From Pseudomonas denitrificans (nom. rej.) (GTDB lineage Bacteria; Pseudomonadota; Gammaproteobacteria; Pseudomonadales; Pseudomonadaceae), in contig NZ_CP043626.1 in the NCBI RefSeq assembly GCF_008807415.1, positions 186,001-250,000 on the forward strand: DNA of 64,000 nucleotides, in the 5' to 3' direction. The position numbers and the translations under genes were made by a program. This document shows positions 1 to 64,000 of this stretch, piece by piece. A model generated the notes under the pieces. The model worked only from the letters and a program-made list of their open reading frames with translations. It searched no databases and was not told the DNA's origin. Every line of letters starts with the position of its first letter. The stretch's first letter is position 1.

Positions 1-112
1 GAATGGCTTGTCTGAATGCCTGGCTTCGTCTGAAGGGTATTTCGTACAAGTGAGGGAGTGAGCGCTGAAGTGGGGGAGTTGCCTTGTCTGGCGGACTCAG
101 GTTGGCGATGCA

Positions 113-139
113 GCGCCCCATAAAGCAAACATGGGGCGC
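113..139 (-). terminator. Hairpin downstream of the WGR-domain gene
   Basis: A perfect 9-bp inverted repeat (113-121 with 131-139) lies just beyond the stop of the minus-strand WGR gene. It has no clear T-run, so intrinsic termination is only possible. Nothing else was recognised in bases 1-156. Confidence 0.4.
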
Positions 140-156
140 CATGACTCAAGATGGTT

Positions 157-884
157 TTACTGGGCGTAAGCGGCCAGGTCCGTCCTCAACTGGTCGAGAA
201 TGGCCGAAGGCTTGCCGTCTCCCCATCCCAGATGCACGCCCATCCTGTCGAGGCACGCGATGGCCGCCATGGCGGAGGCTTTCAGCGAGGCGTCCAGGCT
301 GCCGGTGATCTTCATTTGCCCGAATGCGGCGGCAATGACGACGTGGCAGCTCTGGTAGATGTCCGGTTCAAGTTCTTTGTTTTCCGGCTTGAGTGCGTCT
401 TCGATATCGATCGAAACGGGCTCGACGAAGGTCATTCCCCACTGGGTTTCGATCAGCCATCGGGGGAAGTCCGCGACGCTCGGGTCTTCTGAGTGCGGAG
501 GAAGCCGGCGAGCTCGCTCAGGGCATCGCTGCCTTCGTCGCTGCCGAAGGGCGCATCTTCATCGCAGCAGTCGTAGTAGATGTCATCGGCAAAGTGGGCG
601 ACGAAGCGCGGGTGCGAGGTCAGGCGATGCAGCCCGACTTCCTCGTCGTCGAAGTAGCGGTGGCCGTCGTAGTCGAAGGGGAAGTCGACATAACCTTTCT
701 TCATCTTGCCCTGGGTGAGCTTCCGGGCCTGCGCCTCGCAGTCTTCGGGGGATGCAAATGCCTTGATCTGGTTGCGGCCGCTGGTGCCGCTCTTGCCGTA
801 GTTGACCAGCAATTCGGAGCCCAGCGTTTCAACTCGCCAGAACTTGTCCGCTTTTTCTTCCGTGAATTTCAGTGACGCCTTCAT
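157..884 (-). pseudogene. WGR-domain protein, interrupted by a -1 frameshift
   Basis: The start (ATG at 884) opens a 143-residue frame whose first 70 or so residues look like a WGR domain, a small fold found in poly(ADP-ribose) polymerases and in MolR/YehF-type bacterial proteins. Key features are FWRVETLGSELLVNYGKSGT near the start and a KGYVDFPFD stretch. This frame stops at 453, but a second frame continues without a gap from about 490 to 157 (SVADFPRWLIETQWG, then an acidic stretch and a C-terminal DQLRTDLAAYAQ). One extra base in the CC run near 490 joins both halves into one protein of about 242 residues. The break may be a sequencing error; the four similar breaks in this window make that likely. 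The role is unknown. There are no operon partners. Confidence 0.7.
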
Positions 885-945
885 CCTGACCTCGGGTGGT
901 TTGCAGGTGAGGGATTATCTGGATTCCCGGCCGGATGGTCGAGGG

Positions 946-1050
946 CGTAGGGCGCATAACGCCCCAAGCGTTATCCGCCATCTGGTCGGCGGATAAAGCG
1001 TTCCGCTTTATGCGCCCTACGAGCGCAGCCGGTGCACATCGTAGGAGCGC
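946..1050. repeat. Palindromic repeat family A, copy 1 (76 bp) plus 29-bp tail
   Basis: An imperfect palindrome starts CGTAGGGCGCATAAC and ends with the complementary GCGCCCTACG at 1021. It is followed by a 29-bp tail and by a degenerate REP-like GTAGGAGCG hairpin to about 1078. Copy 2 (2373-2477) matches almost base for base, tail included. Other copies are at 11105, 50718 and 59598. It is probably a non-coding extragenic repeat. Confidence 0.8.
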
Positions 1051-1082
1051 GCCCCGCAGCCATCGCCGCGGGGCGCTCACCA

Positions 1083-1553
1083 TCAACTCAGGCGCAACGC
1101 CTGCGGCAACTCCGGCAGTGGCACCCAGACCTGCCCCTGCCAATCGAGCACGCTCAGTTGCTCGCGCTCCCAATGCAACAGGCGACGGCGTGGGCCTTCA
1201 GTCGGCCCGCTGCCAGCTTCCGCCCGCAGGCTGGGCACCACTGTCTGGGTGATCCACTGGCGGATGCAGCGGTTTTCCGGGTGATAGAAGTGAATCAGCG
1301 TGGCGTACAAACCGGATTCACTGACCAACTCCACTTCCTCGGTGGGTTGGTACTCACCCAGGATCGAACGGCGACACAACTGGTCTGCGTCCAGGTTGTG
1401 TTCCAGACGTTCTTCCAGGTAGGCACGCATCAGCTTCGCCAGATCGCGTACGACGAACCACGGTTGCTCCTCGATCAGCAGGGCGCGCAGGCGGCGTTTG
1501 TGGCGGTAGAAAGTGGTGGGGAGGAATGGTGTTTGGGTTGTGGAAAGGGACAT
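1083..1553 (-). CDS. BRO-N (phage antirepressor-like) domain protein
   Basis: The protein has 156 residues and resembles the BRO-N domain of phage and baculovirus antirepressors: an early FYRHKRRLRALLIEEQPWFV segment, then RDLAKLMRAYLEERLEHNLD, and a central GLYATLIHFYHPENRCIRQW. BRO-N domains bind DNA in prophage and mobile-element regulators; stand-alone chromosomal copies like this are common in Pseudomonas and have no known role. No other phage gene is nearby. It lies between two nearly identical 105-bp direct repeats together with two AT-rich orphan ORFs, which suggests an acquired cassette. The family call rests on recognition of the motif pattern only. Confidence 0.7.
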   Translation of the reverse strand: MSLSTTQTPFLPTTFYRHKRRLRALLIEEQPWFVVRDLAKLMRAYLEERLEHNLDADQLCRRSILGEYQPTEEVELVSESGLYATLIHFYHPENRCIRQWITQTVVPSLRAEAGSGPTEGPRRRLLHWEREQLSVLDWQGQVWVPLPELPQALRLS

Positions 1554-1781
1554 GGATTGGGCGTCCTATACGTAACGCTCCATGCTAACGGGCATGTATT
1601 CCGCCGCGAGGGTGTGTTCAGCACCATATTGGGCAGGCTAAATATCGCTCTCTGTCGAGTCAATGGACTTAAGTGCCGAATTTCTGGTAGGAAAACGCGA
1701 AACAGTGGAATTTGGCTATGCTCCATTTTGGTCGCACTCAGCGACCAAAAATCAAGGAACCTGATTTTTAAGGATGATGCC

Positions 1782-1916
1782 ATGACTGATAGAAGGCCCA
1801 TAAACCCAAATGTTACCGTCCCGAAACCAGGTGGCGGAGATCAGCCGCGATCTCGAAATAAGGATGGTCAGATTCGTGAGAAACGTGATGACGCAGGAAA
1901 GTCGCGGAAGAAGTGA
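1782..1916 (+). CDS. Small basic hypothetical protein (44 aa)
   Basis: A 44-residue ORF starts at ATG 1782 with an AAGGA ribosome site just upstream. It is rich in Arg, Lys, Pro and Gly and ends GKSRKK. Base composition is near 48% G+C, well below the surrounding DNA, so the stretch from about 1560 to 2340 looks foreign. I recognise no family. It may be transcribed together with the next ORF, about 100 bp downstream. Coding status is uncertain because of its length. Confidence 0.45.
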   Translation: MTDRRPINPNVTVPKPGGGDQPRSRNKDGQIREKRDDAGKSRKK

Positions 1917-2015
1917 CTAATCTTTATATAGAGTAGATCAGCGGAGCTTCTAGTGTTCATTGTATTGGTAAGTTTGAATGCAGAATGCTCCGCTTTTATC
2001 TTTGAGAGAAATTCT

Positions 2016-2279
2016 ATGGGGTACGGTGGTCAACGAGATCCAAGAGAGTATCGCCGAATTATGGCGGAGGTATTCTTTGACCCTTGTCGTCGTAGAAATG
2101 GCGTTCGGCCATGCGCGGGACAGGGTTTTTCTGTGGATATGAAAATAGAGTGCTCTAAGTTAATTAGAGGGTATCCACTAGGCACAAGGGTGTACTTGGA
2201 TGTAGTTGAGACAGATAAAGAAGGTGGGCAGTCTTTTTTGTATAGCAGCTACAAGTGGGCGCACGAAGTTGTTGAATGA
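2016..2279 (+). CDS. Hypothetical protein in AT-rich island (87 aa)
   Basis: I chose ATG 2016 (MGYGGQRDPREYRR) because GAGAG precedes it and the upstream residues of the longer frame look non-coding. The predicted protein is 87 residues, soluble, with no signal peptide or membrane segment; two Cys pairs occur in FFDPCRRRNGVRPCAGQG and MKIECSK. It is much lower in G+C than its neighbours and uses AT-rich codons. I recognise no family. Together with the 44-aa ORF and the BRO-N gene it forms the cargo between repeat copies at 946 and 2373. Confidence 0.55.
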   Translation: MGYGGQRDPREYRRIMAEVFFDPCRRRNGVRPCAGQGFSVDMKIECSKLIRGYPLGTRVYLDVVETDKEGGQSFLYSSYKWAHEVVE

Positions 2280-2372
2280 ATTTTTTGCTAATGAATAGCC
2301 GGTGACAGCACTCATACATACGCGTTACTCCTACAGATAAGGCCAATGACGTCGTTTGGCCGCCCACCAGTG

Positions 2373-2477
2373 CGTAGGGCGCATAACGCCCCAAGCGTTA
2401 TCCGCCATCCCGACGGCGGATAAAGCGTTCCGCTTTATGCGCCCTACGAGCGCAGCCGGTGCACATTGTAGGAGCGG
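2373..2477. repeat. Palindromic repeat family A, copy 2 (76 bp) plus 29-bp tail
   Basis: This is a near-identical direct copy of 946-1050. The differences I see are confined to the loop and one tail base. With copy 1 it brackets a 1.3-kb segment. Its end runs into the REP element at 2467. Confidence 0.8.
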
Positions 2478-2514
2478 GCCATGCCCGAGATCGCGCGCAT
2501 GGCGCGCTCCTACA
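2467..2514. repeat. REP-like palindrome (family C)
   Basis: This is a 48-bp imperfect palindrome of the type TGTAGGAGCGGGCC...GCGCGCTCCTACA. Its right end supplies the TAG stop of the LysR gene (2510-2512). A nearly identical copy lies at 10990-11037. Confidence 0.75.
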
Positions 2515-3415
2515 GGGAGACGGAGGTTTCGCCGCCCACCAGAATCCCCTGTTCGCGCCCACAGACTTCCACCAGGAAATCCCACACCAGTCGCAGCCGC
2601 ACCGAGCGGTGCAGTTCGCGCCGGGTACACATCCAGTATTCCCGTTCGATGAATTCCTCCGGCAGCACCGGCACCAGCCGCGGGTCGTGCAGGCCCATGT
2701 ACTGCGGGAGGATGGCGATGCCGATGCCGGCCTGGGCGGCCTGTTGCTGGGCGACCACGCTGGTGCTGCGGAACACTACCTGCGGGTGGCGGCAGAAGCT
2801 GTGGTGGAACAGCAGTTCCTGGCTGAACAGCAGGTCGTCGACGTAGCCGATCCACGGGTGGCGGCTGAGGTCTTCGCGGTCGCGCAGGGGCGGGGCGTTT
2901 TCCAGGTAGGCGGGGCTGGCGAACAGGCTCAGGCGGTAGCTCGTCAGGCGGCGGCTGATCACCAGGTCGGCGCTGGGGCGTTCCAGGGTGATGGCGATGT
3001 CCGCCTCGCGGTTGGTGATGCTGACGAAGCGCGGCACCGATACCAGTTCCACTTCCAGGCCGGGATAGCGCTGCATCAGCTCGCCCAGGCGCGGGGCGAG
3101 GAACATGGTGCCCAGGCCTTCGGTGACGCCGATGCGGATCTGCCCCAGCGGCGAGATGGCCTGGCTCATTTCCTCCTGGGCGAGGAGGGCGGTGTTCTCC
3201 ATGGCCTCGGCGTGCTTGAGCAGCGCCTGGCCGGCCGGGGTGAGCTGGTAGCCGCCGGTGTGCTGGGCGAACAGTTGGGTGCCCAAGTCGCGCTCGATGC
3301 TCTCGATATGCCGCGCCACCGTGGCGTGGGTGGTGCCCAGGCGCTTGGCGGTGGTCAGCAGACGCCCGCTGCGGTGCAGCTCCAGGAAGTAGCGCAGGTC
3401 ATTCCAGTCGAACAT
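2510..3415 (-). CDS. LysR-family transcriptional regulator
   Basis: The product is a 301-residue LysR-type regulator. The N-terminal winged HTH (about residues 5-65) shows the usual pattern LLTTAKRLGTTHATVARHIE, followed by a linker helix and a two-lobed effector domain (about 90-295) with QIRIGVTEGLGTMFLAPRL and a GIGIAILPQYMG element. I placed the start at ATG 3415 (MFDWNDLRYF), where an AAGGA site sits 8 nt upstream; an in-frame start 10 codons earlier lacks one. It is divergent from the GMC oxidoreductase gene and so probably controls it and the MHS transporter. An inverted repeat in the shared intergenic space (3466-3518) is the likely binding region. The effector is unknown. The order LysR/GMC/MFS resembles PAO1 PA3711-PA3709. 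Confidence 0.9.
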   Translation of the reverse strand: MFDWNDLRYFLELHRSGRLLTTAKRLGTTHATVARHIESIERDLGTQLFAQHTGGYQLTPAGQALLKHAEAMENTALLAQEEMSQAISPLGQIRIGVTEGLGTMFLAPRLGELMQRYPGLEVELVSVPRFVSITNREADIAITLERPSADLVISRRLTSYRLSLFASPAYLENAPPLRDREDLSRHPWIGYVDDLLFSQELLFHHSFCRHPQVVFRSTSVVAQQQAAQAGIGIAILPQYMGLHDPRLVPVLPEEFIEREYWMCTRRELHRSVRLRLVWDFLVEVCGREQGILVGGETSVSL

Positions 3416-3465
3416 CTCGGCAGTCCTTGTTGTTAGAAAACGCACAGCAGCTGACTCGAAACGAC

Positions 3466-3518
3466 TGTTCTTTTATCACGAACGAACGACTAGGCTCGGT
3501 CCTCAGATAAAAAGAACA
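3466..3518. promoter_or_regulatory. Inverted repeat in the LysR / GMC divergent promoter
   Basis: TGTTCTTTTATC (3466-3477) faces GATAAAAAGAACA (3506-3518), identical when reversed apart from one extra A. The halves sit 28 bp apart in a 124-bp divergent intergenic region. This is the most structured element there and a plausible regulator site. Binding by the LysR protein is inferred. Confidence 0.5.
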
Positions 3519-3539
3519 AGCACGACGAGGTACTTCTCC

Positions 3540-5204
3540 ATGCCCCAGGCACTGGATGCTTATGACTACCTGATCGTCGGCGCGGGCCCTGCCGGCTGCC
3601 TGCTGGCCAATCGCCTGTCCGCCGACCCTGCCAACCGCGTGCTGCTGCTCGAAGCCGGCGGCCCGGACAACTATCCCTGGATCCACATTCCCGTCGGTTA
3701 CCTCTACTGCATCGGTAACCCGCGCACCGACTGGTGTTTCGACACCGAGAAGGTGCCGGGCCTGAACGGCCGCGCCATCAAGTACCCGCGCGGGCGCACC
3801 CTGGGCGGCTGCTCCTCGATCAACGGCATGATCTACATGCGTGGCCAGGCACTGGACTACGACGGCTGGGCCGCCGAGGGCAACGCTGGCTGGGGCTGGA
3901 ATGACCTGCTGCCGCTGTTCATGAAGATGGAGGACCACTTCGGCGGGTCGAGCGAGCTGCATGGCTCGGGCGGCGAGTGGCGGGTGGAGAAGCAGCGGCT
4001 GTCGTGGATCATCCTCGATGCCTTCCGCGAGGCGGCAGCGCAGTCCGGCGTGCGCCCGGTGGACGACTTCAACGGCGGCGACAACGAAGGCTGCGGCTAC
4101 TTCCAGGTGAACCAGCGTTCCGGCGTGCGCTGGAACGCCTCGAAGGCCTTCCTGCGGCCCATCGCCAACCGCCCCAATCTCACTGTGCTGACCAACGTGG
4201 AGGCCCTGCGCGTGTTGCTGGAGAACGGCCGCGCCGCCGGGCTGGAAGTGAACTGGCAGGGGGCGCGGCGCGAGCTGCGGGCCCGGCGTGAAGTGATTCT
4301 CTGCGCCGGGGCGATCAACACGCCGGTGCTGCTGCAACGCTCCGGCATCGGCCCGCGCGATCTGCTGGAGAAACACGGCGTCGGCGTGCGCCATGAGCTT
4401 TCCGGCGTCGGCGGCAACCTGCAGGACCACCTGCAACTGCGCCTGATCTACCGCATGAACGGCGCGCCCTCGCTGAACCAGATCGCCTCGACGCTGTGGG
4501 GCAAGATGGGCATGGGCCTGGAGTACCTGCTCAAGCGCAGCGGCCCACTGTCCATGGCGCCGAGCCAACTGGGCGCGTTCGCCAAGTCAGACCCCGGCCA
4601 GCGTTCGGCCAACCTCGAATACCACGTGCAGCCGCTGTCGCTGGAGCGCTTCGGCGAGCCGCTGCACAGCTTCCCGGCTTTCACTGCTTCGGTGTGCGAC
4701 CTGCGCCCGCTGAGCCGTGGCTCGGTGACGCTGCGTTCGCTGGACCCGCGCGACAAGCCGGTGATCCAGCCCAACTACCTGAGCCACCCGCAGGACCTGC
4801 GCGTGGCTGCCGACGCCATCCGCCTGACCCGCCGCATCGCCGCCGCGCCCGCGCTGGCGCGCTACCAGCCGGTGGAGTTCAAGCCCGGCCCGGACTACCA
4901 GACCGAGGAAGACCTGCACCGCGCCGCCGCCGAGATCGGCACCACCATCTTCCACCCGGCCGGCACCTGCCGCATGGGGCAGGGCGAGGGCGCGGTGGTG
5001 GACAGCCAGTTGCGCGTGCACGGTATTCCCGGCCTGCGCATCGCCGACGCCTCGATCATGCCCAGCCTGACCTCCGGCAACAGTTGCTCGCCGGTGCTGG
5101 TGATCGCGGAAAAGGCCGCGCAGATGATTTTGAGCGAACCCGCGCGTGGCGCGGAGGTCATCCCTTCCAGTGGGCGCACACAGGAGGAAGCTCCGGTGGC
5201 GTGA
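3540..5204 (+). CDS. GMC-family FAD-dependent oxidoreductase (alcohol/choline dehydrogenase type)
   Basis: This 554-residue flavoenzyme belongs to the glucose-methanol-choline family, which oxidises alcohols to aldehydes using FAD. It shows the N-terminal dinucleotide motif VGAGPAGCLLANRL with LLLEAGG about 20 residues later, the GMC signature region YPRGRTLGGCSSINGMIYMR, and the C-terminal active-site pair: His472 in HPAGTCRMG and Asn514 in SGNSCSPV. Length is normal for the family and there is no signal peptide. It is followed after 126 bp by an MHS-type transporter on the same strand, so the pair may import and oxidise one compound under the divergent LysR regulator. The substrate cannot be read from the sequence; automatic annotation as choline dehydrogenase would be over-precise. 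Confidence 0.9.
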   Translation: MPQALDAYDYLIVGAGPAGCLLANRLSADPANRVLLLEAGGPDNYPWIHIPVGYLYCIGNPRTDWCFDTEKVPGLNGRAIKYPRGRTLGGCSSINGMIYMRGQALDYDGWAAEGNAGWGWNDLLPLFMKMEDHFGGSSELHGSGGEWRVEKQRLSWIILDAFREAAAQSGVRPVDDFNGGDNEGCGYFQVNQRSGVRWNASKAFLRPIANRPNLTVLTNVEALRVLLENGRAAGLEVNWQGARRELRARREVILCAGAINTPVLLQRSGIGPRDLLEKHGVGVRHELSGVGGNLQDHLQLRLIYRMNGAPSLNQIASTLWGKMGMGLEYLLKRSGPLSMAPSQLGAFAKSDPGQRSANLEYHVQPLSLERFGEPLHSFPAFTASVCDLRPLSRGSVTLRSLDPRDKPVIQPNYLSHPQDLRVAADAIRLTRRIAAAPALARYQPVEFKPGPDYQTEEDLHRAAAEIGTTIFHPAGTCRMGQGEGAVVDSQLRVHGIPGLRIADASIMPSLTSGNSCSPVLVIAEKAAQMILSEPARGAEVIPSSGRTQEEAPVA

Positions 5205-5330
5205 CGGCGATCCCGTCTGCCCACTTTTTTATTTGGCGTGTAGCAAATCAACGGTATCGCGCGGTGTGAAAACCGTGGCAGTCGAGGCTGACAAAAACAA
5301 AAGCCCCCAGAAGGGGCGGGAGAGCCCGCA

Positions 5331-6968
5331 ATGACCGATCCAGCAATCACGAGTGCGACACAGACCAGCTCCTATGAGCGGCCCGCGACTTCGCGTCGCG
5401 ACGAGCGCAAGGTGATTTTCGCCTCGTCGCTCGGCACGGTGTTCGAGTGGTACGACTTCTTCCTCTACGGGTCGCTGGCGGCGATCATCGCCAAGCACTT
5501 CTTCGCCGGGGTCAACGACACCACTGCATTCATCTTCGCCCTGCTGGCGTTCGCCGCCGGCTTCCTGGTCCGCCCCTTCGGCGCGCTGGTGTTCGGCCGC
5601 CTGGGGGACATGATCGGGCGCAAGTACACCTTCCTCGTCACCATCCTGCTGATGGGCCTGTCGACCTTCGCGGTGGGCCTGCTGCCGGCCTACGCCACCA
5701 TCGGCGTGGCCGCGCCGATCATCCTCATCGTGTTGCGCCTGCTGCAGGGCCTGGCGCTGGGCGGTGAGTACGGTGGCGCGGCGATCTATGTGGCCGAGCA
5801 CGCGCCGGACCACAAGCGTGGCGCCTACACCAGCTGGATCCAGTGCACCGCCACCGCTGGCCTGCTGCTCTCGCTGGTGGTGATCTGGGGTTGCCGCCAG
5901 CTCACCGGCGCCGAGTTCGAGACCTGGGGCTGGCGGCTGCCGTTCCTGATCTCCATCGTGCTGCTGGGCATCTCCACCTGGATTCGCCTGTCGATGCACG
6001 AGTCGCCAGCGTTCCTGAAGATGAAGGCCGAGGGCAAGGTGAGCAAGTCGCCGCTCAAGGAGTCCTTCACCAACTGGGGCAACCTGAAGATCGTCCTGAT
6101 CGCGCTGTTCAGCATCAACGCGGGCCAGGCGGTGACCTTCTACGCCGCGCAGTTCTACGTGATGTTCTTCCTCACCCAGGTGCTGAAGGTGGACCCGGCA
6201 TTGTCCAACGGGCTGCTGATCATCTCCCTGGTGATCGGCGCGCCGTTGTTCGTGGTGATGGGCTGGCTGTCGGACAAGGTCGGCCGCAAGCCGGTGCTGA
6301 TCACCGGCCTGCTGCTGGCCACGGTGCTGTACTTCCCGCTGTTCCAGGCGCTGACCCATTACGCCAACCCGCAGATCGATGCGGCCACGCGCCAGGCGCC
6401 GGTCACCGTGATGGCAGACCCGGCCACCTGCACCTTCCAGTTCGACCCGGTGGGCAAGGCCAAATTCGACAGCGCCTGCGACAAGGCCAAGACCCTGCTG
6501 GTGAAGGGCGGCGTGCCCTACAGCACGGTGGCCGCGCCGGCCGGCAGCGAGCTGGTGGTGACGGTGGGCGAGAAGCGCCTCGAGGGCTTCGACGCCGCCG
6601 CGCTGGGCGCTGCGGTGAAGGACGCCGGCTACCCGACCGTGGCCGACTCTTCGCTGGTGAACCGGCCGATGGTGGTGGCGATCATCGTCGCGCTGATCTT
6701 CATCGCTACCTGCTGCTACGGCCCGCTGGCGGCGCTGATGGTCGAGCTGTTCCCGACGCGCATCCGCTACACGTCGCTGTCGCTGCCGTACCACATCGGC
6801 AACGGCTGGTTCGGCGGACTGCTGCCGACCATCTCGTTCGCGCTGGTGGTGTACACCGGCAACATCTTCTACGGCCTGTGGTACCCGGTGCTGATCACGG
6901 CGATGAGCCTGGTCTGCTCGCTGCTGTTCCTGAAGGAGACCAAGGACAACGACATCCACGCGGATTGA
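5331..6968 (+). CDS. MFS transporter, metabolite:H+ symporter (MHS) family
   Basis: The protein has 545 residues, and 12 membrane helices are expected. The start is typical of the MHS group (VFEWYDFFLYGSLAAIIAKH), followed by the MFS loop motif GRLGDMIGRKYTF and LRLLQGLALGGEYGG. A second loop motif, GWLSDKVGRKPVL, starts the C-terminal half. Between about residues 348 and 445 there is a hydrophilic insert of roughly 95 residues containing two Cys (PATCTF and DSACDK). Ordinary MHS carriers are near 430 residues and lack it; it should lie outside the membrane. Related carriers import organic acids or betaines by proton symport. It is probably co-expressed with the GMC enzyme upstream. Confidence 0.88.
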   Translation: MTDPAITSATQTSSYERPATSRRDERKVIFASSLGTVFEWYDFFLYGSLAAIIAKHFFAGVNDTTAFIFALLAFAAGFLVRPFGALVFGRLGDMIGRKYTFLVTILLMGLSTFAVGLLPAYATIGVAAPIILIVLRLLQGLALGGEYGGAAIYVAEHAPDHKRGAYTSWIQCTATAGLLLSLVVIWGCRQLTGAEFETWGWRLPFLISIVLLGISTWIRLSMHESPAFLKMKAEGKVSKSPLKESFTNWGNLKIVLIALFSINAGQAVTFYAAQFYVMFFLTQVLKVDPALSNGLLIISLVIGAPLFVVMGWLSDKVGRKPVLITGLLLATVLYFPLFQALTHYANPQIDAATRQAPVTVMADPATCTFQFDPVGKAKFDSACDKAKTLLVKGGVPYSTVAAPAGSELVVTVGEKRLEGFDAAALGAAVKDAGYPTVADSSLVNRPMVVAIIVALIFIATCCYGPLAALMVELFPTRIRYTSLSLPYHIGNGWFGGLLPTISFALVVYTGNIFYGLWYPVLITAMSLVCSLLFLKETKDNDIHAD

Positions 6969-6985
6969 TCCCCGGCTGAGGTGAA

Positions 6986-7014
6986 AGGGCCCGGCTGGTT
7001 GCCGGGCTTTTTCA
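6986..7014 (+). terminator. Rho-independent terminator of the GMC-MHS unit
   Basis: A GCCCGGC / GCCGGGC stem with a short loop is followed by TTTTTC, 20 nt after the transporter stop codon. Confidence 0.8.
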
Positions 7015-7117
7015 TGTCTGTCGCCAGCGCGGGAGTCCTGCGTGGCATCGGCTGCGGCTTCGCCTTAGGATGCCGTGCCCGGTACACCGCCGGATCACTC
7101 AAGGAGCGAATACGATC

Positions 7118-7456
7118 ATGGCCATCAAGAATGAAAAGCTGAGTCAGTACAGCTTCCTCGACGACATGGTGCGCGACAGCTACTTCCCGCCGCAGCTGGT
7201 CGCCAAGGGCCAGCAACTGCTGGTGGCGCTGTGCGAGGCCATCGAGGCGCAGGCACCGGCGGACCTCGATGCGCTGTATGCGCTGACCCATGAAACCACC
7301 CTGGCCTTCAATGCACTGGGCGAGGAGTTCGAGGACCAGGGCAGCGAGATCGAGACGGCGGCGCGCGACAGCATCGGCGGGGATGTCGCCTTCATCGCCG
7401 AGGCCTATGGCTTCGATGCCGATATCGAGGAACTGATCGCGCCGCGCGAGTGGTAG
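7118..7456 (+). CDS. DUF5713 family protein
   Basis: The protein has 112 residues. I chose ATG 7118 because AAGGAGCG lies 10 nt upstream; the longer frame has no such site. It opens MAIKNEKLSQYSFLDDMVRD and carries LYALTHETTLAFNALGEEFE, DQGSEIETAARDSIGGD and a C-terminal FDADIEELIAPREW, a pattern I associate with DUF5713, a small family of unknown function. The protein is acidic, helical and soluble, with no signal peptide. It is monocistronic: a terminator precedes it and another follows it. Confidence 0.75.
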   Translation: MAIKNEKLSQYSFLDDMVRDSYFPPQLVAKGQQLLVALCEAIEAQAPADLDALYALTHETTLAFNALGEEFEDQGSEIETAARDSIGGDVAFIAEAYGFDADIEELIAPREW

Positions 7457-7483
7457 CTCGTTCGAGCTTCCGTGAAATGACGA

Positions 7484-7511
7484 AGGCCCGGCTTGATGCC
7501 GGGCCTTTTCG
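7484..7511 (+). terminator. Rho-independent terminator after the DUF5713 gene
   Basis: AAGGCCCGGC and GCCGGGCCTT form a stem over a 4-nt loop and are followed by TTTTCG. Confidence 0.8.
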
Positions 7512-7572
7512 TTGGGGCGCCGGAGTCCGCCTGTAGGAGCTGGGTAGTTCGCGGGCAGGGAGGGAGGCACCT

Positions 7573-7656
7573 TGTAGGATGGGGGGAGCGCAGCGATACC
7601 CATGCTGTCGGTGCGCCGGAGTCGATGGGTATCGCTGCGCTCCACGCCATCCTGCG
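7573..7656. repeat. Palindromic repeat family B, copy 1
   Basis: This is an 84-bp imperfect palindrome. The left arm is TGTAGGATGG...GCGATACCCATG; the right arm is CGATGGGTATCGCTGCGCTC...CATCCTGCG. Full copies also lie at 26020 and 43402, and half copies at 11052 and 11187. It is intergenic and probably non-coding. Confidence 0.75.
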
Positions 7657-7689
7657 TTCGAGGTTTTTCCCGATATCGGTGGGTGCGAG

Positions 7690-7722
7690 AAGAAAAACAA
7701 AAGGCGCCCGAAGGCGCCCTTT
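7690..7722 (-). terminator. Terminator of the monooxygenase gene
   Basis: Read on the minus strand, a GGGCGCC-TTCG-GGCGCC stem is followed by TTTTGTTTT, 20 nt after the monooxygenase stop. Confidence 0.75.
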
Positions 7723-7739
7723 GTGGCAGGCAGCGACGA

Positions 7740-8783
7740 TCAGCGGAAAGCCGGCACCACGTGCTGGATGAACAGCTCCAGCGACTTCTTCTTCTGCGCA
7801 TACGGCAGGCTGTTGTCGGCCCAGAAGCTGAACTCGTCCACGCCCAGTTCCTGATAGTGGCGGATGCGCGCGATGATTTCTTCCGGGGTACCGATCATGG
7901 TGTTCTTGCGGATGTTCTCCAGCTCGAACTCCGGGCGCTCCTTGAACTTCTCCTCGGGGCTGGGCGGCAGCAGGCCGTTGACCGGGGTCTGCTTGTTGCC
8001 GAACCAGGCGTCGAAGGTGCGGTAGAAGCGCGAGATGGCCTCGGCGCCGACCTTCCAGCCTTCCGGATCGTCGGCGGTGTGCACGTGGGTGTGGCGCAGC
8101 ACCATCAGTTGCGGGCGCGGCACATCCGGGTTGTTGGCCAGGGCAGCCTCGAACTTGTTCTTCAGGTCGACGACTTCCTCGTCGCCCTTCATCAGCGGTG
8201 TGACCATCACGTTGCAGCCGTTGGCCACCGCGAAGTTGTGCGAGTCCGGGTCGCGGGCAGCGATCCACATCGGCGGGGTCGGCTTCTGGATCGGGCGCGG
8301 CGAGGAGGTGGAGGTGGGGAACTTCCAGATCTCGCCTTCGTGGGCGACATCGCCCTGCCACAGCGCCTTCACCACCGGGACCATCTCGCGCAGGTACTTG
8401 CCGCCGTCGCCGGCCGGCATGCCGTTGGCCATGCGGTCGAACTCGTACTGGTAGGCGCCGCGCGCCAGGCCCACTTCCATGCGGCCGTTGCTGATCACGT
8501 CGAGCAGGGCGCATTCGCCCGCCACGCGGATGGGGTGCCAGAAGGGCGCGATGATGGTGCCGGCGCCCAGGCGGATGGTTTGGGTGCGCGCGGCGAGGTA
8601 GGCCAGCAGCGGCATCGGGCTCGGCGAGATGGTGTACTCCATGGAGTGGTGCTCGCCGATCCAGACGGTGGAGAAGCCACCGGCCTCGGCCATCAGCGTC
8701 AGCTCGGTGAGCTCTTCGAACAGCTGGCGGTGGCTGGGCTGGTCGTCGTAGCGCTCCATGTGCACGAACAGGGAAAACTTCAT
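7740..8783 (-). CDS. LLM-class (luciferase-like) FMN-dependent monooxygenase
   Basis: This 347-residue protein has the bacterial luciferase-like TIM-barrel pattern: SLFVHMERYDD at the N terminus, then FSTVWIGEHH, PLLAYLAARTQTIRLGAGTI, HPIRVAGECALLDVISNGR and, near the C terminus, IGTPEEIIARIRHYQELGVD. Such enzymes use FMNH2 from a separate flavin reductase and O2 to hydroxylate or cleave substrates (RutA, SsuD and pyridine monooxygenases belong to the same superfamily). I set the start at ATG 8783 after GAGGTAAGCGAT; the frame extends 55 codons upstream without a credible site. A TGGTATACCATAATAC operator lies 136 nt upstream, shared with a divergent chemoreceptor. Two flavin reductases in the same regulon probably supply FMNH2. 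It is too short and too different to be called RutA. The substrate is unknown. Confidence 0.85.
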   Translation of the reverse strand: MKFSLFVHMERYDDQPSHRQLFEELTELTLMAEAGGFSTVWIGEHHSMEYTISPSPMPLLAYLAARTQTIRLGAGTIIAPFWHPIRVAGECALLDVISNGRMEVGLARGAYQYEFDRMANGMPAGDGGKYLREMVPVVKALWQGDVAHEGEIWKFPTSTSSPRPIQKPTPPMWIAARDPDSHNFAVANGCNVMVTPLMKGDEEVVDLKNKFEAALANNPDVPRPQLMVLRHTHVHTADDPEGWKVGAEAISRFYRTFDAWFGNKQTPVNGLLPPSPEEKFKERPEFELENIRKNTMIGTPEEIIARIRHYQELGVDEFSFWADNSLPYAQKKKSLELFIQHVVPAFR

Positions 8784-8913
8784 ATCGCTTACCTCGAACC
8801 TTTCTTGTATCCGGCGCGGCAGCCGGCGGAGATGCGCAGGCACGCATCGCTGCTTTTCGGCGGTCAGGCGCGGCGGCGGGAGAGTGGCCGTTTTCCGCGC
8901 TAGGGAATCCGTT

Positions 8914-8935
8914 GCATATTGGTATACCATAATAC
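8914..8935. promoter_or_regulatory. Operator site 1 (monooxygenase / chemoreceptor)
   Basis: The core TGGTATACCATAATAC (8920-8935) sits between two divergent starts, 136 nt from the monooxygenase and 48 nt from the chemoreceptor. Read toward the monooxygenase, TTGCAG and TATACC lie 16 bp apart, a possible promoter overlapping the site. It is one of six related sites. Confidence 0.8.
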
Positions 8936-8983
8936 GGGATGTCTGCAAGGCGTTTCTGCCGCGAGCAGACCAAGGGAGTAGGG

Positions 8984-10930
8984 ATGAACCTCAAACAAAA
9001 ACTGATCCTCGCCTTTTCCGCCATTGCCAGCCTGCCGGTGATCCTCGTCGCCGTGCTGGTGATCCTCAACCTGCGCGGCGAGGCGCGGGAAAGCTTCATC
9101 GATGGCAGCAGCCGGGAGATCCGCCAGGTCGAGAACGCCATGCAGATATTCTTCGACGGCATCACCCAGAACGTCGAATACCTCGCCGGCCATCCCCAAC
9201 TGATGGCCATCGACAGCAGCCTCAAGCAGTACATCGGCGCCGACGCCGCACAGCACCCGACCGGGGAGCTGGACAAGCGCGTGTTCGACCTCTTCACCGG
9301 CCTGGCGCAGAGCCACCCGGACTACGCCTACGTCTCCCTGGGCACCCGCGAGGGCGGCTACAGCTTCTGGCCGGGCGACGCCAAGCTGGCCAACTACGAC
9401 CCGCGCACCCGCCCCTGGTACCAGGCAGCCATGGCCCAGCCGGGCAAGACCCTGCGCACCAAAGCCTACTACTGGGCCGCGGACAAGGTGGTGCTGGTAA
9501 GCAGCGTGCGGACCTTTGCCAACCAGTTCGGCCCGCAGGGCGGGGTGGTCAATATCGACGTCTCGCTCAAGCGCCTGACCGATATCGTCAAGGCTATCCG
9601 CCTGGGCGAATCCGGCTACCTGATGCTGATGGAAGGCGACGGCACCATCCTGGTCGACCCGCACAACCCGGAGAACAACTTCAAACAGCTGGGCGAGCTG
9701 GGCGGCGATTTCCAGCGCCTGGCCAGTGCGCAGAAAGGGCTGGTGGAAGTGACTATCGGCGGCGAGCCCTACCTCGCCAACGTCTGGCCGTCCGAGACCC
9801 TGGGCTGGCGCTTCGTCGGGCTGATCAAGGAAAGCGAGGTGATGAGCAAGGCGACACGCCTGACCTGGGGCATCGCCCTGGTGGCGGTGATCATCGCGCT
9901 GGTGTTCGCCGGCCTCGGCTCGCTGTTCGCCGGGCTGGTGGTGCGCCCGGTGCGCGCGGTGGCAGCAGGCCTGGAAGGCATCGCCCAGGGCGACGGTGAT
10001 CTCACGGGCCGTCTTGCCGTGCGTGGCCGCGACGAGACGGCGCAACTGGCCGGCTGGTTCAACCAGTTCCTCGATGCGATCCGCCGGTTGGTGCAGAGCA
10101 TCGGCACCGCCGCCGGCAGCATCCACCAGAGCTCGGGCAGCAGCCGCGAAACCTCCCAGGCGCTGGCCGATACCGCCGCGCGTCAGCGTGAGGCGGTGGA
10201 CATGGTCTCCACCGCATTCAACGAGATGGTGATGACCGCCAACGAGGTCGCGCGCTCCTGCAGCCAGGCGGCGGAATCCGCCGACAGTGGCCAGCGCCAG
10301 GCCCACGACGGCCAGCAGCAGATCGACGAGGCGGTGGAAAGCGTCGGTCGCCTGAGCGAGGAGATCGCCCACTCGGCCGACGCCATGCGCCAGTTGGAGC
10401 AGGACAGCAACGACATCCAGTCGATCCTCGGCACCATCCGCTCCATCGCTGAGCAGACCAACCTGCTGGCACTCAACGCGGCCATCGAGGCGGCGCGGGC
10501 GGGCGACCAGGGCCGGGGTTTTGCCGTGGTGGCCGACGAGGTGCGCGCGCTGGCACGGCGCACGGCGGAATCCACCGGGGAGATCGACAACCTGCTCGGC
10601 ACCCTGGCCCGCCGCACCCATGACACCGGGCGACAGATGCAGTCGAGCCTGGAGGCGTCGCAGCGCACTGTCGGTTCGATCCGCGAGGCGCGCGCGTGCT
10701 TCGGGGCGATCCGCGAATCGGTGGACGTGATCCGCGACATGAACGCCCAGATCGCCACCGCCGCCGAGGAGCAGCACCAGGTGGCAGAGGAGATCAACCG
10801 GCACATCAGCCAGATCCACCGTGACGCCCAGGAAGTCGCTAGCCTGGCGGACGCCACGCGGGGCGATGCGCAGACCCTGAGCGGGCTGTCGGACGAGCTG
10901 AACCGCCTGGTGTCGCGGTTCAGGACTTGA
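8984..10930 (+). CDS. Methyl-accepting chemotaxis protein with dCache sensor
   Basis: This is a 648-residue chemoreceptor. Start ATG 8984 (MNLKQKLIL) follows AAGGGAG. Membrane segment 1 is near residues 8-28, the periplasmic double-Cache domain spans about 30-275, membrane segment 2 about 290-312, then HAMP and the cytoplasmic signalling hairpin with a well-conserved tip ([20 protein letters not shown]). The sensor has YDPRTRPWY (Tyr138, Arg143, Trp145, Tyr146), further Tyr near 162 and Asp192 in NIDVS. This matches the Y-x4-R-x-W-Y...Y...D pattern known for dCache domains that bind amino acids or related amines through their amino group. It is divergent from the monooxygenase with a shared operator, so I infer that it senses the pathway's substrate. 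There is no C-terminal CheR-docking pentapeptide. Confidence 0.92.
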
Positions 10931-10935
10931 TGCAA

Positions 10936-10967
10936 AAAGGGGCTCGCGAAGGCGGGCCCTTTTCTTT
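10936..10967 (+). terminator. Terminator of the dCache chemoreceptor gene
   Basis: An imperfect AAGGGGCTCGC / GCGGGCCCTT stem with a GAAG loop is followed by TTCTTT. Confidence 0.6.
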
Positions 10968-10989
10968 GGGGGCTGAGAAAGAGGCTTTC

Positions 10990-11037
10990 TGTAGGAGCGG
11001 GCCATGCCCGCGATCGCGCGCATGGCGCGCTCCTACA
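10990..11037. repeat. REP-like palindrome (family C)
   Basis: This 48-bp element, TGTAGGAGCGGGCC...GCGCGCTCCTACA, differs from 2467-2514 by very few bases. Shorter or degenerate relatives are near 1041, 14000, 19935, 21831, 26124, 40415 and 45866. Confidence 0.75.
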
Positions 11038-11051
11038 GTCCGCGCGCCGGG

Positions 11052-11221
11052 TCGATGGGTATAGCTGCGCTCCATGCCATCCTACGGACGTGCCTCATGG
11101 CAATCGTAGGGCGCATAACGCGCCAGCGTTATCCGCCGACGCAACGGCGGATAACCTGTTCCAGGTTATTCGCCCTACGGTCCTGATCGATGGGTATCGC
11201 TGCGCTCCACGCCATCCTACG
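11052..11221. repeat. Family A palindrome (11105-11179) flanked by two family B half-repeats
   Basis: Half copies of family B at 11052-11087 and 11187-11221 are direct repeats (GATGGGTAT(A/C)GCTGCGCTCC...CATCCTACG). Between them lies family A copy 3. The stretch 10968-11285 has no gene and is filled by these repeats and the REP element at 10990. Confidence 0.7.
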
Positions 11222-11285
11222 TTTACGTCTCATGGTGGCTCCGCCGCTGGCGGAGTTGGAGCGCATCAGGACCAATCAGCGGGCC

Positions 11286-11322
11286 AAAGAAAAGCCCCTT
11301 CTCACTCCCGCAAGAAGGGGCC
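11286..11322 (-). terminator. Terminator of flavin reductase A
   Basis: On the minus strand, GCCCCTTCT and AGAAGGGGC (11294-11302, 11313-11321) form a stem that is followed by TTTTCTTT. Confidence 0.75.
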
Positions 11323-11349
11323 TGCGCCGGACGGCGAAAGATCAGGCGG

Positions 11350-11835
11350 TCAGGCGAAAGCCTGCAGCGCGCCCATCTTTCCGCGGCAGTAAATCATCGG
11401 GGTGATCTGCTGGTCCGGCACGATCAGGTTCTTTACCGCGCCGACCAGGATGGCGTGGTCACCGCCTTCGTATTCGCGCCACAGCTCGCATTCGATGATG
11501 GCGGTGGCATTTTCCAGCAGCGGGTTGCCGCGTTCGCTCAGGGTCCATTCGATGCCCTGGGTCTTGTCCTTGCCCTTGCTGGCGAAGGCGTAGGCCTCGC
11601 CTTTCTGGTCGGCGGAGAGCAGGTGGATGGCGAAGTGCTTGCGGCGGATCAGCACCGGGTAGGAGTCGGAGCTGTAGTTGGGGCAGAACAGCACCAGCGC
11701 CGGGTCCATGGACAGGGAGCTGAAGGCACTCGCGGTGAGGCCGACCACCTGGCCATCGTCGTCCATCGTGGTGATGACGGTGACGCCGGACGGGAAGGAG
11801 CCCATGACTTGTTTGTAGGCAGCGTGGTCGATCAT
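11350..11835 (-). CDS. Flavin reductase family protein (copy A)
   Basis: This 161-residue protein belongs to the flavin reductase-like, FMN-binding split-barrel family (HpaC/RutF type), which reduces free FMN or FAD with NAD(P)H for a partner monooxygenase. Family marks are QVMGSFPSGVTVITT near the start, GLTASAFSSLSMDPALVLFC and FAIHLLSADQ, with GDHAILVGAVKNL toward the end. The start is ATG 11835, 51 nt downstream of the TGGTATACCGTAATAC operator; the upstream frame extension crosses that operator and is not coding. A close paralogue, copy B (21959-22447), shares roughly three quarters of its residues. It is divergent from the NCS1 permease. I infer that it feeds reduced flavin to the luciferase-like monooxygenase. 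Confidence 0.88.
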   Translation of the reverse strand: MIDHAAYKQVMGSFPSGVTVITTMDDDGQVVGLTASAFSSLSMDPALVLFCPNYSSDSYPVLIRRKHFAIHLLSADQKGEAYAFASKGKDKTQGIEWTLSERGNPLLENATAIIECELWREYEGGDHAILVGAVKNLIVPDQQITPMIYCRGKMGALQAFA

Positions 11836-11880
11836 TGCGAGTACCTGTCTTGTGAGCCGGCCATCGGGAGTGGTCGTTTC

Positions 11881-11902
11881 GTCTGATGGTATACCGTAAT
11901 AC
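11881..11902. promoter_or_regulatory. Operator site 2 (flavin reductase A)
   Basis: The core TGGTATACCGTAATAC (11887-11902) lies 51 nt upstream of flavin reductase A. The extended palindrome fits GTATnATGGTATACCATnATAC with two mismatches. Confidence 0.8.
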
Positions 11903-12055
11903 TTCGAAAGCAAGCCCTTTCTTTTCCCGATGGATGGACGGTGAAAGGCCGACTGTCGGCTGGAGGCTACGGAATACGGGGCTTTCGCCGATAGGGTGAG
12001 TGTCCGCCAGACACCCCGCTGGCTACCATTCGACCAACGGTTACTCAGAAATATC

Positions 12056-12083
12056 TTGCCTGGTATTTGGAATACCATAATAT
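12056..12083 (+). promoter_or_regulatory. Operator site 3 and promoter of the NCS1 permease
   Basis: The variant core TGGAATACCATAATAT (12068-12083) lies 86 nt upstream of the permease start. TTGCCT (12056-12061) and TAATAT (12078-12083) are 16 bp apart and could be the -35 and -10, so the operator would occupy the spacer and -10. The ABC importer promoter has the same arrangement. Confidence 0.7.
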
Positions 12084-12169
12084 TGCCGGCGTCACCGCAG
12101 CGCCGTTTCTGCCCGATTCAGGGCGCCGGATGACCTGACCTTACAAAGACAATAAGCAAGGCAAAAACG

Positions 12170-13566
12170 ATGTCCGATACTCCGCTGATCGAGAACCATA
12201 CCGTCGATTACGTGCCGCCGGCCGAGCGTCATGGGCGCTCCCGTGACCTGTTCACGCTGTGGTTCAGCACCAACATCGCACCGCTGCCGGTGGTCACCGG
12301 CGCGATGGCGGTGCAGGTGTTCCATCTCGACCTGCTCTGGGGGCTGATCGCCATTGTCCTGGGGCACATGTTCGGCGGCGTGTTCCTCGCCCTGGCGTCG
12401 GCGCAGGGCCCGCAGATGGGCATCCCGCAGATGGTCCAGAGCCGGGGCCAGTTCGGCCGTTACGGCGCCTTGCTGATCGTGTTCTTCACCGCACTGATCT
12501 ACGTCGGCTTCTTCATTTCCAACATCGTCCTGGCGGGCAAATCAATCCAGGGCCTGGTTCCGGCGACCCCGACGCCCGTGGCGATCATCCTCGGCGCACT
12601 CAGTGCCACCGCCATCGGCGTGATCGGCTATCGCTTCATCCACACCTCAACCGTATCGGCACCTGGGTGATGGGTGGCGCGCTGCTGCTGGGCTTCGTCA
12701 TCATGCTCGGCGGCGACCTGCCGGCGAACTTCCTCTCCCGCGGCGCCTTCAACCTGTCCGGCTTCCTGGCCACCCTGTGCCTGGGCATCATCTGGCAGAT
12801 CAGCTTCGCGCCCTACACCTCGGACTACTCGCGCTACCTGCCGGCCAGCGTCGGCATCGGCAAGCCGTTCCTGGCGACCTTCGCCGGCGCGGTGGCGGGC
12901 ACCAGCCTGTCGTTCAGCTTCGGCGCCGTCGCCGTGCTGGCGACCCCGGAGGGCACCGACGCGATGGTCGCGGTCAAGCAGGCCACCGGCATGTTCGGCC
13001 CGGTGCTGATGCTGCTGTTCCTGCTCAACATCATCAGCCACAACGCGCTGAATCTTTACGGCGCGGTGCTCTCCATCGTCACCTCGATCCAGACCTTCGC
13101 CGGCAGCTGGACGCCCAGCGTGCGGGTGCGCGTGGTGCTGTCTTCGGTGGTGCTGGCGGGCAGTTGCCTGATGGCGCTGGGCGCCTCGGCCAACTTCATC
13201 TCGCAGTTCATCGGCCTGATTCTGGCGATGCTGATCGTGCTGGTGCCCTGGGCCTCGATCAACCTGATCGACTTCTACCTGATCAAGCGTGGCCGCTACG
13301 ACATCAACTCGATCTTCCGCCGCGACGGTGGCGTGTACGGGCGCTTCAACCCGCACGCGATCATTGCCTACTTCATCGGCATCATCGTGCAGCTGCCGTT
13401 CGCCAATACCTCGCTGTTCGTCGGCCCGTACGCCAACTACATCGACGGGGTGGACCTGTCGTGGCTGGTCGGCCTGCTGGTGACCGTCCCGCTGTACTAC
13501 TGCCTGGCCACCCGCGGCCAGGCCCGCGAAGTCGGCCAGCCGGTGGCGCTGGGGATCGCGGAATAA
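12170..13566 (+). pseudogene. NCS1-family nucleobase/cation symporter, interrupted by a -1 frameshift
   Basis: The two frames together make a typical NCS1 permease (CodB/PurP/allantoin/thiamine type) of about 465 residues and 12 helices. Frame 1 (12170-12670) reads from MSDTPLIENHTVDYVPPAER through GAMAVQVFHLDLLWGL and GIPQMVQSRGQFGRYG to GYRFIHT. Frame 2 continues with LNRIGTWVMGGALLLG, FAPYTSDYSRYLP and PWASINLIDFYLIKRGRYD. One base is missing near 12645; adding a C in CACACCTC restores the reading. NCS1 carriers import nucleobases and related N-heterocycles with H+ or Na+, which hints at the cluster's substrate. If the break is real, the ABC system would be the only intact importer. Operator site 3 lies upstream. 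Confidence 0.85.
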
Positions 13567-13710
13567 GGTTTCGACCTGGGTTTTACACTCTCTGCCCTGC
13601 CGGGTTTCGGTGGGGCTTTTTTTTTGCCTGTGCGGTATAGCGCCTGATCCGCTATCGACTGCCTGGGCGTTGGTATTTCTGCGCCGCGTCGGAGTGCGCG
13701 CTGAGCCTGT

Positions 13711-13914
13711 AGTTTCGCCCCCTCGGGCGACCTACTTTGGCAAACGCCCCAAAGTAGGCAAAGGTCTTGCCCCGGACATCCGGTTTTTCGCTTAGGCGAA
13801 AAATTCCCTCGTTGAAGCGGAGTTTCAGGGGCACGCTGCGAAGGGCCGTCCCTGGCCCATCGCAGCTCTCGCGACATCCATGTCGCTCAACCCCTGAAAC
13901 TCCGCTTCAACGAG
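13711..13914. repeat. Structured non-coding element with serial hairpins and a 24-bp inverted repeat
   Basis: Several palindromes follow one another: CCTACTTTGG / CCAAAGTAGG (13731-13758), TTTTTCGC-TTAG-GCGAAAAA (13784-13803), GGGCC / GGCCC (13843-13858), and a perfect 24-bp inverted repeat (13808-13831 with 13891-13914). No ORF here looks coding. I recall similar DNA from other Pseudomonas genomes as an intergenic repeat, but its role is unknown to me. The rest of 13567-14062 holds a short AGAGCC tandem and a degenerate REP. Confidence 0.7.
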
Positions 13915-14062
13915 GCCTCCTGAACGGGGCAGTCGGCGCGTGTGGATACTTCTCTGGAAGCCTCATTAAAGCCAGAGCCAGAGCCAGAGCGGTACTGAGC
14001 GGGCCATGCCCGCGATCCGTCGGCAGGGCCGACGGCAATCCCGCTCGCCCATGGCTGGGGCC

Positions 14063-14356
14063 TTACCCCTCGAACCCCTCGACGATGACGATATCCGCCT
14101 TCGCCACGCCCTGCCGGTGCGCGCAGGCTTCCTGGTATTCCGCCGAGCGGTAGCAGGCCACCGCCTGCTCATAGGAATCGAACTCGATCACCACGCTACG
14201 CTGAGGAGTAGGGCGCCCCTCGAGGGCCTCTGAACGGCCGCCACGGGCGAGGAACTTGCCGCCGTACCTGGCGAAGGCCGCCGGGGCGCGGCGGGTGTAT
14301 TCGCTGTATTGCTCCGGGTCGGTGATATCGACGTGAGCGATCCAGTAAGCCTTCAT
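14063..14356 (-). CDS. DUF1330 family protein
   Basis: The protein has 97 residues with the DUF1330 pattern: MKAYWIAHVDITDPEQYSEY at the start, GGKFLARGG in the middle, then SVVIEFDSYEQAVACYRSAE and YQEA. DUF1330 proteins are small ferredoxin-like dimeric alpha-beta barrels of the NIPSNAP/ABM type; some relatives act as small monooxygenases or isomerases, but the family has no settled activity. I placed the start at ATG 14356, with AGAGGTG just upstream; a GTG two codons earlier is possible. It is divergent from ribBX and shares operator site 4, 36 nt from each start, so it belongs to the regulon and probably acts on a pathway intermediate. Confidence 0.85.
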   Translation of the reverse strand: MKAYWIAHVDITDPEQYSEYTRRAPAAFARYGGKFLARGGRSEALEGRPTPQRSVVIEFDSYEQAVACYRSAEYQEACAHRQGVAKADIVIVEGFEG

Positions 14357-14392
14357 GTTCACCTCTGCTTGCTGCTGTTTCGGATAAGAAAT

Positions 14393-14414
14393 GTATTATG
14401 GTATACCAGATTTT
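14393..14414. promoter_or_regulatory. Operator site 4 (DUF1330 / ribBX)
   Basis: The core reads GTATTATGGTATACCA on the plus strand (14393-14408), the exact reverse complement of TGGTATACCATAATAC. It is midway between the DUF1330 and ribBX start codons. Confidence 0.82.
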
Positions 14415-14444
14415 TTCATCCACGATCCAGCCGAGTACCGCACC

Positions 14445-15554
14445 ATGCCGTTCGACCGCATCGAAGACATCATCGAAGACTACCGCCAGGGCAAGATGGT
14501 GCTCCTGGTCGACGACGAAGACCGTGAAAACGAGGGCGACCTGCTGCTCGCTGCCGAGCGCTGCACGCCCGAGGCGATCAACTTCATGGCCCGTGAGGCG
14601 CGTGGGCTGATCTGCCTGACGCTGACCGACGAGCACTGCGCCCGCCTGGGCCTGGAGCAGATGGTGCCGGCCAACGGCAGCGCCTATTCCACCGCCTTCA
14701 CCGTGTCCATCGAGGCGGCCACCGGCGTTTCCACCGGCATCTCCGCCGCCGACCGCTCGCACACCGTGATCACCGCCGTGCAGCCGGGCGCCCGCGCCGA
14801 GGACCTGGTGCAGCCCGGCCACATCTTCCCCCTGCGCGCCCGCGAAGGCGGCGTGCTGACCCGCGCCGGCCACACCGAGGCGGGCTGTGACCTGGCGCGC
14901 CTGGCGGGGCTGACCCCGGCCTCGGTGATCGTCGAAGTCATGAACGACGATGGCAGCATGGCCCGGCGACCGGACCTGGAAGCCTTCGCCAAGCGCCACG
15001 GCATCCGCATCGGCACCATTGCCGACCTGATCCACTATCGCCTGAGCAACGAGCACACCGTCGCGCGCATCGGCGAGAGCGAGTTGCCCACCGTGCACGG
15101 CACCTTCCGCCTGGTCACCTACGAGGACCGCATCGAAGGCGGCGTGCACATGGCCATGGTGATGGGCGACATCAAGCGCGACGAGCCAACCCTGGTGCGC
15201 GTGCACGTGATCGACCCGCTGCGCGACCTGGTCGGCGCCGAGTACACCGGGCCGAAGAACTGGACCCTCTGGGCCGCCCTGCAGAAGGTCGCCGAGGTCG
15301 GTCACGGCGTGGTCGTGGTGCTGGCCAACAACGAATCCTCCCAGGCGCTATTGGCTCGCGTGCCGCAGCTCACCCAGGCGCCGCGGCAGTTCACCCGCTC
15401 GCAGTCGCGCATCTATTCCGAGGTCGGCACTGGCGCGCAGATCCTGCAGGACATCGGCGTCGGCAAGATCCGCCACCTGGGTGCGCCGCTGAAGTACGCC
15501 GGGCTCACCGGCTACGACCTGGAAGTGGTGGAGACGCTGCCTTTCGAAGGCTGA
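14445..15554 (+). CDS. ribBX: 3,4-dihydroxy-2-butanone-4-phosphate synthase with degenerate GTP cyclohydrolase II domain (RibBX type)
   Basis: The product has 369 residues. The N-terminal DHBP synthase domain is intact: [16 protein letters not shown] near residue 25, [20 protein letters not shown] near 130, and [14 protein letters not shown]. It converts ribulose 5-phosphate to the four-carbon precursor of riboflavin. The C-terminal domain follows the GTP cyclohydrolase II fold but lacks the zinc-binding cysteines and the SECLTGD-type motif; the matching region reads [20 protein letters not shown]. This is the RibBX arrangement common in Proteobacteria, where the second domain has lost GCHII activity. 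Its position behind operator site 4 and outside any rib operon suggests an extra copy that raises flavin supply when the FMN-dependent pathway is induced. Confidence 0.92.
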
Positions 15555-15570
15555 TCCGTTCGTCCGCTCG

Positions 15571-15605
15571 CCGTGCTGGCTTTTCGCCAGGAAAATTCAG
15601 CACGG
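15571..15605 (+). terminator. Hairpin downstream of ribBX
   Basis: CCGTGCTG (15571-15578) pairs with CAGCACGG (15598-15605), 17 nt after the stop. There is no strong T-run, so it is only a weak terminator candidate. Confidence 0.45.
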
Positions 15606-15711
15606 TGAGGGTGAAAAAAGATTTCCTTTTCAATCAACCACCTGCGCAACACGAGGAACGACGGGGTGTACACCAAGCTTCGCTGCCACGATGGCCGGTG
15701 TCGCCGGGGAC

Positions 15712-15739
15712 TTGCGGAAAGTTTGGAATACCATAATAT
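15712..15739 (+). promoter_or_regulatory. Operator site 5 and promoter of the ABC importer
   Basis: The core TGGAATACCATAATAT (15724-15739) is identical to site 3. TTGCGG (15712-15717) and TAATAT (15734-15739) are 16 bp apart as candidate -35 and -10. The site is 136 nt upstream of the binding-protein gene. Nothing else is evident in 15606-15875. Confidence 0.75.
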
Positions 15740-15875
15740 GACATTCCGTAGGCCTTACAATTTCTGCCAGTCAGCGTGCCACTCCATCGCAACCTGACGA
15801 CGCTACGGCCACCTGCTCCAGACAGGCGTTCCACGAAGACCGCCGTGAACAATCACAACAATGAGGGCAAGCAAG

Positions 15876-16901
15876 ATGGTGTTCAAAAAACGTGCGATCG
15901 CGGTCCTGACCGCTGCATTCCTCGGCGCAACCGGCACCGCTGCCTTCGGCGCCGACAGCCTCAGCTTCGTCAGCTGGGGTGGCACTACCCAGGATGCGCA
16001 GAAGCAGGCCTGGGCCGAACCCTTCAGCCAGTCCACCGGCATCCCCGTGGTGCAGGACGGTCCCACCGACTACGGCAAGCTCAAGGCCATGGTGGAGAGC
16101 GGCAACGTCCAGTGGGACGTGGTCGACGTCGAAGCCGACTTCGCCCTGCGCGCTGCCGCCGAAGGCCTGCTGGAACCCCTGGACTTCAACACCATCAAGC
16201 GCGACCGCATCGACCCGCGTTTCGTCTCCGACCACGGCGTCGGCTCCTTCTACTTCTCCTTCGTGCTCGGCTACAACCAGGGCAAGGTCGGCGGCAAGCA
16301 GCCGCAGGACTGGTCGGCGCTGTTCGACACCGCCACCTATCCGGGCAAGCGCGCGCTGTACAAGTGGCCGAGCCCCGGCGTGCTGGAACTGGCCCTGCTG
16401 GCCGACGGCGTGGCCAAGGACAAGCTCTACCCGCTGGACCTGAACCGCGCCTTCAAGAAGCTCGACACCATCAAGAAGGAAATCGTCTGGTGGGGCGGCG
16501 GCGCGCAGTCGCAGCAACTGCTGGCCTCCGGCGAGGCGACCCTCGGCCAGTTCTGGAACGGCCGCATCTACGCCCTGCAGCAGGACGGCGCGCCGGTGGG
16601 CGTGAGCTGGAAGCAGAACCTGGTCATGGCCGATTTCCTCGTGGTGCCCAAGGGCGCGAAGAACAAGGACGCGGCGATGAAGTTCCTGGCCAATTCCAGC
16701 AGCGCCAAGGGCCAGGCCGACTTCGCCAATCTGACTGCCTACGCCCCGGTGAACCTGGACAGCGTCGGCCAGCTCAAGGCTGACCTTGCGCCGAATCTGC
16801 CCACCGCCTACGCGCAGGAGCAGATCACCCTCGACTACGCCTACTGGGCGAAGAACGGCCCGGCGATCGCCGCACGGTGGAACGAATGGCTGGTCAAGTG
16901 A
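15876..16901 (+). CDS. ABC transporter substrate-binding protein, polyamine (PotD) type
   Basis: The protein has 341 residues and a clear Sec signal peptide (VFKKRAIAVLTAAFLGATGT, cleavage after AFG-A). The mature part starts DSLSFVSWGGTTQDAQKQAW and follows the extracellular solute-binding family 1/PotD pattern, with LKAMVESGNVQWDVVDVE, FNTIKRDRID and KNLVM-type lobes, and WNEWLVK at the end. It should deliver a small cationic or amine-like solute to the permeases. I chose ATG 15876 over ATG 15861 for its better spacing from GAGGG and because the signal peptide then starts normally. It is the first gene of a tight four-gene operon behind operator site 5. The ligand cannot be read from the sequence. 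Confidence 0.9.
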   Translation: MVFKKRAIAVLTAAFLGATGTAAFGADSLSFVSWGGTTQDAQKQAWAEPFSQSTGIPVVQDGPTDYGKLKAMVESGNVQWDVVDVEADFALRAAAEGLLEPLDFNTIKRDRIDPRFVSDHGVGSFYFSFVLGYNQGKVGGKQPQDWSALFDTATYPGKRALYKWPSPGVLELALLADGVAKDKLYPLDLNRAFKKLDTIKKEIVWWGGGAQSQQLLASGEATLGQFWNGRIYALQQDGAPVGVSWKQNLVMADFLVVPKGAKNKDAAMKFLANSSSAKGQADFANLTAYAPVNLDSVGQLKADLAPNLPTAYAQEQITLDYAYWAKNGPAIAARWNEWLVK

Positions 16902-16903
16902 AA

Positions 16904-17836
16904 ATGGCTGTGATGCAGCCGGGCCAGGCAACCGGAGGCGCATCCCGCGCCGCCGGCACGCCGGCCCCGAAGGCAGAACCCATGCGACAGGATGAACTGC
17001 TCACCCACCGCTGGCGGGGTTTCCGCAACCTGCTGCCGGCGCTGCTGTTCCTCGGCCTGTTCTTCCTCGCCCCGCTGATCGGCCTGCTGCTGCGTGGCGT
17101 GCTGGAGCCGACCCTGGGCCTGGACAACTACGCCCAGCTGTTCGCCAACTCGGCCTATTCGCGGGTGCTGTTCAACACCTTCGCGGTCGGCGCGCTGGTC
17201 ACCGTGATCAGCCTGCTGCTGGGCTTCCCGCTGGCCTGGGCGATCACCCTGGTCCCGCGCGGCTGGGGGCGCATGCTGCTGAACATCGTGCTGCTGTCGA
17301 TGTGGACCAGCCTGCTGGCGCGCACCTACTCCTGGCTGGTGCTGCTGCAGGCCTCGGGGGTGATCAACAAGACCCTGATGGCGCTGGGCATCATCGACCA
17401 GCCGCTGGAGCTGGTGCACAACCTCACCGGCGTGGTGATCGGCATGAGCTACATCATGATCCCGTTCATCGTGCTGCCGTTGCAGGCGACCATGGCCGCC
17501 ATCGACCCGATGGTGCTGCAGGCCGGCTCGATCTGCGGCGCCAGCCCCTGGGCCAACTTCTTCCGGGTATTCTTCCCGCTGTGTCGGCCGGGTCTGTTCT
17601 CCGGCGGCCTGATGGTCTTCGTCATGTCCCTGGGTTACTACGTCACCCCGGCGCTGCTGGGCGGGGCACAGAACATGATGCTGCCGGAGTTCATCGTCCA
17701 GCAGGTGCAATCCTTCCTCAACTGGGGCCTGGCCAGCGCCGCCGCCGCGCTGCTGATCGCCATCACCCTGGTGCTGTTCTACCTCTACCTGAAGCTGCAG
17801 CCGGAATCCCCGGTGGCTTCCAGTAGCGCGAGGTAA
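16904..17836 (+). CDS. ABC transporter permease (PotB type)
   Basis: This is a 310-residue inner-membrane permease with six predicted helices after a roughly 40-residue polar N terminus. The EAA coupling loop is visible as ATMAAIDPMVLQAGSICGAS, followed by FFRVFFPLCRPGLFSGGLMV, as in spermidine/putrescine-type permeases. ATG 16904 comes 2 nt after the binding-protein stop; ATG 16982 (MRQDELLTHRW) is a plausible alternative start that would remove the low-complexity leader. It pairs with the next gene to form the membrane channel of the importer. Confidence 0.9.
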   Translation: MAVMQPGQATGGASRAAGTPAPKAEPMRQDELLTHRWRGFRNLLPALLFLGLFFLAPLIGLLLRGVLEPTLGLDNYAQLFANSAYSRVLFNTFAVGALVTVISLLLGFPLAWAITLVPRGWGRMLLNIVLLSMWTSLLARTYSWLVLLQASGVINKTLMALGIIDQPLELVHNLTGVVIGMSYIMIPFIVLPLQATMAAIDPMVLQAGSICGASPWANFFRVFFPLCRPGLFSGGLMVFVMSLGYYVTPALLGGAQNMMLPEFIVQQVQSFLNWGLASAAAALLIAITLVLFYLYLKLQPESPVASSSAR

Positions 17837-17839
17837 GCC

Positions 17840-18649
17840 ATGCTGCTCTCACCCAATGCCATGAGCCGGCGCATGCGCGTCGGCCTCTACCTCACGACCG
17901 GCACCATCGCGGCTTTCCTGCTGCTGCCCATCGTGTTCATCGTCCTGCTGTCGTTCGGCTCCTCGCAGTGGCTGGTGTTCCCGCCGCCGGGCTGGACGCT
18001 GAAGTGGTACGGCCAGTTCTTCTCCAACCCCGAGTGGATGAGCGCAGCGTTCGCCAGCCTGAAGGTGGCGATCCTCACCACCCTCTGCTCGGTCGCCCTG
18101 GGCCTGCCCACCGCCTTTGCCCTGGTGCGCGGCAAGTTCCCCGGCCGCGAGCTGCTCTACGGGCTGTTCACCCTGCCGATGATCGTGCCGCTGGTGATCA
18201 TCGCGGTGGCGGTGTACGCGCTGTTCCTCAAGCTCGGCTACACCGGCACGCTGTTCTCCTTCGTGGTCAGCCACGTGATAGTCGCGCTGCCGTTCACCAT
18301 CATCTCGATCATCAACTCGCTGAAGCTGTTCGACCAGTCCATCGAGGACGCCGCGGTGATCTGCGGGGCGTCGCGCCTGCAGGCGGTGATGAAGGTGACC
18401 TTCCCGGCGATCCGCCCCGGCATGGTCGCCGGCGCGCTGTTCGCCTTCCTGGTCTCCTGGGATGAGGTGGTGCTGAGCGTGATGATGGCCAGCCCGACCC
18501 TGCAGACCCTGCCCGTGAAAATGTGGACCACCCTGCGCCAGGACCTGACCCCGGTGATCGCCGTCGCTTCGACGCTGCTGATCGGCCTGTCGGTGCTGGT
18601 GATGGTGATCGCCGCCGCCCTGCGCCGGCGCAACGAAATCCGCGCCTGA
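17840..18649 (+). CDS. ABC transporter permease (PotC type)
   Basis: The second permease has 269 residues and six predicted helices. The EAA loop is SLKLFDQSIEDAAVICGASR, then LQAVMKVTFPAIRPGMVAG, typical of PotC-like subunits. It starts 3 nt after the first permease and is followed after 17 nt by the ATPase, so all four genes should be one transcript. It forms a heterodimer with the upstream permease. Confidence 0.92.
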   Translation: MLLSPNAMSRRMRVGLYLTTGTIAAFLLLPIVFIVLLSFGSSQWLVFPPPGWTLKWYGQFFSNPEWMSAAFASLKVAILTTLCSVALGLPTAFALVRGKFPGRELLYGLFTLPMIVPLVIIAVAVYALFLKLGYTGTLFSFVVSHVIVALPFTIISIINSLKLFDQSIEDAAVICGASRLQAVMKVTFPAIRPGMVAGALFAFLVSWDEVVLSVMMASPTLQTLPVKMWTTLRQDLTPVIAVASTLLIGLSVLVMVIAAALRRRNEIRA

Positions 18650-18666
18650 GCGCCGAGGTAAATGCC

Positions 18667-19809
18667 ATGAGTGCCGTGATCCAAGAATCCCGCGAGCAGA
18701 AGACCCTGGTCAGCCTGCGCAACCTGAACAAGTTCTATGGCGACTTCACCGCCGTGGACAACATTTCCCTCGACATCCAGGACGGCGAATTCCTCACCTT
18801 CCTCGGCTCCAGCGGCTCGGGCAAGAGCACCACGCTGTCGATGCTGGCCGGCTTCGAGACGCCCAGCAGTGGCGAAATCCTGGTCGAAGGCCAGTCGCTG
18901 GTGAACGTGCCGCCGCACAAGCGTGACATCGGCATGGTGTTCCAGCGCTACTCGCTGTTCCCGCATCTCTCGGTGCGCGACAACATCGGCTTCCCGCTGG
19001 ACATCCGCAAGCAGAAGGGCGCCGAGCGCGACCGTCGCGTCGACGCCATGCTCAAGCTGGTGCAGCTGGACAAGTTCGCCCACCGCCGCCCGGCGCAGCT
19101 TTCCGGCGGCCAGCAGCAGCGCGTCGCCATTGCCCGCGCGCTGGTCTACGAGCCGCGCATCCTGCTGATGGACGAACCCCTCGGCGCGCTGGACAAGAAA
19201 CTGCGCGAAGACCTGCAGGACGAGCTGCGCCACCTGCACCGTCGCCTGGGCATCACCATCGTCTACGTCACCCACGATCAGGAAGAGGCGATGCGCCTTT
19301 CCCAGCGCATCGCCATCTTCAGCCACGGCAAGATCGTCGGCCTGGGCAGCGGCTACGACCTCTACCAGAACCCGCCGAATGCCTTCGTGGCCTCGTTCCT
19401 CGGCAACTCCAACTTCCTCCGCGCCCGTGCCCACGGCAACGCCGCGGCGGAGTTCGAAGGCCGCGCATTGGCCATCCGCCCGACCGCGAACCTGCGCGAA
19501 GGCCAGGACATCCTGCTGATGGTGCGCCCGGAAAAAGCCCAGGTGCTGAGCCCTGCTCAAGCCGCTGCCACACCGCTGGCGGCAGGCTGGAACGAAATCC
19601 CGGCGAAAGTGGCCGAGACGGTGTTCCTCGGCGAGAGCCTGACCTGCAGCGTGGTCACCGCCAGCGGTGCGACCCTGACGCTGAAGGAGCTTTCCGGCAA
19701 CACCCAGCCGCTGGCCCCCGGCAGCGAAGTCCGCGTGCGCTGGGCCGCCGCCGATGCGTGCGTGTATGACCAGTGGAACGAGAGCGACCTGACCAAGGGC
19801 GTGCACTGA
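18667..19809 (+). CDS. ABC transporter ATP-binding protein (PotA type)
   Basis: The protein has 380 residues. The nucleotide-binding domain carries the Walker A motif GSSGSGKST, Q-loop FQRYSLFPHL, signature LSGGQQQRVAIARAL, Walker B ILLMDEP with LGALDKK, and the switch His in YVTHDQEEA. A C-terminal regulatory extension of about 130 residues (TOBE-like; VRPEKAQVL, then VFLGESLTCSV) is typical of polyamine-class importers. The start is ATG 18667 after GAGGTAAATGCC. It powers the importer encoded by the three preceding genes. A strong terminator follows and closes the operon. Confidence 0.94.
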   Translation: MSAVIQESREQKTLVSLRNLNKFYGDFTAVDNISLDIQDGEFLTFLGSSGSGKSTTLSMLAGFETPSSGEILVEGQSLVNVPPHKRDIGMVFQRYSLFPHLSVRDNIGFPLDIRKQKGAERDRRVDAMLKLVQLDKFAHRRPAQLSGGQQQRVAIARALVYEPRILLMDEPLGALDKKLREDLQDELRHLHRRLGITIVYVTHDQEEAMRLSQRIAIFSHGKIVGLGSGYDLYQNPPNAFVASFLGNSNFLRARAHGNAAAEFEGRALAIRPTANLREGQDILLMVRPEKAQVLSPAQAAATPLAAGWNEIPAKVAETVFLGESLTCSVVTASGATLTLKELSGNTQPLAPGSEVRVRWAAADACVYDQWNESDLTKGVH

Positions 19810-19835
19810 TTCGGTTCTGACGATTCATCCCTTGA

Positions 19836-19873
19836 ACCCCCGGTTTCCCTCGTGGAGCCGGGGGCTTTTTTTG
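19836..19873 (+). terminator. Terminator of the ABC importer operon
   Basis: A CCCCCGG / CCGGGGG stem is followed by CTTTTTTTGC, about 30 nt after the ATPase stop. Bases 19874-20002 hold only REP-like fragments (GTCGGCCCTGCCGAC and a GCTCCTACAGG end). Confidence 0.85.
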
Positions 19874-20002
19874 CTTGGGTTTTTTGCGGGTGGCGATGGC
19901 GTCGGTATCGGCCGTCGGCCCTGCCGACGGATTGCGTGCGCGGCACGCTCCTACAGGTTGGAGTCGGGTGACGGGGTTCGTTGTTCGCCGCAGCGTTGGG
20001 TA

Positions 20003-20566
20003 TCAACGAATGAAGTGCACCTTGCCGGTGTCGTCATTGCCCATGTAGATGCCGTAGACGCCGGCCTGGCGCTCCTCGATGTAGCGTTCGAGGATCTGCC
20101 GGATCGCCGGGTAGTAGATGCATTCCCAGGGGATATCTTCCGGGGCGAAGAATTTCACCTGCAGGGTCTCGGGGCCGTGCTCGCCGGTTTCCTCGATCAC
20201 GCTGGCGCGGAAGATGATGTAGACCTCGCTGATCTTCGGCACGCTGAAGATGGAGTAGGGCGAGACGATGTCGGCGCGCACGCCGGTCTCTTCCCAGACT
20301 TCGCGCAGGGCGGCCTGTTCAGTGGTTTCGCCGTTTTCCATGAAACCGGCCGGCAGCGTCCAGGTGCCTGGGCGCGGCGGGATGCCGCGCTGGCAGAGCA
20401 GGTACTTGCCGTCGCGCTCGATGATGCAGCCGGCAATGACCTTGGGGTTCTCGTAGTGGATGTAACCGCAGCCCGCGCAGATCAGGCGCTCATGGGTATC
20501 CCCCGGCGGGCACTGGCGGCTGAGGCCGCCACTGCCGCAAGCGGGACAGAAGCGCGGGGCGGGCAT
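20003..20566 (-). CDS. Nudix hydrolase with N-terminal zinc ribbon
   Basis: The protein has 187 residues. An N-terminal zinc ribbon (CPACGSGG, then CAGCGYIHYENPK) precedes a Nudix domain with a full Nudix box, GFMENGETTEQAALREVWEE continuing TGV, which binds the divalent metal. Proteins of this layout hydrolyse nucleoside diphosphate compounds such as NADH, ADP-ribose or FAD. Its gene lies 4 nt downstream of the GntR regulator and should be co-transcribed. In a flavin-heavy cluster, cleavage of FAD to FMN is an attractive idea but is only inference; a generic housekeeping role is equally possible. Confidence 0.88.
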   Translation of the reverse strand: MPAPRFCPACGSGGLSRQCPPGDTHERLICAGCGYIHYENPKVIAGCIIERDGKYLLCQRGIPPRPGTWTLPAGFMENGETTEQAALREVWEETGVRADIVSPYSIFSVPKISEVYIIFRASVIEETGEHGPETLQVKFFAPEDIPWECIYYPAIRQILERYIEERQAGVYGIYMGNDDTGKVHFIR

Positions 20567-20570
20567 GGCG

Positions 20571-21323
20571 TCAGCGGCCTATGCGCGGCTCTTTGAGCGC
20601 GATGGGGGTGGCGATGTCGCGCACGTTGCCGGCGCCGTCCTGCTTGGAGCGCAGGTAGTCCAGGGCGACCTTGGCGGCGGCGCGGACGTGGTCGACCGAG
20701 GCCTGGTGAGCCGCGACCGGGTCGCCGCTCTTGATCGCCTCGACCATGCGCTCCATTTCCTGGTTGCTGGCGGCGCGGCGGTTTTCCTGGGACACGGAGG
20801 TGGCCCGCAGGTAGCTGATGCGCGCCTGCAGCTGGCGCAGCTGGGTGGCGGCGGTGCGGTTGCCCGAGCCTTCGAGCAGCACGTCGTAGAAGCCCTGTAC
20901 CGATTCGATCACCTGCTGCAGCTCGCCGTCTTCCAGCGCCTGGCGGTTCTCTTCCAGCGCGCGCTCCAGGTTGCGGATGTCGCGGGCCTTGGCGTTCAAG
21001 GTGAAGAGCTGGACGATCAGGCCTTCGAGCACGCAGCGCAGCTCGTAGATGTCGACCGCGTCTTCCAGGGTGATGATGGCGACGCGCGGACCCTTGGCAT
21101 CGGCGAACTCCACCAGGCCCTCGGACTCCAGGTGGCGCAGTGCCTCGCGCACCGAAGTGCGGCTGACGCCCAGGCGATCGCACAGATCGCGCTCCACCAG
21201 GCGGTCGCCCGGCAGCAGCTGGAAGTTGAGGATGGCGCCGCGCAGCTTGTCGAGGACGATTTCGCGCAGGGTGACGGGGTTGCGATTGACCTTGAAGCTA
21301 TCGTCGAGTGGCAAGCGTTTCAT
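20571..21323 (-). CDS. GntR-family regulator with FCD domain; likely regulator of the catabolic cluster
   Basis: The protein has 250 residues. The N-terminal winged HTH (about 15-80) shows LREIVLDKLRGAILN, LLPGDRLVERDLCDRLGVSR and TSVREALRHLESEGLVEF. The C-terminal all-helical FCD domain (about 90-220) has VDIYELRCVLEGLIV and a HQASVDHVRAA segment carrying likely metal or ligand His residues. FCD regulators usually bind short inverted or tandem repeats; NanR, for example, binds GGTATA repeats. The six operators in this cluster have an inverted GGTATA core, so this is the best candidate to bind them, probably as a repressor released by a pathway metabolite. I see no copy of the operator in front of its own gene. 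The start is ATG 21323. Confidence 0.9.
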   Translation of the reverse strand: MKRLPLDDSFKVNRNPVTLREIVLDKLRGAILNFQLLPGDRLVERDLCDRLGVSRTSVREALRHLESEGLVEFADAKGPRVAIITLEDAVDIYELRCVLEGLIVQLFTLNAKARDIRNLERALEENRQALEDGELQQVIESVQGFYDVLLEGSGNRTAATQLRQLQARISYLRATSVSQENRRAASNQEMERMVEAIKSGDPVAAHQASVDHVRAAAKVALDYLRSKQDGAGNVRDIATPIALKEPRIGR

Positions 21324-21405
21324 GGGGTCCGCTCTGTGTTCTGGCTGTCCATAGGAAGAACGATGGAGCACCTTCGGGCGCTCCATCGTCAAGTCGGGCC
21401 AGCAA

Positions 21406-21807
21406 TCAACCACGTTCCTCGGCGTCGGCGTCGGCGTCGGCCTCGGCGAAGGCTTCGCGGGCGAGGCGGAAACTGTCCACCGCCGCGGGAACCCCGCAAT
21501 AGATGCCGACCTGCAGGAGGATCTCGCGGATCTGCTCGCGGGATAACCCGTTACGCAGAGCGCCGCGCACGTGCAGCTTGAGTTCGTGGGGGCGGTTGAG
21601 TGCCGAAATCATCGCCAAGTTTATCATGCTGCGTTCCTTGAGCGATAAGCCGTCCCGGCCCCAGACGTGGCCCCAGCAGTACTCGGTGACCATCTCCTGG
21701 AGCGGGCGGGTGAAGTCGTCGGCGTTCTGGATCGACTTGTTCACGTAGGCCTCGCCCAGCACCTGGGTGCGGATCGCCAGGCCTTTCTCGTATTTCTCGT
21801 TGCTCAT
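21406..21807 (-). CDS. Carboxymuconolactone decarboxylase (PcaC-like) family protein
   Basis: The protein has 133 residues and closely follows the PcaC pattern: KGLAIRTQVLGEAYVNKSI, FTRPLQEMVTEYCWGHVWGR, LKERSMINLAMISALNRPHE and GALRNGLSREQIREILLQVG, ending in YCGVPAAVDSFRLA. It lacks the CxxC of AhpD-type members, so a decarboxylase or small-molecule role is more likely than peroxide reduction. The tail ADADADAEE is encoded by a short GCCGAC tandem. The gene precedes the GntR regulator by 82 bp on the same strand. No operator copy is visible in front of it; it may be driven separately or by read-through. Confidence 0.87.
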   Translation of the reverse strand: MSNEKYEKGLAIRTQVLGEAYVNKSIQNADDFTRPLQEMVTEYCWGHVWGRDGLSLKERSMINLAMISALNRPHELKLHVRGALRNGLSREQIREILLQVGIYCGVPAAVDSFRLAREAFAEADADADAEERG

Positions 21808-21910
21808 CTCGTACTCCTCGCTCTCCCTGTCGGAGCGGGCCGCTTTTTAGAGAAGTCTTGTGGGCGCGCTCCTACAGGGTGCAACCCAGCCTGGCGGCGG
21901 GGACGTAAAA

Positions 21911-21950
21911 TTAAAAAAGGCCGCTGCCGAGGGTGATGGCGAGCGGCCTT
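21911..21950 (-). terminator. Terminator of the AA_synth-hydrolase-ALDH-flavin reductase B operon
   Basis: Read on the minus strand, AAGGCCGCT and AGCGGCCTT form a stem that is followed by TTTTTAATTTT directly after flavin reductase B. It separates that operon from the PcaC-like gene. A degenerate REP element occupies 21831-21877. Confidence 0.8.
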
Positions 21951-21958
21951 GGAAAGCG

Positions 21959-22447
21959 TCAGCTGGCTATCTCCGGCAGCGCGCCGAGCTTGCCGCGGTG
22001 ATAGACCATCGGGGTGACCTCCTGCTCCGGCAGGATCAGGTTCTTCACCGCGCCGACGATGATCGCGTGATCACCGCCGTCGTACTCGCGCCACAGCTCG
22101 CATTCGATGATCGCGGTGGCTTTGGTCAGCAGCGGGTTGCCCAGCTCGCTCAGGCGCCACTCGATGCCCTTGGCCTTGTCCTGGCCCTTCTTGGCAAAGG
22201 CGTAGGCCTCGGCCTGCTGGTCGGAACACAGCAGGTGGATGGCGAACTGCTTGCTGTCACGCAGGACCGGGTAGGTGTCCGATTCGTAGTTGGGGCAGAA
22301 CAGCACCAGCGCCGGGTCGATCGACAGCGCGCTGAACGCGCTGGCGGTGATGCCGACGATCTTGCCGTCGGCGTCCAGGGTAGTGACCACGGTGACGCCG
22401 GACGGGAAGGAGCCCATCACTTCTTTGTAGATGCCAGGTTCGATCAT
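21959..22447 (-). CDS. Flavin reductase family protein (copy B)
   Basis: This 162-residue paralogue of copy A has the same landmarks: MGSFPSGVTVVTTLDADGK, GITASAFSALSIDPALVLFC and GDHAIIVGAVKNLILPE. It should provide reduced flavin to a monooxygenase. It is the last gene of the operon that begins with the AA_synth gene, 13 bp after the aldehyde dehydrogenase. Two near-duplicate reductases under the same operator type are unusual; they could serve different oxygenase steps or differ in FMN/FAD or NADH/NADPH preference. Confidence 0.88.
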   Translation of the reverse strand: MIEPGIYKEVMGSFPSGVTVVTTLDADGKIVGITASAFSALSIDPALVLFCPNYESDTYPVLRDSKQFAIHLLCSDQQAEAYAFAKKGQDKAKGIEWRLSELGNPLLTKATAIIECELWREYDGGDHAIIVGAVKNLILPEQEVTPMVYHRGKLGALPEIAS

Positions 22448-22460
22448 CTCGTCGCTCCTC

Positions 22461-23942
22461 TTAGCGCATCACGAAGGGATCGGGCATGGGCGCTGGCGAG
22501 AGGTTGATCCACACCGTCTTCAGCTCGGTGTAGGCCAGCACCGAATCGATGCCGCTCTCGCGGCCGTAGCCGCTGTTGTGGAAGCCGCCGATGGGCGCCA
22601 TGGCGGACACCGCGCGGTAGGTGTTGACCCAGATGATCCCGCTGCGAACGCCACGGGCCATGCGGTGAGCGCGGCCCAGGTCGCGGGTCCAGATGCCGGC
22701 GGCGAGGCCGAACTGGGAGTCGTTGGCCATCGCCAGCGCTTGCGCCTCGTCCTTGAAACGAATGACCGAGGCCACGGGGCCGAAGACTTCTTCCTGCATG
22801 ATCTTCATCGAGTTGCTGTCGCACTCGAACAGGGTCGGCTCGTAGAACCAGCCCTCGGAGTCGATCGACGGACGCTTGCCGCCCAGGCGCAGGCGGGCGC
22901 CTTCGGCCAGGGCGTCGGCCACCAGACCTTCGACCACTGCGAGCTGCTGCGCGGTGGCCATGGGGCCCATCTCGCTCTGTTCGTCCTGCGGGTTGCCGAT
23001 GCGGATGCGCTGGGCGCGTTCCACCAGGCGGGCGACGAACTCGTCGTAGATCTCGTCCTGCACCAGCAGGCGCGAACCGGCGACGCAGCTCTGTCCGGAG
23101 GCGGCGTAGATGCCGGCCACGGCGCCGTTGATGGCGCTGTCGAGGTCGGCGTCGGCGAAGATGATGTTGGGCGACTTGCCACCCAGCTCCAGCGACAGCT
23201 TGGCGAAGTTTTCCGCGCTGCTGCGCACCACGTGGCGCGCGGTGGCGGCGCCGCCGGTGAAGGCGATCTTGCGTACCAGCGGGTGGCGAGTGAGCGCAGC
23301 GCCAGTGCTCGGGCCGAAGCCGGTGACCACGTTGACCACCCCGGCCGGGAAGCCGGCTTCGGTGGCCAGGCGGGCCAGTTCGAGGATGGTTGCCGAGGCG
23401 TGTTCGGAAGGCTTGAGCACGATGGTGTTGCCGGCGGCCAGGGCCGGGGCCAGCTTGATCGCGGTCAGGTACAGCGGGCTGTTCCACGGGATGATCCCGG
23501 CGACCACGCCCAGCGGCTCGTGCACGGTGTAGGCGAACAGGTCGGGCTTATCCAGCGGCAGGGTGCCGCCTTCGAGCTTGTCGGCAAGGCCCGCGGTGTA
23601 GTGGAAGAACTCCGGCAGGTAGCCGACCTGGCCGCGGGTCTCGCGGATCAGCTTGCCGTTGTCGCGGCTTTCCAGCTGCGCCAGGTGTTCCTTGTTCTCG
23701 GCGATCAGATCGCCCAGGCGGCGCAGCAGCTTGCCGCGGGCAGTGGCGGTGAGGCCATGCCAGGCCGGGTCGTTGAAGGCGCGCTGGGCGGCCTGCACGG
23801 CGCGCTCGACGTCGGCTTCATCGGCATCGGGGAGTTCGGCCCAGGCTTGCGCGCGGGCGGGGTCGAGGCTCTCGAAGGTCTTGCCGGAAACAGCGTCGAC
23901 CCACTGGCCATCGATGAACATCTGGAAGCGTGCGAGGGTCAT
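22461..23942 (-). CDS. NAD(P)-dependent aldehyde dehydrogenase
   Basis: This 493-residue enzyme of the ALDH superfamily oxidises an aldehyde to its acid. Visible motifs are GIIPWNSPLYLTAIKLAPAL (cofactor and substrate region), FTGGAATARHV, the catalytic Glu in LSLELGGKSPNI, the catalytic Cys in ASGQSCVAGSR, and EVFGPVASVIRF. The length is standard. Its start overlaps the stop of the alpha/beta hydrolase gene by 4 bp, so the two should be translationally coupled. In the Rut and pyridine pathways an aldehyde or semialdehyde arises after ring opening, and this enzyme could do the matching step here. The substrate is not identified. Confidence 0.93.
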   Translation of the reverse strand: MTLARFQMFIDGQWVDAVSGKTFESLDPARAQAWAELPDADEADVERAVQAAQRAFNDPAWHGLTATARGKLLRRLGDLIAENKEHLAQLESRDNGKLIRETRGQVGYLPEFFHYTAGLADKLEGGTLPLDKPDLFAYTVHEPLGVVAGIIPWNSPLYLTAIKLAPALAAGNTIVLKPSEHASATILELARLATEAGFPAGVVNVVTGFGPSTGAALTRHPLVRKIAFTGGAATARHVVRSSAENFAKLSLELGGKSPNIIFADADLDSAINGAVAGIYAASGQSCVAGSRLLVQDEIYDEFVARLVERAQRIRIGNPQDEQSEMGPMATAQQLAVVEGLVADALAEGARLRLGGKRPSIDSEGWFYEPTLFECDSNSMKIMQEEVFGPVASVIRFKDEAQALAMANDSQFGLAAGIWTRDLGRAHRMARGVRSGIIWVNTYRAVSAMAPIGGFHNSGYGRESGIDSVLAYTELKTVWINLSPAPMPDPFVMR

Positions 23943-24772
23943 GCGACATTCCCCTGTACGTGATTCTTGGAAACCTGCGCCTGTTGCAGGAAGTCGAGCA
24001 GCATCTGGTTGACCAGCCGCGGCGACTCCACCGGCATCATGTGGCGCTGTTCGTCGAGCACCGTCACCTTGGCGCCCGGAATGCGTTCGGCGAGCTCGGT
24101 GGCCATCTTCGGCGTCGAGCCCGGGTCCAGCTCCCCGGTGGCGACCAGGGTCGGCACCTTGATGCTGCCCAGATCGTCCACGCGGTACATGTCCTGCGTG
24201 GCGAACAGGGTATAGGTAGTCAGATAGCCCTGCGGATCGTTGCTGGCAAGGGTCTGGCGGATCGCGGCGATCTGCGCCGGATTGGCGGCCTGGTACTCGC
24301 GGCTGAACCAGCGCGACAGGGCGGCCTCGGCGTTGGCGTCCGGGCCGTGTTCGGCGGCCTGGCGGGTCCGCTCGATCACGCCGGCGCGCTGTTCGGCGCT
24401 GCGGTTGAACACGCTGTTCAACACCACAAGGCCGTCCAGGCGCTCGGGGTAGTGCAGGGCGAAGGCCCGGGCCACCAGACCACCCATGGAGAAGCCGATG
24501 ACCGTGGCACTGGTCACGCCCAGGTGGTCGAGCAGCTCGCGCAGTTGGTCGGCGTAACCGACCAGTCCACAGTCCGGCTGCGGCAGCTGACTCGCGCCAT
24601 GGCCAAGCATGTCATAGGCGATGACCTGGAAATGCGGGGCCAGACCGACGATCTGGCCGCCCCACATTTCCTTGTTCAGGCCGACGCCGTGGATCAGTAC
24701 CACGGGGTGGCCCTGGCCGGTCGCCAGGTAACTGGTGCCGGCCGGTGTGCGTTCAGCGGTGAGCCGAATCAT
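23939..24772 (-). CDS. Alpha/beta-fold hydrolase
   Basis: The protein has 277 residues. The canonical alpha/beta hydrolase elements are present: oxyanion HGVGLNKEMW, nucleophile elbow GFSMGG, acid Asp in VATGELDPGS and catalytic His in DEQRHMMPVE. It has no signal peptide, so it is cytoplasmic. I chose ATG 24772 because AGGAG lies 7 nt upstream; it overlaps the stop of the AA_synth gene. Family members in similar oxygenase pathways (RutD, carbon-carbon bond hydrolases, enol-lactonases) cleave ring-opened intermediates or spontaneously formed toxic amides. The exact reaction is unknown. Confidence 0.9.
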   Translation of the reverse strand: MIRLTAERTPAGTSYLATGQGHPVVLIHGVGLNKEMWGGQIVGLAPHFQVIAYDMLGHGASQLPQPDCGLVGYADQLRELLDHLGVTSATVIGFSMGGLVARAFALHYPERLDGLVVLNSVFNRSAEQRAGVIERTRQAAEHGPDANAEAALSRWFSREYQAANPAQIAAIRQTLASNDPQGYLTTYTLFATQDMYRVDDLGSIKVPTLVATGELDPGSTPKMATELAERIPGAKVTVLDEQRHMMPVESPRLVNQMLLDFLQQAQVSKNHVQGNVA

Positions 24773-24795
24773 GGAGCGCTCCTGCACGGTGTGGA

Positions 24796-25386
24796 TCACT
24801 GAGCCTGTTCGGCGGCCAGTTCTTCCAGGTCGATGTAACGGTTGCCGATGCGCGGGTGCAGACGGCCACCGTCGGCGGCGCCCAGGACCACGACGATCTC
24901 GTCGGCGCGCGGGGCGTCTTCGATCTGCATTTCCAGGGTGATGTAGTGCGAACGCAGGCCTTCGTCGTCCTTGTGCATCATCGGGATCTGGATCGAGGTG
25001 CCCGGGCCGCCGCGCTTGTTGGTGAAGCTCAGGTAGCTCTTGGCGTCCACGGCCTGGCGGTAGTGGTTGCCGAAACGCAGGGTGTGGATGACGGCGGAGG
25101 CGTGCTCGATCTCGCCATCGGCGCCCACTACGGCAGCTTTGCCGTAGGCCTGGATCTTGTCAGCGCCACCGATGGCGGCGGTCAGGCGCTCGACCATCAG
25201 CGCGCCCAGCTCGGAGCAGTGGGCCTTGATCTCGGGCTTGAGGTCTTCGACGAAGCCGCGACCGGCCCACGGGTTCTTGATCACCACGGCCAGGCCGACC
25301 ATGGTCACCGGGGTGTCGGTGGCCTTGCCGGCTTCGATGAAGGTCTGCTCGCTGTAGGTGACGATCTTGCGAATCTCGAAACTCAT
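24796..25386 (-). CDS. AA_synth family protein (BCM-like fold, DUF1185)
   Basis: The protein has 196 residues. It opens MSFEIRKIVTYSEQTFIEAG and contains VVIKNPWAGRGFVEDL, AYGKAAVVGADGEIEHASAV and GPGTSIQIPMMHKDDEG, the pattern of the family called amino acid synthesis protein. That family has a Bacillus chorismate mutase-like trimeric fold and no proven reaction. The fold is shared with the YjgF/RutC proteins, which remove reactive enamine or aminoacrylate intermediates, so an analogous clean-up or amidohydrolase role here is conceivable. It is the first gene of the operon, 51 nt downstream of operator site 6. The related operon gene content is not one I can match to a named pathway. Confidence 0.85.
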   Translation of the reverse strand: MSFEIRKIVTYSEQTFIEAGKATDTPVTMVGLAVVIKNPWAGRGFVEDLKPEIKAHCSELGALMVERLTAAIGGADKIQAYGKAAVVGADGEIEHASAVIHTLRFGNHYRQAVDAKSYLSFTNKRGGPGTSIQIPMMHKDDEGLRSHYITLEMQIEDAPRADEIVVVLGAADGGRLHPRIGNRYIDLEELAAEQAQ

Positions 25387-25431
25387 GGGTCGCTCCAGTT
25401 GTGACTTCGGCTGGGTTGGGGAAGGGATTCG

Positions 25432-25453
25432 GTATCATGGTATACCATAATAC
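25432..25453. promoter_or_regulatory. Operator site 6 (AA_synth operon), the most symmetric copy
   Basis: The sequence reads GTATCATGGTATACCATAATAC, a 22-bp palindrome with a single mismatched pair, and contains the core TGGTATACCATAATAC (25438-25453). It lies 51 nt upstream of the AA_synth start, the same spacing as at flavin reductase A. It defines the full operator as GTATnATGGTATACCATnATAC. Confidence 0.85.
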
Positions 25454-25652
25454 AGTTTGCGCAAGGCGTATTTGCCCTGGGGTCGGAGCGTCCGGAGCCA
25501 GCAGTGGCGGGCGGTGCGTGGAAGTGCGGGGAGGGCAGGCGACAGGCGGTCGCAGGGAAAAACCGCCGTTTCGGTGGCTTCGGCGGCGCGGTATCCTTGG
25601 CGCCATCAGCCGGCGCGCATGGCGCCGGAGCCTTGTTGGAGAGTCTTCGAGC

Positions 25653-25937
25653 ATGAAACAGGAAATCGCCACCGTGACCGTCAGCGCCGAGCACTGGGGC
25701 CGCGAGGCCGAAGCGGTGGACAACGCCCGCGTGACGGTGACCCTCAGCGCGCCGCAGGAGGGTGTGATCGAGGTGAGCTTCAAGGGCCAGCTGGACGCGC
25801 CGGAAGAGCCGACCCACGTCTGCGTGACGCTGGAGAACGGGCTCTCTTATTACGGAGAGATCCAGGGCGGCGAGGCGAATGCCGAGGGTGGATCGATTCG
25901 CTTCGAAGGCGAGCTGATCGACCTGGAAGGGTTCTAA
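25653..25937 (+). CDS. Conserved small hypothetical protein (94 aa)
   Basis: A 94-residue acidic protein starts at ATG 25653, preceded by GGAGAG at a good distance. The sequence alternates in a way that suggests beta strands (TVTLSAPQEGVIEVSFKG, SIRFEGELIDLEGF) and has no signal peptide or membrane helix. I do not recognise the family. It is monocistronic and lies just outside operator site 6, which faces the other way, so it may not belong to the regulon. Confidence 0.65.
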   Translation: MKQEIATVTVSAEHWGREAEAVDNARVTVTLSAPQEGVIEVSFKGQLDAPEEPTHVCVTLENGLSYYGEIQGGEANAEGGSIRFEGELIDLEGF

Positions 25938-26019
25938 TCCCGTCGTTTCGGCATTCGCGGGAGCGGGCCTGTCCGCGATCAGAGTTGCCACCCACACCGA
26001 AATCACACTGATGCACCAA

Positions 26020-26102
26020 CGTAGGATGGCGTGGAGCGCAGCGATACCCATCGATTCTCGCGTGCCGCCAGCATGGGTATCGCAAGCTCCACCCGTCCTA
26101 CG
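26020..26102. repeat. Palindromic repeat family B, copy 4
   Basis: This is an 83-bp palindrome with a GTAGGATGGCGTGGAGCGCA left arm and a GATACCCAT / ATGGGTATC inner pair, closing CGTCCTACG. It is flanked by REP-like fragments at 25960 and 26124. Together these fill the gap 25938-26195. Confidence 0.75.
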
Positions 26103-26195
26103 TAAGCGCTCACCGGGAGAAACGGCACCAAGCGGTTCGCGAGCAAGCTCGCTCCTGCAGTGAGTGTGGTTCCGAGCCTGATCGGCTCGCCCAAT

Positions 26196-26223
26196 AAAAA
26201 ACCGGCCACATAGGCCGGTTTTT
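26196..26223. terminator. Bidirectional terminator
   Basis: AAAAACCGGCC and GGCCGGTTTTT form a perfect stem with a 5-nt loop. It is suited to the minus-strand lipoprotein gene and could also stop plus-strand transcripts. Confidence 0.8.
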
Positions 26224-26242
26224 CATTGCCTGTGAATAGCCC

Positions 26243-26632
26243 TCACTGCTGGGGGACCATCCCCTCGATGCGCTTGGCAAAGGCGTTCGCCAGCGGGCCG
26301 TCGGCGAGCAGCAGCAGGTAGTCGTGCTCGGACTTGGCCGCCGGCGCGATCTGGTATTTCAGGGTGCCCGAGGCCACCTGGCCGACCACCGGCACGGTCA
26401 GGGTGCCGACGCATTCCAGCACGCCGCTGTCCGGGTCCTTGTCGATGATGGCCACGTCCTTCAGCTCAGCCTTGCTCAGTGCGTCGGACTGCGCGGAAAG
26501 TGCGCCGGACAGGAAGATCTTCACCAGCTGGTTCTTCACATCGTCCGAGCCGCAGACCTTGGCCTCGTTGCCACCGCAGGCGCTCAGCAGCGCGGCAGTG
26601 GCCAGCACGGCCGACAATTTCAATACGTTCAT
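26243..26632 (-). CDS. Small putative lipoprotein
   Basis: The protein has 129 residues with a lipoprotein signal peptide (MNVLKLSAVLATAALLSAC, lipobox LSAC with Cys19). The mature part has two further Cys (KVCGSDD and VLECVG) that could form a disulfide, and a C-terminal AFAKRIEGMVPQQ. I recognise no named family. It is probably attached to the outer membrane. It is monocistronic with its own terminator. Function unknown. Confidence 0.75.
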   Translation of the reverse strand: MNVLKLSAVLATAALLSACGGNEAKVCGSDDVKNQLVKIFLSGALSAQSDALSKAELKDVAIIDKDPDSGVLECVGTLTVPVVGQVASGTLKYQIAPAAKSEHDYLLLLADGPLANAFAKRIEGMVPQQ

Positions 26633-26750
26633 CTATCCACCCTGTGGCGTTCCGTGATGGCCATTGGATAGGAAAAGGCCGGAAAAATTCCCTGCCGACA
26701 ACTCCCGTTTCGCTATCAAGTTGGCGAAACGGGAGTAGGGCAGGACGTCG

Positions 26751-28373
26751 TCAGACCACGAAGCGCGCCACCATTCCGTTCAGGTCCACGGCCAGGCGCG
26801 ACAGTTCCTGGCTCGCCGCGCTGGTCTGGGTAGCGCCGGCCGAGGTCTGGGTTGCCAGGTCGCGGATGTTCAGCAGGTTGCGGTCCACCTCGCGGGCGAC
26901 CTGGGCCTGTTCCTCGGTAGCGCTGGCGATCACCAGGTTGCGCTCGTTGATCAGCGACATGCGCTCGAGGATCACCTGCAGCGACGCGCCGGCCTCGCCC
27001 GTGCGGCTGACGGTACGCTCGGCGTGGGCGGTGCTGCTGAGCAGGGCGGCGACGGTGCGGTCGCTGCCGTTCTGGATGGCCGAGACCAGTTCCTCGATCT
27101 CGCGGGTCGAGCTCTGGGTGCGCTGCGCCAGCGAGCGAACCTCATCGGCGACCACCGCGAAGCCGCGCCCGGCCTCGCCGGCGCGGGCAGCTTCGATGGC
27201 AGCGTTGAGCGCCAGCAGATTGGTCTGCTCGGCGACGCTGCGGATCACTTCCAGCACCTTGCCGATGTCCTGCGCCTGGTTCGCCAGCACTTCCGCCTGC
27301 TGCGAGGCCTGGCCCACTTCACCGGCCAGGGTACCGATGGCGTTGGAAGTCTCATCGACCCGCTCGCTGCCGCTGCGTGCGGCGTCGATGGCCTCGCGGG
27401 AGGCGGCGGAGGTCGAGGCGGCGTTGCTGGCCACTTCCTCCACCGCGCTGGTCATCTGGTTGACGGCAGTGGCGGCCATCTCGATCTGGTCGCTCTGCTG
27501 CTGCAGTGCGCGGCTGCTTTCTTCCATCACGCTGTGCATTTCCTCGGCGGCGGAGGCCAGCTGACTGGCCGAGTTGCCGATGCCGCGGATGGTCTCGCGC
27601 AGGCTGTGCTGCATGTCTGCCAGGGCATTGAGCAGTTGCGCCGGCTCGTCGCGGCCCTCGACCGTGAAGCGCTGGCTGAGGTCGCCACTGGCGATGGTCT
27701 GCGCTACGCGCACCGCCTGGTTGAGCGGTACGACGATGCTGCGGGTGAGCTGCCAGGCCAGCAGCAGGGTCAGGCCGACGCTCAGCAGCAGGACAGCGCT
27801 GACCACCAGCCGGCCGTCCTGGTATTGCTCCACGGCGCGCTGGGCGGCGGCCGCTGCACCATTGCGGTTGAGATCGATCAGCGCGGTAAGGCGCTTGTTC
27901 AGTTCGGCACCCTGTTGGGCGATGCTGCCATTGAGGATGTGCAGCGCGCCTTCGTCGTCGTTCTGGCGGACCTTCTCCACCAGTTGGTCGACGTAGCCCA
28001 GGTAGCCGTCCAGCGCCTGGCGCAGCTCGTCGGTGTGTTGCTGCTCCTCGGCGCTGAGGATCAGTCGGTGGTAGTCGGCGAGCACCTTGTCCTTGTCCTG
28101 CCGTGCCTCGGCGATCAGCCCCAGGCTGCGTTCGCGGGCGGCGCTGTCATGGTTGACCAGCAGGCGCATGGATTCCAGGCGGATGCGGGCGATGTCGCCC
28201 GACAGCTGGTTCATGTGGTTGATGCTCAGCAGCCAGTTGCTGTCGATCTCTTCGGATGCAGCGCGCAGGGTCGAGAGCTTGTACAGGGAGAACAACCCGA
28301 GAAACACCAGGAGCAGGCCCATGACTGCGAAACCCAGGGACGCGCGGCGGCCAATACTCATGCTTCTGAACAT
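26751..28373 (-). CDS. Methyl-accepting chemotaxis protein with 4-helix-bundle sensor
   Basis: This chemoreceptor has 540 residues: membrane helix 1 (about 12-32), a helical periplasmic sensor of about 155 residues (4HB type, [20 protein letters not shown] onward), membrane helix 2 near 190-212, a HAMP domain, and the signalling hairpin whose tip reads [20 protein letters not shown]. It ends in ARFVV without a CheR/CheB docking pentapeptide. The ligand is unknown; 4HB receptors often sense small organic acids, amino acids or aromatics. It has no operator of the flavin-cluster type upstream, so I do not place it in that regulon. Confidence 0.92.
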
Positions 28374-28529
28374 CGTGAAATTCCCTTTTCTTCATCCAGT
28401 GTGTGGAGCTCTTGGGCTCCGCCATGCGCAGTGATGGCTCCGTGATATTACTGGGCGCCATTTTTTCGCGGCAGTGGCAAAACAGGACTAGCAGACGAAA
28501 AACCTGTCCGCTTTTGATGAGGGGATCAT

Positions 28530-28967
28530 TCAGACGAGCGTCAGCCAGGCCAGCACCGCGTAGCGCCCGACCTTGGCGACGGTGACCAGCAGCAGGAAGC
28601 GCCACAGTGGCTCGCGCATGACGCCGGCGATCAGCGTCAGCGGGTCGCCGATCACCGGCGCCCAGCTCAGCAGCAACGACCAGCAGCCGAAGCGCCGGTA
28701 GTGGCGCTGGGCTTTCTCCAGCGCCGCATCGCTCACCGGGAACCAGCGGCTGCCGTGCCAGCGCTCTATTCCGCGCCCCAGCAGCCAGTTCACCAGGGAG
28801 CCGAGCACGTTGCCCAGGCTCGCCGCCAGCAGCAGTGACCACAGCGGGTACTGGTCGCCCAGCAGCAGGCCGACCAGCACGGCTTCCGACTGAAGCGGCA
28901 GCAGGGTGGCGGCGGCGAAGGCGGAGAGGAAGAGGCCGGCGTGGGCGGCCAGAGCGAGGCTGAGCAT
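28530..28967 (-). CDS. YqaA/DedA-like inner-membrane protein
   Basis: The protein has 145 residues with three to four predicted membrane helices. LPLQSEAVLVGLLLG and NVLGSLVNWLLGRG, followed by LLSWAPVIGDPLTLIAGVMR, match YqaA, a short relative of the SNARE-associated/DedA family thought to act in membrane lipid homeostasis or transport. The conserved Glu-Arg-type and Gly/Pro-rich elements of the family are present. It is monocistronic. The gap 28374-28529 between it and the chemoreceptor shows no feature I can name. Confidence 0.85.
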   Translation of the reverse strand: MLSLALAAHAGLFLSAFAAATLLPLQSEAVLVGLLLGDQYPLWSLLLAASLGNVLGSLVNWLLGRGIERWHGSRWFPVSDAALEKAQRHYRRFGCWSLLLSWAPVIGDPLTLIAGVMREPLWRFLLLVTVAKVGRYAVLAWLTLV

Positions 28968-29170
28968 CGGGTCGATCGAGGGTGGTTAATGGGCTGGGAG
29001 AATGAGGAGGATCGGCGTACTAAAAATTCGGAATAAAGAGATGAGGTTCCGGTATGTCCAGATACTATATGTCCTATCTTGCTGAGGACATGGTAGGAAT
29101 TTACATTCGCGGCGACTACGCGCCCGAGTGAAAAGTCCGTCGGCACGCCACAACTCTTCTGGGGAACGCT

Positions 29171-30790
29171 GTGAAGAACTGGACTCTACGCCAACGCATC
29201 CTGGCCAGCTTTGCCGTCGTCGTCGCGATCATGCTGCTGATGGTGGTGATTTCCTACACCCGTCTTCTGCGGGTGGAGCACAGCACGCAGCGGGTCAGCG
29301 AAGATGCCATGCCCGGCACCTACGCCCTGACCACCGTGCGTTCGGCCTGGACCGACAGCATCCTGCTGACCCAGGTGCTGGTCGGCCTGAGCGACGGCAA
29401 GCCCTACGATGAAGCACGCCGGCAGGAGTTCCGCGTTATCCACGATGCGCTGATCGAACGCATCGCGCTCTACGAGCGGACCGTCAACGATTCCCGCGAC
29501 AAGGAAATTCTCGGCCGCTTCAAGCAGCAGGCGACCGAATACGATGCCCTGCTGGGGCAGGTCCTGCAGCTTTACACCACCGACCGTGACGGCGCCCGGC
29601 GCCTGCTGCTGGAACGTCTCGAACCCCTGTGGGAAGACGGTCGCAAGACGCTCAACCAGCTGATTTCGCTGAACAAGGAGATCGCCGACGCGGCTGCCGC
29701 CGACATCGTCAGCGAGGTCGCCACCGCCAAGGCGATCATGCTCATCTCGCTGTTGCTGGCCATCGTCGCCGCGGCGGTCTGCGGGCTGCTGCTGATGCGC
29801 GCCATCACCGAGCCGGTGCGTCAGGTCGTGAAGGGCCTTCAGGTCATGGGCAGCGGTGATTTCACCACGCGCCTGGCAATGGAGCGCAACGACGAATTCG
29901 CGGTGATCGAGACCGGCTTCAACGGCATGGCCGAAGAACTCAAGGGCCTGGTGTCGCAGGCGCAGCGCTCGGCCATCCAGGTGACCACCTCGGTGACCGA
30001 GATTGCCGCCACTTCCAAGCAGCAACAGGCCACTGCCACCGAAACCGCCGCCACCACCACCGAGATCGGCGCCACCTCGCGGGAAATCGCCGCCACCTCG
30101 CGCGACCTGGTGCGCACCATGACCGAGGTGTCCTCGGCCGCCGAGCAGACTTCCACCCTGGCCGGCTCCGGCCAGCTGGGCCTGGCGCGCATGGAAGAGA
30201 CCATGCACCACGTGATGGGCGCCGCCGAACTGGTCAACGCGAAGCTGGCGATCCTCAACGAGCGCGCCGGCAACATCAACCAGGTGGTCACCACCATCGT
30301 CAAGGTGGCCGACCAGACCAACCTGCTCTCGCTCAACGCCGCCATCGAGGCGGAGAAGGCCGGCGAGTACGGCCGTGGCTTCGCCGTGGTCGCCACCGAA
30401 GTGCGCCGCCTGGCCGACCAGACTGCCGTGGCCACCTACGACATTGAGCAGATGGTCCGCGAGATCCAGTCCGCCGTGTCTGCCGGTGTGATGGGCATGG
30501 ACAAGTTCTCCGAGGAGGTGCGTCGCGGCATCTCGGAAGTCGGCCAGGTCGGCGAGCAGCTCTCGCAGATCATCCAGCAGGTGCAGGCACTCGCGCCGCG
30601 CGTGCAGATGGTCAACGAAGGTATGCAGGCCCAGGCCACCGGCGCCGAGCAGATCAACCAGGCGCTGGTGCAGCTCGGCGAGGCCACCGGGCAGACGGTG
30701 GAATCCCTGCGCCAGGCCAGCTTCGCCATCGACGAGCTGAACCTCGTGGCCAACGGACTGCGCAATGGCGTCTCCCGCTTCAAGGTCTGA
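29171..30790 (+). CDS. wspA: WspA, membrane chemoreceptor of the Wsp surface-sensing system
   Basis: The product has 539 residues, starting from GTG 29171 ([16 protein letters not shown]). It has a membrane helix at about 10-30, a helical periplasmic sensor of about 150 residues, a second helix near 195, HAMP and a cytoplasmic signalling domain with the tip [20 protein letters not shown]. WspA responds to surface growth or envelope stress and drives the WspE kinase through the WspB and WspD adaptors. It opens the canonical wspABCDEF-R operon, and its end overlaps wspB. Upstream, 28974-29170 is AT-richer and should hold the promoter; I found no confident -35/-10 there. Confidence 0.95.
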
Positions 30791-31277
30791 CGCCGCCGCG
30801 GCGGGCAGGCTGTACCTGCAGTTCCGCCTGGGCGCGGACCGCTATGCGCTGGACGTCCATGACGTCATCGAGGTGTTGCCGGTGCCTGCGCTCAAGCGCG
30901 TGCCGGAAGCGCCGGCCTGGGTGGCCGGGCTGTTTCCGCACCGCGGCGAACTGCTGCCGGTGCTGGACATGAGCCAACTGGCCTTCGGGCACAGCGCGCC
31001 ACGGCGCACCAGCACGCGCCTGGTGCTGGTGCATTACCGCGCCGCAGGCGAGGGCCCGGAGCAGCGCCTCGGGCTGATCCTCGAGCAGGCGACTCACACC
31101 CTGCGCCGTGATCCGGCGGCCTTCCGCGACTACGAACTGGACAACGGCAGCGCCCGCTACCTCGGCCCCGTGCTGGAGGACGAGCAGGGCCTGCTGCAGC
31201 GAGTGGGCGTCGATCAGCTGCTCAGCGACGAAGCCCGCGCGCGTCTGCTGCGGGATGCGGGAGGAGCGCCGGCATGA
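30765..31277 (+). CDS. wspB: WspB, CheW-like coupling protein
   Basis: The protein has 170 residues and a CheW domain ([20 protein letters not shown] near the start, [20 protein letters not shown], then VHYRAAGEG). It couples WspA to the WspE kinase. ATG 30765 lies inside the last codons of wspA, a 26-bp overlap that implies translational coupling; a later internal start is possible. The C terminus overlaps wspC by 4 bp. Confidence 0.93.
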
Positions 31278-32509
31278 CCGATCCGCGCTTCGCCCAGTTG
31301 CTCAAGGAACGCATCGGCCTGGATGCCGAGTCGGTCGGCGACGCCGTGATCGAACGCGCCGTGCGCCAGCGCTGCAACAAGGTCAGCGGCGGCAATGCCG
31401 AGCATTACTGGATGCAGCTGCAAGGCTCCGCCGAGGAAGTGCAGGCGCTGATCGAGGCGGTGATAGTCCCGGAAACCTGGTTCTTCCGTTACCCCGAATC
31501 CTTCGGCGCGCTGGCGGACCTCGCGTCCCGGCGAGTGCTGGAGCTGGCCGGTACCCGGCCGCTGCGCATCCTCAGCCTGCCGTGCTCCACCGGCGAGGAG
31601 CCGTACTCCATCATCATGGCGTTGCTGGATGCGGGGCTCGCCCCGGCCGCCTTCCAGGTCGACGCGCTGGACGTCAGCCGCGCGGTACTGGAGCGGGCGG
31701 AGGAGGGGCGCTACGGGCGCAATTCGTTCCGTGGCTCCAACCTGGCATTCCGTGACCGTTATTTCAGCGCCGACGGCAACGATTACCAACTGGCCGAAAC
31801 GGTGCGCCGCAAGGTCCGCTTCCGCGTCGGCAACCTGCTCGCGCCGGGCCTGCTGGCTGGCGAAGCGCCCTATGACTACGTGTTCTGCCGCAACCTGCTG
31901 ATCTATTTCGACCGCCCGACCCAGGAGCAGGTGGTGGACGTGCTGCGCCGGCTCGCGCGGCCCGACGGCGTGCTGTTCATCGGCCCGGCCGAGGCCAGCC
32001 TGATGTCGCGTATCGGCCTGCGTCCGCTGGGTGTGCCGCAGTCCTTCGCCTTCCCATTGCAGGATGCCGAGCCGGCGCCGCGTGCGGCGCCGCTGAACTG
32101 GACGGCGCCCCCGCCGATTCCCCGCCCGGCTCCGCCCAAGCCCGCACCGGTGCGCCCGCGTCCGGCGAGCCAGCCCGGACAGCCGCCCGCTGCTGCCGCC
32201 GGCAACGCGCTGGCGGAGATCGCCCGGCTGGCCAATTCCGGGCAGGCCGCCGAAGCGCGCCAGCGCTGCGAGGCGCTGCTGGCCGAGAAGGGCCCGAACG
32301 CCGAAGCCTTCTACTGGCTCGGCCTGCTGGCCGACGCCCAGGGCCTGGGCAGCGAGGCCCAGGCGTACTACCGCAAGGCCCTGTACCTGCAACCCGATCA
32401 CCAGGAAAGCCTGCAACACCTGGCCGCGCTGCTCGCGGCCCAGGGCGATGCAGCCGGCGCCCGCCGTCTGCAGGAGCGCGCCGCGCGAGGAGTGAAGCGC
32501 AATGGTTGA
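31274..32509 (+). CDS. wspC: WspC, CheR-type methyltransferase with TPR tail
   Basis: The protein has 411 residues. The CheR domain (about 1-270) uses S-adenosylmethionine to methylate glutamates of WspA; visible parts are PETWFFRYPESF, LRILSLPCSTGEEPYSI, and YDYVFCRNLLIYFDRPTQEQ. A Pro-rich linker (about 280-315) leads to C-terminal TPR-like repeats (FYWLGLLADAQGLGSEAQAY, then YYRKALYLQPDHQESL). This layout is typical of WspC. Methylation is opposed by WspF and tunes signalling. Confidence 0.95.
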   Translation: MTDPRFAQLLKERIGLDAESVGDAVIERAVRQRCNKVSGGNAEHYWMQLQGSAEEVQALIEAVIVPETWFFRYPESFGALADLASRRVLELAGTRPLRILSLPCSTGEEPYSIIMALLDAGLAPAAFQVDALDVSRAVLERAEEGRYGRNSFRGSNLAFRDRYFSADGNDYQLAETVRRKVRFRVGNLLAPGLLAGEAPYDYVFCRNLLIYFDRPTQEQVVDVLRRLARPDGVLFIGPAEASLMSRIGLRPLGVPQSFAFPLQDAEPAPRAAPLNWTAPPPIPRPAPPKPAPVRPRPASQPGQPPAAAAGNALAEIARLANSGQAAEARQRCEALLAEKGPNAEAFYWLGLLADAQGLGSEAQAYYRKALYLQPDHQESLQHLAALLAAQGDAAGARRLQERAARGVKRNG

Positions 32510-33203
32510 ACGCGCCCCGCCATTCATTGATGGCTCATCCATCGACGATGACCTGCCGACGGTGGATGACTGCTGGAACCGCATCGGCGTGCGCGGCGAC
32601 CGCAGCTGCCCGAAGCTGGCCGAGTACATCCATTGCCGTAACTGTCCGGTGCATGCCGCCGCGGCCATCAGCCTGCTGGATCGCTACGCGCTGGGCAGCG
32701 AAGGCGCGCACCTGGCGCCCGTCGAAGTCGCCGAAGCGGCGGTCGAGGAAGGCCGTCCGCACCTGATCTTCCGCCTTGGCGAGGAATGGCTGGGCTTGCC
32801 CACCCGCGCGCTGGCCGAGGTCGCTCCGGCCTGCGGGGTGCATTCATTGCCGCACCAGCGCTCGCCCGCGCTGCTGGGCGTGGCCAACGTGCGCGGCACG
32901 CTGGTGGCCTGCATTTCCCTGGGTGAGCTGCTCGGCCTCGACAGCCGCGCGGCCGCCCGCGACGACGCCCGCATCGTGCCGCGCATGCTGATCCTGGCGG
33001 CGGTCGGCGGGCCGATCATCTCGCCGGTGGATGAAGTGGACGGCATCCACGAGCTGGACGAGAAGGCCATCGTCGAAGCCTCGTCCCAGAGTCACGCCGC
33101 CAACGACCGCTTCACCCGAGGGGTGATGCAGTGGCGCAACCGCAGCATCCGCCTGCTCGACCAGGAAGCCCTGCTCGACGCCGCCACCCGGAGCCTCGCA
33201 TGA
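32502..33203 (+). CDS. wspD: WspD, CheW-like coupling protein
   Basis: The protein has 233 residues. An N-terminal Cys-containing segment (DDCWNRIGVRGDRSCPKLAE, then YIHCRNCPVHAAAA) precedes a CheW domain (about 85-225; FRLGEEWLGLPTRALAEVAP, LLGVANVRGTLVACISLGEL). The conserved Cys pattern is a hallmark of WspD-type adaptors and could bind metal, though no role is established to my knowledge. It overlaps wspC by 8 bp and wspE by 4 bp. Confidence 0.93.
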   Translation: MVERAPPFIDGSSIDDDLPTVDDCWNRIGVRGDRSCPKLAEYIHCRNCPVHAAAAISLLDRYALGSEGAHLAPVEVAEAAVEEGRPHLIFRLGEEWLGLPTRALAEVAPACGVHSLPHQRSPALLGVANVRGTLVACISLGELLGLDSRAAARDDARIVPRMLILAAVGGPIISPVDEVDGIHELDEKAIVEASSQSHAANDRFTRGVMQWRNRSIRLLDQEALLDAATRSLA

Positions 33204-35479
33204 CCCCGGACCAGATGAAGGACGCGTCGATGCTGGAGCTGTTCCGCCTGGAGGCGGAGGCCCAGACGCAGGTGCTGGTTCACGGCCTGATGGCGCTGGA
33301 GCGCAACCCGACCCAGGCCGACCAGCTCGAAGCCTGCATGCGCGCCGCGCACTCGCTCAAGGGCGCCGCGCGGATCGTCGGCCTCGATGCCGGCGTGCAG
33401 GTCGCCCACGTCATGGAGGATTGCCTGGTTGGCGCCCAGGAAGGCCGCCTGCTGCTGACCTCCGGGCATATCGACGCGCTGCTGGCCGGCACCGATATCC
33501 TCCTGCATATCGCCGACGCCCAGCCCGAGCGCGCCGAACAGGCCCAGCAAGGCGTGCCGGCCATGGTCGAACGCCTGCAGGCGCTGGTTTCCGGAAAGGC
33601 CCCGGCGCAGCCGGCACCGTCTGTTCCGGTGCCCGCCGAGCCCGCACCGGTAGCTGTCGAACCACCCGTGCCGGCTCCCGCGGCTCCCGCCGAACGTCCC
33701 CAGCGCCGCCGCTCCAGCGACAGCGATGAAGCTGGCGAGCGCGTGCTGCGGGTGACCGCCGAGCGCCTCAACCAGTTGCTCGATTACTCCAGCAAGTCGC
33801 TGGTGGAATCCCAGCGCCTGAAGCCGCTGCTCGATTCGCTGCAGCGCCTCAAGCGCATCCAGGCCAGCGCCAGTCGTGTGCTCGACGGCGCCCGCGATGC
33901 CGCCAGCACCGCCAATCTCGACGCCGAGGCGCAGGCCTATCTGGCCGACGCTCGCCGTCTGGTCGGTGAGTGCCAGCAACTGCTCAGCGAGCAGATCGCC
34001 GAGCTCGACGAATTCAGTTTCAAGGCCGGCCAGCGCGCCCAGTCGCTTTACGACACCGCGCTGTCCTGCCGCATGCGGCCGTTCTCCGACGTGCTCTCCG
34101 GGCAGGCGCGGATGGTCCGCGACCTCGGTCGCTCGCTGGGCAAGACCGTGAGCCTGGACATCCAGGGCGCCACCACCCAGGTTGACCGCGACGTGCTGGA
34201 GAAGCTCGAGGCGCCGCTCACCCACCTGCTGCGCAATGCCGTCGACCACGGTATCGAGTCCGCTGAAGTGCGCGCCCGCAACGGCAAGCCGGAGGAGGGC
34301 ACGATCCAGCTGCTGGCCCGCCATCACGCCGGCATGTTGGTGCTGGAACTGCAGGATGACGGTGGCGGTGTCGATCTCGACCGCCTGCGCTCGGCCATCG
34401 TGCGCCGCCAGCTGTCCACCGAGGAAACCGTGGCGCGCCTCACCGAGGAAGAGCTGCTGAGCTTCCTGTTCCTGCCCGGCTTCAGCATGCGCGAGCAGGT
34501 CACCGAAGTGTCCGGCCGTGGCGTCGGCCTGGACGCCGTGCAGCACATGGTGCGCCAGCTGCGCGGCGGCATCCGCATGGAACAGGTGCGCGGGCAGGGC
34601 GCGCGTTTCCACCTGGAAGTGCCGCTGACGCTGTCCGTGGTGCGCAGCCTGGTCGTCAGCATTGGCGGTGAAGCCTATGCCTTCCCACTGGCGCACATCG
34701 AGCGCATGCGCCGTCTGGCGCCGGACGAGATCGTCCAGCTCGAAGGCCGCCAGCAGTTCTGGCACGAGGGCCGGCATGTCGGCCTGGTGTCCGCCAGCCA
34801 GCTGTTGCAGCGCCCCGACGGCGAAGCCACGCCCGACGAGATTCCGGTAGTGGTCATCCGCGAACGGGAAAGCGCCTACGGCGTGGCGGTGGAGAAATTC
34901 ATCGGCGAGCGCACCCTGGTGGTGGTGCCGCTGGATGCCCGGCTGGGCAAGGTGCAGGACGTCTCCGCCGGCGCGCTGCTGGACGACGGCACGCCGGTGC
35001 TGATCCTCGACGTCGAGGACATGCTGCGCTCGGTGGAAAAACTCCTGGCCACCGGTCGCCTGGAACGCATCGACCCCACCGGTCGCCTTACCGGCCCGGC
35101 GCGCAAGCGCGTGCTGGTGGTGGACGACTCGCTCACCGTGCGCGAGCTGGAACGCAAGCTGCTGCTGGGGCGCGGCTATGATGTCGCCGTGGCGGTCGAT
35201 GGCATGGACGGCTGGAACGCGCTGCGCTCGGAGCATTTCGACCTGGTCATCACCGACATCGACATGCCGCGCATGGACGGTATCGAGCTGGTGACCCTGA
35301 TCCGCCGCGACACCCGCCTGCAGTCGCTGCCGGTGATGGTGGTGTCCTACAAGGACCGCGAAGAAGACCGGCGGCGCGGGCTCGATGCCGGCGCCGACTA
35401 TTATCTGGCCAAGGCCAGCTTCCACGACGAGGCCCTGCTGGATGCGGTGGTCGATCTGATCGGAGGAGCCCACGGGTGA
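33200..35479 (+). CDS. wspE: WspE, hybrid CheA-type histidine kinase with receiver domain
   Basis: The protein has 759 residues. Domains in order: Hpt with the phospho-accepting His51 in AAHSLKGAAR; a Pro/Ala-rich linker (about 135-175); dimerisation helix bundle; HATPase (LRNAVDHGIESAEVRARNGK, ELQDDGGGVDLD, SGRGVGLDAVQ); CheW-like domain; and a C-terminal receiver with Asp686 in VITDIDMPRMDG. It phosphorylates the response regulators WspR and WspF. ATG 33200 overlaps the wspD stop (ATGA). Confidence 0.96.
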   Translation: MTPDQMKDASMLELFRLEAEAQTQVLVHGLMALERNPTQADQLEACMRAAHSLKGAARIVGLDAGVQVAHVMEDCLVGAQEGRLLLTSGHIDALLAGTDILLHIADAQPERAEQAQQGVPAMVERLQALVSGKAPAQPAPSVPVPAEPAPVAVEPPVPAPAAPAERPQRRRSSDSDEAGERVLRVTAERLNQLLDYSSKSLVESQRLKPLLDSLQRLKRIQASASRVLDGARDAASTANLDAEAQAYLADARRLVGECQQLLSEQIAELDEFSFKAGQRAQSLYDTALSCRMRPFSDVLSGQARMVRDLGRSLGKTVSLDIQGATTQVDRDVLEKLEAPLTHLLRNAVDHGIESAEVRARNGKPEEGTIQLLARHHAGMLVLELQDDGGGVDLDRLRSAIVRRQLSTEETVARLTEEELLSFLFLPGFSMREQVTEVSGRGVGLDAVQHMVRQLRGGIRMEQVRGQGARFHLEVPLTLSVVRSLVVSIGGEAYAFPLAHIERMRRLAPDEIVQLEGRQQFWHEGRHVGLVSASQLLQRPDGEATPDEIPVVVIRERESAYGVAVEKFIGERTLVVVPLDARLGKVQDVSAGALLDDGTPVLILDVEDMLRSVEKLLATGRLERIDPTGRLTGPARKRVLVVDDSLTVRELERKLLLGRGYDVAVAVDGMDGWNALRSEHFDLVITDIDMPRMDGIELVTLIRRDTRLQSLPVMVVSYKDREEDRRRGLDAGADYYLAKASFHDEALLDAVVDLIGGAHG

Positions 35480-36483
35480 AGATAGGGATAGTCAACGACA
35501 TGCCCCTGGCGGTCGAGGCGATGCGCCGCGCGCTGGCTTTCGAGCCGGCGCACCGCATCGTCTGGGTCGCCGCCAACGGCGCGGAGGCACTGGAGATGTG
35601 CGCCGCGCACAAGCCCGACGTGATCCTCATGGACCTGCTGATGCCGGTGATGGATGGCGTAGAGGCGACCCGCCGGATCATGGCCCAGAGCCCCTGCGCG
35701 ATCATCGTCGTGACGGTGGACCTGGAGCGCAACATGAGCCGCGTGTTCGACGCTATGGGCAATGGCGCGGTGGACGCGGTGAACACGCCGGTCATGGGCA
35801 CCGGCGACCCCGCTGAAGCGGCACGTCCACTGCTGCGCAAGCTGCAGAACCTGGCCTGGCTCAACGCCCCGCGTGACAGCCGGCCGGCCATCAACGCAGT
35901 GCCGGCGCGCAAGGGCAGCGGCGCGCGCAAGCTGATCGCCATCGGCTCTTCGGCCGGCGGCCCGGCGGCACTGGCTGACCTGTTCGCCCGCCTGCCGGAA
36001 GATTTCCCCGCCGCCATCGTGGTCGTCCAGCACGTCGACGAAGTCTTCGCCGCCGGCATGGCCGAATGGCTCTCGACCCAGTCGAAGATTCCCGTGCGCC
36101 TGGCGCGCAACGGCGAGCCGCCGCAGCCGGGCTGCGTGCTGCTGGCCGGCACCAACCACCATATCCGCCTGCTCAAGGGCGGCGAGCTGGCCTATACCGC
36201 CGAACCCAGCAGCCACATCTACCGGCCCTCGATCGACGTGTTCTTCGACAGCGTGGTCGAGTACTGGGTCGGCGACGCCGTCGGTGTGCTGCTCACCGGC
36301 ATGGGTCGGGACGGCGCCGAGGGCCTGAAACACATGCGCGAACGAGGTTACCTGACCCTGGCCCAGGATCAGGAAAGCAGTGCCGTGTACGGTATGCCCA
36401 AGGCTGCGGCGGCGATCGGCGCCGCAGTGGAGATTCGCGCGCTGGGCGACATCGCCCGACGACTCGCTGAGGTCTGCGCCTGA
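35476..36483 (+). CDS. wspF: WspF, CheB-type methylesterase
   Basis: The protein has 335 residues, starting from GTG 35476, which overlaps the wspE stop (GTGA). The N-terminal receiver has Asp53 in [12 protein letters not shown]; the C-terminal methylesterase has the catalytic Ser in [12 protein letters not shown], His in [10 protein letters not shown] and Asp in [11 protein letters not shown]. It demethylates WspA and resets the system. In P. aeruginosa, loss of WspF locks WspR on and gives wrinkly colonies; here all catalytic residues are present, so the locus appears wild type. Confidence 0.96.
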
Positions 36484-36506
36484 GCGCGGGCTACGGAGCT
36501 GATTGC

Positions 36507-37532
36507 ATGAACCCCCTATCCATGAACTCAAGCCAGAGTGACTACCCCGTGACGACCCCAGGCGATACCGCAGTCATGGTGCTGCTGGTGGACGACCAGC
36601 CAATGATCGGCGAAGCCGTGCGCCGCGCGCTGGCGGACGACCCCAGCATCGACTTCCACTTCTGCTCCGATCCGCACCAGGCCATCGCCCTGGCGATCCA
36701 GATCAAGCCCACGGTGATCCTCCAGGACCTGGTGATGCCCGGTGCCGACGGTCTCTCGCTGGTGCGCGAGTACCGTGCCAACCCGGCGACCCGCGACCTG
36801 CCGATCATCGTCCTGTCGACCAAGGAAGACCCGGCCGTGAAGAGCGCGGCGTTCAGCGCCGGCGCCAACGATTACCTGGTCAAGCTGCCCGACGCCATCG
36901 AACTGATCGCGCGGGTGCGCTACCACTCGCGCTCCTACCTCGCCCTGCAGCAGCGCGACGAGGCCTACCGCGCCCTGCGCGAGAGCCAGCAGCAGCTGCT
37001 GGAAACCAACCTGGTGCTGCAGCGCCTGATGAACTCCGACGGCCTCACCGGGCTGTCCAACCGCCGGCACTTCGATGAGTACCTGGAAATGGAGTGGCGC
37101 CGCGCCCTGCGCGAGCAGACCCAGCTGTCGATCCTGTTGATCGACGTGGACCACTTCAAGGCCTACAACGATACCTTCGGCCATGTGCAGGGCGACGAGG
37201 CGCTGCGCCAGGTGGCCGGGGCCATCCGCGCCAGCGCCAGCCGCCCCTCTGACCTGCCGGCGCGCTACGGCGGTGAGGAGTTCGTCATGGTCCTGCCCAA
37301 CACCTCGCCCGGCGGCGCGCGACTGCTGGCGGAGAAGCTGCGGCGCCTGGTGCAGGACCTGAACATCCGCCATGAGCTGCCGACACCGGGTTCGTCGCTG
37401 ACCATCAGCATCGGTGTGGCGACCCTGATCCCCCAGGCCGGGCAGGCCTGCCGCCAGCTCATCGAACTGGCCGACCAGGCGCTCTACAACGCCAAGCACG
37501 GCGGGCGCAACCAGGTGGCCATCGCCGGCTGA
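36507..37532 (+). CDS. wspR: WspR, diguanylate cyclase response regulator
   Basis: The protein has 341 residues. The receiver domain has Asp74 in [12 protein letters not shown]; a helical stalk ([20 protein letters not shown]) leads to the GGDEF domain, with active site GGEEF at 255-259 and an inhibitory I-site RPSD a few residues earlier. It makes cyclic di-GMP when phosphorylated by WspE, promoting biofilm formation. The start may be ATG 36507 or the Met five codons later. It closes the wsp operon; no clear terminator separates it from prfB. Confidence 0.96.
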
Positions 37533-37651
37533 ACGGGCGGGGAGGGCGCGGAAACGGTGAGCGTGCTTTGTCGTAAAGCCTGAAAGGGCGCCGAAAAATC
37601 ACGTATACTTGCCGGCTTTTCTACGCCCTTTACCCGTGAGAGATGCCCGCC

Positions 37652-38747
37652 ATGGAAATCCAACCGATCCTCAACAGCATCAAGGACCTCTCCGACCGTA
37701 CCCATTCGATTCGGGGGTATCTTTGACTACGATCTGAAACATGATCGTCTGATCGAAGTAAACCGCGAACTGGAAGACCCGGCGGTCTGGAACAAGCCCG
37801 AGTACGCCCAGAACCTGGGCCGCGAGCGCGCCATGCTGGCGCAGATCGTCGAGACCCTCGACGAGCTCACCGGCGGTCTGGCCGACTCCCGCGACCTGCT
37901 CGACATGGCGGTCGAGGAGAATGACGAGGGCGCCGTCGGCGACGTCGAGGCCGAAGTCCAGCGCCTGCGCGAGATTCTCGAGAAGCTCGAGTTCCGCCGC
38001 ATGTTCAGCGGCGAGATGGACCCCAACAACGCCTACCTGGACATCCAGGCCGGCTCCGGCGGCACCGAAGCCCAGGACTGGGCCAACATGCTGCTGCGCA
38101 TGTACCTGCGCTGGGCGGACAAGAACGGCTTCAGCGCCGAGATCGTCGAGCTGTCCGAGGGTGAAGTCGCCGGCATCAAGGGCGCCACCGTGCACATCAA
38201 GGGCGAGTACGCCTTCGGCTGGCTGCGCACCGAGATCGGCGTGCACCGTCTGGTGCGCAAGAGCCCGTTCGACTCCGGCAACCGTCGGCACACCTCGTTC
38301 ACCGCGGTATTCGTGTCGCCGGAAATCGACGACAACATCGAGATCGAGATCAACCCGGCCGACCTGCGCATCGACACCTACCGCTCCTCCGGCGCGGGCG
38401 GTCAGCACGTGAACACCACCGACTCCGCGGTGCGTATCACCCACGTGCCGACCAACACCGTGGTGGCGTGCCAGAACGAACGCTCCCAGCACGCCAACAA
38501 GGACACCGCCATGAAGATGCTGCGGGCCCGGTTGTACGAGCAGGAGATGCAGAAGCGCACCGCCGCCTCGCAGGCGCTGGAAGACACCAAGTCCGATATC
38601 GGCTGGGGTCACCAGATCCGTTCCTACGTGCTCGACCAGTCGCGCATCAAGGACCTGCGTACCGGCGTGGAACGCAGCGATTGCGACAAGGTGCTCGACG
38701 GCGACCTCAACGAATACCTGGAAGCCAGCCTGAAACAAGGCCTGTAA
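37652..38747 (+). CDS. prfB: Peptide chain release factor 2 (programmed +1 frameshift)
   Basis: The coding sequence is join(37652..37723, 37725..38747), giving 364 residues. The first 24 codons end in CTT followed by an in-frame TGA; the preceding GGGGGTAT internal Shine-Dalgarno-like element and CTTTGAC slippery site are the known autoregulatory frameshift of RF2, used when RF2 is scarce. Downstream, [14 protein letters not shown] holds the GGQ catalytic loop and [10 protein letters not shown] the SPF anticodon-like motif for UGA/UAA. Its position between wspR and lysS matches other pseudomonads. This is a real recoding event and not one of the suspected sequence errors. Confidence 0.97.
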
Positions 38748-38829
38748 CAGCACCCCCTGCGGGGCGGGCCGCGCGGCCCGCTCCCGCCAGTAACCCCTAT
38801 TGATCAAGACGCCAGGCAGATAGACGACC

Positions 38830-40335
38830 ATGAGCGACCAACAACTCGACGCTACCGAACTGCAACAGGAAGAAAACAAGCTGATCGCCCAGCGCAAGGA
38901 AAAGCTTGCCGCCGTGCGTGAAGCCAAGGCCATCGCCTTCCCCAACGACTTCCGCCGCGAGAACTACTTCGCGGACCTGCAGAAACAGTACGAAACCGCG
39001 ACCAAGGAAGAGCTGGAAGCAGCTGCCATCCCGGTCAAGGTTGCCGGTCGCATCATGCTCAACCGCGGCTCGTTCATCGTCCTGCAGGACAGCAGCGGCC
39101 GTCTGCAGGTCTACGTGAACCGCAAGACCCTGCCCGAAGAGACCCTGGCCGAGATCAAGACCTGGGACCTGGGCGACATCATCGGCGCCGAAGGCACCCT
39201 GGCCCGTTCCGGCAAGGGCGACCTGTACGTCGAGATGACCAACGTGCGCCTGCTGACCAAGTCCCTGCGCCCGCTGCCGGATAAGCACCACGGCCTGACC
39301 GACACCGAGCAGCGCTACCGCCAGCGCTACGTCGACCTGATCGTCAACGAGGAAACCCGCCACACCTTCCGCGTGCGTTCCCAGGTCATCGCCCACATCC
39401 GTCGCTTCCTGTCCGATCGCGGCTTCCTCGAAGTGGAAACCCCGATGCTGCAGACCATTCCCGGCGGCGCGGCGGCCAAGCCCTTCGAAACCCACCACAA
39501 CGCGCTGGACATGGCCATGTTCCTGCGTATCGCCCCGGAGCTTTACCTCAAGCGCCTGGTGGTCGGTGGCTTCGAGAAGGTCTTCGAGATCAACCGCAAC
39601 TTCCGTAACGAAGGCGTCTCGACCCGGCACAACCCCGAGTTCACCATGCTCGAGTTCTACCAGGCCTACGCCGACTACGAAGACAACATGGACCTGACCG
39701 AAGAGCTGTTCCGCGAGCTGGCCCAGGCCGTGCTCGGCAGCACCGACGTGCCGTACGGCGACAAGGTCTTCCACTTCGGCGAGCCGTTCGCCCGCCTGTC
39801 CGTGTTCGACGCCATCCTCAAGTACAACCCGGAGCTCACCGCGGCTGACCTGACCGACCTGGAGAAGGCCCGCGCCATCGCCAAGAAGGCCGGCGCCAAG
39901 GTCCTCGGCCACGAAGGCCTGGGCAAGCTGCAGGTGATGATTTTCGAAGAGCTGGTCGAGCACAAGCTGGAGCAGCCGCACTTCATCACCCAGTACCCGT
40001 TCGAAGTGTCCCCGCTGGCCCGCCGCAACGACAACGACCCGAGCGTCACCGACCGCTTCGAGCTGTTCATCGGTGGCCGCGAGATCGCCAACGCCTACTC
40101 CGAGCTCAACGACGCCGAAGACCAGGCCGAGCGCTTCATGCTGCAGGTCAAGGAGAAGGACGCCGGTGACGACGAGGCGATGCACTACGACGCCGACTTC
40201 GTCAACGCGCTCGAATACGGCATGCCGCCCACCGCCGGTGAAGGCATCGGCATCGACCGCCTGGTGATGCTGCTGACCAACTCGCCGTCGATCCGCGACG
40301 TCATCCTCTTCCCGCACATGCGCCCGCAGGCGTAA
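38830..40335 (+). CDS. lysS: Lysyl-tRNA synthetase (class II)
   Basis: The enzyme has 501 residues. An N-terminal OB-fold anticodon-binding domain (about 55-165; [20 protein letters not shown]) is followed by the class II catalytic core with motif 1 near [20 protein letters not shown], motif 2 [20 protein letters not shown] and motif 3 [13 protein letters not shown]. It charges tRNA-Lys. The prfB-lysS pair is conserved in gammaproteobacteria and is probably co-transcribed (82-bp gap with a GC hairpin but no T-run). Confidence 0.97.
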
Positions 40336-40353
40336 GCGCAGGAACAGGAGAGA

Positions 40354-40379
40354 AAGGCCGCCCTCGGGCGGCCTTTTTC
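40354..40379 (+). terminator. Rho-independent terminator after lysS
   Basis: AAAGGCCGCC and GGCGGCCTTT form a stem over a 5-nt loop and are followed by TTCG. Confidence 0.85.
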
Positions 40380-40414
40380 GTTTCCGCGCTGTCTGGCGGC
40401 GCCGGAGTCAACCT

Positions 40415-40461
40415 TTAGGAGCGCGCCATGCGTGCGTTCGCGGGGATGGCTCGCTCCTACA
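40415..40461. repeat. REP-like element (family C)
   Basis: This is a degenerate TTAGGAGCGCGCC...GGCTCGCTCCTACA palindrome. Beyond it, up to 40684, I see only a GGTATACCAT decamer (40480-40489) without the flanks that define the regulon operator. Confidence 0.6.
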
Positions 40462-40684
40462 AACGGGTGGGAAACTTGCGGTATACCATCCGACGAAATG
40501 CATGCCTGCTGCCGTGGCTCGGCCACGCTGTGGCACGTCTCACTCCCAGGCCTGATTCCCAGCCGCCTGCTCTGCCTCGCGGCCCGTTCCGTGCGCCGGT
40601 GTCGCAGCTGCAAAGCGGCAATTGTTTTCCCACAGAAAAGCTCGAACAATGAGCCATCAGGCCGCGCCGCCGGAGGTAATGCCA

Positions 40685-41401
40685 GTGACCCAAGTGTCCC
40701 CGCGAGACAGCGCAGCGCAAGTCGCCAGCGCCATCGCAGAAAGTGTCAAATACCAGGGCCGCAAGGCCAGCCGCCAGGGCAGCGAGCAGCGCCGTCAGGC
40801 GATCCTCGACGCCGCCCTGCGGATCATCGTGCGTGATGGCGTCCGCGCCGTGCGCCACCGTGCCGTGGCCGCCGAGGCCGGTGTGCCGCTATCGGCCACC
40901 ACCTACTACTTCAAGGACATCCAGGACCTCATCACCGACACCTTCGCGCTCTTCGTCGAACGCAGCGCCGAAGCCCTGTCGACCTTCTGGAGCAGCGTCG
41001 AGGGCGATCTCCAGGCCATGGCCGCCGGCCTCGGCCAGGACGACCCGCTGGCTCGCCGCGAGCTGACGGCCAATATCGTCGAGCTGGCGATCCAGTACGT
41101 CATGGTTCAGCTCAACGAGCGCCGCGAGCACCTGCTGGCCGAACAGGCCTTCCGCCAGGAAGCGCTGCTCAACCCCAGCCTCAGCGATCTGGCACAGCGT
41201 CACCGGCGGATTCTTTCCCTGGGCGTGGTGCATTTCTTCGAAGTGCTCGGTTCCAGACAGCCCGAACAGGATGCCCGGGTGTTGACGGCCATCATCCTGC
41301 AGATGGAGTATCAGGGCCTGCTGGACGGGGCCGACCACCTGCAGATCGAGGAAATGCGTGCCATCCTTAGCCGCTATCTCGATCTGGTGATGGGCCTGTA
41401 G
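40685..41401 (+). CDS. TetR-family transcriptional regulator
   Basis: The protein has about 238 residues. The N-terminal HTH (about 35-85) reads GSEQRRQAILDAALRIIVRD, then AVRHRAVAAEAGVPLSATTY, ending YYFKDIQDLI, a standard TetR pattern. The C-terminal ligand domain is not assignable. I favour GTG 40685 because GGAGG sits 8 nt upstream; ATG 40679 and ATG 40649 are alternatives. It precedes a lipoprotein gene and the QEGLA gene on the same strand, with a terminator between. It corresponds by position to PAO1 PA3699; target unknown. Confidence 0.88.
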   Translation: MTQVSPRDSAAQVASAIAESVKYQGRKASRQGSEQRRQAILDAALRIIVRDGVRAVRHRAVAAEAGVPLSATTYYFKDIQDLITDTFALFVERSAEALSTFWSSVEGDLQAMAAGLGQDDPLARRELTANIVELAIQYVMVQLNERREHLLAEQAFRQEALLNPSLSDLAQRHRRILSLGVVHFFEVLGSRQPEQDARVLTAIILQMEYQGLLDGADHLQIEEMRAILSRYLDLVMGL

Positions 41402-41418
41402 CCCCGGCTGCTGCATTC

Positions 41419-41445
41419 CAACCCCGCCATCCGGCGGGGTTTTCG
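41419..41445 (+). terminator. Rho-independent terminator after the TetR gene
   Basis: AACCCCGCC and GGCGGGGTT form a stem over a short loop and are followed by TTCG. Confidence 0.8.
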
Positions 41446-41508
41446 TGTCGGAATTCCGGATGCCCGCGCCTGTCGCATGGGAAGGCATACGGATTTAAGG
41501 AGGGCGTG

Positions 41509-42072
41509 ATGAAAGTCTGGCGTGCACTGCTGCTGTTGAGCATCGGCCTGCTCAGTGGCTGTCTGGTGACGTTCAAGGACCCGATTCCGGCCAACGAGCC
41601 CGCGCCGGCTCACTTGCTGGGCCAGTGGTCGCGTGTGGACGAGTACGGCGAGGAGCAGTTCCTCGAAGTCACCCGCTCCGGCTCCAACCTCTACCGCGCT
41701 CTGAGCTACGTCGACAGCAAGGACAACACCGACAGCGTCGAGGACTTCGGTTTCACCGTCGCCCACCACGGCAAGCGCTGGTACCTGTCTGCCGGCTTGC
41801 CGAAGAGCATGGGCGGCAACTTCGCCCTGGCCGGCTTCGAGATCACCGACAAGGACGAACTGGTGATCTATAACCTGGATGTCGAGCACATCCTGCAGGA
41901 CATGAAGGAAGGCGCGCTCAAGGGCGAGAAGGTCGACACCGAACAGGGTGCAGGAGCGCTGGTGACCAGCCAGCTGCCCCAGGTGATCGCCTACCTCAAC
42001 GATCCGGCCAACTCCGACGTGTTCGTCGAAGCGCTGCGCTTTTCGCGCGTGACCCCGGGAGAAAAGCAATGA
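41509..42072 (+). CDS. Conserved lipoprotein
   Basis: The protein has 187 residues with a lipoprotein signal (MKVWRALLLLSIGLLSGC, lipobox LSGC). ATG 41509 follows AAGGAGG at ideal spacing. The mature part has GQWSRVDEYGEEQFLEVTRS and YVDSKDNTDSVEDFGFTVAH, with no family I can name. It overlaps the start of the QEGLA-motif gene by 4 bp, so the two should be one operon. Confidence 0.82.
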   Translation: MKVWRALLLLSIGLLSGCLVTFKDPIPANEPAPAHLLGQWSRVDEYGEEQFLEVTRSGSNLYRALSYVDSKDNTDSVEDFGFTVAHHGKRWYLSAGLPKSMGGNFALAGFEITDKDELVIYNLDVEHILQDMKEGALKGEKVDTEQGAGALVTSQLPQVIAYLNDPANSDVFVEALRFSRVTPGEKQ

Positions 42073-43373
42073 CCCCACGGCGCAAGAAGTCCACGCCCAA
42101 CGAGTACCAGCAGATCATCCGCGGCCTGTCCGACCGCATCGTCGAGGCGCAGACGCCGATCCGCGTGCTCGACGCCATCAAGTGGGACGACGGCATCCGC
42201 GACGACTTCCTCAAGGGCCGGGGCAAGCACGCGCCCAAGGTCGACCGCGCCTACTACGACGGCCGCCCGCTATCCTTCGACAGCAGCGCGAAGAAGCAGG
42301 AATTCCAGAACATCGAGCGCGACATCACCCGCCACTTGGGGCAGTTCAACCCGGTCGGGCAGATCATGCGGCGCATGTGCAAGGAATACCGCATGGTCAT
42401 CCGCATGCTCGAAGCGCGCGGCACCCAGGATTTCGGCCTGATTTCCCAGGAGCTCTATGGCTCGGCCTCCGACGCCTTCCATGCCGGCGACCCGACCCTG
42501 GCCGACCTCGGCCTGATGCTCTCGGACTACCTGAACAACATCGCCGACCGTGGCGACCTCAAGGACGAACCCAAGACCCTTACCGCCAGCGACGCGGTGA
42601 AGATGCTGCAGGAACGCCTGAACAAGGTGTTCGACGGCAAGGAAGACACCATCCGCGTCTTCGAGTCCGACGGCATCGTCGCCGACGCCGCGGCCGGCGC
42701 CGACTACATCAAGGTGCGCGCCGACGCCATGTTCAACGAGCGCGACGTGCGCGCGCTGGAAGTCCATGAAGGCCTGGTGCATGTCGGCACCACGCTCAAC
42801 GGCCTCAACCAGCCGATCTGCACCTTCCTCGCCAAGGGGCCGCCGTCCTCCACGGTGACCCAGGAAGGCCTGGCGATCCTGATGGAAGTGATCGCCTTCG
42901 CCTCCTACCCGACGCGCCTGCGCAAGCTCACCAACCGCACCCGCGCCATCCACATGGCCGAGGAGGGTGCGGATTTCCTCGAGGTGTTCCACTTCTACCG
43001 CGAGCAGAACTACAGCGTGGAGAGCAGCTACCAGAACGCCAGCCGCGTGTTCCGTGGCTCGACCCCGGTCGGCCTGCCGTTTACCAAGGACCTGTCGTAC
43101 CTCAAGGGCTTCATCCTGATCTACAACTACATCCAGCTCGCCGTGCGCAAGGGCAAGCTGGAGCAGATCCCGCTGCTGTTCTGCGGCAAGGCCACCCTGG
43201 AAGACATGCGCACCCTGCGCCAGCTGGTGGACGAGGGCCTGGTGGTGCCGCCCAAGTACCTGCCGCCGCAGTTCCGCGACCTCAACGCACTGTCGGCGTG
43301 GATGTGCTTCTCCAACTTCCTCAACCACCTCAGCCTCGACCGCATCGAGGCGGATTACGCCAATATCCTTTGA
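42069..43373 (+). CDS. QEGLA-motif protein (DUF1704)
   Basis: The protein has 434 residues. It belongs to the family annotated as flavohemoglobin expression-modulating QEGLA motif protein. The motif itself is visible in STVTQEGLAILMEVIAF, preceded by the conserved EVHEGLVHVGTTLNG, a double Glu-Gly-Leu pattern that resembles metallopeptidase-like active sites in this family (HEGLxH and QEGLA). The enzymatic role is not established. Start ATG 42069 overlaps the upstream lipoprotein stop. It is probably cytoplasmic. Confidence 0.88.
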   Translation: MTPRRKKSTPNEYQQIIRGLSDRIVEAQTPIRVLDAIKWDDGIRDDFLKGRGKHAPKVDRAYYDGRPLSFDSSAKKQEFQNIERDITRHLGQFNPVGQIMRRMCKEYRMVIRMLEARGTQDFGLISQELYGSASDAFHAGDPTLADLGLMLSDYLNNIADRGDLKDEPKTLTASDAVKMLQERLNKVFDGKEDTIRVFESDGIVADAAAGADYIKVRADAMFNERDVRALEVHEGLVHVGTTLNGLNQPICTFLAKGPPSSTVTQEGLAILMEVIAFASYPTRLRKLTNRTRAIHMAEEGADFLEVFHFYREQNYSVESSYQNASRVFRGSTPVGLPFTKDLSYLKGFILIYNYIQLAVRKGKLEQIPLLFCGKATLEDMRTLRQLVDEGLVVPPKYLPPQFRDLNALSAWMCFSNFLNHLSLDRIEADYANIL

Positions 43374-43401
43374 CCGCCATGCGTTCAAAACGGGCCTCGG
43401 T

Positions 43402-43486
43402 CGTAGGATGGCGGGGAGCGAAGCGATACCCATCGATATTTCGGCGCTGCCGGGTGATGGGTATCGCAAGCTCCACCCATCCTACG
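43402..43486. repeat. Palindromic repeat family B, copy 5
   Basis: This is an 85-bp palindrome, CGTAGGATGG...GATACCCATC / GATGGGTATC...CCATCCTACG, just downstream of the QEGLA gene. It could act as a transcript end but has no T-run. Confidence 0.75.
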
Positions 43487-43523
43487 TAAGGTGCTTCCTT
43501 GCAATCAGGGTGCGACGTATTCC

Positions 43524-44474
43524 ATGGATGAACTCATGCTGAACCGCTGTTTCCGCGCTGTTGCCGTCTCGCTGCTCCTCGCACTCGGCGGCTGCAGCTC
43601 GCTGCTGTTCTACCCCAGCGACGATGTCGCCATCACCCCCGCCCGCGCCAAGCTCGACTACCGTGACGTCAGCCTGACCACCGCCGACGGCGTGAAGCTC
43701 GCCGGCTGGTGGTTGCCGGCGAAGGCGGGCGTGCCGGTGAAGGGCACCGTGCTGCACCTGCACGGCAACGGCGGCAACATGGCCTGGCACCTGGGCGGAG
43801 CCTACTGGCTGCCGGAGCAGGGCTACCAGGTGCTGATGGTGGATTACCGCGGCTACGGGCACTCGGAGGGTGAACCGAGCCTGCCGGCGATCTACCAGGA
43901 CATCGACGCCGCCTTCGCCTGGCTGGACAAGGCGCCGGAAGTGCAGGGCAAGCCGGTGATCCTGCTCGGCCAGAGCCTGGGTGGCGCCATGGCCGTGCAC
44001 TACCTGGGCCTGCACCCGGAGCGGCAGAAGCAGCTGCACGCGGTGGTGCTCGACGGCGTACCCGCCAGCTACCGCGATGTGGCGCAGTACACCCTCTCCA
44101 CCAGCTGGCTGACCTGGCCGTTGCAGGTTCCGTTGTCCTGGCTGGTGCCCGACGGCGATAGCGCGATCCGCTCCATGCCGCGACTTTCTGGCGCACCCGT
44201 GCTGCTCTTCCACAGCATCGACGATACCATTGTGCCCCTGGACAACGGCCTGAGCCTCTACAAGGCCAAGCAGCCGCCGAAGGTCTTCCAGCTGACGCGC
44301 GGCAACCATGTGGAAACCTTCGGCGAACCCGTGTGGCGCGAAGTGATGCTGCGCTTCCTCGACGACCCGCAGCACTTCACCGGTTTGCGGCGCCTGGCTG
44401 AAGTCCCGAACTATCCCTCTCCGGCGAAGCCACAGGAATCGCAGGCGGACCCGAAACAACAAGGCAACCCATGA
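43524..44474 (+). CDS. Alpha/beta hydrolase, predicted lipoprotein
   Basis: The protein has about 316 residues with an N-terminal lipoprotein signal ([19 protein letters not shown], lipobox LGGC). The hydrolase core has [27 protein letters not shown], the nucleophile elbow GQSLGG, and Asp and His near DDTIVPL and RGNHVE. It looks like a membrane-anchored serine esterase or peptidase of the BEM46-like group. The start may be ATG 43524 or 43536. Its end overlaps the next small gene by 4 bp. Confidence 0.85.
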
Positions 44475-44797
44475 ACGAGCGCAACCCGATCTCCTACATC
44501 CTCACCGTCATCGCCACCATCTTCGTCTCGGTCGGCACGCTCTGGTACTACGGCTACCTGCATTTCGCCAAGCCCGAGGACGCGCTGGAACTGACCCAGT
44601 TCACCATGCTGAAAAGCATCCCCGGCCAGGACAGCACCAAGCTTTCCCTGGACCCGGCCGACCAGCAGGCGCAGTGCATCGATGGCGTGCTGGTGATGTT
44701 CGACATGAGCCAGAAGGGCCTCACCGGCGTACTGGTCGACGGCCGCAAGCGCGCCGTGCGCTGCATGGGCGAGCAGACCCCGCAAGAGGTCAAGTGA
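44471..44797 (+). CDS. Conserved single-pass membrane protein
   Basis: The protein has 108 residues with one N-terminal membrane helix ([20 protein letters not shown]), then a periplasmic part containing two Cys (QAQCIDGVL and AVRCMGEQ) that could pair. I do not recognise a named family. It is translationally coupled to the upstream hydrolase and followed after 38 bp by the macrodomain gene, so it sits in the same operon. Confidence 0.75.
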
Positions 44798-44835
44798 CGG
44801 CGAGCCCGCCGTCGCAGGCCAAGGGAGCAAGCACA

Positions 44836-45345
44836 GTGAGCCATCCCGAGATCCGCGTCTGGCAGGGCGACATCACCCGCCTCGACGTCGATGCCATCGT
44901 CAACGCCGCCAACAGCTCGCTGCTGGGCGGCGGTGGCGTCGACGGCGCCATCCACCGGGCCGCCGGCCCGGACCTGGTCCACGCCTGCCGCCCGCTGGGT
45001 GGCTGCAAGACCGGCCAGGCGAAGATCACCGCAGGCTTTCGCCTGCCGGCGCGCTTCGTCATCCACACCGTCGGGCCGGTCTGGCGCGGCGGAGATCATG
45101 GCGAGCCGGAGCTGCTCGCCCAGTGCTACCGCAACAGCCTGCAGCTGGCTGAGGACAAGGGCCTCGCCAGCGTCGCATTCCCCGCTATCAGTACCGGCAT
45201 CTACGGCTATCCCGCCGAAGCGGCAGCACAGGTCGCCGTGGACGAGCTGCGTCGTCCACGGCGGCAGGGGAGTTCGTTGAAGGAGTTGGTGCTGGTGCCG
45301 TTCTCGGCGGAGATGGCAGAGCTGTATCGGCGTCTTCTGGTCTAG
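44836..45345 (+). CDS. Macrodomain protein, O-acetyl-ADP-ribose deacetylase type
   Basis: The protein has 169 residues, from GTG 44836 with AAGGGAG upstream. The macrodomain ligand-binding motifs are clear: [20 protein letters not shown] near the N terminus, [14 protein letters not shown], the central HTVGPVW and [11 protein letters not shown] for the phosphate groups. YmdB-like members hydrolyse O-acetyl-ADP-ribose and mono-ADP-ribose links. It is the last gene of the local operon. Confidence 0.93.
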
Positions 45346-45346
45346 A

Positions 45347-45796
45347 TCAAACGACGTATTCCGGGCGTCCGTCGTCAATCCAGCGCTGATAACGCGCGTC
45401 GATGGCGGGGCTCAGCTTTGCGTAGTTGTCCCAGCTGTCGGTTACCGAATAGAGAGCCTCTTCATCCACGCCGAACGTCTCGAAGTAGTCATCGATATAG
45501 CGGCTGTCATGATCCAGGCCCCGGTAGTAGGCAATGGTGAACGCGTTGCCATGCGCAGCGAGGTCTTCGCCGATCAGCTTCTCGTCCAACACCTCGATCA
45601 GGAACCGGGCCCCGGTCATGTCCTTGCGCTGCAGCGCCGCCACTGCCTCGGCGGCATCCTCGAGCAACTCCTCGCTGACCATTTCATTGAGGATCAGCCA
45701 GGCCAGGAACATACCGATGTGGGTGGCGGCGGCGGACGGCGGCAGGTCTTCGGGGAAGTCGCCTTCGTAGTGCCAGGAGGCGTCATCGTATTTCAT
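45347..45796 (-). CDS. Hypothetical acidic protein (DUF7832-like)
   Basis: The protein has 149 residues. I chose ATG 45796 (MKYDDASWHYEGDFPEDLP) with GGAG at a good distance; the frame continues upstream without a credible start. It is strongly acidic, has no signal peptide, and shows AATHIGMFLAWLILNEMVSE and YFETFGVDEEALYSVTDSWD. I associate the opening residues with a family of uncharacterised proteins sometimes found beside toxin genes, but no toxin is present here. Function unknown. Confidence 0.65.
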   Translation of the reverse strand: MKYDDASWHYEGDFPEDLPPSAAATHIGMFLAWLILNEMVSEELLEDAAEAVAALQRKDMTGARFLIEVLDEKLIGEDLAAHGNAFTIAYYRGLDHDSRYIDDYFETFGVDEEALYSVTDSWDNYAKLSPAIDARYQRWIDDGRPEYVV

Positions 45797-45959
45797 GGGG
45801 GCTCCGACTGCAGTTGGGCCGCTGATTCTGCCAGATCGGTAAGCATATGGTTGGCGATGGGGCCCATCGTAGACGGGCCCCATGGGCGCGATCGCGCTCG
45901 ATACGCTCTTTTTAAAGGCGGCCCGCTCCTACCGTGTGAGTAGGAGCAACTGTCTTTCC

Positions 45960-46111
45960 CTGGTAGTTCCGTGTTTGTGCTTTCCCCCTCACCCCAGCCT
46001 TCTCCCTCAGGGAGAGGGAGCAAATCGTGCCGGCTGACGCTGTGGTTTCATCCGGCACCGAACGGTCCCCTCTCCCCCTGGGAGAGGGTTAGGGTGAGGG
46101 CTGATCCGAGC
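45960..46111. repeat. Repeat family D, copy 1
   Basis: The element of about 150 bp runs from CTGGTAGTTCCGTGTTTGTG through CCCCTCACCCCAGCC...AGGGAGAGGGAG to GGTTAGGGTGAGGGCTGATC. An inverted copy lies at 50553-50716 and a third, diverged one at 59412-59546. The rest of the gap 45797-46147 holds a degenerate REP (45866-45945). Confidence 0.8.
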
Positions 46112-46147
46112 GCAGAAGCTCAGGGTAGGAGCGGGCGTTCTGCCGGA

Positions 46148-46939
46148 TCAGTAGGCCCCACTCACCGAGGAGCGCGGCTGCACCGGATTGGCGTCGTTGG
46201 AAATGGTCACCTCGACGCGGCGGTTCATGGCCCGGCCGGCGGCAGTGCCGTTGCTCGATACCGGGTATTCCTTGCCGTAGCCACGGGCAACGACGCGGTC
46301 AGGCGTCACGCCCTGGCTGAGCAGCGCCAGGCGGATGGCGTCGGCGCGACGCTCCGACAGGCCCTGGTTGTAGGAGGAGGAGCCGCTGCTGTCCGTGTAG
46401 CCCTCGACGATCACCTTGCGTTCCGGGTTCTGCTGCAGGTAACCCGCCAGGTTCTGCACGTTGCTCATCGCGCCCGGCTTGAGCTCGGCGCGATCGAGAT
46501 CGAACAGCACGTCACCGAAGGACACCATGGTCCCGCGGGAAGTCTGCTTGGCGTTCAGCTCGCCCTTGAGCTTGTTCAGCTGTGCGGTACGGGCGTCGAG
46601 ACGTGCCTGGGCGCGCTGGGCGGAGGTGTTCTTCAGCTGATCCTCGGCGTCGCGCAGGGCCACGGTCTGGTTGGCCAGTTCGATGCGCTGCTGAGTCAGG
46701 TAGGCCAGCTGGTCCACTTCCTTCTGGTTGGCGCCGTCGCGGTAGGCCTGGTCGGCCTTGGCCAGCCAGTCGCCGGCGTCTTTGGTTTCCAAGGCGGCCT
46801 GCTGGGTGGCCTGGGGCTCGGCCTGCAGGGCCTGGAAGTCGCCACGGGCTTTCTCCAGGTTGGCGTTGGGCGGCGTGGAGCAGGCGGCCAGGGCCAGGGC
46901 GAGAGTCGAGATGGCGGGCAGTACGATGAGTTTGTTCAT
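46148..46939 (-). CDS. lptF: OmpA-family outer-membrane lipoprotein with DUF4398 region (LptF-like)
   Basis: The protein has 263 residues with a lipoprotein signal (LPAISTLALALAAC). A helical N-terminal half (DUF4398-like, about 25-125) precedes an OmpA C-terminal domain that binds peptidoglycan (VLFDLDRAELKPGAM, GYTDSSGSSSYNQGLSERRA, RVVARGYGKEYPV, MNRRVEV). It corresponds by order and layout to P. aeruginosa LptF (PA3692), linked to envelope stress and osmotic resistance. The paralogous DUF4398 lipoprotein gene is directly upstream and 37 bp away, so they are probably co-transcribed. Confidence 0.88.
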   Translation of the reverse strand: MNKLIVLPAISTLALALAACSTPPNANLEKARGDFQALQAEPQATQQAALETKDAGDWLAKADQAYRDGANQKEVDQLAYLTQQRIELANQTVALRDAEDQLKNTSAQRAQARLDARTAQLNKLKGELNAKQTSRGTMVSFGDVLFDLDRAELKPGAMSNVQNLAGYLQQNPERKVIVEGYTDSSGSSSYNQGLSERRADAIRLALLSQGVTPDRVVARGYGKEYPVSSNGTAAGRAMNRRVEVTISNDANPVQPRSSVSGAY

Positions 46940-46976
46940 GTCGAAATTCCTTATATGACCGGGCGTAGGGGCGGGA

Positions 46977-47396
46977 TCACTGGGCCTGCTGCAGGCCTTC
47001 CTGACGCAACTCCATCACGCCCTGCTGGGCGTCCTTCACCGCGTTCTGGGCCTTCACGGCCTGGGACTTGCGCTCGGCCACGCGGGCGTCCCACTCGGCC
47101 TGCTGGGCCAGGTTGCGGGCCTGGTCGTATTCCTTGTCGTTCAGGGCGATACGCGCCTGGGCGAGCTTGTCCTGGGCGTTCTTGGTTTCCACCGGGGCGA
47201 ACTCGGGGCCGCCGTTGCTGACGGCAGCATTCACCGCGGATTCGGTGACGGCCATCTGTTCGCTGGGCGGGTTACCGGCGCAGCCGGCCAGCAGCACGGC
47301 GCTGCCGAGGGCGAGCAACCCCAGGCGCCAGCTGCGCAGCGAGACACGGGTGGAAAGAGCAGGGACGGTTCGAGCGCTCTGAGATTTCAGTTCCAT
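46977..47396 (-). CDS. DUF4398 lipoprotein
   Basis: The protein has 139 residues. An N-terminal membrane/lipoprotein segment (LGLLALGSAVLLAGC, lipobox LAGC) follows a 25-residue basic stretch; the true start may be later. The mature part is a helical DUF4398 domain (AVNAAVSNGGPEFAPVETKN, KLAQARIALNDKEYDQARNL), the same domain as the N-terminal half of the downstream OmpA lipoprotein. It is probably in the outer membrane and transcribed together with lptF. Confidence 0.85.
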   Translation of the reverse strand: MELKSQSARTVPALSTRVSLRSWRLGLLALGSAVLLAGCAGNPPSEQMAVTESAVNAAVSNGGPEFAPVETKNAQDKLAQARIALNDKEYDQARNLAQQAEWDARVAERKSQAVKAQNAVKDAQQGVMELRQEGLQQAQ

Positions 47397-47556
47397 TGGG
47401 CGAATCCTCTGACGTTGGTAAGGGGTTCCCTCGGCGTTTCGATTGCCGGCGGATGCGGGCCGCTCTCCGGCGCAGTTCTGCCGTTCGGATAGCGAGCATC
47501 TGTTTAGGGGGCTATCTGTTTAGATGACTGGGGGTCTTGTCAGGGGGTTCAAAAAA

Positions 47557-47583
47557 AATGCCCGCCGTACAGGCGGGCATTCT
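47557..47583. terminator. Terminator between cadA and the DUF4398 gene
   Basis: ATGCCCGCC and GGCGGGCAT form a perfect stem flanked by an A-run (47548-47557) on the left. On the minus strand it ends in TTTTTTTT, so it terminates the cadA transcript. Confidence 0.8.
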
Positions 47584-47600
47584 TCGGTCATCGGCGTCGA

Positions 47601-49946
47601 TCAGCCGCGATAGCGCAACAACCGCAGGCCGTTGAAGACCACCAGCAGGCTGGCGCCCATGTCGGCGAACACTGCCATCCACAGGGTGCCTTCGCCGGTC
47701 AGGGTGAGGGCGAGGAACACCGCCTTGATGCCCAGCGCCAGCGTGATGTTCTGGATCAGCACCCGGTGGGTCTGGCGCGACAGGCGAATGAAGGACGGCA
47801 GTTTGCGCAGGTCGTCGTCCATCAGCGCGACACCGGCGGTTTCGATGGCCGTGTCGGTACCCGCCGCGCCCATGGCGAAGCCGATGTCGGCGCGGGCCAG
47901 GGCCGGGGCGTCGTTGATGCCGTCGCCGACCATGCCGACGCGTTTGCCGCCTTCCTGGCGCTGCTTCACTTCGCGCAGCTTGTCCTCGGGCAGCAGGTTG
48001 CCCAGCGCCTCGTCGATACCGACCTGGGCGCCGATGGCGTTGGCGGTGTGGGGGTTGTCGCCGGTCAGCATCAGTGTCTTCACGCCCAGGTCGTGCAATT
48101 GGGCGACGGCTTCACGGCTGGTTTCCTTGACGCCATCGGCCACGGCGAACAGCGCCAGCGGGCCTTGCGCGTCGAGCAGCACGATGACCGTCTTGCCCTG
48201 CTGTTCGAGCGCGTCGAGGCGGGCTTCCAGCTCCTTCGAGCACAGCTCCAGCTCCTCCACCAGGCGGTGGTTGCCCAGGTGATAGGTGCGGCCGTCGATC
48301 TCGCCCTTCACGCCGCGGCCGGGCAGGGCGGTCAGCTCGCCGACGCTGTACAGCGCGACGTTGTCGGCCTCGGCGGCCTGGGCCACGGCGTGGGACACCG
48401 GGTGGTCCGAGCGCGCAGCAAGGCTGGCAGCCAGGGCGCGCACGTCGCCGGCAGCGGATTCCCACAGGGCGGTGAAGTCGGTCTGGCGCGGGCGGCCTTC
48501 GGTGAGGGTGCCGGTCTTGTCCAGGGCGATCCACTCCAGCGAACGGCCCATCTCCAGGAACACCCCGCCCTTGATCAGGATGCCCAGGCGAGCCGCCGCC
48601 GACAGGCCGCTGACGATGGTCACCGGCGTGGAAATCACCAGCGCGCAGGGGCAGGCGATCACCAGCAGCACCAGCGCGCGGTACACCCAGTCTAGCCAGG
48701 CGCCGCCGAAGAACAGCGGCGGCAGCAGCGCGGTGACGATGGCGATGAGGAACACGACCGGGGTGTAGATGCGCGAGAACTGGTCGACGAAGCGCTGGGT
48801 CGGCGCGCGCGAGCCCTGGGCCTCTTCCACGGCGTGGATGATGCGTGCCAGGGTGCTGTCGTCGGCCACGCGGGTGACGCGGTATTCCAGCGCGCTTTCG
48901 CCGTTGATGGTGCCGGCGAACAGGGTGTCGCCGACCTGTTTTTCCACCGGCAGGCTCTCGCCGGTGATGGGTGCCTGGTTGACGCTGGAGCGGCCGTCGA
49001 GCACTTCGCCGTCCAGTGCGATGCGCTCGCCGGGGCGCACGCGCACCCGTGCGCCGAGGGCGACGGACTTGGCGGAGACTTCCTGCCACTGCCCATCCAC
49101 CTGCACCGTGGCCTGTTCCGGGGCCAGCTGCAGCAGGCCGCGAATGGCGTTGCGCGCGCGCTCCAGCGACTTGGCTTCGATCAGCTCGGCGATGGCGAAC
49201 AGTACCGCCACCATGGCCGCTTCCGGCCACTGGCCGATCAGCATGGCGCCGGTCACGGCAATGCTCATCAGGGCGTTGATGTTGAGGTTGCGGTTCTTCA
49301 GGGCGATCCAGCCCTTGCGGTAGGTCGGCAGGCCTGCACCGAGGATGGCAGCGACGGCCAGCGCGGCCACCAGCCATTGCGGGCCGATGGCGAACCACTC
49401 GAAGAACTCCGACGCAGCGGCGGCAACGGCGCCCAGGGCCAGCGGCCACCAGGGTTTCGGCCTGGCAGGCGGTGCGGACGCGGGGGCGTTTTCATCCAAC
49501 GGTTCGGCCTGCATGCCGAGGGAGGCCACCAGCTTCTGCAGCGGCTCGATGCTGTCGAAGCGGTGTTGTACGCGCAGCAGGCGCTGCATCAGGTTGAAGT
49601 CCAGGTTCTCCACGGCGGACACGCGGCCCAGCGCGTCGCGCAGCAGGCGTTCCTCGGTGGGACAGTCCATGGCCTCGATGCGCAGGCTGGTCCAGCGCAG
49701 CTCGCCGCTGGCCGAGCCGGCCGCGGCCGTGGCGGCACTTTCGGCACGCGCACTGCGATCTTCGCCCTGATCATGGGTGTGATCGTGATCGTGATCGTGA
49801 TCGTGAGCATGGCCGTGGTCATGCTTGCGCGCGGCAGCCGGGGCGCGCAGCAGCGCGCCTTTGTCGCAGCCGCAGCAATCGGCGGCATCATGTTCACGGT
49901 CCTGTACAGGGCCGTGAATGGTCGGCCCCTGGCGATTGGCAGTCAT
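47601..49946 (-). CDS. cadA: Zn/Cd/Pb-exporting P-type ATPase
   Basis: The protein has 781 residues. The N terminus has CCGC and a His/Asp repeat (HDHGHAHDHDHDHDHTHD), then a heavy-metal-associated domain with the zinc/cadmium-type motif MDCPTEE. The pump core shows TGESLPVEK, the transmembrane CPC metal site in IACPCALVIS, the phosphorylated Asp in DKTGTLTEG, the HP locus SDHPVSHA and the hinge GDGINDAPAL. The set indicates export of Zn2+, Cd2+ and Pb2+ across the inner membrane. The start is ATG 49946. It is divergent from cadR, whose operator lies between. The His repeat is encoded by GATCGT tandem units. Confidence 0.95.
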   Translation of the reverse strand: MTANRQGPTIHGPVQDREHDAADCCGCDKGALLRAPAAARKHDHGHAHDHDHDHDHTHDQGEDRSARAESAATAAAGSASGELRWTSLRIEAMDCPTEERLLRDALGRVSAVENLDFNLMQRLLRVQHRFDSIEPLQKLVASLGMQAEPLDENAPASAPPARPKPWWPLALGAVAAAASEFFEWFAIGPQWLVAALAVAAILGAGLPTYRKGWIALKNRNLNINALMSIAVTGAMLIGQWPEAAMVAVLFAIAELIEAKSLERARNAIRGLLQLAPEQATVQVDGQWQEVSAKSVALGARVRVRPGERIALDGEVLDGRSSVNQAPITGESLPVEKQVGDTLFAGTINGESALEYRVTRVADDSTLARIIHAVEEAQGSRAPTQRFVDQFSRIYTPVVFLIAIVTALLPPLFFGGAWLDWVYRALVLLVIACPCALVISTPVTIVSGLSAAARLGILIKGGVFLEMGRSLEWIALDKTGTLTEGRPRQTDFTALWESAAGDVRALAASLAARSDHPVSHAVAQAAEADNVALYSVGELTALPGRGVKGEIDGRTYHLGNHRLVEELELCSKELEARLDALEQQGKTVIVLLDAQGPLALFAVADGVKETSREAVAQLHDLGVKTLMLTGDNPHTANAIGAQVGIDEALGNLLPEDKLREVKQRQEGGKRVGMVGDGINDAPALARADIGFAMGAAGTDTAIETAGVALMDDDLRKLPSFIRLSRQTHRVLIQNITLALGIKAVFLALTLTGEGTLWMAVFADMGASLLVVFNGLRLLRYRG

Positions 49947-49978
49947 GTCGTCCGTTCCTGTTTGACGAGTTGCTGCCG

Positions 49979-50009
49979 ATTGCACACCCTGTAGCAACTA
50001 CAGAGTCAA
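49979..50009 (-). promoter_or_regulatory. MerR-type operator and promoter of cadA
   Basis: On the minus strand, TTGACT and TGCAAT are separated by 19 bp, longer than the optimal 17, as in MerR-regulated promoters. The spacer is a palindrome, CTGTAGTTGCTACAG. CadR should bind it and realign the promoter when metal is bound. Confidence 0.85.
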
Positions 50010-50033
50010 GTGTCCCTTGGCGAGGAGTCGAAA

Positions 50034-50501
50034 ATGAAGATCGGTGAACTGGCGAAACTGACCGGCTGCCCGGTGGAGACCATCCGCTACTACGAGCGCG
50101 AAGGCCTGCTGCCCGCGCCATCGCGCAGCGAAGGCAACTACCGGCAGTACGACGCCAGCCACGTCGAGCGGCTGTCGTTCATCCGCCATTGCCGTTCGCT
50201 GGACATGACCCAGGAGGAGATCCGCATTCTCCTCGGCCTGCGCGACCGCCCCGAATCCGACTGCGGCACCGCCAACCGGCTGATCGACGAGCACCTGCAC
50301 CACGTCGAGGTGCGCATCGCCGAGCTGCAGTCGCTCAGCCAGCAACTGCGCGACCTGCGCGCGCAGTGCCAGGGAGAGGGCAGCAGCGAGGATTGCGGCA
50401 TCCTGCGCGAGCTGGAGCAGCCGGCGGAGCCGTCGGTGATTCCGGAGGCCTGCGCGGAGGCGGGGCATTTGCATGTGCCCGGCGTTCACGGCCGGCATTG
50501 A
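50034..50501 (+). CDS. cadR: CadR, MerR-family cadmium/zinc-responsive regulator
   Basis: The protein has 155 residues. The MerR HTH opens with MKIGELAKLTGCPVETIRYY, a dimerisation helix follows, and Cys residues occur in ESDCGTAN and in the metal loop RAQCQGEGSSEDCGIL. A C-terminal His-containing tail (HLHVPGVHGRH) is typical of CadR. The start is ATG 50034 after GAGGAG. It activates cadA from the divergent operator. Confidence 0.94.
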   Translation: MKIGELAKLTGCPVETIRYYEREGLLPAPSRSEGNYRQYDASHVERLSFIRHCRSLDMTQEEIRILLGLRDRPESDCGTANRLIDEHLHHVEVRIAELQSLSQQLRDLRAQCQGEGSSEDCGILRELEQPAEPSVIPEACAEAGHLHVPGVHGRH

Positions 50502-50552
50502 TCGCATCCGGTGGGAGCGCGCTATGGGCCCGTTCCGACCGGATAGATCTGT

Positions 50553-50716
50553 GCTCGGATCGGCCCTCACCCTAACCCTGGCTGCGCGCCCCGCTCAGAG
50601 GGAGAGGGGACCGTTCGGTGCCGGATGAAACCACAGCGTCAGCCGGCACGATTTGCTCCCTCTCCCTGAGGGAGAGGGCTGGGGTGAGGGGGAAAGCACA
50701 AACACGGAACTACCAG
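50553..50716. repeat. Repeat family D, copy 2 (inverted relative to copy 1)
   Basis: This is the reverse complement of 45960-46111 with very few changes and a roughly 12-bp insertion in one stem (near 50580). Matching continues past the palindromic part into the outer flanks on both sides. Family A copy 4 abuts it. Confidence 0.8.
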
Positions 50717-50717
50717 T

Positions 50718-50796
50718 CGTAGGGCGCATAACGCGCCAGCGTTATCCGCCGATTGAGTAGCCGGCGGATAACCTGTTCCAGGTTATGCGCCCTACG
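50718..50796. repeat. Palindromic repeat family A, copy 4
   Basis: This 79-bp palindrome, CGTAGGGCGCATAACGCG...TTATGCGCCCTACG, is placed one base after repeat D copy 2. The D-then-A arrangement recurs at 59412-59675. Confidence 0.8.
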
Positions 50797-50802
50797 AAAA
50801 AC

Positions 50803-50832
50803 CAAACGCCCCGGCATCTGCCGGGGCGTTTG
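50803..50832 (-). terminator. Strong terminator of the PA3688-like gene
   Basis: CAAACGCCCCGGC and GCCGGGGCGTTTG form a perfect 13-bp stem over a 4-nt loop. On the minus strand it is followed by GTTTTTCG. Confidence 0.8.
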
Positions 50833-50835
50833 CAT

Positions 50836-51171
50836 TCAGGAGTGCTCGGCCTCCGTCAGCTCATGCAGGTACTTGCGCGATAGCGCGAGGAAACGCGGCG
50901 TAGGGCCGATGTCCTCGTAGATCGGGTCGCCCTGTTCGTCCTGGGCCACTACCTTGGTCCCCTGCACGTAGGGGAAGCTCGCCTCCAGCTCTTCCAGCGC
51001 CGCACTGACCAGTTCTCCCAGCAGCTCCTCGACGCTGCGCTTGGGGTACATGTCATGCAGCGCGGCCAGACGCGCGGCCGTCTCGACGTCCAGCGGAATG
51101 CTGTACTGGTGGTTGGTCATGCGCCCCCTGGCGTTCTTTTCCCAATGGCGTACCAGCTCGCGGATTTTCAT
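50836..51171 (-). CDS. Conserved hypothetical protein (PA3688-like)
   Basis: The protein has 111 residues from ATG 51171, with GAGGTGAAC directly upstream. It opens [20 protein letters not shown] and has [20 protein letters not shown] and [20 protein letters not shown], a ribbon-helix-helix-like look in its middle. Related pseudomonad proteins are annotated inconsistently (for instance as a type 1 pilus tip or pilin assembly component), and I see no support for that. It is divergent from ppc. Confidence 0.75.
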
Positions 51172-51367
51172 GTTCACCTCTAGGGTCGTTACGTGGCGGT
51201 CGGCCCTCGTGAGGTCGCCGCAGGTTTTCCCATCGATGGGGATAACTTTCAGCCTAGACGTTGTCCGAGCAGGATTGCGGGCGTTCGTCGAGCGCTTGCC
51301 TGCCGGCTGCGCCGGCGGCACTGTAAACCCTGCGACGCCCTTTCTCTCTCTGATCCAGGAGACTGCG

Positions 51368-54004
51368 ATGCCGGATATCGATGCGCGCCTGCGCGAGGAC
51401 GTTCACCTGCTCGGCGAGCTGCTCGGGCAGACCATTCGCGCCCAGTACGGGCAGGGCTTTCTCGACAAGATCGAGCTGATCCGCACTGGCGCCAAGGCCG
51501 CCCGGCGCGGCTCCGCCGAAGGCGCCAAGCAGCTCACCGCGACCCTCGACGGCCTGGGCGAAGATGAACTGCTGCCGGTGGCGCGCGCCTTCAACCAGTT
51601 CCTCAACCTGGCCAACATCGCCGAGCAGTACCACCGTATCCGCCGGCGCACGCCCAAGGAGCCGGAGCCCTTCGAGAATCGTGTGCTGGCCGAACTGCTG
51701 GGCCGCCTGCGCAAGTCCGGCCTGGGCGCCGAGGGCCTGGCGCGTCAGGTGGCGGACCTGGAGATCGAGCTGGTGCTCACCGCGCACCCCACCGAAGTGG
51801 CGCGCCGCACGCTGATCCAGAAGTACGACGCCATTGCCGGGCAACTGGCCGCCGGCGACCACTCCGACCTGCTGCCCGAAGAGCGCCAGGCGGTGCAGGA
51901 AAAACTCCAGCGCCTGATCGCTGAAGCCTGGCACACCGACGAGATCCGCCGTACCCGTCCGACCCCGGTGGACGAGGCGAAATGGGGGTTCGCGGTGATC
52001 GAACATTCCCTCTGGCACGCCTTGCCGGCCTTCCTCCGCCATGTCGATCGAACCCTGCAGGCAACCCTGGGCGAGCGCCTGCCGCTGAGCGCCGCGCCGA
52101 TCCGCTTCGCCTCCTGGATGGGCGGCGACCGCGACGGCAACCCCAACGTCACCGCCGCCATCACCCGTGAGGTGCTGCTGCTGGCGCGCTGGATGGCGGC
52201 TGACCTCTATCTGCGCGACGTCGACAGCCTGGCCGCCGAGCTCTCCATGCAGCAGGCCAGCGATGAGCTGCGCGGCGAGGTCGGCGACCTTGCCGAGCCC
52301 TATCGCGCACTGCTCAAGCAACTGCGCGAACGCCTGCGCGCCACCCGCGCCTGGGCCGAGCGCGCCATCCACAGCGGCGAGGAGCCGGGCGCCGAGGTGC
52401 TGCAGGACAACCGCGAACTGCTGGAGCCGCTGCAACTCTGCTATCGCTCGTTGCAGGCCTGCGGCATGGGCGTGATCGCCGATGGCGACCTGCTCGATAC
52501 CCTGCGCCGCGCCGCCACTTTCGGGCTGTTCCTGGCGCGGCTGGACGTGCGCCAGGACTCCACGCGCCACGCCAATGCCATGGCCGAGATCACCGAGCAC
52601 CTGGGCCTGGGCAACTACACCGAGTGGGACGAAAGCGTGCGCCAGGAATTCCTCCTGGAAGAACTGGCCAGCCGCCGCCCGCTGTTGCCGGCCAATTACC
52701 AGGCCTCGGCCCAGACCGCCGAAGTCCTCGCCACCTGCCGTGTGGTGGCGCAGGCGCCGGCCGCCTCGTTGGGTTCCTACGTCATCTCCATGGCCGGGCA
52801 GCCGTCCGACGTGCTCGCCGTGCAACTGCTGCTCAAGGAATGCGGGCTGGAGCGGCCGATGCGCGTGGTGCCGCTGTTCGAGACCCTGGATGACCTGGAC
52901 AACGCCGGCCCCTGCATCGACCGCCTGCTCAGCCTGGACAGCTACCGCACCCGCCTGGCCGGACCGCAGGAAGTGATGATCGGCTACTCCGACTCGGCCA
53001 AGGACGCCGGCACCCTGGCCGCGGCCTGGGCGCAGTACCGCGCGCAGGAGGCGCTGGTGGGCATCTGCCGCAACCATGGTGTCGAGCTGCTGCTGTTCCA
53101 CGGCCGTGGCGGCACCGTCGGGCGTGGCGGCGGCCCGGCCCACGCGGCGATCCTTTCGCAGCCGCCGGGCTCGGTGGCCGGGCGTTTCCGCACCACCGAG
53201 CAGGGCGAGATGATCCGCTTCAAGTTCGGCCTGCCGGACATCGCCGAGCAGAACCTCAACCTCTACCTGGCCGCCGTGCTGGAGGCCACCCTGCAGCCGC
53301 CGCCGGTGCCCGAGCCAGCCTGGCGCGAGGAGATGGACCGCCTGGCCGCCGATGGCGTACTCGCCTACCGTGCGGTGGTGCGGGAGAACCCGCAGTTCGT
53401 CGATTACTTCCGCGAGGCCACGCCGGAGCAGGAGCTGGGCCGCCTGCCGCTGGGCAGCCGCCCGGCCAAGCGCCGCGAGGGCGGGGTGGAAAGCTTGCGC
53501 GCGATCCCCTGGATCTTCGCCTGGACCCAGACGCGCCTGATGCTGCCGGCCTGGCTGGGCTGGGAAGATGCCCTGTTCAAGGCCATCGAGCGCGGTGAAG
53601 GCGCACTGCTGGGGCGCATGCGCAAGGAGTGGCCGTTCTTCACCACGCGCATCGACATGCTGGAGATGGTGCTGGCCAAGGCTGACCGGGAAATTGCCCA
53701 ACTCTACGACGAGCGACTGGTGCAATCGGAACTGCGACCATTAGGTGCGCATTTACGCGACCTATTGTCGCAGTCGGTGCGAGTGGTGCTGGGGCTTACA
53801 GGGCAATCGCAGCTGCTCGCCCACGCCGCCGAGACGCGCGAATCCATCGGCGTGCGCAACACCTACCTGGACCCGCTGCACCTGCTCCAGGCCGAGCTGC
53901 TGGCGCGCTCGCGGCGCTGCACGGGCGATGCCTGCGGCGGTCTGGAGCAAGCCATGCTGGTGACAGTGGCCGGTATCGCGGCGGGGCTGCGAAATACCGG
54001 CTGA
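51368..54004 (+). CDS. ppc: Phosphoenolpyruvate carboxylase
   Basis: The enzyme has 878 residues, from ATG 51368 with AGGAG 7 nt upstream. It converts phosphoenolpyruvate and bicarbonate to oxaloacetate, refilling the TCA cycle. Conserved motifs are [13 protein letters not shown] with the catalytic His, [49 protein letters not shown] and [13 protein letters not shown], and the C terminus ends NTG as usual. Length is normal. It is monocistronic. Confidence 0.97.
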
Positions 54005-54067
54005 GGGTCGGCAACCCCCCACCAAAGGTGGATTGCCGCGCCGCCAATTGAGATTAATTTGATGGCT

Positions 54068-54096
54068 GATCCCGGGTGCGGAAACGGCCCGGGATC
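54068..54096. repeat. Perfect 9-bp inverted repeat between ppc and adk
   Basis: GATCCCGGG (54068-54076) pairs with CCCGGGATC (54088-54096). There is no T-run, so it may be a transcript end or regulatory hairpin. The rest of 54005-54252 shows only a weak hairpin after ppc and an adk ribosome site (TAAGGAGCAT). Confidence 0.5.
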
Positions 54097-54231
54097 GGCG
54101 TGCGCAGTCCCCATGGCCGGCTTGTGTGGTGTGGGACCGCTGTGTATCGTGAGCAACCTTTCGGCGCACCTCTGCGCCATTCCAAGCATGATGAGATTGG
54201 CCCCACGAGGCGGATCCGTGATTTCGCTTAA

Positions 54232-54900
<669 letters not shown>

Positions 54901-54915
54901 TCCATCGCCGTATCA

Positions 54916-54950
54916 GCCAAAGGCCCGCACATGCGGGCCTTTGGCGTTTA
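54916..54950 (+). terminator. Rho-independent terminator after adk
   Basis: GCCAAAGGCCCGCA and TGCGGGCCTTTGGC form a perfect 14-bp stem with a 2-nt loop and are followed by GTTTA. Confidence 0.8.
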
Positions 54951-55002
54951 TAATGCCCGCCCGTTTTTATTGCCCTGTTCTCAACGTCCTATGGAAAACA
55001 CC

Positions 55003-55677
55003 ATGCCCACGCTGCTGGCCCTGGATACCTCGACCGAAGCCTGTTCCGTCGCCCTGCTGCATGACGGCCGCCGGTTCGTACGCCACGAGGTGATCCCGCG
55101 CCTGCATGCCCAGCGCCTGCTGCCCATGGTGCAGGACATCCTCGCCGAGGCCGGCATCGCGCTCTCCGCCGTCGACGCCATCGCCTTCGGTCGCGGTCCC
55201 GGCGCCTTCACCGGCGTGCGGATCGCCATCGGCGTGGTGCAGGGCCTGGCGTTCGCGCTGCAGAAACCGGTGCTGCCGATCTCCGACCTGGCCGTGCTCG
55301 CCCAGCGCGCCTACCGTGAGCACGGCGCCCATCAGGTGGCTGCGGCCATCGATGCGCGCATGGACGAGGTGTACTGGGGCTGCTACCGCCTGGAGCAGGG
55401 CGAGATGCGCCTGGCCGGCGCCGAGGCGGTACTGCCGCCCGAGCGTGTCGAGCTGCCGCGCGATGCCCAGGGCGACTGGTTCGGCTCGGGCACCGGCTGG
55501 GGCTTCGAAGAGCGCCTGGCGGTGAAGGTTGCCGCCTGTGATGCCAGCCTGCTGCCGCACTCCGAAGACCTGCTGACCCTGGCCGAATTCGCCTGGGCCC
55601 GCGGCGATGCGGTTGACGCAGAGCAGGCCCAGCCGGTCTACCTGCGCGACAACGTGGCGACCCCCAAGAAAGCCTGA
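55003..55677 (+). CDS. tsaB: tRNA threonylcarbamoyladenosine biosynthesis protein TsaB
   Basis: The protein has 224 residues. It is of the ASKHA fold: MPTLLALDTSTEACSVAL at the start, then HAQRLLPMVQDILAEAG, IAFGRGPGAFTGVRIAIGVV and AAIDARMDEVYWG. TsaB partners TsaD and TsaE to make t6A at position 37 of ANN-decoding tRNAs. The start may be ATG 54991 or 55003; the second fits the family N terminus better. Confidence 0.93.
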   Translation: MPTLLALDTSTEACSVALLHDGRRFVRHEVIPRLHAQRLLPMVQDILAEAGIALSAVDAIAFGRGPGAFTGVRIAIGVVQGLAFALQKPVLPISDLAVLAQRAYREHGAHQVAAAIDARMDEVYWGCYRLEQGEMRLAGAEAVLPPERVELPRDAQGDWFGSGTGWGFEERLAVKVAACDASLLPHSEDLLTLAEFAWARGDAVDAEQAQPVYLRDNVATPKKA

Positions 55678-55744
55678 CCTGTGCCAATTGACCGCAGTCG
55701 CGCGCGGTCGCTAGAGTGATGGGCATTCCCACCGAGTTTTCGCC

Positions 55745-56092
55745 ATGCGTATCGACGGCTTTACCTCCACATCCCAGACCACGGAGCGCAGTTCCCGCAC
55801 GGGCACTGCTGTCACTCCGTTCCGGGAAGTGCAGCGTGACGTCGAGACCCGCCGCGAGCAGCCCGCGCCGACCTCGGCCAGCCAGGGGCTCGACTCGCAA
55901 TCGCAGACCCGCCGTGTGGAGTCCTCCAACGCCAGCAGCTACAGCTTGCCGGCGACCCTGCGCGACAACCTCGACTACCAGCGCCCGCTGACCTCCCGCG
56001 CGGCCCAGGCGCTCGCCAGCTACACCAGCACCGCCAGCATGGTCAGCCAGTACGAAGGCCAGGAAGTCGTCGGTCTCGACCTCTACGCCTGA
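55745..56092 (+). CDS. Conserved hypothetical protein (PA3684-like position)
   Basis: The protein has 115 residues, Ser/Thr/Gln-rich and probably disordered in its first 65, ending with a more conserved helical part (SLPATLRDNLDYQRPLTSRA, ASMVSQYEGQEVVGLDLYA). It has no signal peptide. I recognise no family. Its stop overlaps the start of the DUF72 gene (TGATG), so the two are coupled. Confidence 0.7.
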   Translation: MRIDGFTSTSQTTERSSRTGTAVTPFREVQRDVETRREQPAPTSASQGLDSQSQTRRVESSNASSYSLPATLRDNLDYQRPLTSRAAQALASYTSTASMVSQYEGQEVVGLDLYA

Positions 56093-56949
56093 TGCAACTG
56101 CCGTATTTCCTGGGCTGCCCTTCGTGGAACGAGCCCGCCTGGCGCGGCACTTTCTATCCCGCCGACCTGCGCCCCGCCGAAACACTGTCCTTCTACGCCC
56201 AGGTGTTCAACGCCGTGGAAGGCAACACCACCTTCTACGCCCGCCCCAACGCCGACACCCTCGCGCGCTGGGCGCAAACCATGCCTGAGACCTTCCGCTT
56301 CTGCGCCAAGCTGCCGCGCGACATCAGTCACGAAGGCGACCTGCGCGGCCAGCTGGAAAACACCCGGGACTTCCTCGCGCTGCTGGCGCCGCTGGGCCAG
56401 CGCGTGGCGCCGCTGTGGCTGCAGGTTTCCGCGAGCTTCGGCCCGGATCGCCTGGGCGAGCTGGCTGCCTGGCTGGATGAGTTCTCCGAGCGGCGCATCG
56501 CCGTGGAGGTGCGCCACCCGGCGTTCTTCGCCAAGGGCGACGAGGAGCGGGCGTTGAACCGCCTGCTGCTGGACCGTGGCGTCGAACGCATCTGCCTGGA
56601 CTCGCGGGCGTTGTTCGCCGTGCAGTCCGATGATCCGGCCGTGCTCCATGCCCAGTCGAAGAAGCCCAAGGTGCCGGTGCGCCCGGCAGCCTTCAGCGAC
56701 AGCCCGCAGGTGCGCTTCATCGGCGGCCCCGATCTGGACGCCAATCTCGTCCATCTCGCGCCCTGGGTTGGCAAGGTTGCCGAGTGGATCGAACAGGGCC
56801 TGACGCCCTACGTCTTCCTCCACACTCCGGACAACCACCGCGCCGCCGAACAGGCGCAGCGCTTCCACGCCTTGCTGCGAGAGCGCCTGCCGGGGCTGCC
56901 ACCGCTGTTCGAGCCCAAGCCGGAAGTGGAACAGCTCGGCCTGCTCTGA
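56092..56949 (+). CDS. DUF72 family protein
   Basis: The protein has 285 residues. The DUF72 TIM-barrel pattern is visible: YFLGCPSWNEPAWRGTFYP, FNAVEGNTTFYARPNADTLA, RFCAKLPRDISHE, WLQVSASFGPDRLGELAAWL and IAVEVRHPAFFAKGDEE. The family (YecE in E. coli) has no proven reaction. It starts on the stop of the preceding gene and should be translated with it. Confidence 0.9.
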   Translation: MQLPYFLGCPSWNEPAWRGTFYPADLRPAETLSFYAQVFNAVEGNTTFYARPNADTLARWAQTMPETFRFCAKLPRDISHEGDLRGQLENTRDFLALLAPLGQRVAPLWLQVSASFGPDRLGELAAWLDEFSERRIAVEVRHPAFFAKGDEERALNRLLLDRGVERICLDSRALFAVQSDDPAVLHAQSKKPKVPVRPAAFSDSPQVRFIGGPDLDANLVHLAPWVGKVAEWIEQGLTPYVFLHTPDNHRAAEQAQRFHALLRERLPGLPPLFEPKPEVEQLGLL

Positions 56950-57024
56950 GCCGCCAACTGTGCATGGCGCCCTGCAGGCGAGGGGACTAACCTGCTCCTT
57001 CCCTCGTTCGGCACGGAGACAGCC

Positions 57025-57852
57025 ATGACCAACCAACAGCAACGCGGCGAAGCCTTCCGCGCGCTGCACCAGCGCGACGGCCTGTTCGTCCTGCCCAATC
57101 CCTGGGATGCCGGCTCGGCGAAGATGCTCGCCCACCTGAGCTTTGAAGCCCTGGCGACCACCAGCGCAGGGTTGGCCTTCGCGCTCGGCCGGCGCGACGC
57201 CGAAGGTACGGTGAGCCGTGACGAAGCGCTGGCCAATGCCCGCGCGATAGTCGAAGCGACGCCGCTGCCGGTCGCTGCCGACCTGGAGAACGGCTACGGC
57301 GATGCAGCGGAAGACTGCGCTGAAACCATCCGTCTGGCCGCTGCTTGCGGGCTGGTTGGCGGTTCCATCGAAGACGCCACCGGCCGCCCGGATGCGCCGA
57401 TCTACCCGCTGGAGCTGGCAGTCGAGCGCGTCGCTGCCGCCGTGCAGGCCGCCCGCGCGTTGCCGTTCACCTTCACCCTGGCGGCGCGGGCGGAGAATTT
57501 CCTGCACGGCCGCGTCGACCTGGACGACACCATCCGCCGTCTGGTGGCCTTCGCTGAAGCCGGCGCCGACGTGCTCTATGCGCCGGGCCTGAAGACCCGC
57601 GAGGAAATCGCCGCCGTCGTCAGCGCCGTGGCGCCGCGCCCGGTCAACGTGCTGGTGGGCTCGCCGGCGCTGCAGCTGAATCTGGAGGAACTGGCCGAGT
57701 TGGGTGTAAAGCGCGTCAGCGTCGGCTCTTGTCTGGCGCGGGCGGCCTACGGTGCGTTCTTCAGCGCCTCCGAAGCCCTGGCCAAAGGCGACCTGACGCC
57801 GATGCACGGCGCCATGCCGTTCGACCGGATCAACGGGTTGTTCCGGGGCTGA
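57025..57852 (+). CDS. Isocitrate lyase / PEP mutase family protein
   Basis: The protein has 275 residues and the ICL/PEPM TIM-barrel pattern: FVLPNPWDAGSAKMLAHLSF, ALATTSAGLAFALGRRDAEG, VAADLENGYGD (metal-binding Asp/Glu) and GGSIEDATGRPD. It lacks the KKCGH catalytic motif of true isocitrate lyases, so it more likely acts on an oxaloacetate-, phosphonate- or carboxy-PEP-like substrate. It corresponds to a conserved gene upstream of rsmJ in pseudomonads. Confidence 0.9.
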   Translation: MTNQQQRGEAFRALHQRDGLFVLPNPWDAGSAKMLAHLSFEALATTSAGLAFALGRRDAEGTVSRDEALANARAIVEATPLPVAADLENGYGDAAEDCAETIRLAAACGLVGGSIEDATGRPDAPIYPLELAVERVAAAVQAARALPFTFTLAARAENFLHGRVDLDDTIRRLVAFAEAGADVLYAPGLKTREEIAAVVSAVAPRPVNVLVGSPALQLNLEELAELGVKRVSVGSCLARAAYGAFFSASEALAKGDLTPMHGAMPFDRINGLFRG

Positions 57853-57855
57853 GCC

Positions 57856-58548
57856 TTGCGCTGGTGGTTGCTCGGATTCGTCGTCATATGCGCCGGCATG
57901 GCGTTGGCGCTGCAGCAGCGCTGGATCGAGGTGCCAAGCCGTTGGAGTCCCTGGGCGCCGCTGGATGTGCGCGACGAGCCGAACCTGCTGACGCGCTACA
58001 AGCTCTGGCGCCTGCGTGATGATGCGCAGTTGTGCCAGTTGGCGCTGCAAAGCTCCGACCTCAAGGCGCAGGCCATGGCCGATAGCGAACCCGTGGCCGG
58101 CTGCCCGTTGCACAACGTCTGGCGCGTGCAGGCTGCCGGGGTGAAGCTGAGCAGCAGCTTCCTCGCCAGTTGCCCGCTGGCGGTGAGTTTTGCGCTGTTC
58201 GAGCGTCACTCCCTGCAACCGGTCGCGCGGGAAATCTACGGCCAGCCGGTGGCGGCGGTGGAGCACCTGGGCAGCTTCTCCTGCCGCAATATCTACGGCC
58301 GCGCCGACGCTCGGCGCAGCCAGCACGCCACTGCCAATGCGCTGGACGTTGCCGCCTTCCGCCTGGCGGATGGCCGGCGCATCGTGGTCGCGAAAGACTG
58401 GAGCGGGGATGGCGACGCCGCACGCTTCCTGCGCTCCGTGCGCGACCGCGCATGCGGCAACTTCGACGGTGTGCTCGGGCCGGACTACAACCGCGCGCAC
58501 CACGATCACTTCCACCTCGACCTAGGCGGCTGGCAGATCTGCCGTTGA
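57856..58548 (+). CDS. Extensin-like C-terminal domain protein
   Basis: The protein has 230 residues from a TTG start (57856) four bases after the upstream stop. An N-terminal membrane helix (about 2-20) anchors a periplasmic extensin-like domain with conserved Cys residues (AGCPLHNVWRV, SCPLAVSFALFERHS, FSCRNIYGR, RACGNFDGVLG) and the His/Asp motif HATANALDVAAFRLADGRRI, ending HHDHFHLD. The HxxxxxxD...HxH pattern resembles LAS-type metallopeptidases, so a zinc-dependent wall hydrolase role is possible but untested. Confidence 0.88.
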   Translation: MRWWLLGFVVICAGMALALQQRWIEVPSRWSPWAPLDVRDEPNLLTRYKLWRLRDDAQLCQLALQSSDLKAQAMADSEPVAGCPLHNVWRVQAAGVKLSSSFLASCPLAVSFALFERHSLQPVAREIYGQPVAAVEHLGSFSCRNIYGRADARRSQHATANALDVAAFRLADGRRIVVAKDWSGDGDAARFLRSVRDRACGNFDGVLGPDYNRAHHDHFHLDLGGWQICR

Positions 58549-58603
58549 GCCTGCCCGCTGCGTGCTGCGGTAGAATGGCGGCTTTTCCCAGGATCGCCCC
58601 GTC

Positions 58604-59386
58604 ATGACCGAAGTCCTCACTCCGCCGCGCATCGTCGTCCAGGCGCTGGCGCCTGCCTGGCAGGCCGCCGCCGAGCAGTGGGCGCAGCGGCTCGGGCTGC
58701 CGCTGGGCGAGGGCGATGCCGATTTCGCCCTGCAGTTGGGTGATGACGGCTTGCAGCTGCTGCAGCTGGGGCCGGATTCTCCCGGCCCGGTGCGGGTGGA
58801 TTTCCTCGAAGGGTCCGCTGCGCATCGCCGGCAGTTCGGCGGCGGCGCCGGGCAGATGATCGCCAAGGCCGTCGGCATCCAGCAGGGCGTGCGCCCCCAT
58901 GTGCTGGACGCCACCGCCGGCCTGGGCAAGGACGCCTTCGTGCTGGCGACCCTGGGGTGCGAGATGGACCTGACCGAGCGCCAGCCGATCATCGCCGCGC
59001 TGCTGGAAGACGGCCTGGCCCGCGCGGCGGGGGATTTCGAGGTGGGCGCCATCGTCGCGCGCATGCGCCTGCTGCAGGGCAACTCCATCGAGCGCATGAC
59101 CGCGTGGGAAGGGGAGGCGCCGCAGGTGATCTACCTCGACCCGATGTTCCCGCACCGCGAAAAGAGCGCACTGGTGAAGAAGGAAATGCGTCTGTTCCGT
59201 CCGCTGGTGGGCGATGACCTCGACGCTCCGGCGCTGCTGGAGGCGGCACTGAAACTGGCCAGCCACCGGGTGGTGGTCAAGCGCCCGCGCAAGGCGCCGA
59301 TCATCGAGGGCGGCAAGCCCAGCTACAGCCTGGAAGGCAAGTCCAGCCGCTATGACATCTATCCGCTGAAAAGCCTGAAGGGCTGA
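58604..59386 (+). CDS. rsmJ: 16S rRNA (guanine1516-N2)-methyltransferase RsmJ
   Basis: The enzyme has 260 residues. Family marks are the SAM-binding [35 protein letters not shown], and the catalytic region [20 protein letters not shown]. The end is [15 protein letters not shown]. It methylates G1516 of 16S rRNA. It is monocistronic; repeats D and A fill the DNA behind it. Confidence 0.95.
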
Positions 59387-59411
59387 GTTTTCTTTTCCCG
59401 GCCGAGCGATC

Positions 59412-59546
59412 CGTGCTTGCGCTTCCCCCTCACCCCAGCCCTCTCCCTCAGGGAGAGGGAGTCGCCCGCGCCGGCTGACACTATGGTTTCATCCTGTGCC
59501 GAACGGTCCCCTCTCCCGCTTGCGGGAGAGGGTTAGGGTGAGGGGC
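59412..59546. repeat. Repeat family D, copy 3
   Basis: This is a diverged copy (CCCCCTCACCCCAGCCCTC...GGGTTAGGGTGAGGGG) in the same orientation as copy 1, lacking its outer flanks. Confidence 0.78.
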
Positions 59547-59597
59547 TTTTGATCTCGACGCGTTTTCTCGCGATTAGCCGATTACGGCTGTTCAGCC

Positions 59598-59675
59598 CGT
59601 AGGGCGCATAACGCGCCAGCGTTATCCGCCGCCATGGCATCGGCGGATAACCCGTTCCGGGTTATGCGCCCTACG
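59598..59675. repeat. Palindromic repeat family A, copy 5
   Basis: This 78-bp palindrome ends 7 nt from the stop codon of the minus-strand TetR gene and may serve as its transcript end. Confidence 0.8.
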
Positions 59676-59682
59676 GTGAGCA

Positions 59683-60315
59683 TCAGGGCGCAAAGGCCCT
59701 GAGGAATAACGCCACCACTTCCTGCACATGCGCCTCGGCTTCTTCCGCGGTCGGCGGATTCTCGCAGCCGATCATCAGGCGGAAGTGCACGCAGCCCTGC
59801 ACCAGCATCAGGAAATGCTCGGCGGCTCGACGCGGGCAGTCCATCTTCATCTTGCCCTGCTGGCGGGCCTGCTCCAGCAGGCGCTCCATCTGGTCCAGCA
59901 CGCGCTGCGGACCGGCCTCGAAGAACAGCTGCGAGAGATGCGGGTTGCCCGCGCCCTGGGCCACCATCAGCCGGCTCAGGGCAATCGCCTCGGGGCTGTT
60001 GATCAACTGGTTGAAGCCGCGACCCAGGTTCAGCAGCAGGCTTTCCAGCGGCGCGTCGGCCGGCGGCTCGGCGAACAGCTCGGGCATGCGCTCGGCGCAC
60101 TTGGCCTGCACCGCCTCGACGAACAACGTCTCCTTGTCCGTGAAGTGGCTGTACACGGTGAGCTTGGACACCCCGGCCTCGGCGGCGATGGCCTCCATGC
60201 TGCTGCCGTCGTAGCCGTAGCGGACGAACAGCTCCTTGGCGGCTTCGAGAATGGCCTTGCGCTTGGCCGGATCCTTGGGGCGACCCGGTCCGTTCGATGA
60301 GTTCGTTGGTGACAT
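59683..60315 (-). CDS. mexL: TetR-family repressor of the adjacent RND pump (MexL-like)
   Basis: The protein has 210 residues. The HTH (about 15-65) reads KRKAILEAAKELFVRYGYDG, SMEAIAAEAGVSKLTVYSHF and FTDKETLFV. The ligand domain is of the AefR/MexL type by eye. It is divergent from the membrane-fusion gene, with an inverted repeat TATAC-n6-GTATA in between (60361-60376). Position and layout match MexL, which represses mexJK in P. aeruginosa. The orthology is by order and recall. Confidence 0.82.
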   Translation of the reverse strand: MSPTNSSNGPGRPKDPAKRKAILEAAKELFVRYGYDGSSMEAIAAEAGVSKLTVYSHFTDKETLFVEAVQAKCAERMPELFAEPPADAPLESLLLNLGRGFNQLINSPEAIALSRLMVAQGAGNPHLSQLFFEAGPQRVLDQMERLLEQARQQGKMKMDCPRRAAEHFLMLVQGCVHFRLMIGCENPPTAEEAEAHVQEVVALFLRAFAP

Positions 60316-60360
60316 GTCTTTACATTTCTAATACTGGACTGATGGGTTCTGTATTTTTAC

Positions 60361-60376
60361 TATACCGGCGAGTATA
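60361..60376. promoter_or_regulatory. Candidate MexL operator
   Basis: TATACCGGCGAGTATA contains an inverted repeat TATAC/GTATA spaced by 6 bp, midway in the 97-bp divergent region and 36 nt upstream of mexJ. Binding by the TetR protein is inferred. Confidence 0.55.
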
Positions 60377-60412
60377 AGAATTCCAACCGCGTTTTGCGAA
60401 AGGTCACACATC

Positions 60413-61515
60413 ATGTTCCGCCATGCTCTGTCTGTCGCGCTGCCTGCTGCCTTCATCCTGTCCCTTTCCGCCTGCGGTAACGGCGAGCCGCCGAAGCCCA
60501 CGGTACGCCCTGCCATCGTGGTGCAGCCGCTGCCGGCGCGGGATATCACCGAGGCCTATCCCGGTGAAGTGCATGCGCGCCATGAGCCGGAACTGGCCTT
60601 CCGCATCGGCGGAAAAGTCAGCAAGCGTCTGGTGGAAACCGGCGAACGGGTGAAGAAGGACCAGCCCCTGGCGGAACTCGATCCTGAAGACGTTCGCCTG
60701 CAGCTCGAAGCCACGCGCGCCCAGGTGGCTGCCGCTGAAGCCAACCTGCAGACCGTGCGCTCCGAATACTCCCGCTATAAGACCCTGCTGGAACGCCAGC
60801 TGGTCAGCCAGTCGCAGTTCGACAATATCGAGAACACCTACCGCGCCGGCGAGGCGCGGGTGAAGCAGATTCGCGCCGAGTACGACGTGGCCAGCAACCA
60901 GGCTGGCTACGCGGTGCTGCGTTCGCCCAGGACGGCGTGATCGCCACCCGCCGCGTGGAAGTCGGGCAGGTGGTTGCCGCCGGGCAGACCGTCTTCACCC
61001 TGGCCGCCGATGGCGACCGCGAAGTGCTGATCAGCTTCCCGGAACATGCCTTCGAACGCTTCCGCGTCGGCGAGGCGGTGAGCGTCGAACTCTGGTCGCA
61101 GCGCGACAAACGCTTCAGCGGCAAGATCCGCGAGCTGTCGCCGGCGGCCGACCCGCAGTCGCGTACCTTCGCCGCACGGGTGGCGTTCGACGACGCCAAG
61201 GTGCCGGCCGAGCTGGGCCAGAGCGCCCGCGTCTACATCCATGCCGAGGGCACCGTGCCGCTGGCGGTGCCGCTCGCAGCGCTGACGTCCGAAGCCGGCC
61301 AGCCGTTCGTCTGGGTGGTCGATCCGAAAACCTCCACTCTGCATCGCCGCCCGGTGCGCATCGGCCCTTATGCCGAGGACCGCGTGCCGGTGCTCGAAGG
61401 CTTGAAGGATGGCGACTGGGTGGTGGCAGCGGGCGTGCAGGTGCTGCGTGAAGGTCAGGAGGTACGGCCTGTCGACCGGGAGAACCGGTCGGTCAAGCTG
61501 GTGGCGAAGGAGTAA
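60413..61515 (+). pseudogene. mexJ: RND membrane-fusion protein (MexJ-like), interrupted by a -1 frameshift
   Basis: Two frames together give a 367-residue periplasmic adaptor, the length I recall for MexJ. Frame 1 (from 60413) has a lipoprotein signal (ALPAAFILSLSAC, lipobox LSAC), the lipoyl half-motif PELAFRIGGKVSKRLVETGE and the hairpin (LEATRAQVAAAEANLQTVRS). It stops after AVLRSP; frame 2 continues DGVIATRRVEVGQVVAAGQT with the beta-barrel domain to the end at 61515. Adding one C near 60929-60931 (GCCCAGG) restores the reading. Other single-base losses in this window make sequence error likely. It should link the inner-membrane pump to an outer-membrane channel. Confidence 0.85.
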
Positions 61516-61521
61516 CGCCCG

Positions 61522-64000
61522 ATGCAATTCAACCTTTCCGCCTGGGCGCTGCAGAACCGCTCCATCGTCCTGTACCTCATGCTCCTGCTGGGCATAGTCG
61601 GGACGCTGTCCTACTCCAAGCTGGGGCAGAGCGAAGACCCGCCGTTCACCTTCAAGGCCATGGTGGTGAAGACCAACTGGCCGGGCGCGACCGCCGAGGA
61701 AGTCTCGCGCCAGGTCACCGAGCGCATCGAGAAGAAACTGATGGAGACCGGTGATTTCGACCGCATCATCTCCTTCTCCCGCCCCGGTGAATCCCAGGTG
61801 ACCTTCGTCGCCCGCGAGGACTTCCATTCCCGCGACATTCCCGAGCTCTGGTACCAGATCCGCAAGAAGGTCAACGACATCCGCTACACCCTGCCGCAGG
61901 GCATCCAGGGACCGTTCTTCAACGACGAGTTCGGCACCACCTTCGGCAACATCTACGCGCTGTCGGGCAAGGGCTTCGACTACGCGGTGCTCAAGGACTA
62001 CGCCGACCGCCTGCAGCTGCAACTGCAGCGGATCAAGGACGTCGGCAAGGTCGAGCTGGTCGGCCTGCAGGACGAGAAAATCTGGATCGACCTGTCCAAC
62101 ACCAAGCTTGCCACCCTCGGTCTGCCGCTGGCGGCCGTGCAGAAGGCGCTGGAAGAACAGAACGCGGTGACCGCCACCGGCTTCTTCGAGACCGCGACCG
62201 ACCGCGTGCAGCTGCGCGTATCCGGGCGCTTCGATTCGGTGGAAGACATCCGCTCCTTCCCGATCCGTGTCGGCGACCGCACCTTCCGTATCGGCGACGT
62301 GGCCGAGGTTCACCGTGGCTTCAACGACCCGCCCGCGCCGCGCATGCGCTTCATGGGTGAGGACGCCATCGGTATTGCCGTGGCAATGAAGGACGGTGGC
62401 GACATCCTGGTGCTGGGCAAGAAGCTCGATGCTGAGTTCGAACGCCTGCAGCAGACGCTGCCGGCGGGCATGGAGCTGCGCAAGGTTTCCGACCAGCCGG
62501 CGGCGGTGCGCGAAGGCGTGGGCGAGTTCGTTCGTGTGCTGGCCGAGGCACTGATCATCGTGCTGCTGGTGAGCTTCTTCTCCCTCGGCTTGCGCACCGG
62601 CCTGGTGGTGGCGCTGTCGATTCCGCTGGTGCTGGCGATGACCTTCGCCTGCATGTACTACTTCGGCATCGGCCTGCACAAGATTTCCCTCGGCGCGCTG
62701 GTGCTGGCGCTGGGCTTGCTGGTGGACGACGCGATCATCGCGGTGGAGATGATGGCGGTGAAGATGGAGCAGGGCTACGACCGGCTCAAGGCGGCGAGTT
62801 ACGCCTGGACCAGTACGGCCTTCCCGATGCTCACCGGCACCCTGGTCACCGCAGCGGGCTTCCTGCCGATTGCCACCGCGCAATCGGGCACCGGCGAGTA
62901 CACCCGCTCGCTGTTCCAGGTGGTGACCATCGCCCTGCTGGTGTCGTGGATCGCCGCCGTGGTCTTCGTGCCCTACCTGGGCGAGAAGCTGCTGCCCGAC
63001 CTCGCCAAGCGCCATGCGGAAAAGCACGGCGGCAGCGACAAAGGCCATGACCCGTATTCGACGCCTTTCTACCAGCGCTTCCGCCGCGTGGTGGAGTGGT
63101 GCGTGCGTTACCGCAAGACGGTGATCCTGCTCACCGTGGCCGCCTTCATCGGCTCGATCATGCTGTTCCGCCTGGTGCCGCAGCAGTTCTTCCCGCCGTC
63201 GGCGCGCCTGGAACTGCTGGTGGACCTGAAGCTGGCCGAGGGCGACTCGCTCACCGCCACCACCGAACAGGTCAACCGCCTGGAGAAGATGCTCGCCGAG
63301 CATCCCGGCATCGAAAACTACGTGGCCTATGTCGGCACCGGCTCGCCGCGCTTCTACCTGCCGCTGGACCAGCAGCTGCCGGCGGCGAGCTTTGCCCAGT
63401 TCGTGGTGCTGGCGAAGAGCCTGGAGTCCCGTGAAGAGATTCGGCAGTGGCTGATCAAGCACATGAACGAAGACTTTCCGACCCTGCGCACCCGTATCAG
63501 CCGCCTGGAGAACGGCCCGCCGGTGGGCTACCCGGTGCAGTTCCGCGTCTCCGGCGAGCACATTCCGGAAGTCCGCGAACTGGCGCGCAAGGTCGCCGAC
63601 AAGATGCGCGAGAACCCCACGTGGTGAACGTGCACCTGGACTGGGAGGAGCCGAGCAAGGCGATCTTCCTCGACATCGACCAGGAGCGCGCCCGCGCCCT
63701 GGGCGTCAGCACGGCGGATATCTCGCAGTTCCTGCAGAGCTCGCTGACCGGTTCCACCGTCAGCTACTACCGCGAGGACAACGAGTTGATCGAAATCCTC
63801 CTGCGCGGCGATGAGCGCGGCCGGCATGACCTGTCGCAGCTGCCCAGCCTGTCGATGCAGACCAGCAGCGGTCGCAGCGTGGCGCTGTCGCAGGTGGCGA
63901 CCCTGGAGTACGGCTTCGAGGAAGGCATCATCTGGCGGCGCAATCGCCTGCCCACGGTGACCATTCGCGCCGACATCTACGACGACTCGCTGCCGGCGAC
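61522..64000 (+). CDS. mexK: RND efflux transporter (MexK-like), frameshifted and cut by the window end
   Basis: The reading runs from ATG 61522 and shows RND features: membrane helix 1 (about 10-30), the periplasmic porter start (GATAEEVSRQVTERIEKKL), helices near 340-480 with ALGLLVDDAIIAVEMM (the proton-relay Asp pair) and helix 7 near 535. The frame stops at 63627 (MRENPTW), but a second frame continues VVNVHLDWEEPSKAIFLDID to the end of the window. One C restored in AACCCCACG (near 63615) joins them. The product should be near 1,020 residues, of which about 826 are present. It follows mexJ by 6 bp. Proton-driven drug export is expected. Confidence 0.85.

Follow-up and report, generated by a model that had tools for sequence, protein, structure and literature searches.

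A six-site operator and a candidate GntR-controlled regulon for pyridinium betaine catabolism in Pseudomonas denitrificans (nom. rej.)

Degradation of trigonelline is reportedly encoded by the tgn cluster of Acinetobacter baylyi ADP1 described by Perchat et al. in 2018, and a trigonelline catabolism residing on the symbiotic plasmid of Sinorhizobium meliloti is said to have been described by Boivin in 1990 and Goldmann in 1991. GntR repressors of the FadR/FCD subfamily, as reportedly laid out by Rigali et al. in 2002, bind operators of the type TnGTatACnA. RibBX proteins, which are said to have been treated by Brutinel et al. in 2013, are recognized by a cyclohydrolase-II half without the catalytic zinc cysteines. 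According to one article, the trigonelline ring is opened by TgnA/TgnB and Ruegeria pomeroyi grows better on trigonelline than on homarine (PMC8269262). TgnF has been assigned to the PF06684 family (PMC7913881), and wild-type S. meliloti is stated to grow on trigonelline, which a strain without pSymA fails to do (PMC4207669).

Here, we analyze a 64-kb stretch of the P. denitrificans (nom. rej.) genome (the window), for which a first-pass annotation had proposed that a six-site operator defines an apparently undescribed, flavin-centred catabolic regulon. That the six sites constitute a regulon is strongly supported by the genome-wide rarity of the operator, its occurrence in the same 81 of 298 genomes as the GntR gene and its persistence at unlinked sites, all computed directly. 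"Undescribed" may hold for the operator, of which no description was found among the matches listed in the open-licence PMC literature, but not for the pathway which, judged by its genes, is already known in kind, as the enzyme set is that of trigonelline (tgn) clusters of the Acinetobacter type. "Flavin-centred" is apt in view of the flavin reductases, the LLM oxygenase, RibBX and the Nudix protein.

Operator sites and their distribution

A scan of both strands of the window with up to three mismatches returned 11 matches: the six exact copies of the 16-mer (Table 1), all of them precisely where the first-pass annotation had placed them and, as it had also held, the only full copies in the 64 kb, four overlapping readings on the opposite strand of four of these sites, and one match with three mismatches at 40473 on the reverse strand. 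Shuffled controls gave 0.11 matches on average and one at most. Each of the six operators is situated upstream of a cluster gene, which bears out the promoter location claimed for every copy. In the whole genome (6.88 Mb), nine matches with at most two mismatches comprise the six exact copies, a reverse reading that has one mismatch and overlaps the site at 25438 itself, and two others at 4,701,550 and 5,826,178 with two mismatches each; the reversed pattern gave none at this threshold. Many copies at unrelated genes, named beforehand as the outcome that would speak against the regulon, were not seen with up to two mismatches.

The 16-mer is the only sequence common to the six sites, and the flanks differ from promoter to promoter. 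Operator 6 was rightly called a 22-bp palindrome, since 20 of its 22 positions are self-complementary. The corresponding 22-mers of operators 1 to 5 reach only 10 to 16, so that the motif in general consists of one strong and one weaker half. The core TGGTATACCA is present at three of the six sites and the other three have one-base variants; the core variants in the window are TGGAATACCA and TGGTATACCG. The position of operator 1 beside the LLM and chemoreceptor (MCP) genes is conserved in relatives.

Table 1. Operators and genes of the cluster (positions within the window)
Feature	Position	Strand	Remarks
Operator 1	8914..8935	+	16-mer at 8920; between LLM oxygenase (-) and chemoreceptor (+)
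Operator 2	11881..11902	+	16-mer at 11887, TGGTATACCGTAATAC; upstream of FR1 (-)
Operator 3	12062..12083	+	16-mer at 12068, TGGAATACCATAATAT; upstream of NCS1 permease
Operator 4	14393..14414	-	16-mer at 14393; between DUF1330 (-) and RibBX (+)
Operator 5	15718..15739	+	16-mer at 15724, TGGAATACCATAATAT; upstream of ABC importer operon
Operator 6	25432..25453	+	16-mer at 25438; best palindrome; upstream of AA_synth operon (-)
LLM flavin-dependent monooxygenase, TgnB-like	7740..8783	-	PF00296; 50-51% to annotated TgnB; separate clade
dCache_1 chemoreceptor (MCP)	8984..10930	+	PF02743, PF00015
Flavin reductase FR1	11350..11835	-	PF01613; start inferred by analogy to FR2
NCS1-type (cytosine/purine family) permease	12170..13566	+	PF02133 on first piece; two frames
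DUF1330 protein	14063..14356	-	PF07045; 52-57% in L106, L108, L110
RibBX	14445..15554	+	PF00926, PF00925; NCBIfam PRK12485 above cutoff
ABC importer solute-binding protein (SBP)	15876..16901	+	very close relative of Pf622
ABC permease 1	16877..17836	+	PF00528; ORF coordinates, start provisional
ABC permease 2	17840..18649	+	ORF coordinates; 57-60% to permease beside tgn-type genes in relatives
ABC ATPase	18523..19809	+	PF00005, TOBE_2; ORF coordinates, true start probably near 18667
Nudix hydrolase with Zn ribbon	20003..20566	-	homologous to C-terminal domain of TgnA-like reductases
FCD-type GntR regulator	20571..21413	-	PF00392 (winged-helix), PF07729 (FCD); true start probably near 21323
Carboxymuconolactone decarboxylase family protein (CMD)	21406..21807	-	PF02627; 79% to counterpart in L110
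Flavin reductase FR2	21959..22447	-	PF01613
Aldehyde dehydrogenase, TgnC-like	22461..23942	-	53% to annotated tgnC in L110
Alpha/beta hydrolase at TgnD position	23939..24799	-	next to AA_synth; 35% to L110 counterpart
AA_synth protein, TgnF-like	24796..25386	-	PF06684; 56% to L110 counterpart

Among 298 Pseudomonadaceae genomes, the 81 that carry the exact motif and the 81 that encode a GntR ortholog (E<=1e-60) are identical sets, with a patchy distribution (15 of 25) within the window's own genus. This supports the FCD-type GntR protein as the likely regulator, as suggested in the first-pass annotation, its binding to the operator being a prediction; as all 81 motif genomes carry the LLM gene too, co-occurrence alone cannot single out GntR. 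At least one exact site is present in each of the 80 GntR loci kept from 218 found. Of 284 sites (278 in these loci and six in the window), 282 have, no farther than 600 bp away, a homolog of a cluster gene (identity of 35% or more) that reads away from the site, and the remaining two are located at locus ends. Where clusters are split, the distant parts keep their sites even at separations of up to about 1.07 Mb, as in G199 (L114/L115), where they lie in trans on one contig; sites in trans also occur in G284 and G294.

All 61 unique ABC sites carry TGGAATACCATAATAT and a TTG at -11, and in their consensus the core is flanked by CTTGCA and TAATAT. TTG at -11 is likewise found in 95% of the 21 unique NCS1 sites (loci L010-L089 plus the window), and TAATAT is a likely -10 element of both promoter classes. 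The TTG is mirrored (CAA at +25) in 86% of 85 unique AA_synth sites, 92% of 24 FR1 sites and 100% of nine LLM sites. The 58 unique exact sites between DUF1330 and RibBX all contain TGGTATACCATAATAC and have no consistent TTG, the best being 48% at -16.

Gene content and proposed function

Plasmid NZ_CP094644 of Acinetobacter sp. PK01 (locus L110), on which tgnA, tgnB and tgnC are annotated, served as a stand-in for the ADP1 tgn cluster. It also holds genes for DUF1330, GntR, AA_synth, hydrolase, which we take to be TgnD, cytosine permease, succinate-semialdehyde dehydrogenase (SSADH) and CMD, and the window proteins are 35-79% identical to those of L110. With an LLM protein 50% identical to annotated TgnB and with FR1, which shares 39% identity with the N-terminal half of TgnA and 73% with FR2, the window encodes a two-component flavin oxygenase, accompanied by a TgnC-type aldehyde dehydrogenase and a TgnF-type protein. 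The Nudix protein resembles the C-terminal half of a Burkholderia TgnA-like reductase (E 8e-17) and annotated TgnA (4.7e-10). In RibBX (369 residues), a DHBP synthase is joined to a GTP-cyclohydrolase-II-like C-terminal half, and all four cysteines reside at residues 40-148, the C-terminal half having none. No FMN riboswitch was among the Rfam gathering matches for window positions 7000-27000. Both of the two importers claimed are encoded, but the NCS1 permease is split over two frames in this genome, a break found in the window only (one of 26 loci compared), and its second piece has no Pfam match. Relatives of ABC permease 2 are encoded beside tgn-type genes in L096, where the gene is annotated as ABC permease, L107, L108, L111 and L113. 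Many GntR relatives align only from about residue 27. The genes listed as controlled in the first-pass annotation are retained, but CMD, the Nudix protein and gntR itself were likely missing from that list.

On balance, we favor a catabolic regulon governed by a single FCD-type GntR repressor, with trigonelline (N-methylnicotinate) or a close pyridinium betaine as the most likely substrate. Its operator, centred on TGGTATACCA, would be an imperfect palindrome of 22 bp, and GntR would occupy it at six promoters, among them the one driving the operon in which gntR is the last gene. At most promoters the core would overlap the likely -35 and -10 elements or fall between them, so that bound GntR is proposed to block RNA polymerase, i.e. 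to act by repression rather than activation, until released by an inducer, possibly the substrate or a product formed early in the pathway. The pyridinium ring would then be opened by the two-component flavin-dependent oxygenase, and aldehyde dehydrogenase and hydrolase may take the product towards succinate semialdehyde. RibBX and, putatively, the Nudix protein would supply flavin, and the chemoreceptor and the two importers would also belong to the regulon.

Several features count against a trigonelline regulon: the LLM protein falls into a separate clade, the hydrolase is only 35% identical to its counterpart, SSADH (TgnE) is not encoded in the 64-kb window, SBP and the MCP sensor domain resemble proteins described as GABA binders, the DUF1330|RibBX promoters lack a consistent TTG, and this genome has no close N-methylglutamate dehydrogenase for methylamine use, the best homolog of the N-methylglutamate-dehydrogenase-like subunit of L110 reaching 36%. 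An SSADH relative (62% identity) is encoded elsewhere in the genome, and an SSADH (67-72%) adjoins CMD in six of 18 relative loci (L120, L123, L125, L025, L026, L029), three of which had been chosen for showing a second aldehyde dehydrogenase.

Alternative substrates and regulators

It is conceivable, albeit unlikely, that the same GntR regulon and operator serve an oxygenase clade acting on a nitrogen heterocycle other than trigonelline, be it another N-methyl- or carboxy-pyridinium or a pyridine derivative. The window LLM protein resides outside the clade of annotated TgnB, in a separate clade (support 98/99) together with proteins from other Pseudomonas, a few other gammaproteobacteria and Actinobacteria; the tree, of 32 chosen rows and rooted at the midpoint, speaks to separation rather than to a sister relation. 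LLM and hydrolase have also diverged more than the permease (61/56%), CMD and the SSADH of relatives. However, NCS1 permeases and SBPs encoded beside TgnB-clade genes are 52-67% and 60-63% identical to those of the window, suggestive of the same or a very similar solute, and the two oxygenase clades were not found together in any of the 298 genomes (81 with one clade, one with the other), an argument that is weak because it depends on a single TgnB-clade genome. G028 has in addition a 43% oxygenase copy.

It appears improbable that the regulon is dedicated to GABA or a similar amino acid, with the ring-opening reading being wrong. The thought arises from the SBP, a very close relative of the GABA-sensor protein Pf622 (iGABASnFR; 6dgv, E 4.5e-178; also 9d57), and from the MCP sensor domain, which matches PDB 6mni (E 3.1e-105), presumably PscC of P. 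syringae. A Pfam comparison of 16 cluster proteins, all but ABC permease 2, however, brought up neither a GABA transaminase nor any other aminotransferase family, and we know of no role of the oxygenase, the reductases or the hydrolase in GABA breakdown. Pf622 is presented as a GABA-sensor protein (PMC12999171) that, according to a review, interacts with GABA only (PMC6819510), and PscC of pv. tomato is stated to bind GABA and L-Pro (PMC9452764). The words "trigonelline" and "betaine" are absent from the main text of the PscC article, whose screen may therefore have missed such a ligand.

It is very improbable that the 16-mer is not the GntR operator but a promoter element recognized by a global regulator or an alternative sigma factor. 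While ABC and NCS1 promoters could plausibly use its right arm TAATAY as -10 element, the core forms a palindrome, and the arm persists at AA_synth and FR1, where transcription, going by the conserved TTG, runs in the opposite direction. Moreover, the genome has no further exact copies, motif and GntR share their distribution, and in proteobacteria of other classes, too, the operator adjoins GntR and AA_synth. That the copies are mobile repeats or recent duplications devoid of function is hardly credible: nothing beyond their high similarity speaks for it, they have the 16-mer alone in common between differing flanks, and the strict retention of promoter-specific variants at ABC and DUF1330|RibBX sites already contradicts it.

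A GntR regulon for trigonelline or a close betaine would provide a DNA signature from which plant-betaine-type catabolism can be predicted, both in 81 of the 298 Pseudomonadaceae sampled and in other proteobacteria, and would tie riboflavin supply and chemotaxis to ring-opening catabolism by one likely repressor. Tentatively, TGGTATACCA could mark an old pyridinium-betaine circuit of gamma-, beta- and alphaproteobacteria that was extended to six promoters in Pseudomonas, where it gathered chemotaxis, two importers and FMN supply, with SBP and MCP sensing betaines. The Pf622-like SBP and the PscC-like chemoreceptor may be natural pyridinium-betaine sensors for which GABA is a look-alike ligand. 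Binding of trigonelline by the SBP would call for rethinking what a GABA-sensor scaffold in wide use recognizes in nature, and binding by the chemoreceptor would do the same for a receptor studied in leaf infection.

Comparison with known systems

Of the 13 non-Pseudomonas loci examined, 10 have the operator core or a close variant of it ahead of the homologous operon. The operator is missing in L093, a 4-kb locus that stops short of the operon's upstream region, in L094 and L109, and in a fourteenth locus, L131 from G002 (4 kb); these four count against the favored explanation.

With FadR/FCD-type GntR repressors, the regulator shares FCD and winged-helix domains, and the core TGGTATACCA fits the consensus, but the window operator has the extended conserved arm TAATAY; a multi-promoter catabolic regulon of such a repressor was not described among the open-licence PMC matches listed. 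RibBX combines DHBP synthase with a cysteine-free cyclohydrolase-II-like half as in known representatives, yet here the gene is found beside a catabolic operator. Pf622 and PscC have been characterized with GABA (PscC also with L-Pro), whereas their window homologs are encoded among tgn-type genes.

pSymA of S. meliloti encodes homologous GntR, AA_synth, hydrolase, reductase, LLM, aldehyde dehydrogenase and ABC importer proteins, and this cluster is probably the published trigonelline catabolism cluster. In contrast to the window, its operator core has diverged (TGGCATACCA), and no RibBX or chemoreceptor homolog was found in the 19-kb stretches. The tgn cluster and the window have in common LLM oxygenase, flavin reductase, aldehyde dehydrogenase, alpha/beta hydrolase, AA_synth (TgnF type), GntR, DUF1330, a cytosine-type permease, CMD and the operator TGGTATACCA before AA_synth, while the tgn SSADH has its counterpart in some Pseudomonas relatives and none in the window. 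The window differs further by its oxygenase clade and by a TgnA-type reductase in separate parts (reductases and Nudix protein), and it adds RibBX, a chemoreceptor, an ABC importer and six sites in separate promoters.

Operator sites and genes of the cluster

The first-pass annotation had claimed six copies of the 16-base motif TGG(T/A)ATACC(A/G)TAATA(C/T), all of which were found, at 8920, 11887, 12068, 14393 (reverse strand), 15724 and 25438, with 0.11 matches expected at up to three mismatches. Its further claim that no full copy lies elsewhere holds for the genome at large, a single contig of 6.88 Mb: a scan allowing up to two mismatches hit nine places, of which only the six are exact; the other three are the palindrome at 25438 read in reverse and two distant places with two mismatches each, and the reversed pattern, run genome-wide as a control, gave 0 matches. 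The ten-base palindromic core TGGTATACCA is present at three sites and a one-base variant of it at three. The best copy, 25432-25453, had been described as a 22-bp palindrome and is self-complementary at 20 of 22 positions; it is the only near-perfect one, the other five sites reaching 10 to 16 of 22. An origin of the motif by chance or from a repeat was rejected on match counts set against expectation and on comparison of sites across loci. Outside the six sites, the GGTATACC core occurs once in the window, at 40473-40488 on the reverse strand, with poor flanks and three mismatches.

Scans with Pfam and NCBIfam bear out the earlier gene list (chemoreceptor, two importers, luciferase-like monooxygenase (LLM), two flavin reductases, RibBX, DUF1330, AA_synth, hydrolase and aldehyde dehydrogenase (ALDH)) and add a carboxymuconolactone decarboxylase family protein (CMD) and a Nudix protein; for ABC permease 2 the assignment comes from its homologs alone. 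The C-terminal half of RibBX contains no cysteines, which cyclohydrolase II function requires, and RibBX thus probably supplies only the RibB step. No FMN riboswitch before RibBX is found among the Rfam gathering matches. The two frames of the NCS1 permease probably reflect either a disrupted gene or an error in sequencing; it is single-frame in 25 of 25 other loci compared, and here it was read in pieces with the frame left unmended. The small ORF could be a further controlled unit; the stretch 25476-25937 is without Pfam match. A second chemotaxis protein lies near the AA_synth end in the window and in the related loci L012 and L013.

Features in and around the cluster (window coordinates)
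Feature	Position	Strand	Remark
NCS1 permease	12170-13566		two frames in this genome, frame change near 12670
TwoAYGGAY cis-regulatory RNA	13800-13922	-	Rfam 56.8 bits, above gathering; between permease and DUF1330
FCD-type GntR regulator	20571-21413	-	candidate operator-binding repressor
Small ORF	25650-25937	+	downstream of site 25438, other direction
Second methyl-accepting chemotaxis protein	26751-28373	-	38% to the regulon's receptor

Co-occurrence with GntR and promoter architecture

The exact motif is present in 81 of 298 Pseudomonadaceae genomes, with no reversed-control matches, and a GntR ortholog (E<=1e-60) likewise in 81 of 298; the two sets are identical, an overlap given as counts; the Fisher value takes no account of how the genomes are related and does not serve as a probability. 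Within the window's own genus both occur in 15 of 25 genomes, so that their presence is patchy. The oxygenase is found in the same 81 genomes and in one more, G002, where it is 67% identical to annotated TgnB, as compared to 48-52% in the 81 others. Searches with the window LLM gave matches in 4 of 194 genomes from the order (E<=1e-90) and in 11 of 48 from the genus of G418 (E<=1e-80). Of the 218 GntR relatives detected in named genomes, the best 80 were retained, and every one of these loci has one or more exact sites. Together with the six in the window, their 278 sites make 284; at 282 of them a gene homologous to one of the cluster (at least 35% identity) lies no more than 600 bases off and is oriented away from the operator, and the remaining two are at locus ends. 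The invariant motif columns are circular, as the sites were selected by the pattern itself; a relaxed scan of the 80 loci yielded 374 core matches, of which 278 are full sites, 10 come near with 6 of 7 arm positions, and 86 are weaker.

Operator sites persist in the separate parts of split clusters. In G199 the DUF1330-RibBX-ABC part and the GntR-oxygenase part share a contig at a distance of about 1.07 Mb; the distance is about 118 kb in G284, and G294 has the two parts on different contigs. In the latter two genomes the ABC site is exact and the DUF1330|RibBX site is a core match only. This argues for a single regulator acting on dispersed promoters.

A TTG at position -11 is conserved at the ABC importer (100% of 61 unique sites) and the NCS1 permease (95% of 21 unique sites), and at both the right arm reads TAATAT, so that a likely -35/-10 pair, about 16 bases apart, surrounds the operator core. 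A mirrored TTG at +25 or +27 accompanies the sites before AA_synth (86% of 85), the first flavin reductase, FR1 (92% of 24), and LLM (100% of 9), which, when read in reverse, place the core over the expected -10. At the 58 DUF1330|RibBX sites the best TTG position reaches at most 48%. The notion that the motif is a pure -10 element was rejected in part; the TAATAY arm is kept where the conserved TTG implies opposite transcription. Occupancy of the operator would block polymerase, and repression by this route is the simplest reading. The AA_synth operon apparently continues through gntR, and autoregulation of gntR is therefore expected.

The operator outside Pseudomonas

Thirteen non-Pseudomonas loci were compared, leaving aside L097-L105 from the genus of G418. 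Exact TGGTATACCA precedes the homologous operon in seven of them (L092, L095, L096, L106, L108, L110 and L112), and close variants are found in L107, L111 and L113, the first two both being S. meliloti pSymA. When 22-base matches were ranked across each whole locus, the operon-upstream site came out best in 9 of 13, in L111 jointly with a site before gntR. On the Burkholderia multivorans plasmid L108 it ranks second, and the best match precedes the second reductase. There, two operator-like sites (5284-5347), one with the GGAATACC variant that also occurs at the Pseudomonas ABC promoter, lie before the second flavin reductase and ABC operon. L110, an Acinetobacter plasmid (NZ_CP094644), has a second site before the succinate-semialdehyde dehydrogenase (SSADH) gene. 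No matching operator was found in the Arthrobacter locus L094, in the Agrobacterium stretch L109, which is without annotated GntR, or in the 4 kb of L093, which stop short of the operon's upstream region. G002 is alone among the sampled Pseudomonadaceae genomes in having a TgnB-clade-like protein (67%); its 4 kb locus L131 contains no operator either, the best match there agreeing at 16 of 22 positions and having another core. The occurrence of the operator before homologous operons in other genera points at an operator that seems to predate the Pseudomonas cluster.

Relation to trigonelline clusters

Several results speak against a plain trigonelline label. In an oxygenase tree of 32 chosen rows, among them 19 of 120 listed proteins (2684 found) and 12 locus proteins, the window LLM groups with other Pseudomonas, a few other gammaproteobacteria and Actinobacteria (support 98/99), and annotated TgnB and the pSymA oxygenases form a separate clade (100/95). 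The JGI name "trigonelline monooxygenase" is nevertheless carried by four of the 120 listed relatives, all in the window's clade. N-methylglutamate dehydrogenase (methylamine genes) has no close homolog in the genome, the best reaching 36%. The solute-binding protein (15876-16901) has a very close relative in Pf622, and the chemoreceptor domain matches 6mni, PscC of P. syringae. Pf622 is the protein in the iGABASnFR neurotransmitter sensor (PMC12999171) and, as a review states, interacts with GABA only (PMC6819510), and PscC of pv. tomato has GABA and L-Pro as ligands (PMC9452764); the words "trigonelline" and "betaine" are absent from the main text of that PscC paper. Either the natural ligand is an unscreened pyridinium betaine or the solute differs. 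An old operator circuit for pyridinium betaines, with binding protein and chemoreceptor perhaps sensing betaines in nature and GABA as a look-alike ligand, is a rather doubtful reading, placed lower because of the GABA-only statement on Pf622.

The homarine pathway yields N-methylglutamate, and a homarine reading was set aside on the basis of this product and one passage of a citing article. The HcdD-type coumarin cluster, as far as the consulted part of its description goes, has the AA_synth protein in common, the remaining set being unrelated.

L110 encodes DUF1330, GntR, AA_synth, hydrolase, tgnA, tgnB and tgnC (named by annotation), cytosine permease, a hypothetical protein, SSADH and CMD. 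Identities with the window are 52% for DUF1330, 37% for GntR, 56% for AA_synth, 35% for the hydrolase, 39% for FR1 versus TgnA, 50% for LLM, 53% for ALDH, 61 and 56% for the permease pieces and 79% for CMD. As on L110, SSADH adjoins CMD in 6 of 18 relative loci, three of the six having been chosen for an already seen second ALDH, and is 67-72% identical to the L110 protein. TgnA-like reductases possess a C-terminal domain homologous to the window Nudix protein (E 8e-17 for Burkholderia, 4.7e-10 for annotated TgnA), indicating that Pseudomonas has a TgnA-like protein as separate parts. Similar clusters reside on plasmids of Leisingera, Mesorhizobium, S. meliloti (pSymA), Burkholderia multivorans, Pantoea, Agrobacterium and Arthrobacter; that of Arthrobacter dokdonellae (L094) contains riboflavin kinase, Nudix, tautomerase, two AA_synth genes and a SnoaL-flavin reductase fusion. 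On pSymA of S. meliloti AK57 (L107), GntR and AA_synth homologs lie unannotated, apparently in pieces and in different frames, with transposases nearby, and this cluster may be decaying.

The respective papers state that TgnA/TgnB open the ring and that trigonelline supported better growth of Ruegeria pomeroyi than homarine did (PMC8269262), that TgnF, an AA_synth family member, has a stimulating effect on TgnE (PMC7913881) and that trigonelline does not support growth of an S. meliloti strain without pSymA (PMC4207669). The pathway type is known already, and the label "undescribed" given at first does not extend to it; it stands for the operator and regulon, for which no description was found among the matches listed in the open-licence PMC literature. 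What appears to be new in comparison with the trigonelline clusters is an operator that sits at several promoters and is spread across classes, together with the flavin and chemotaxis genes that have been added.
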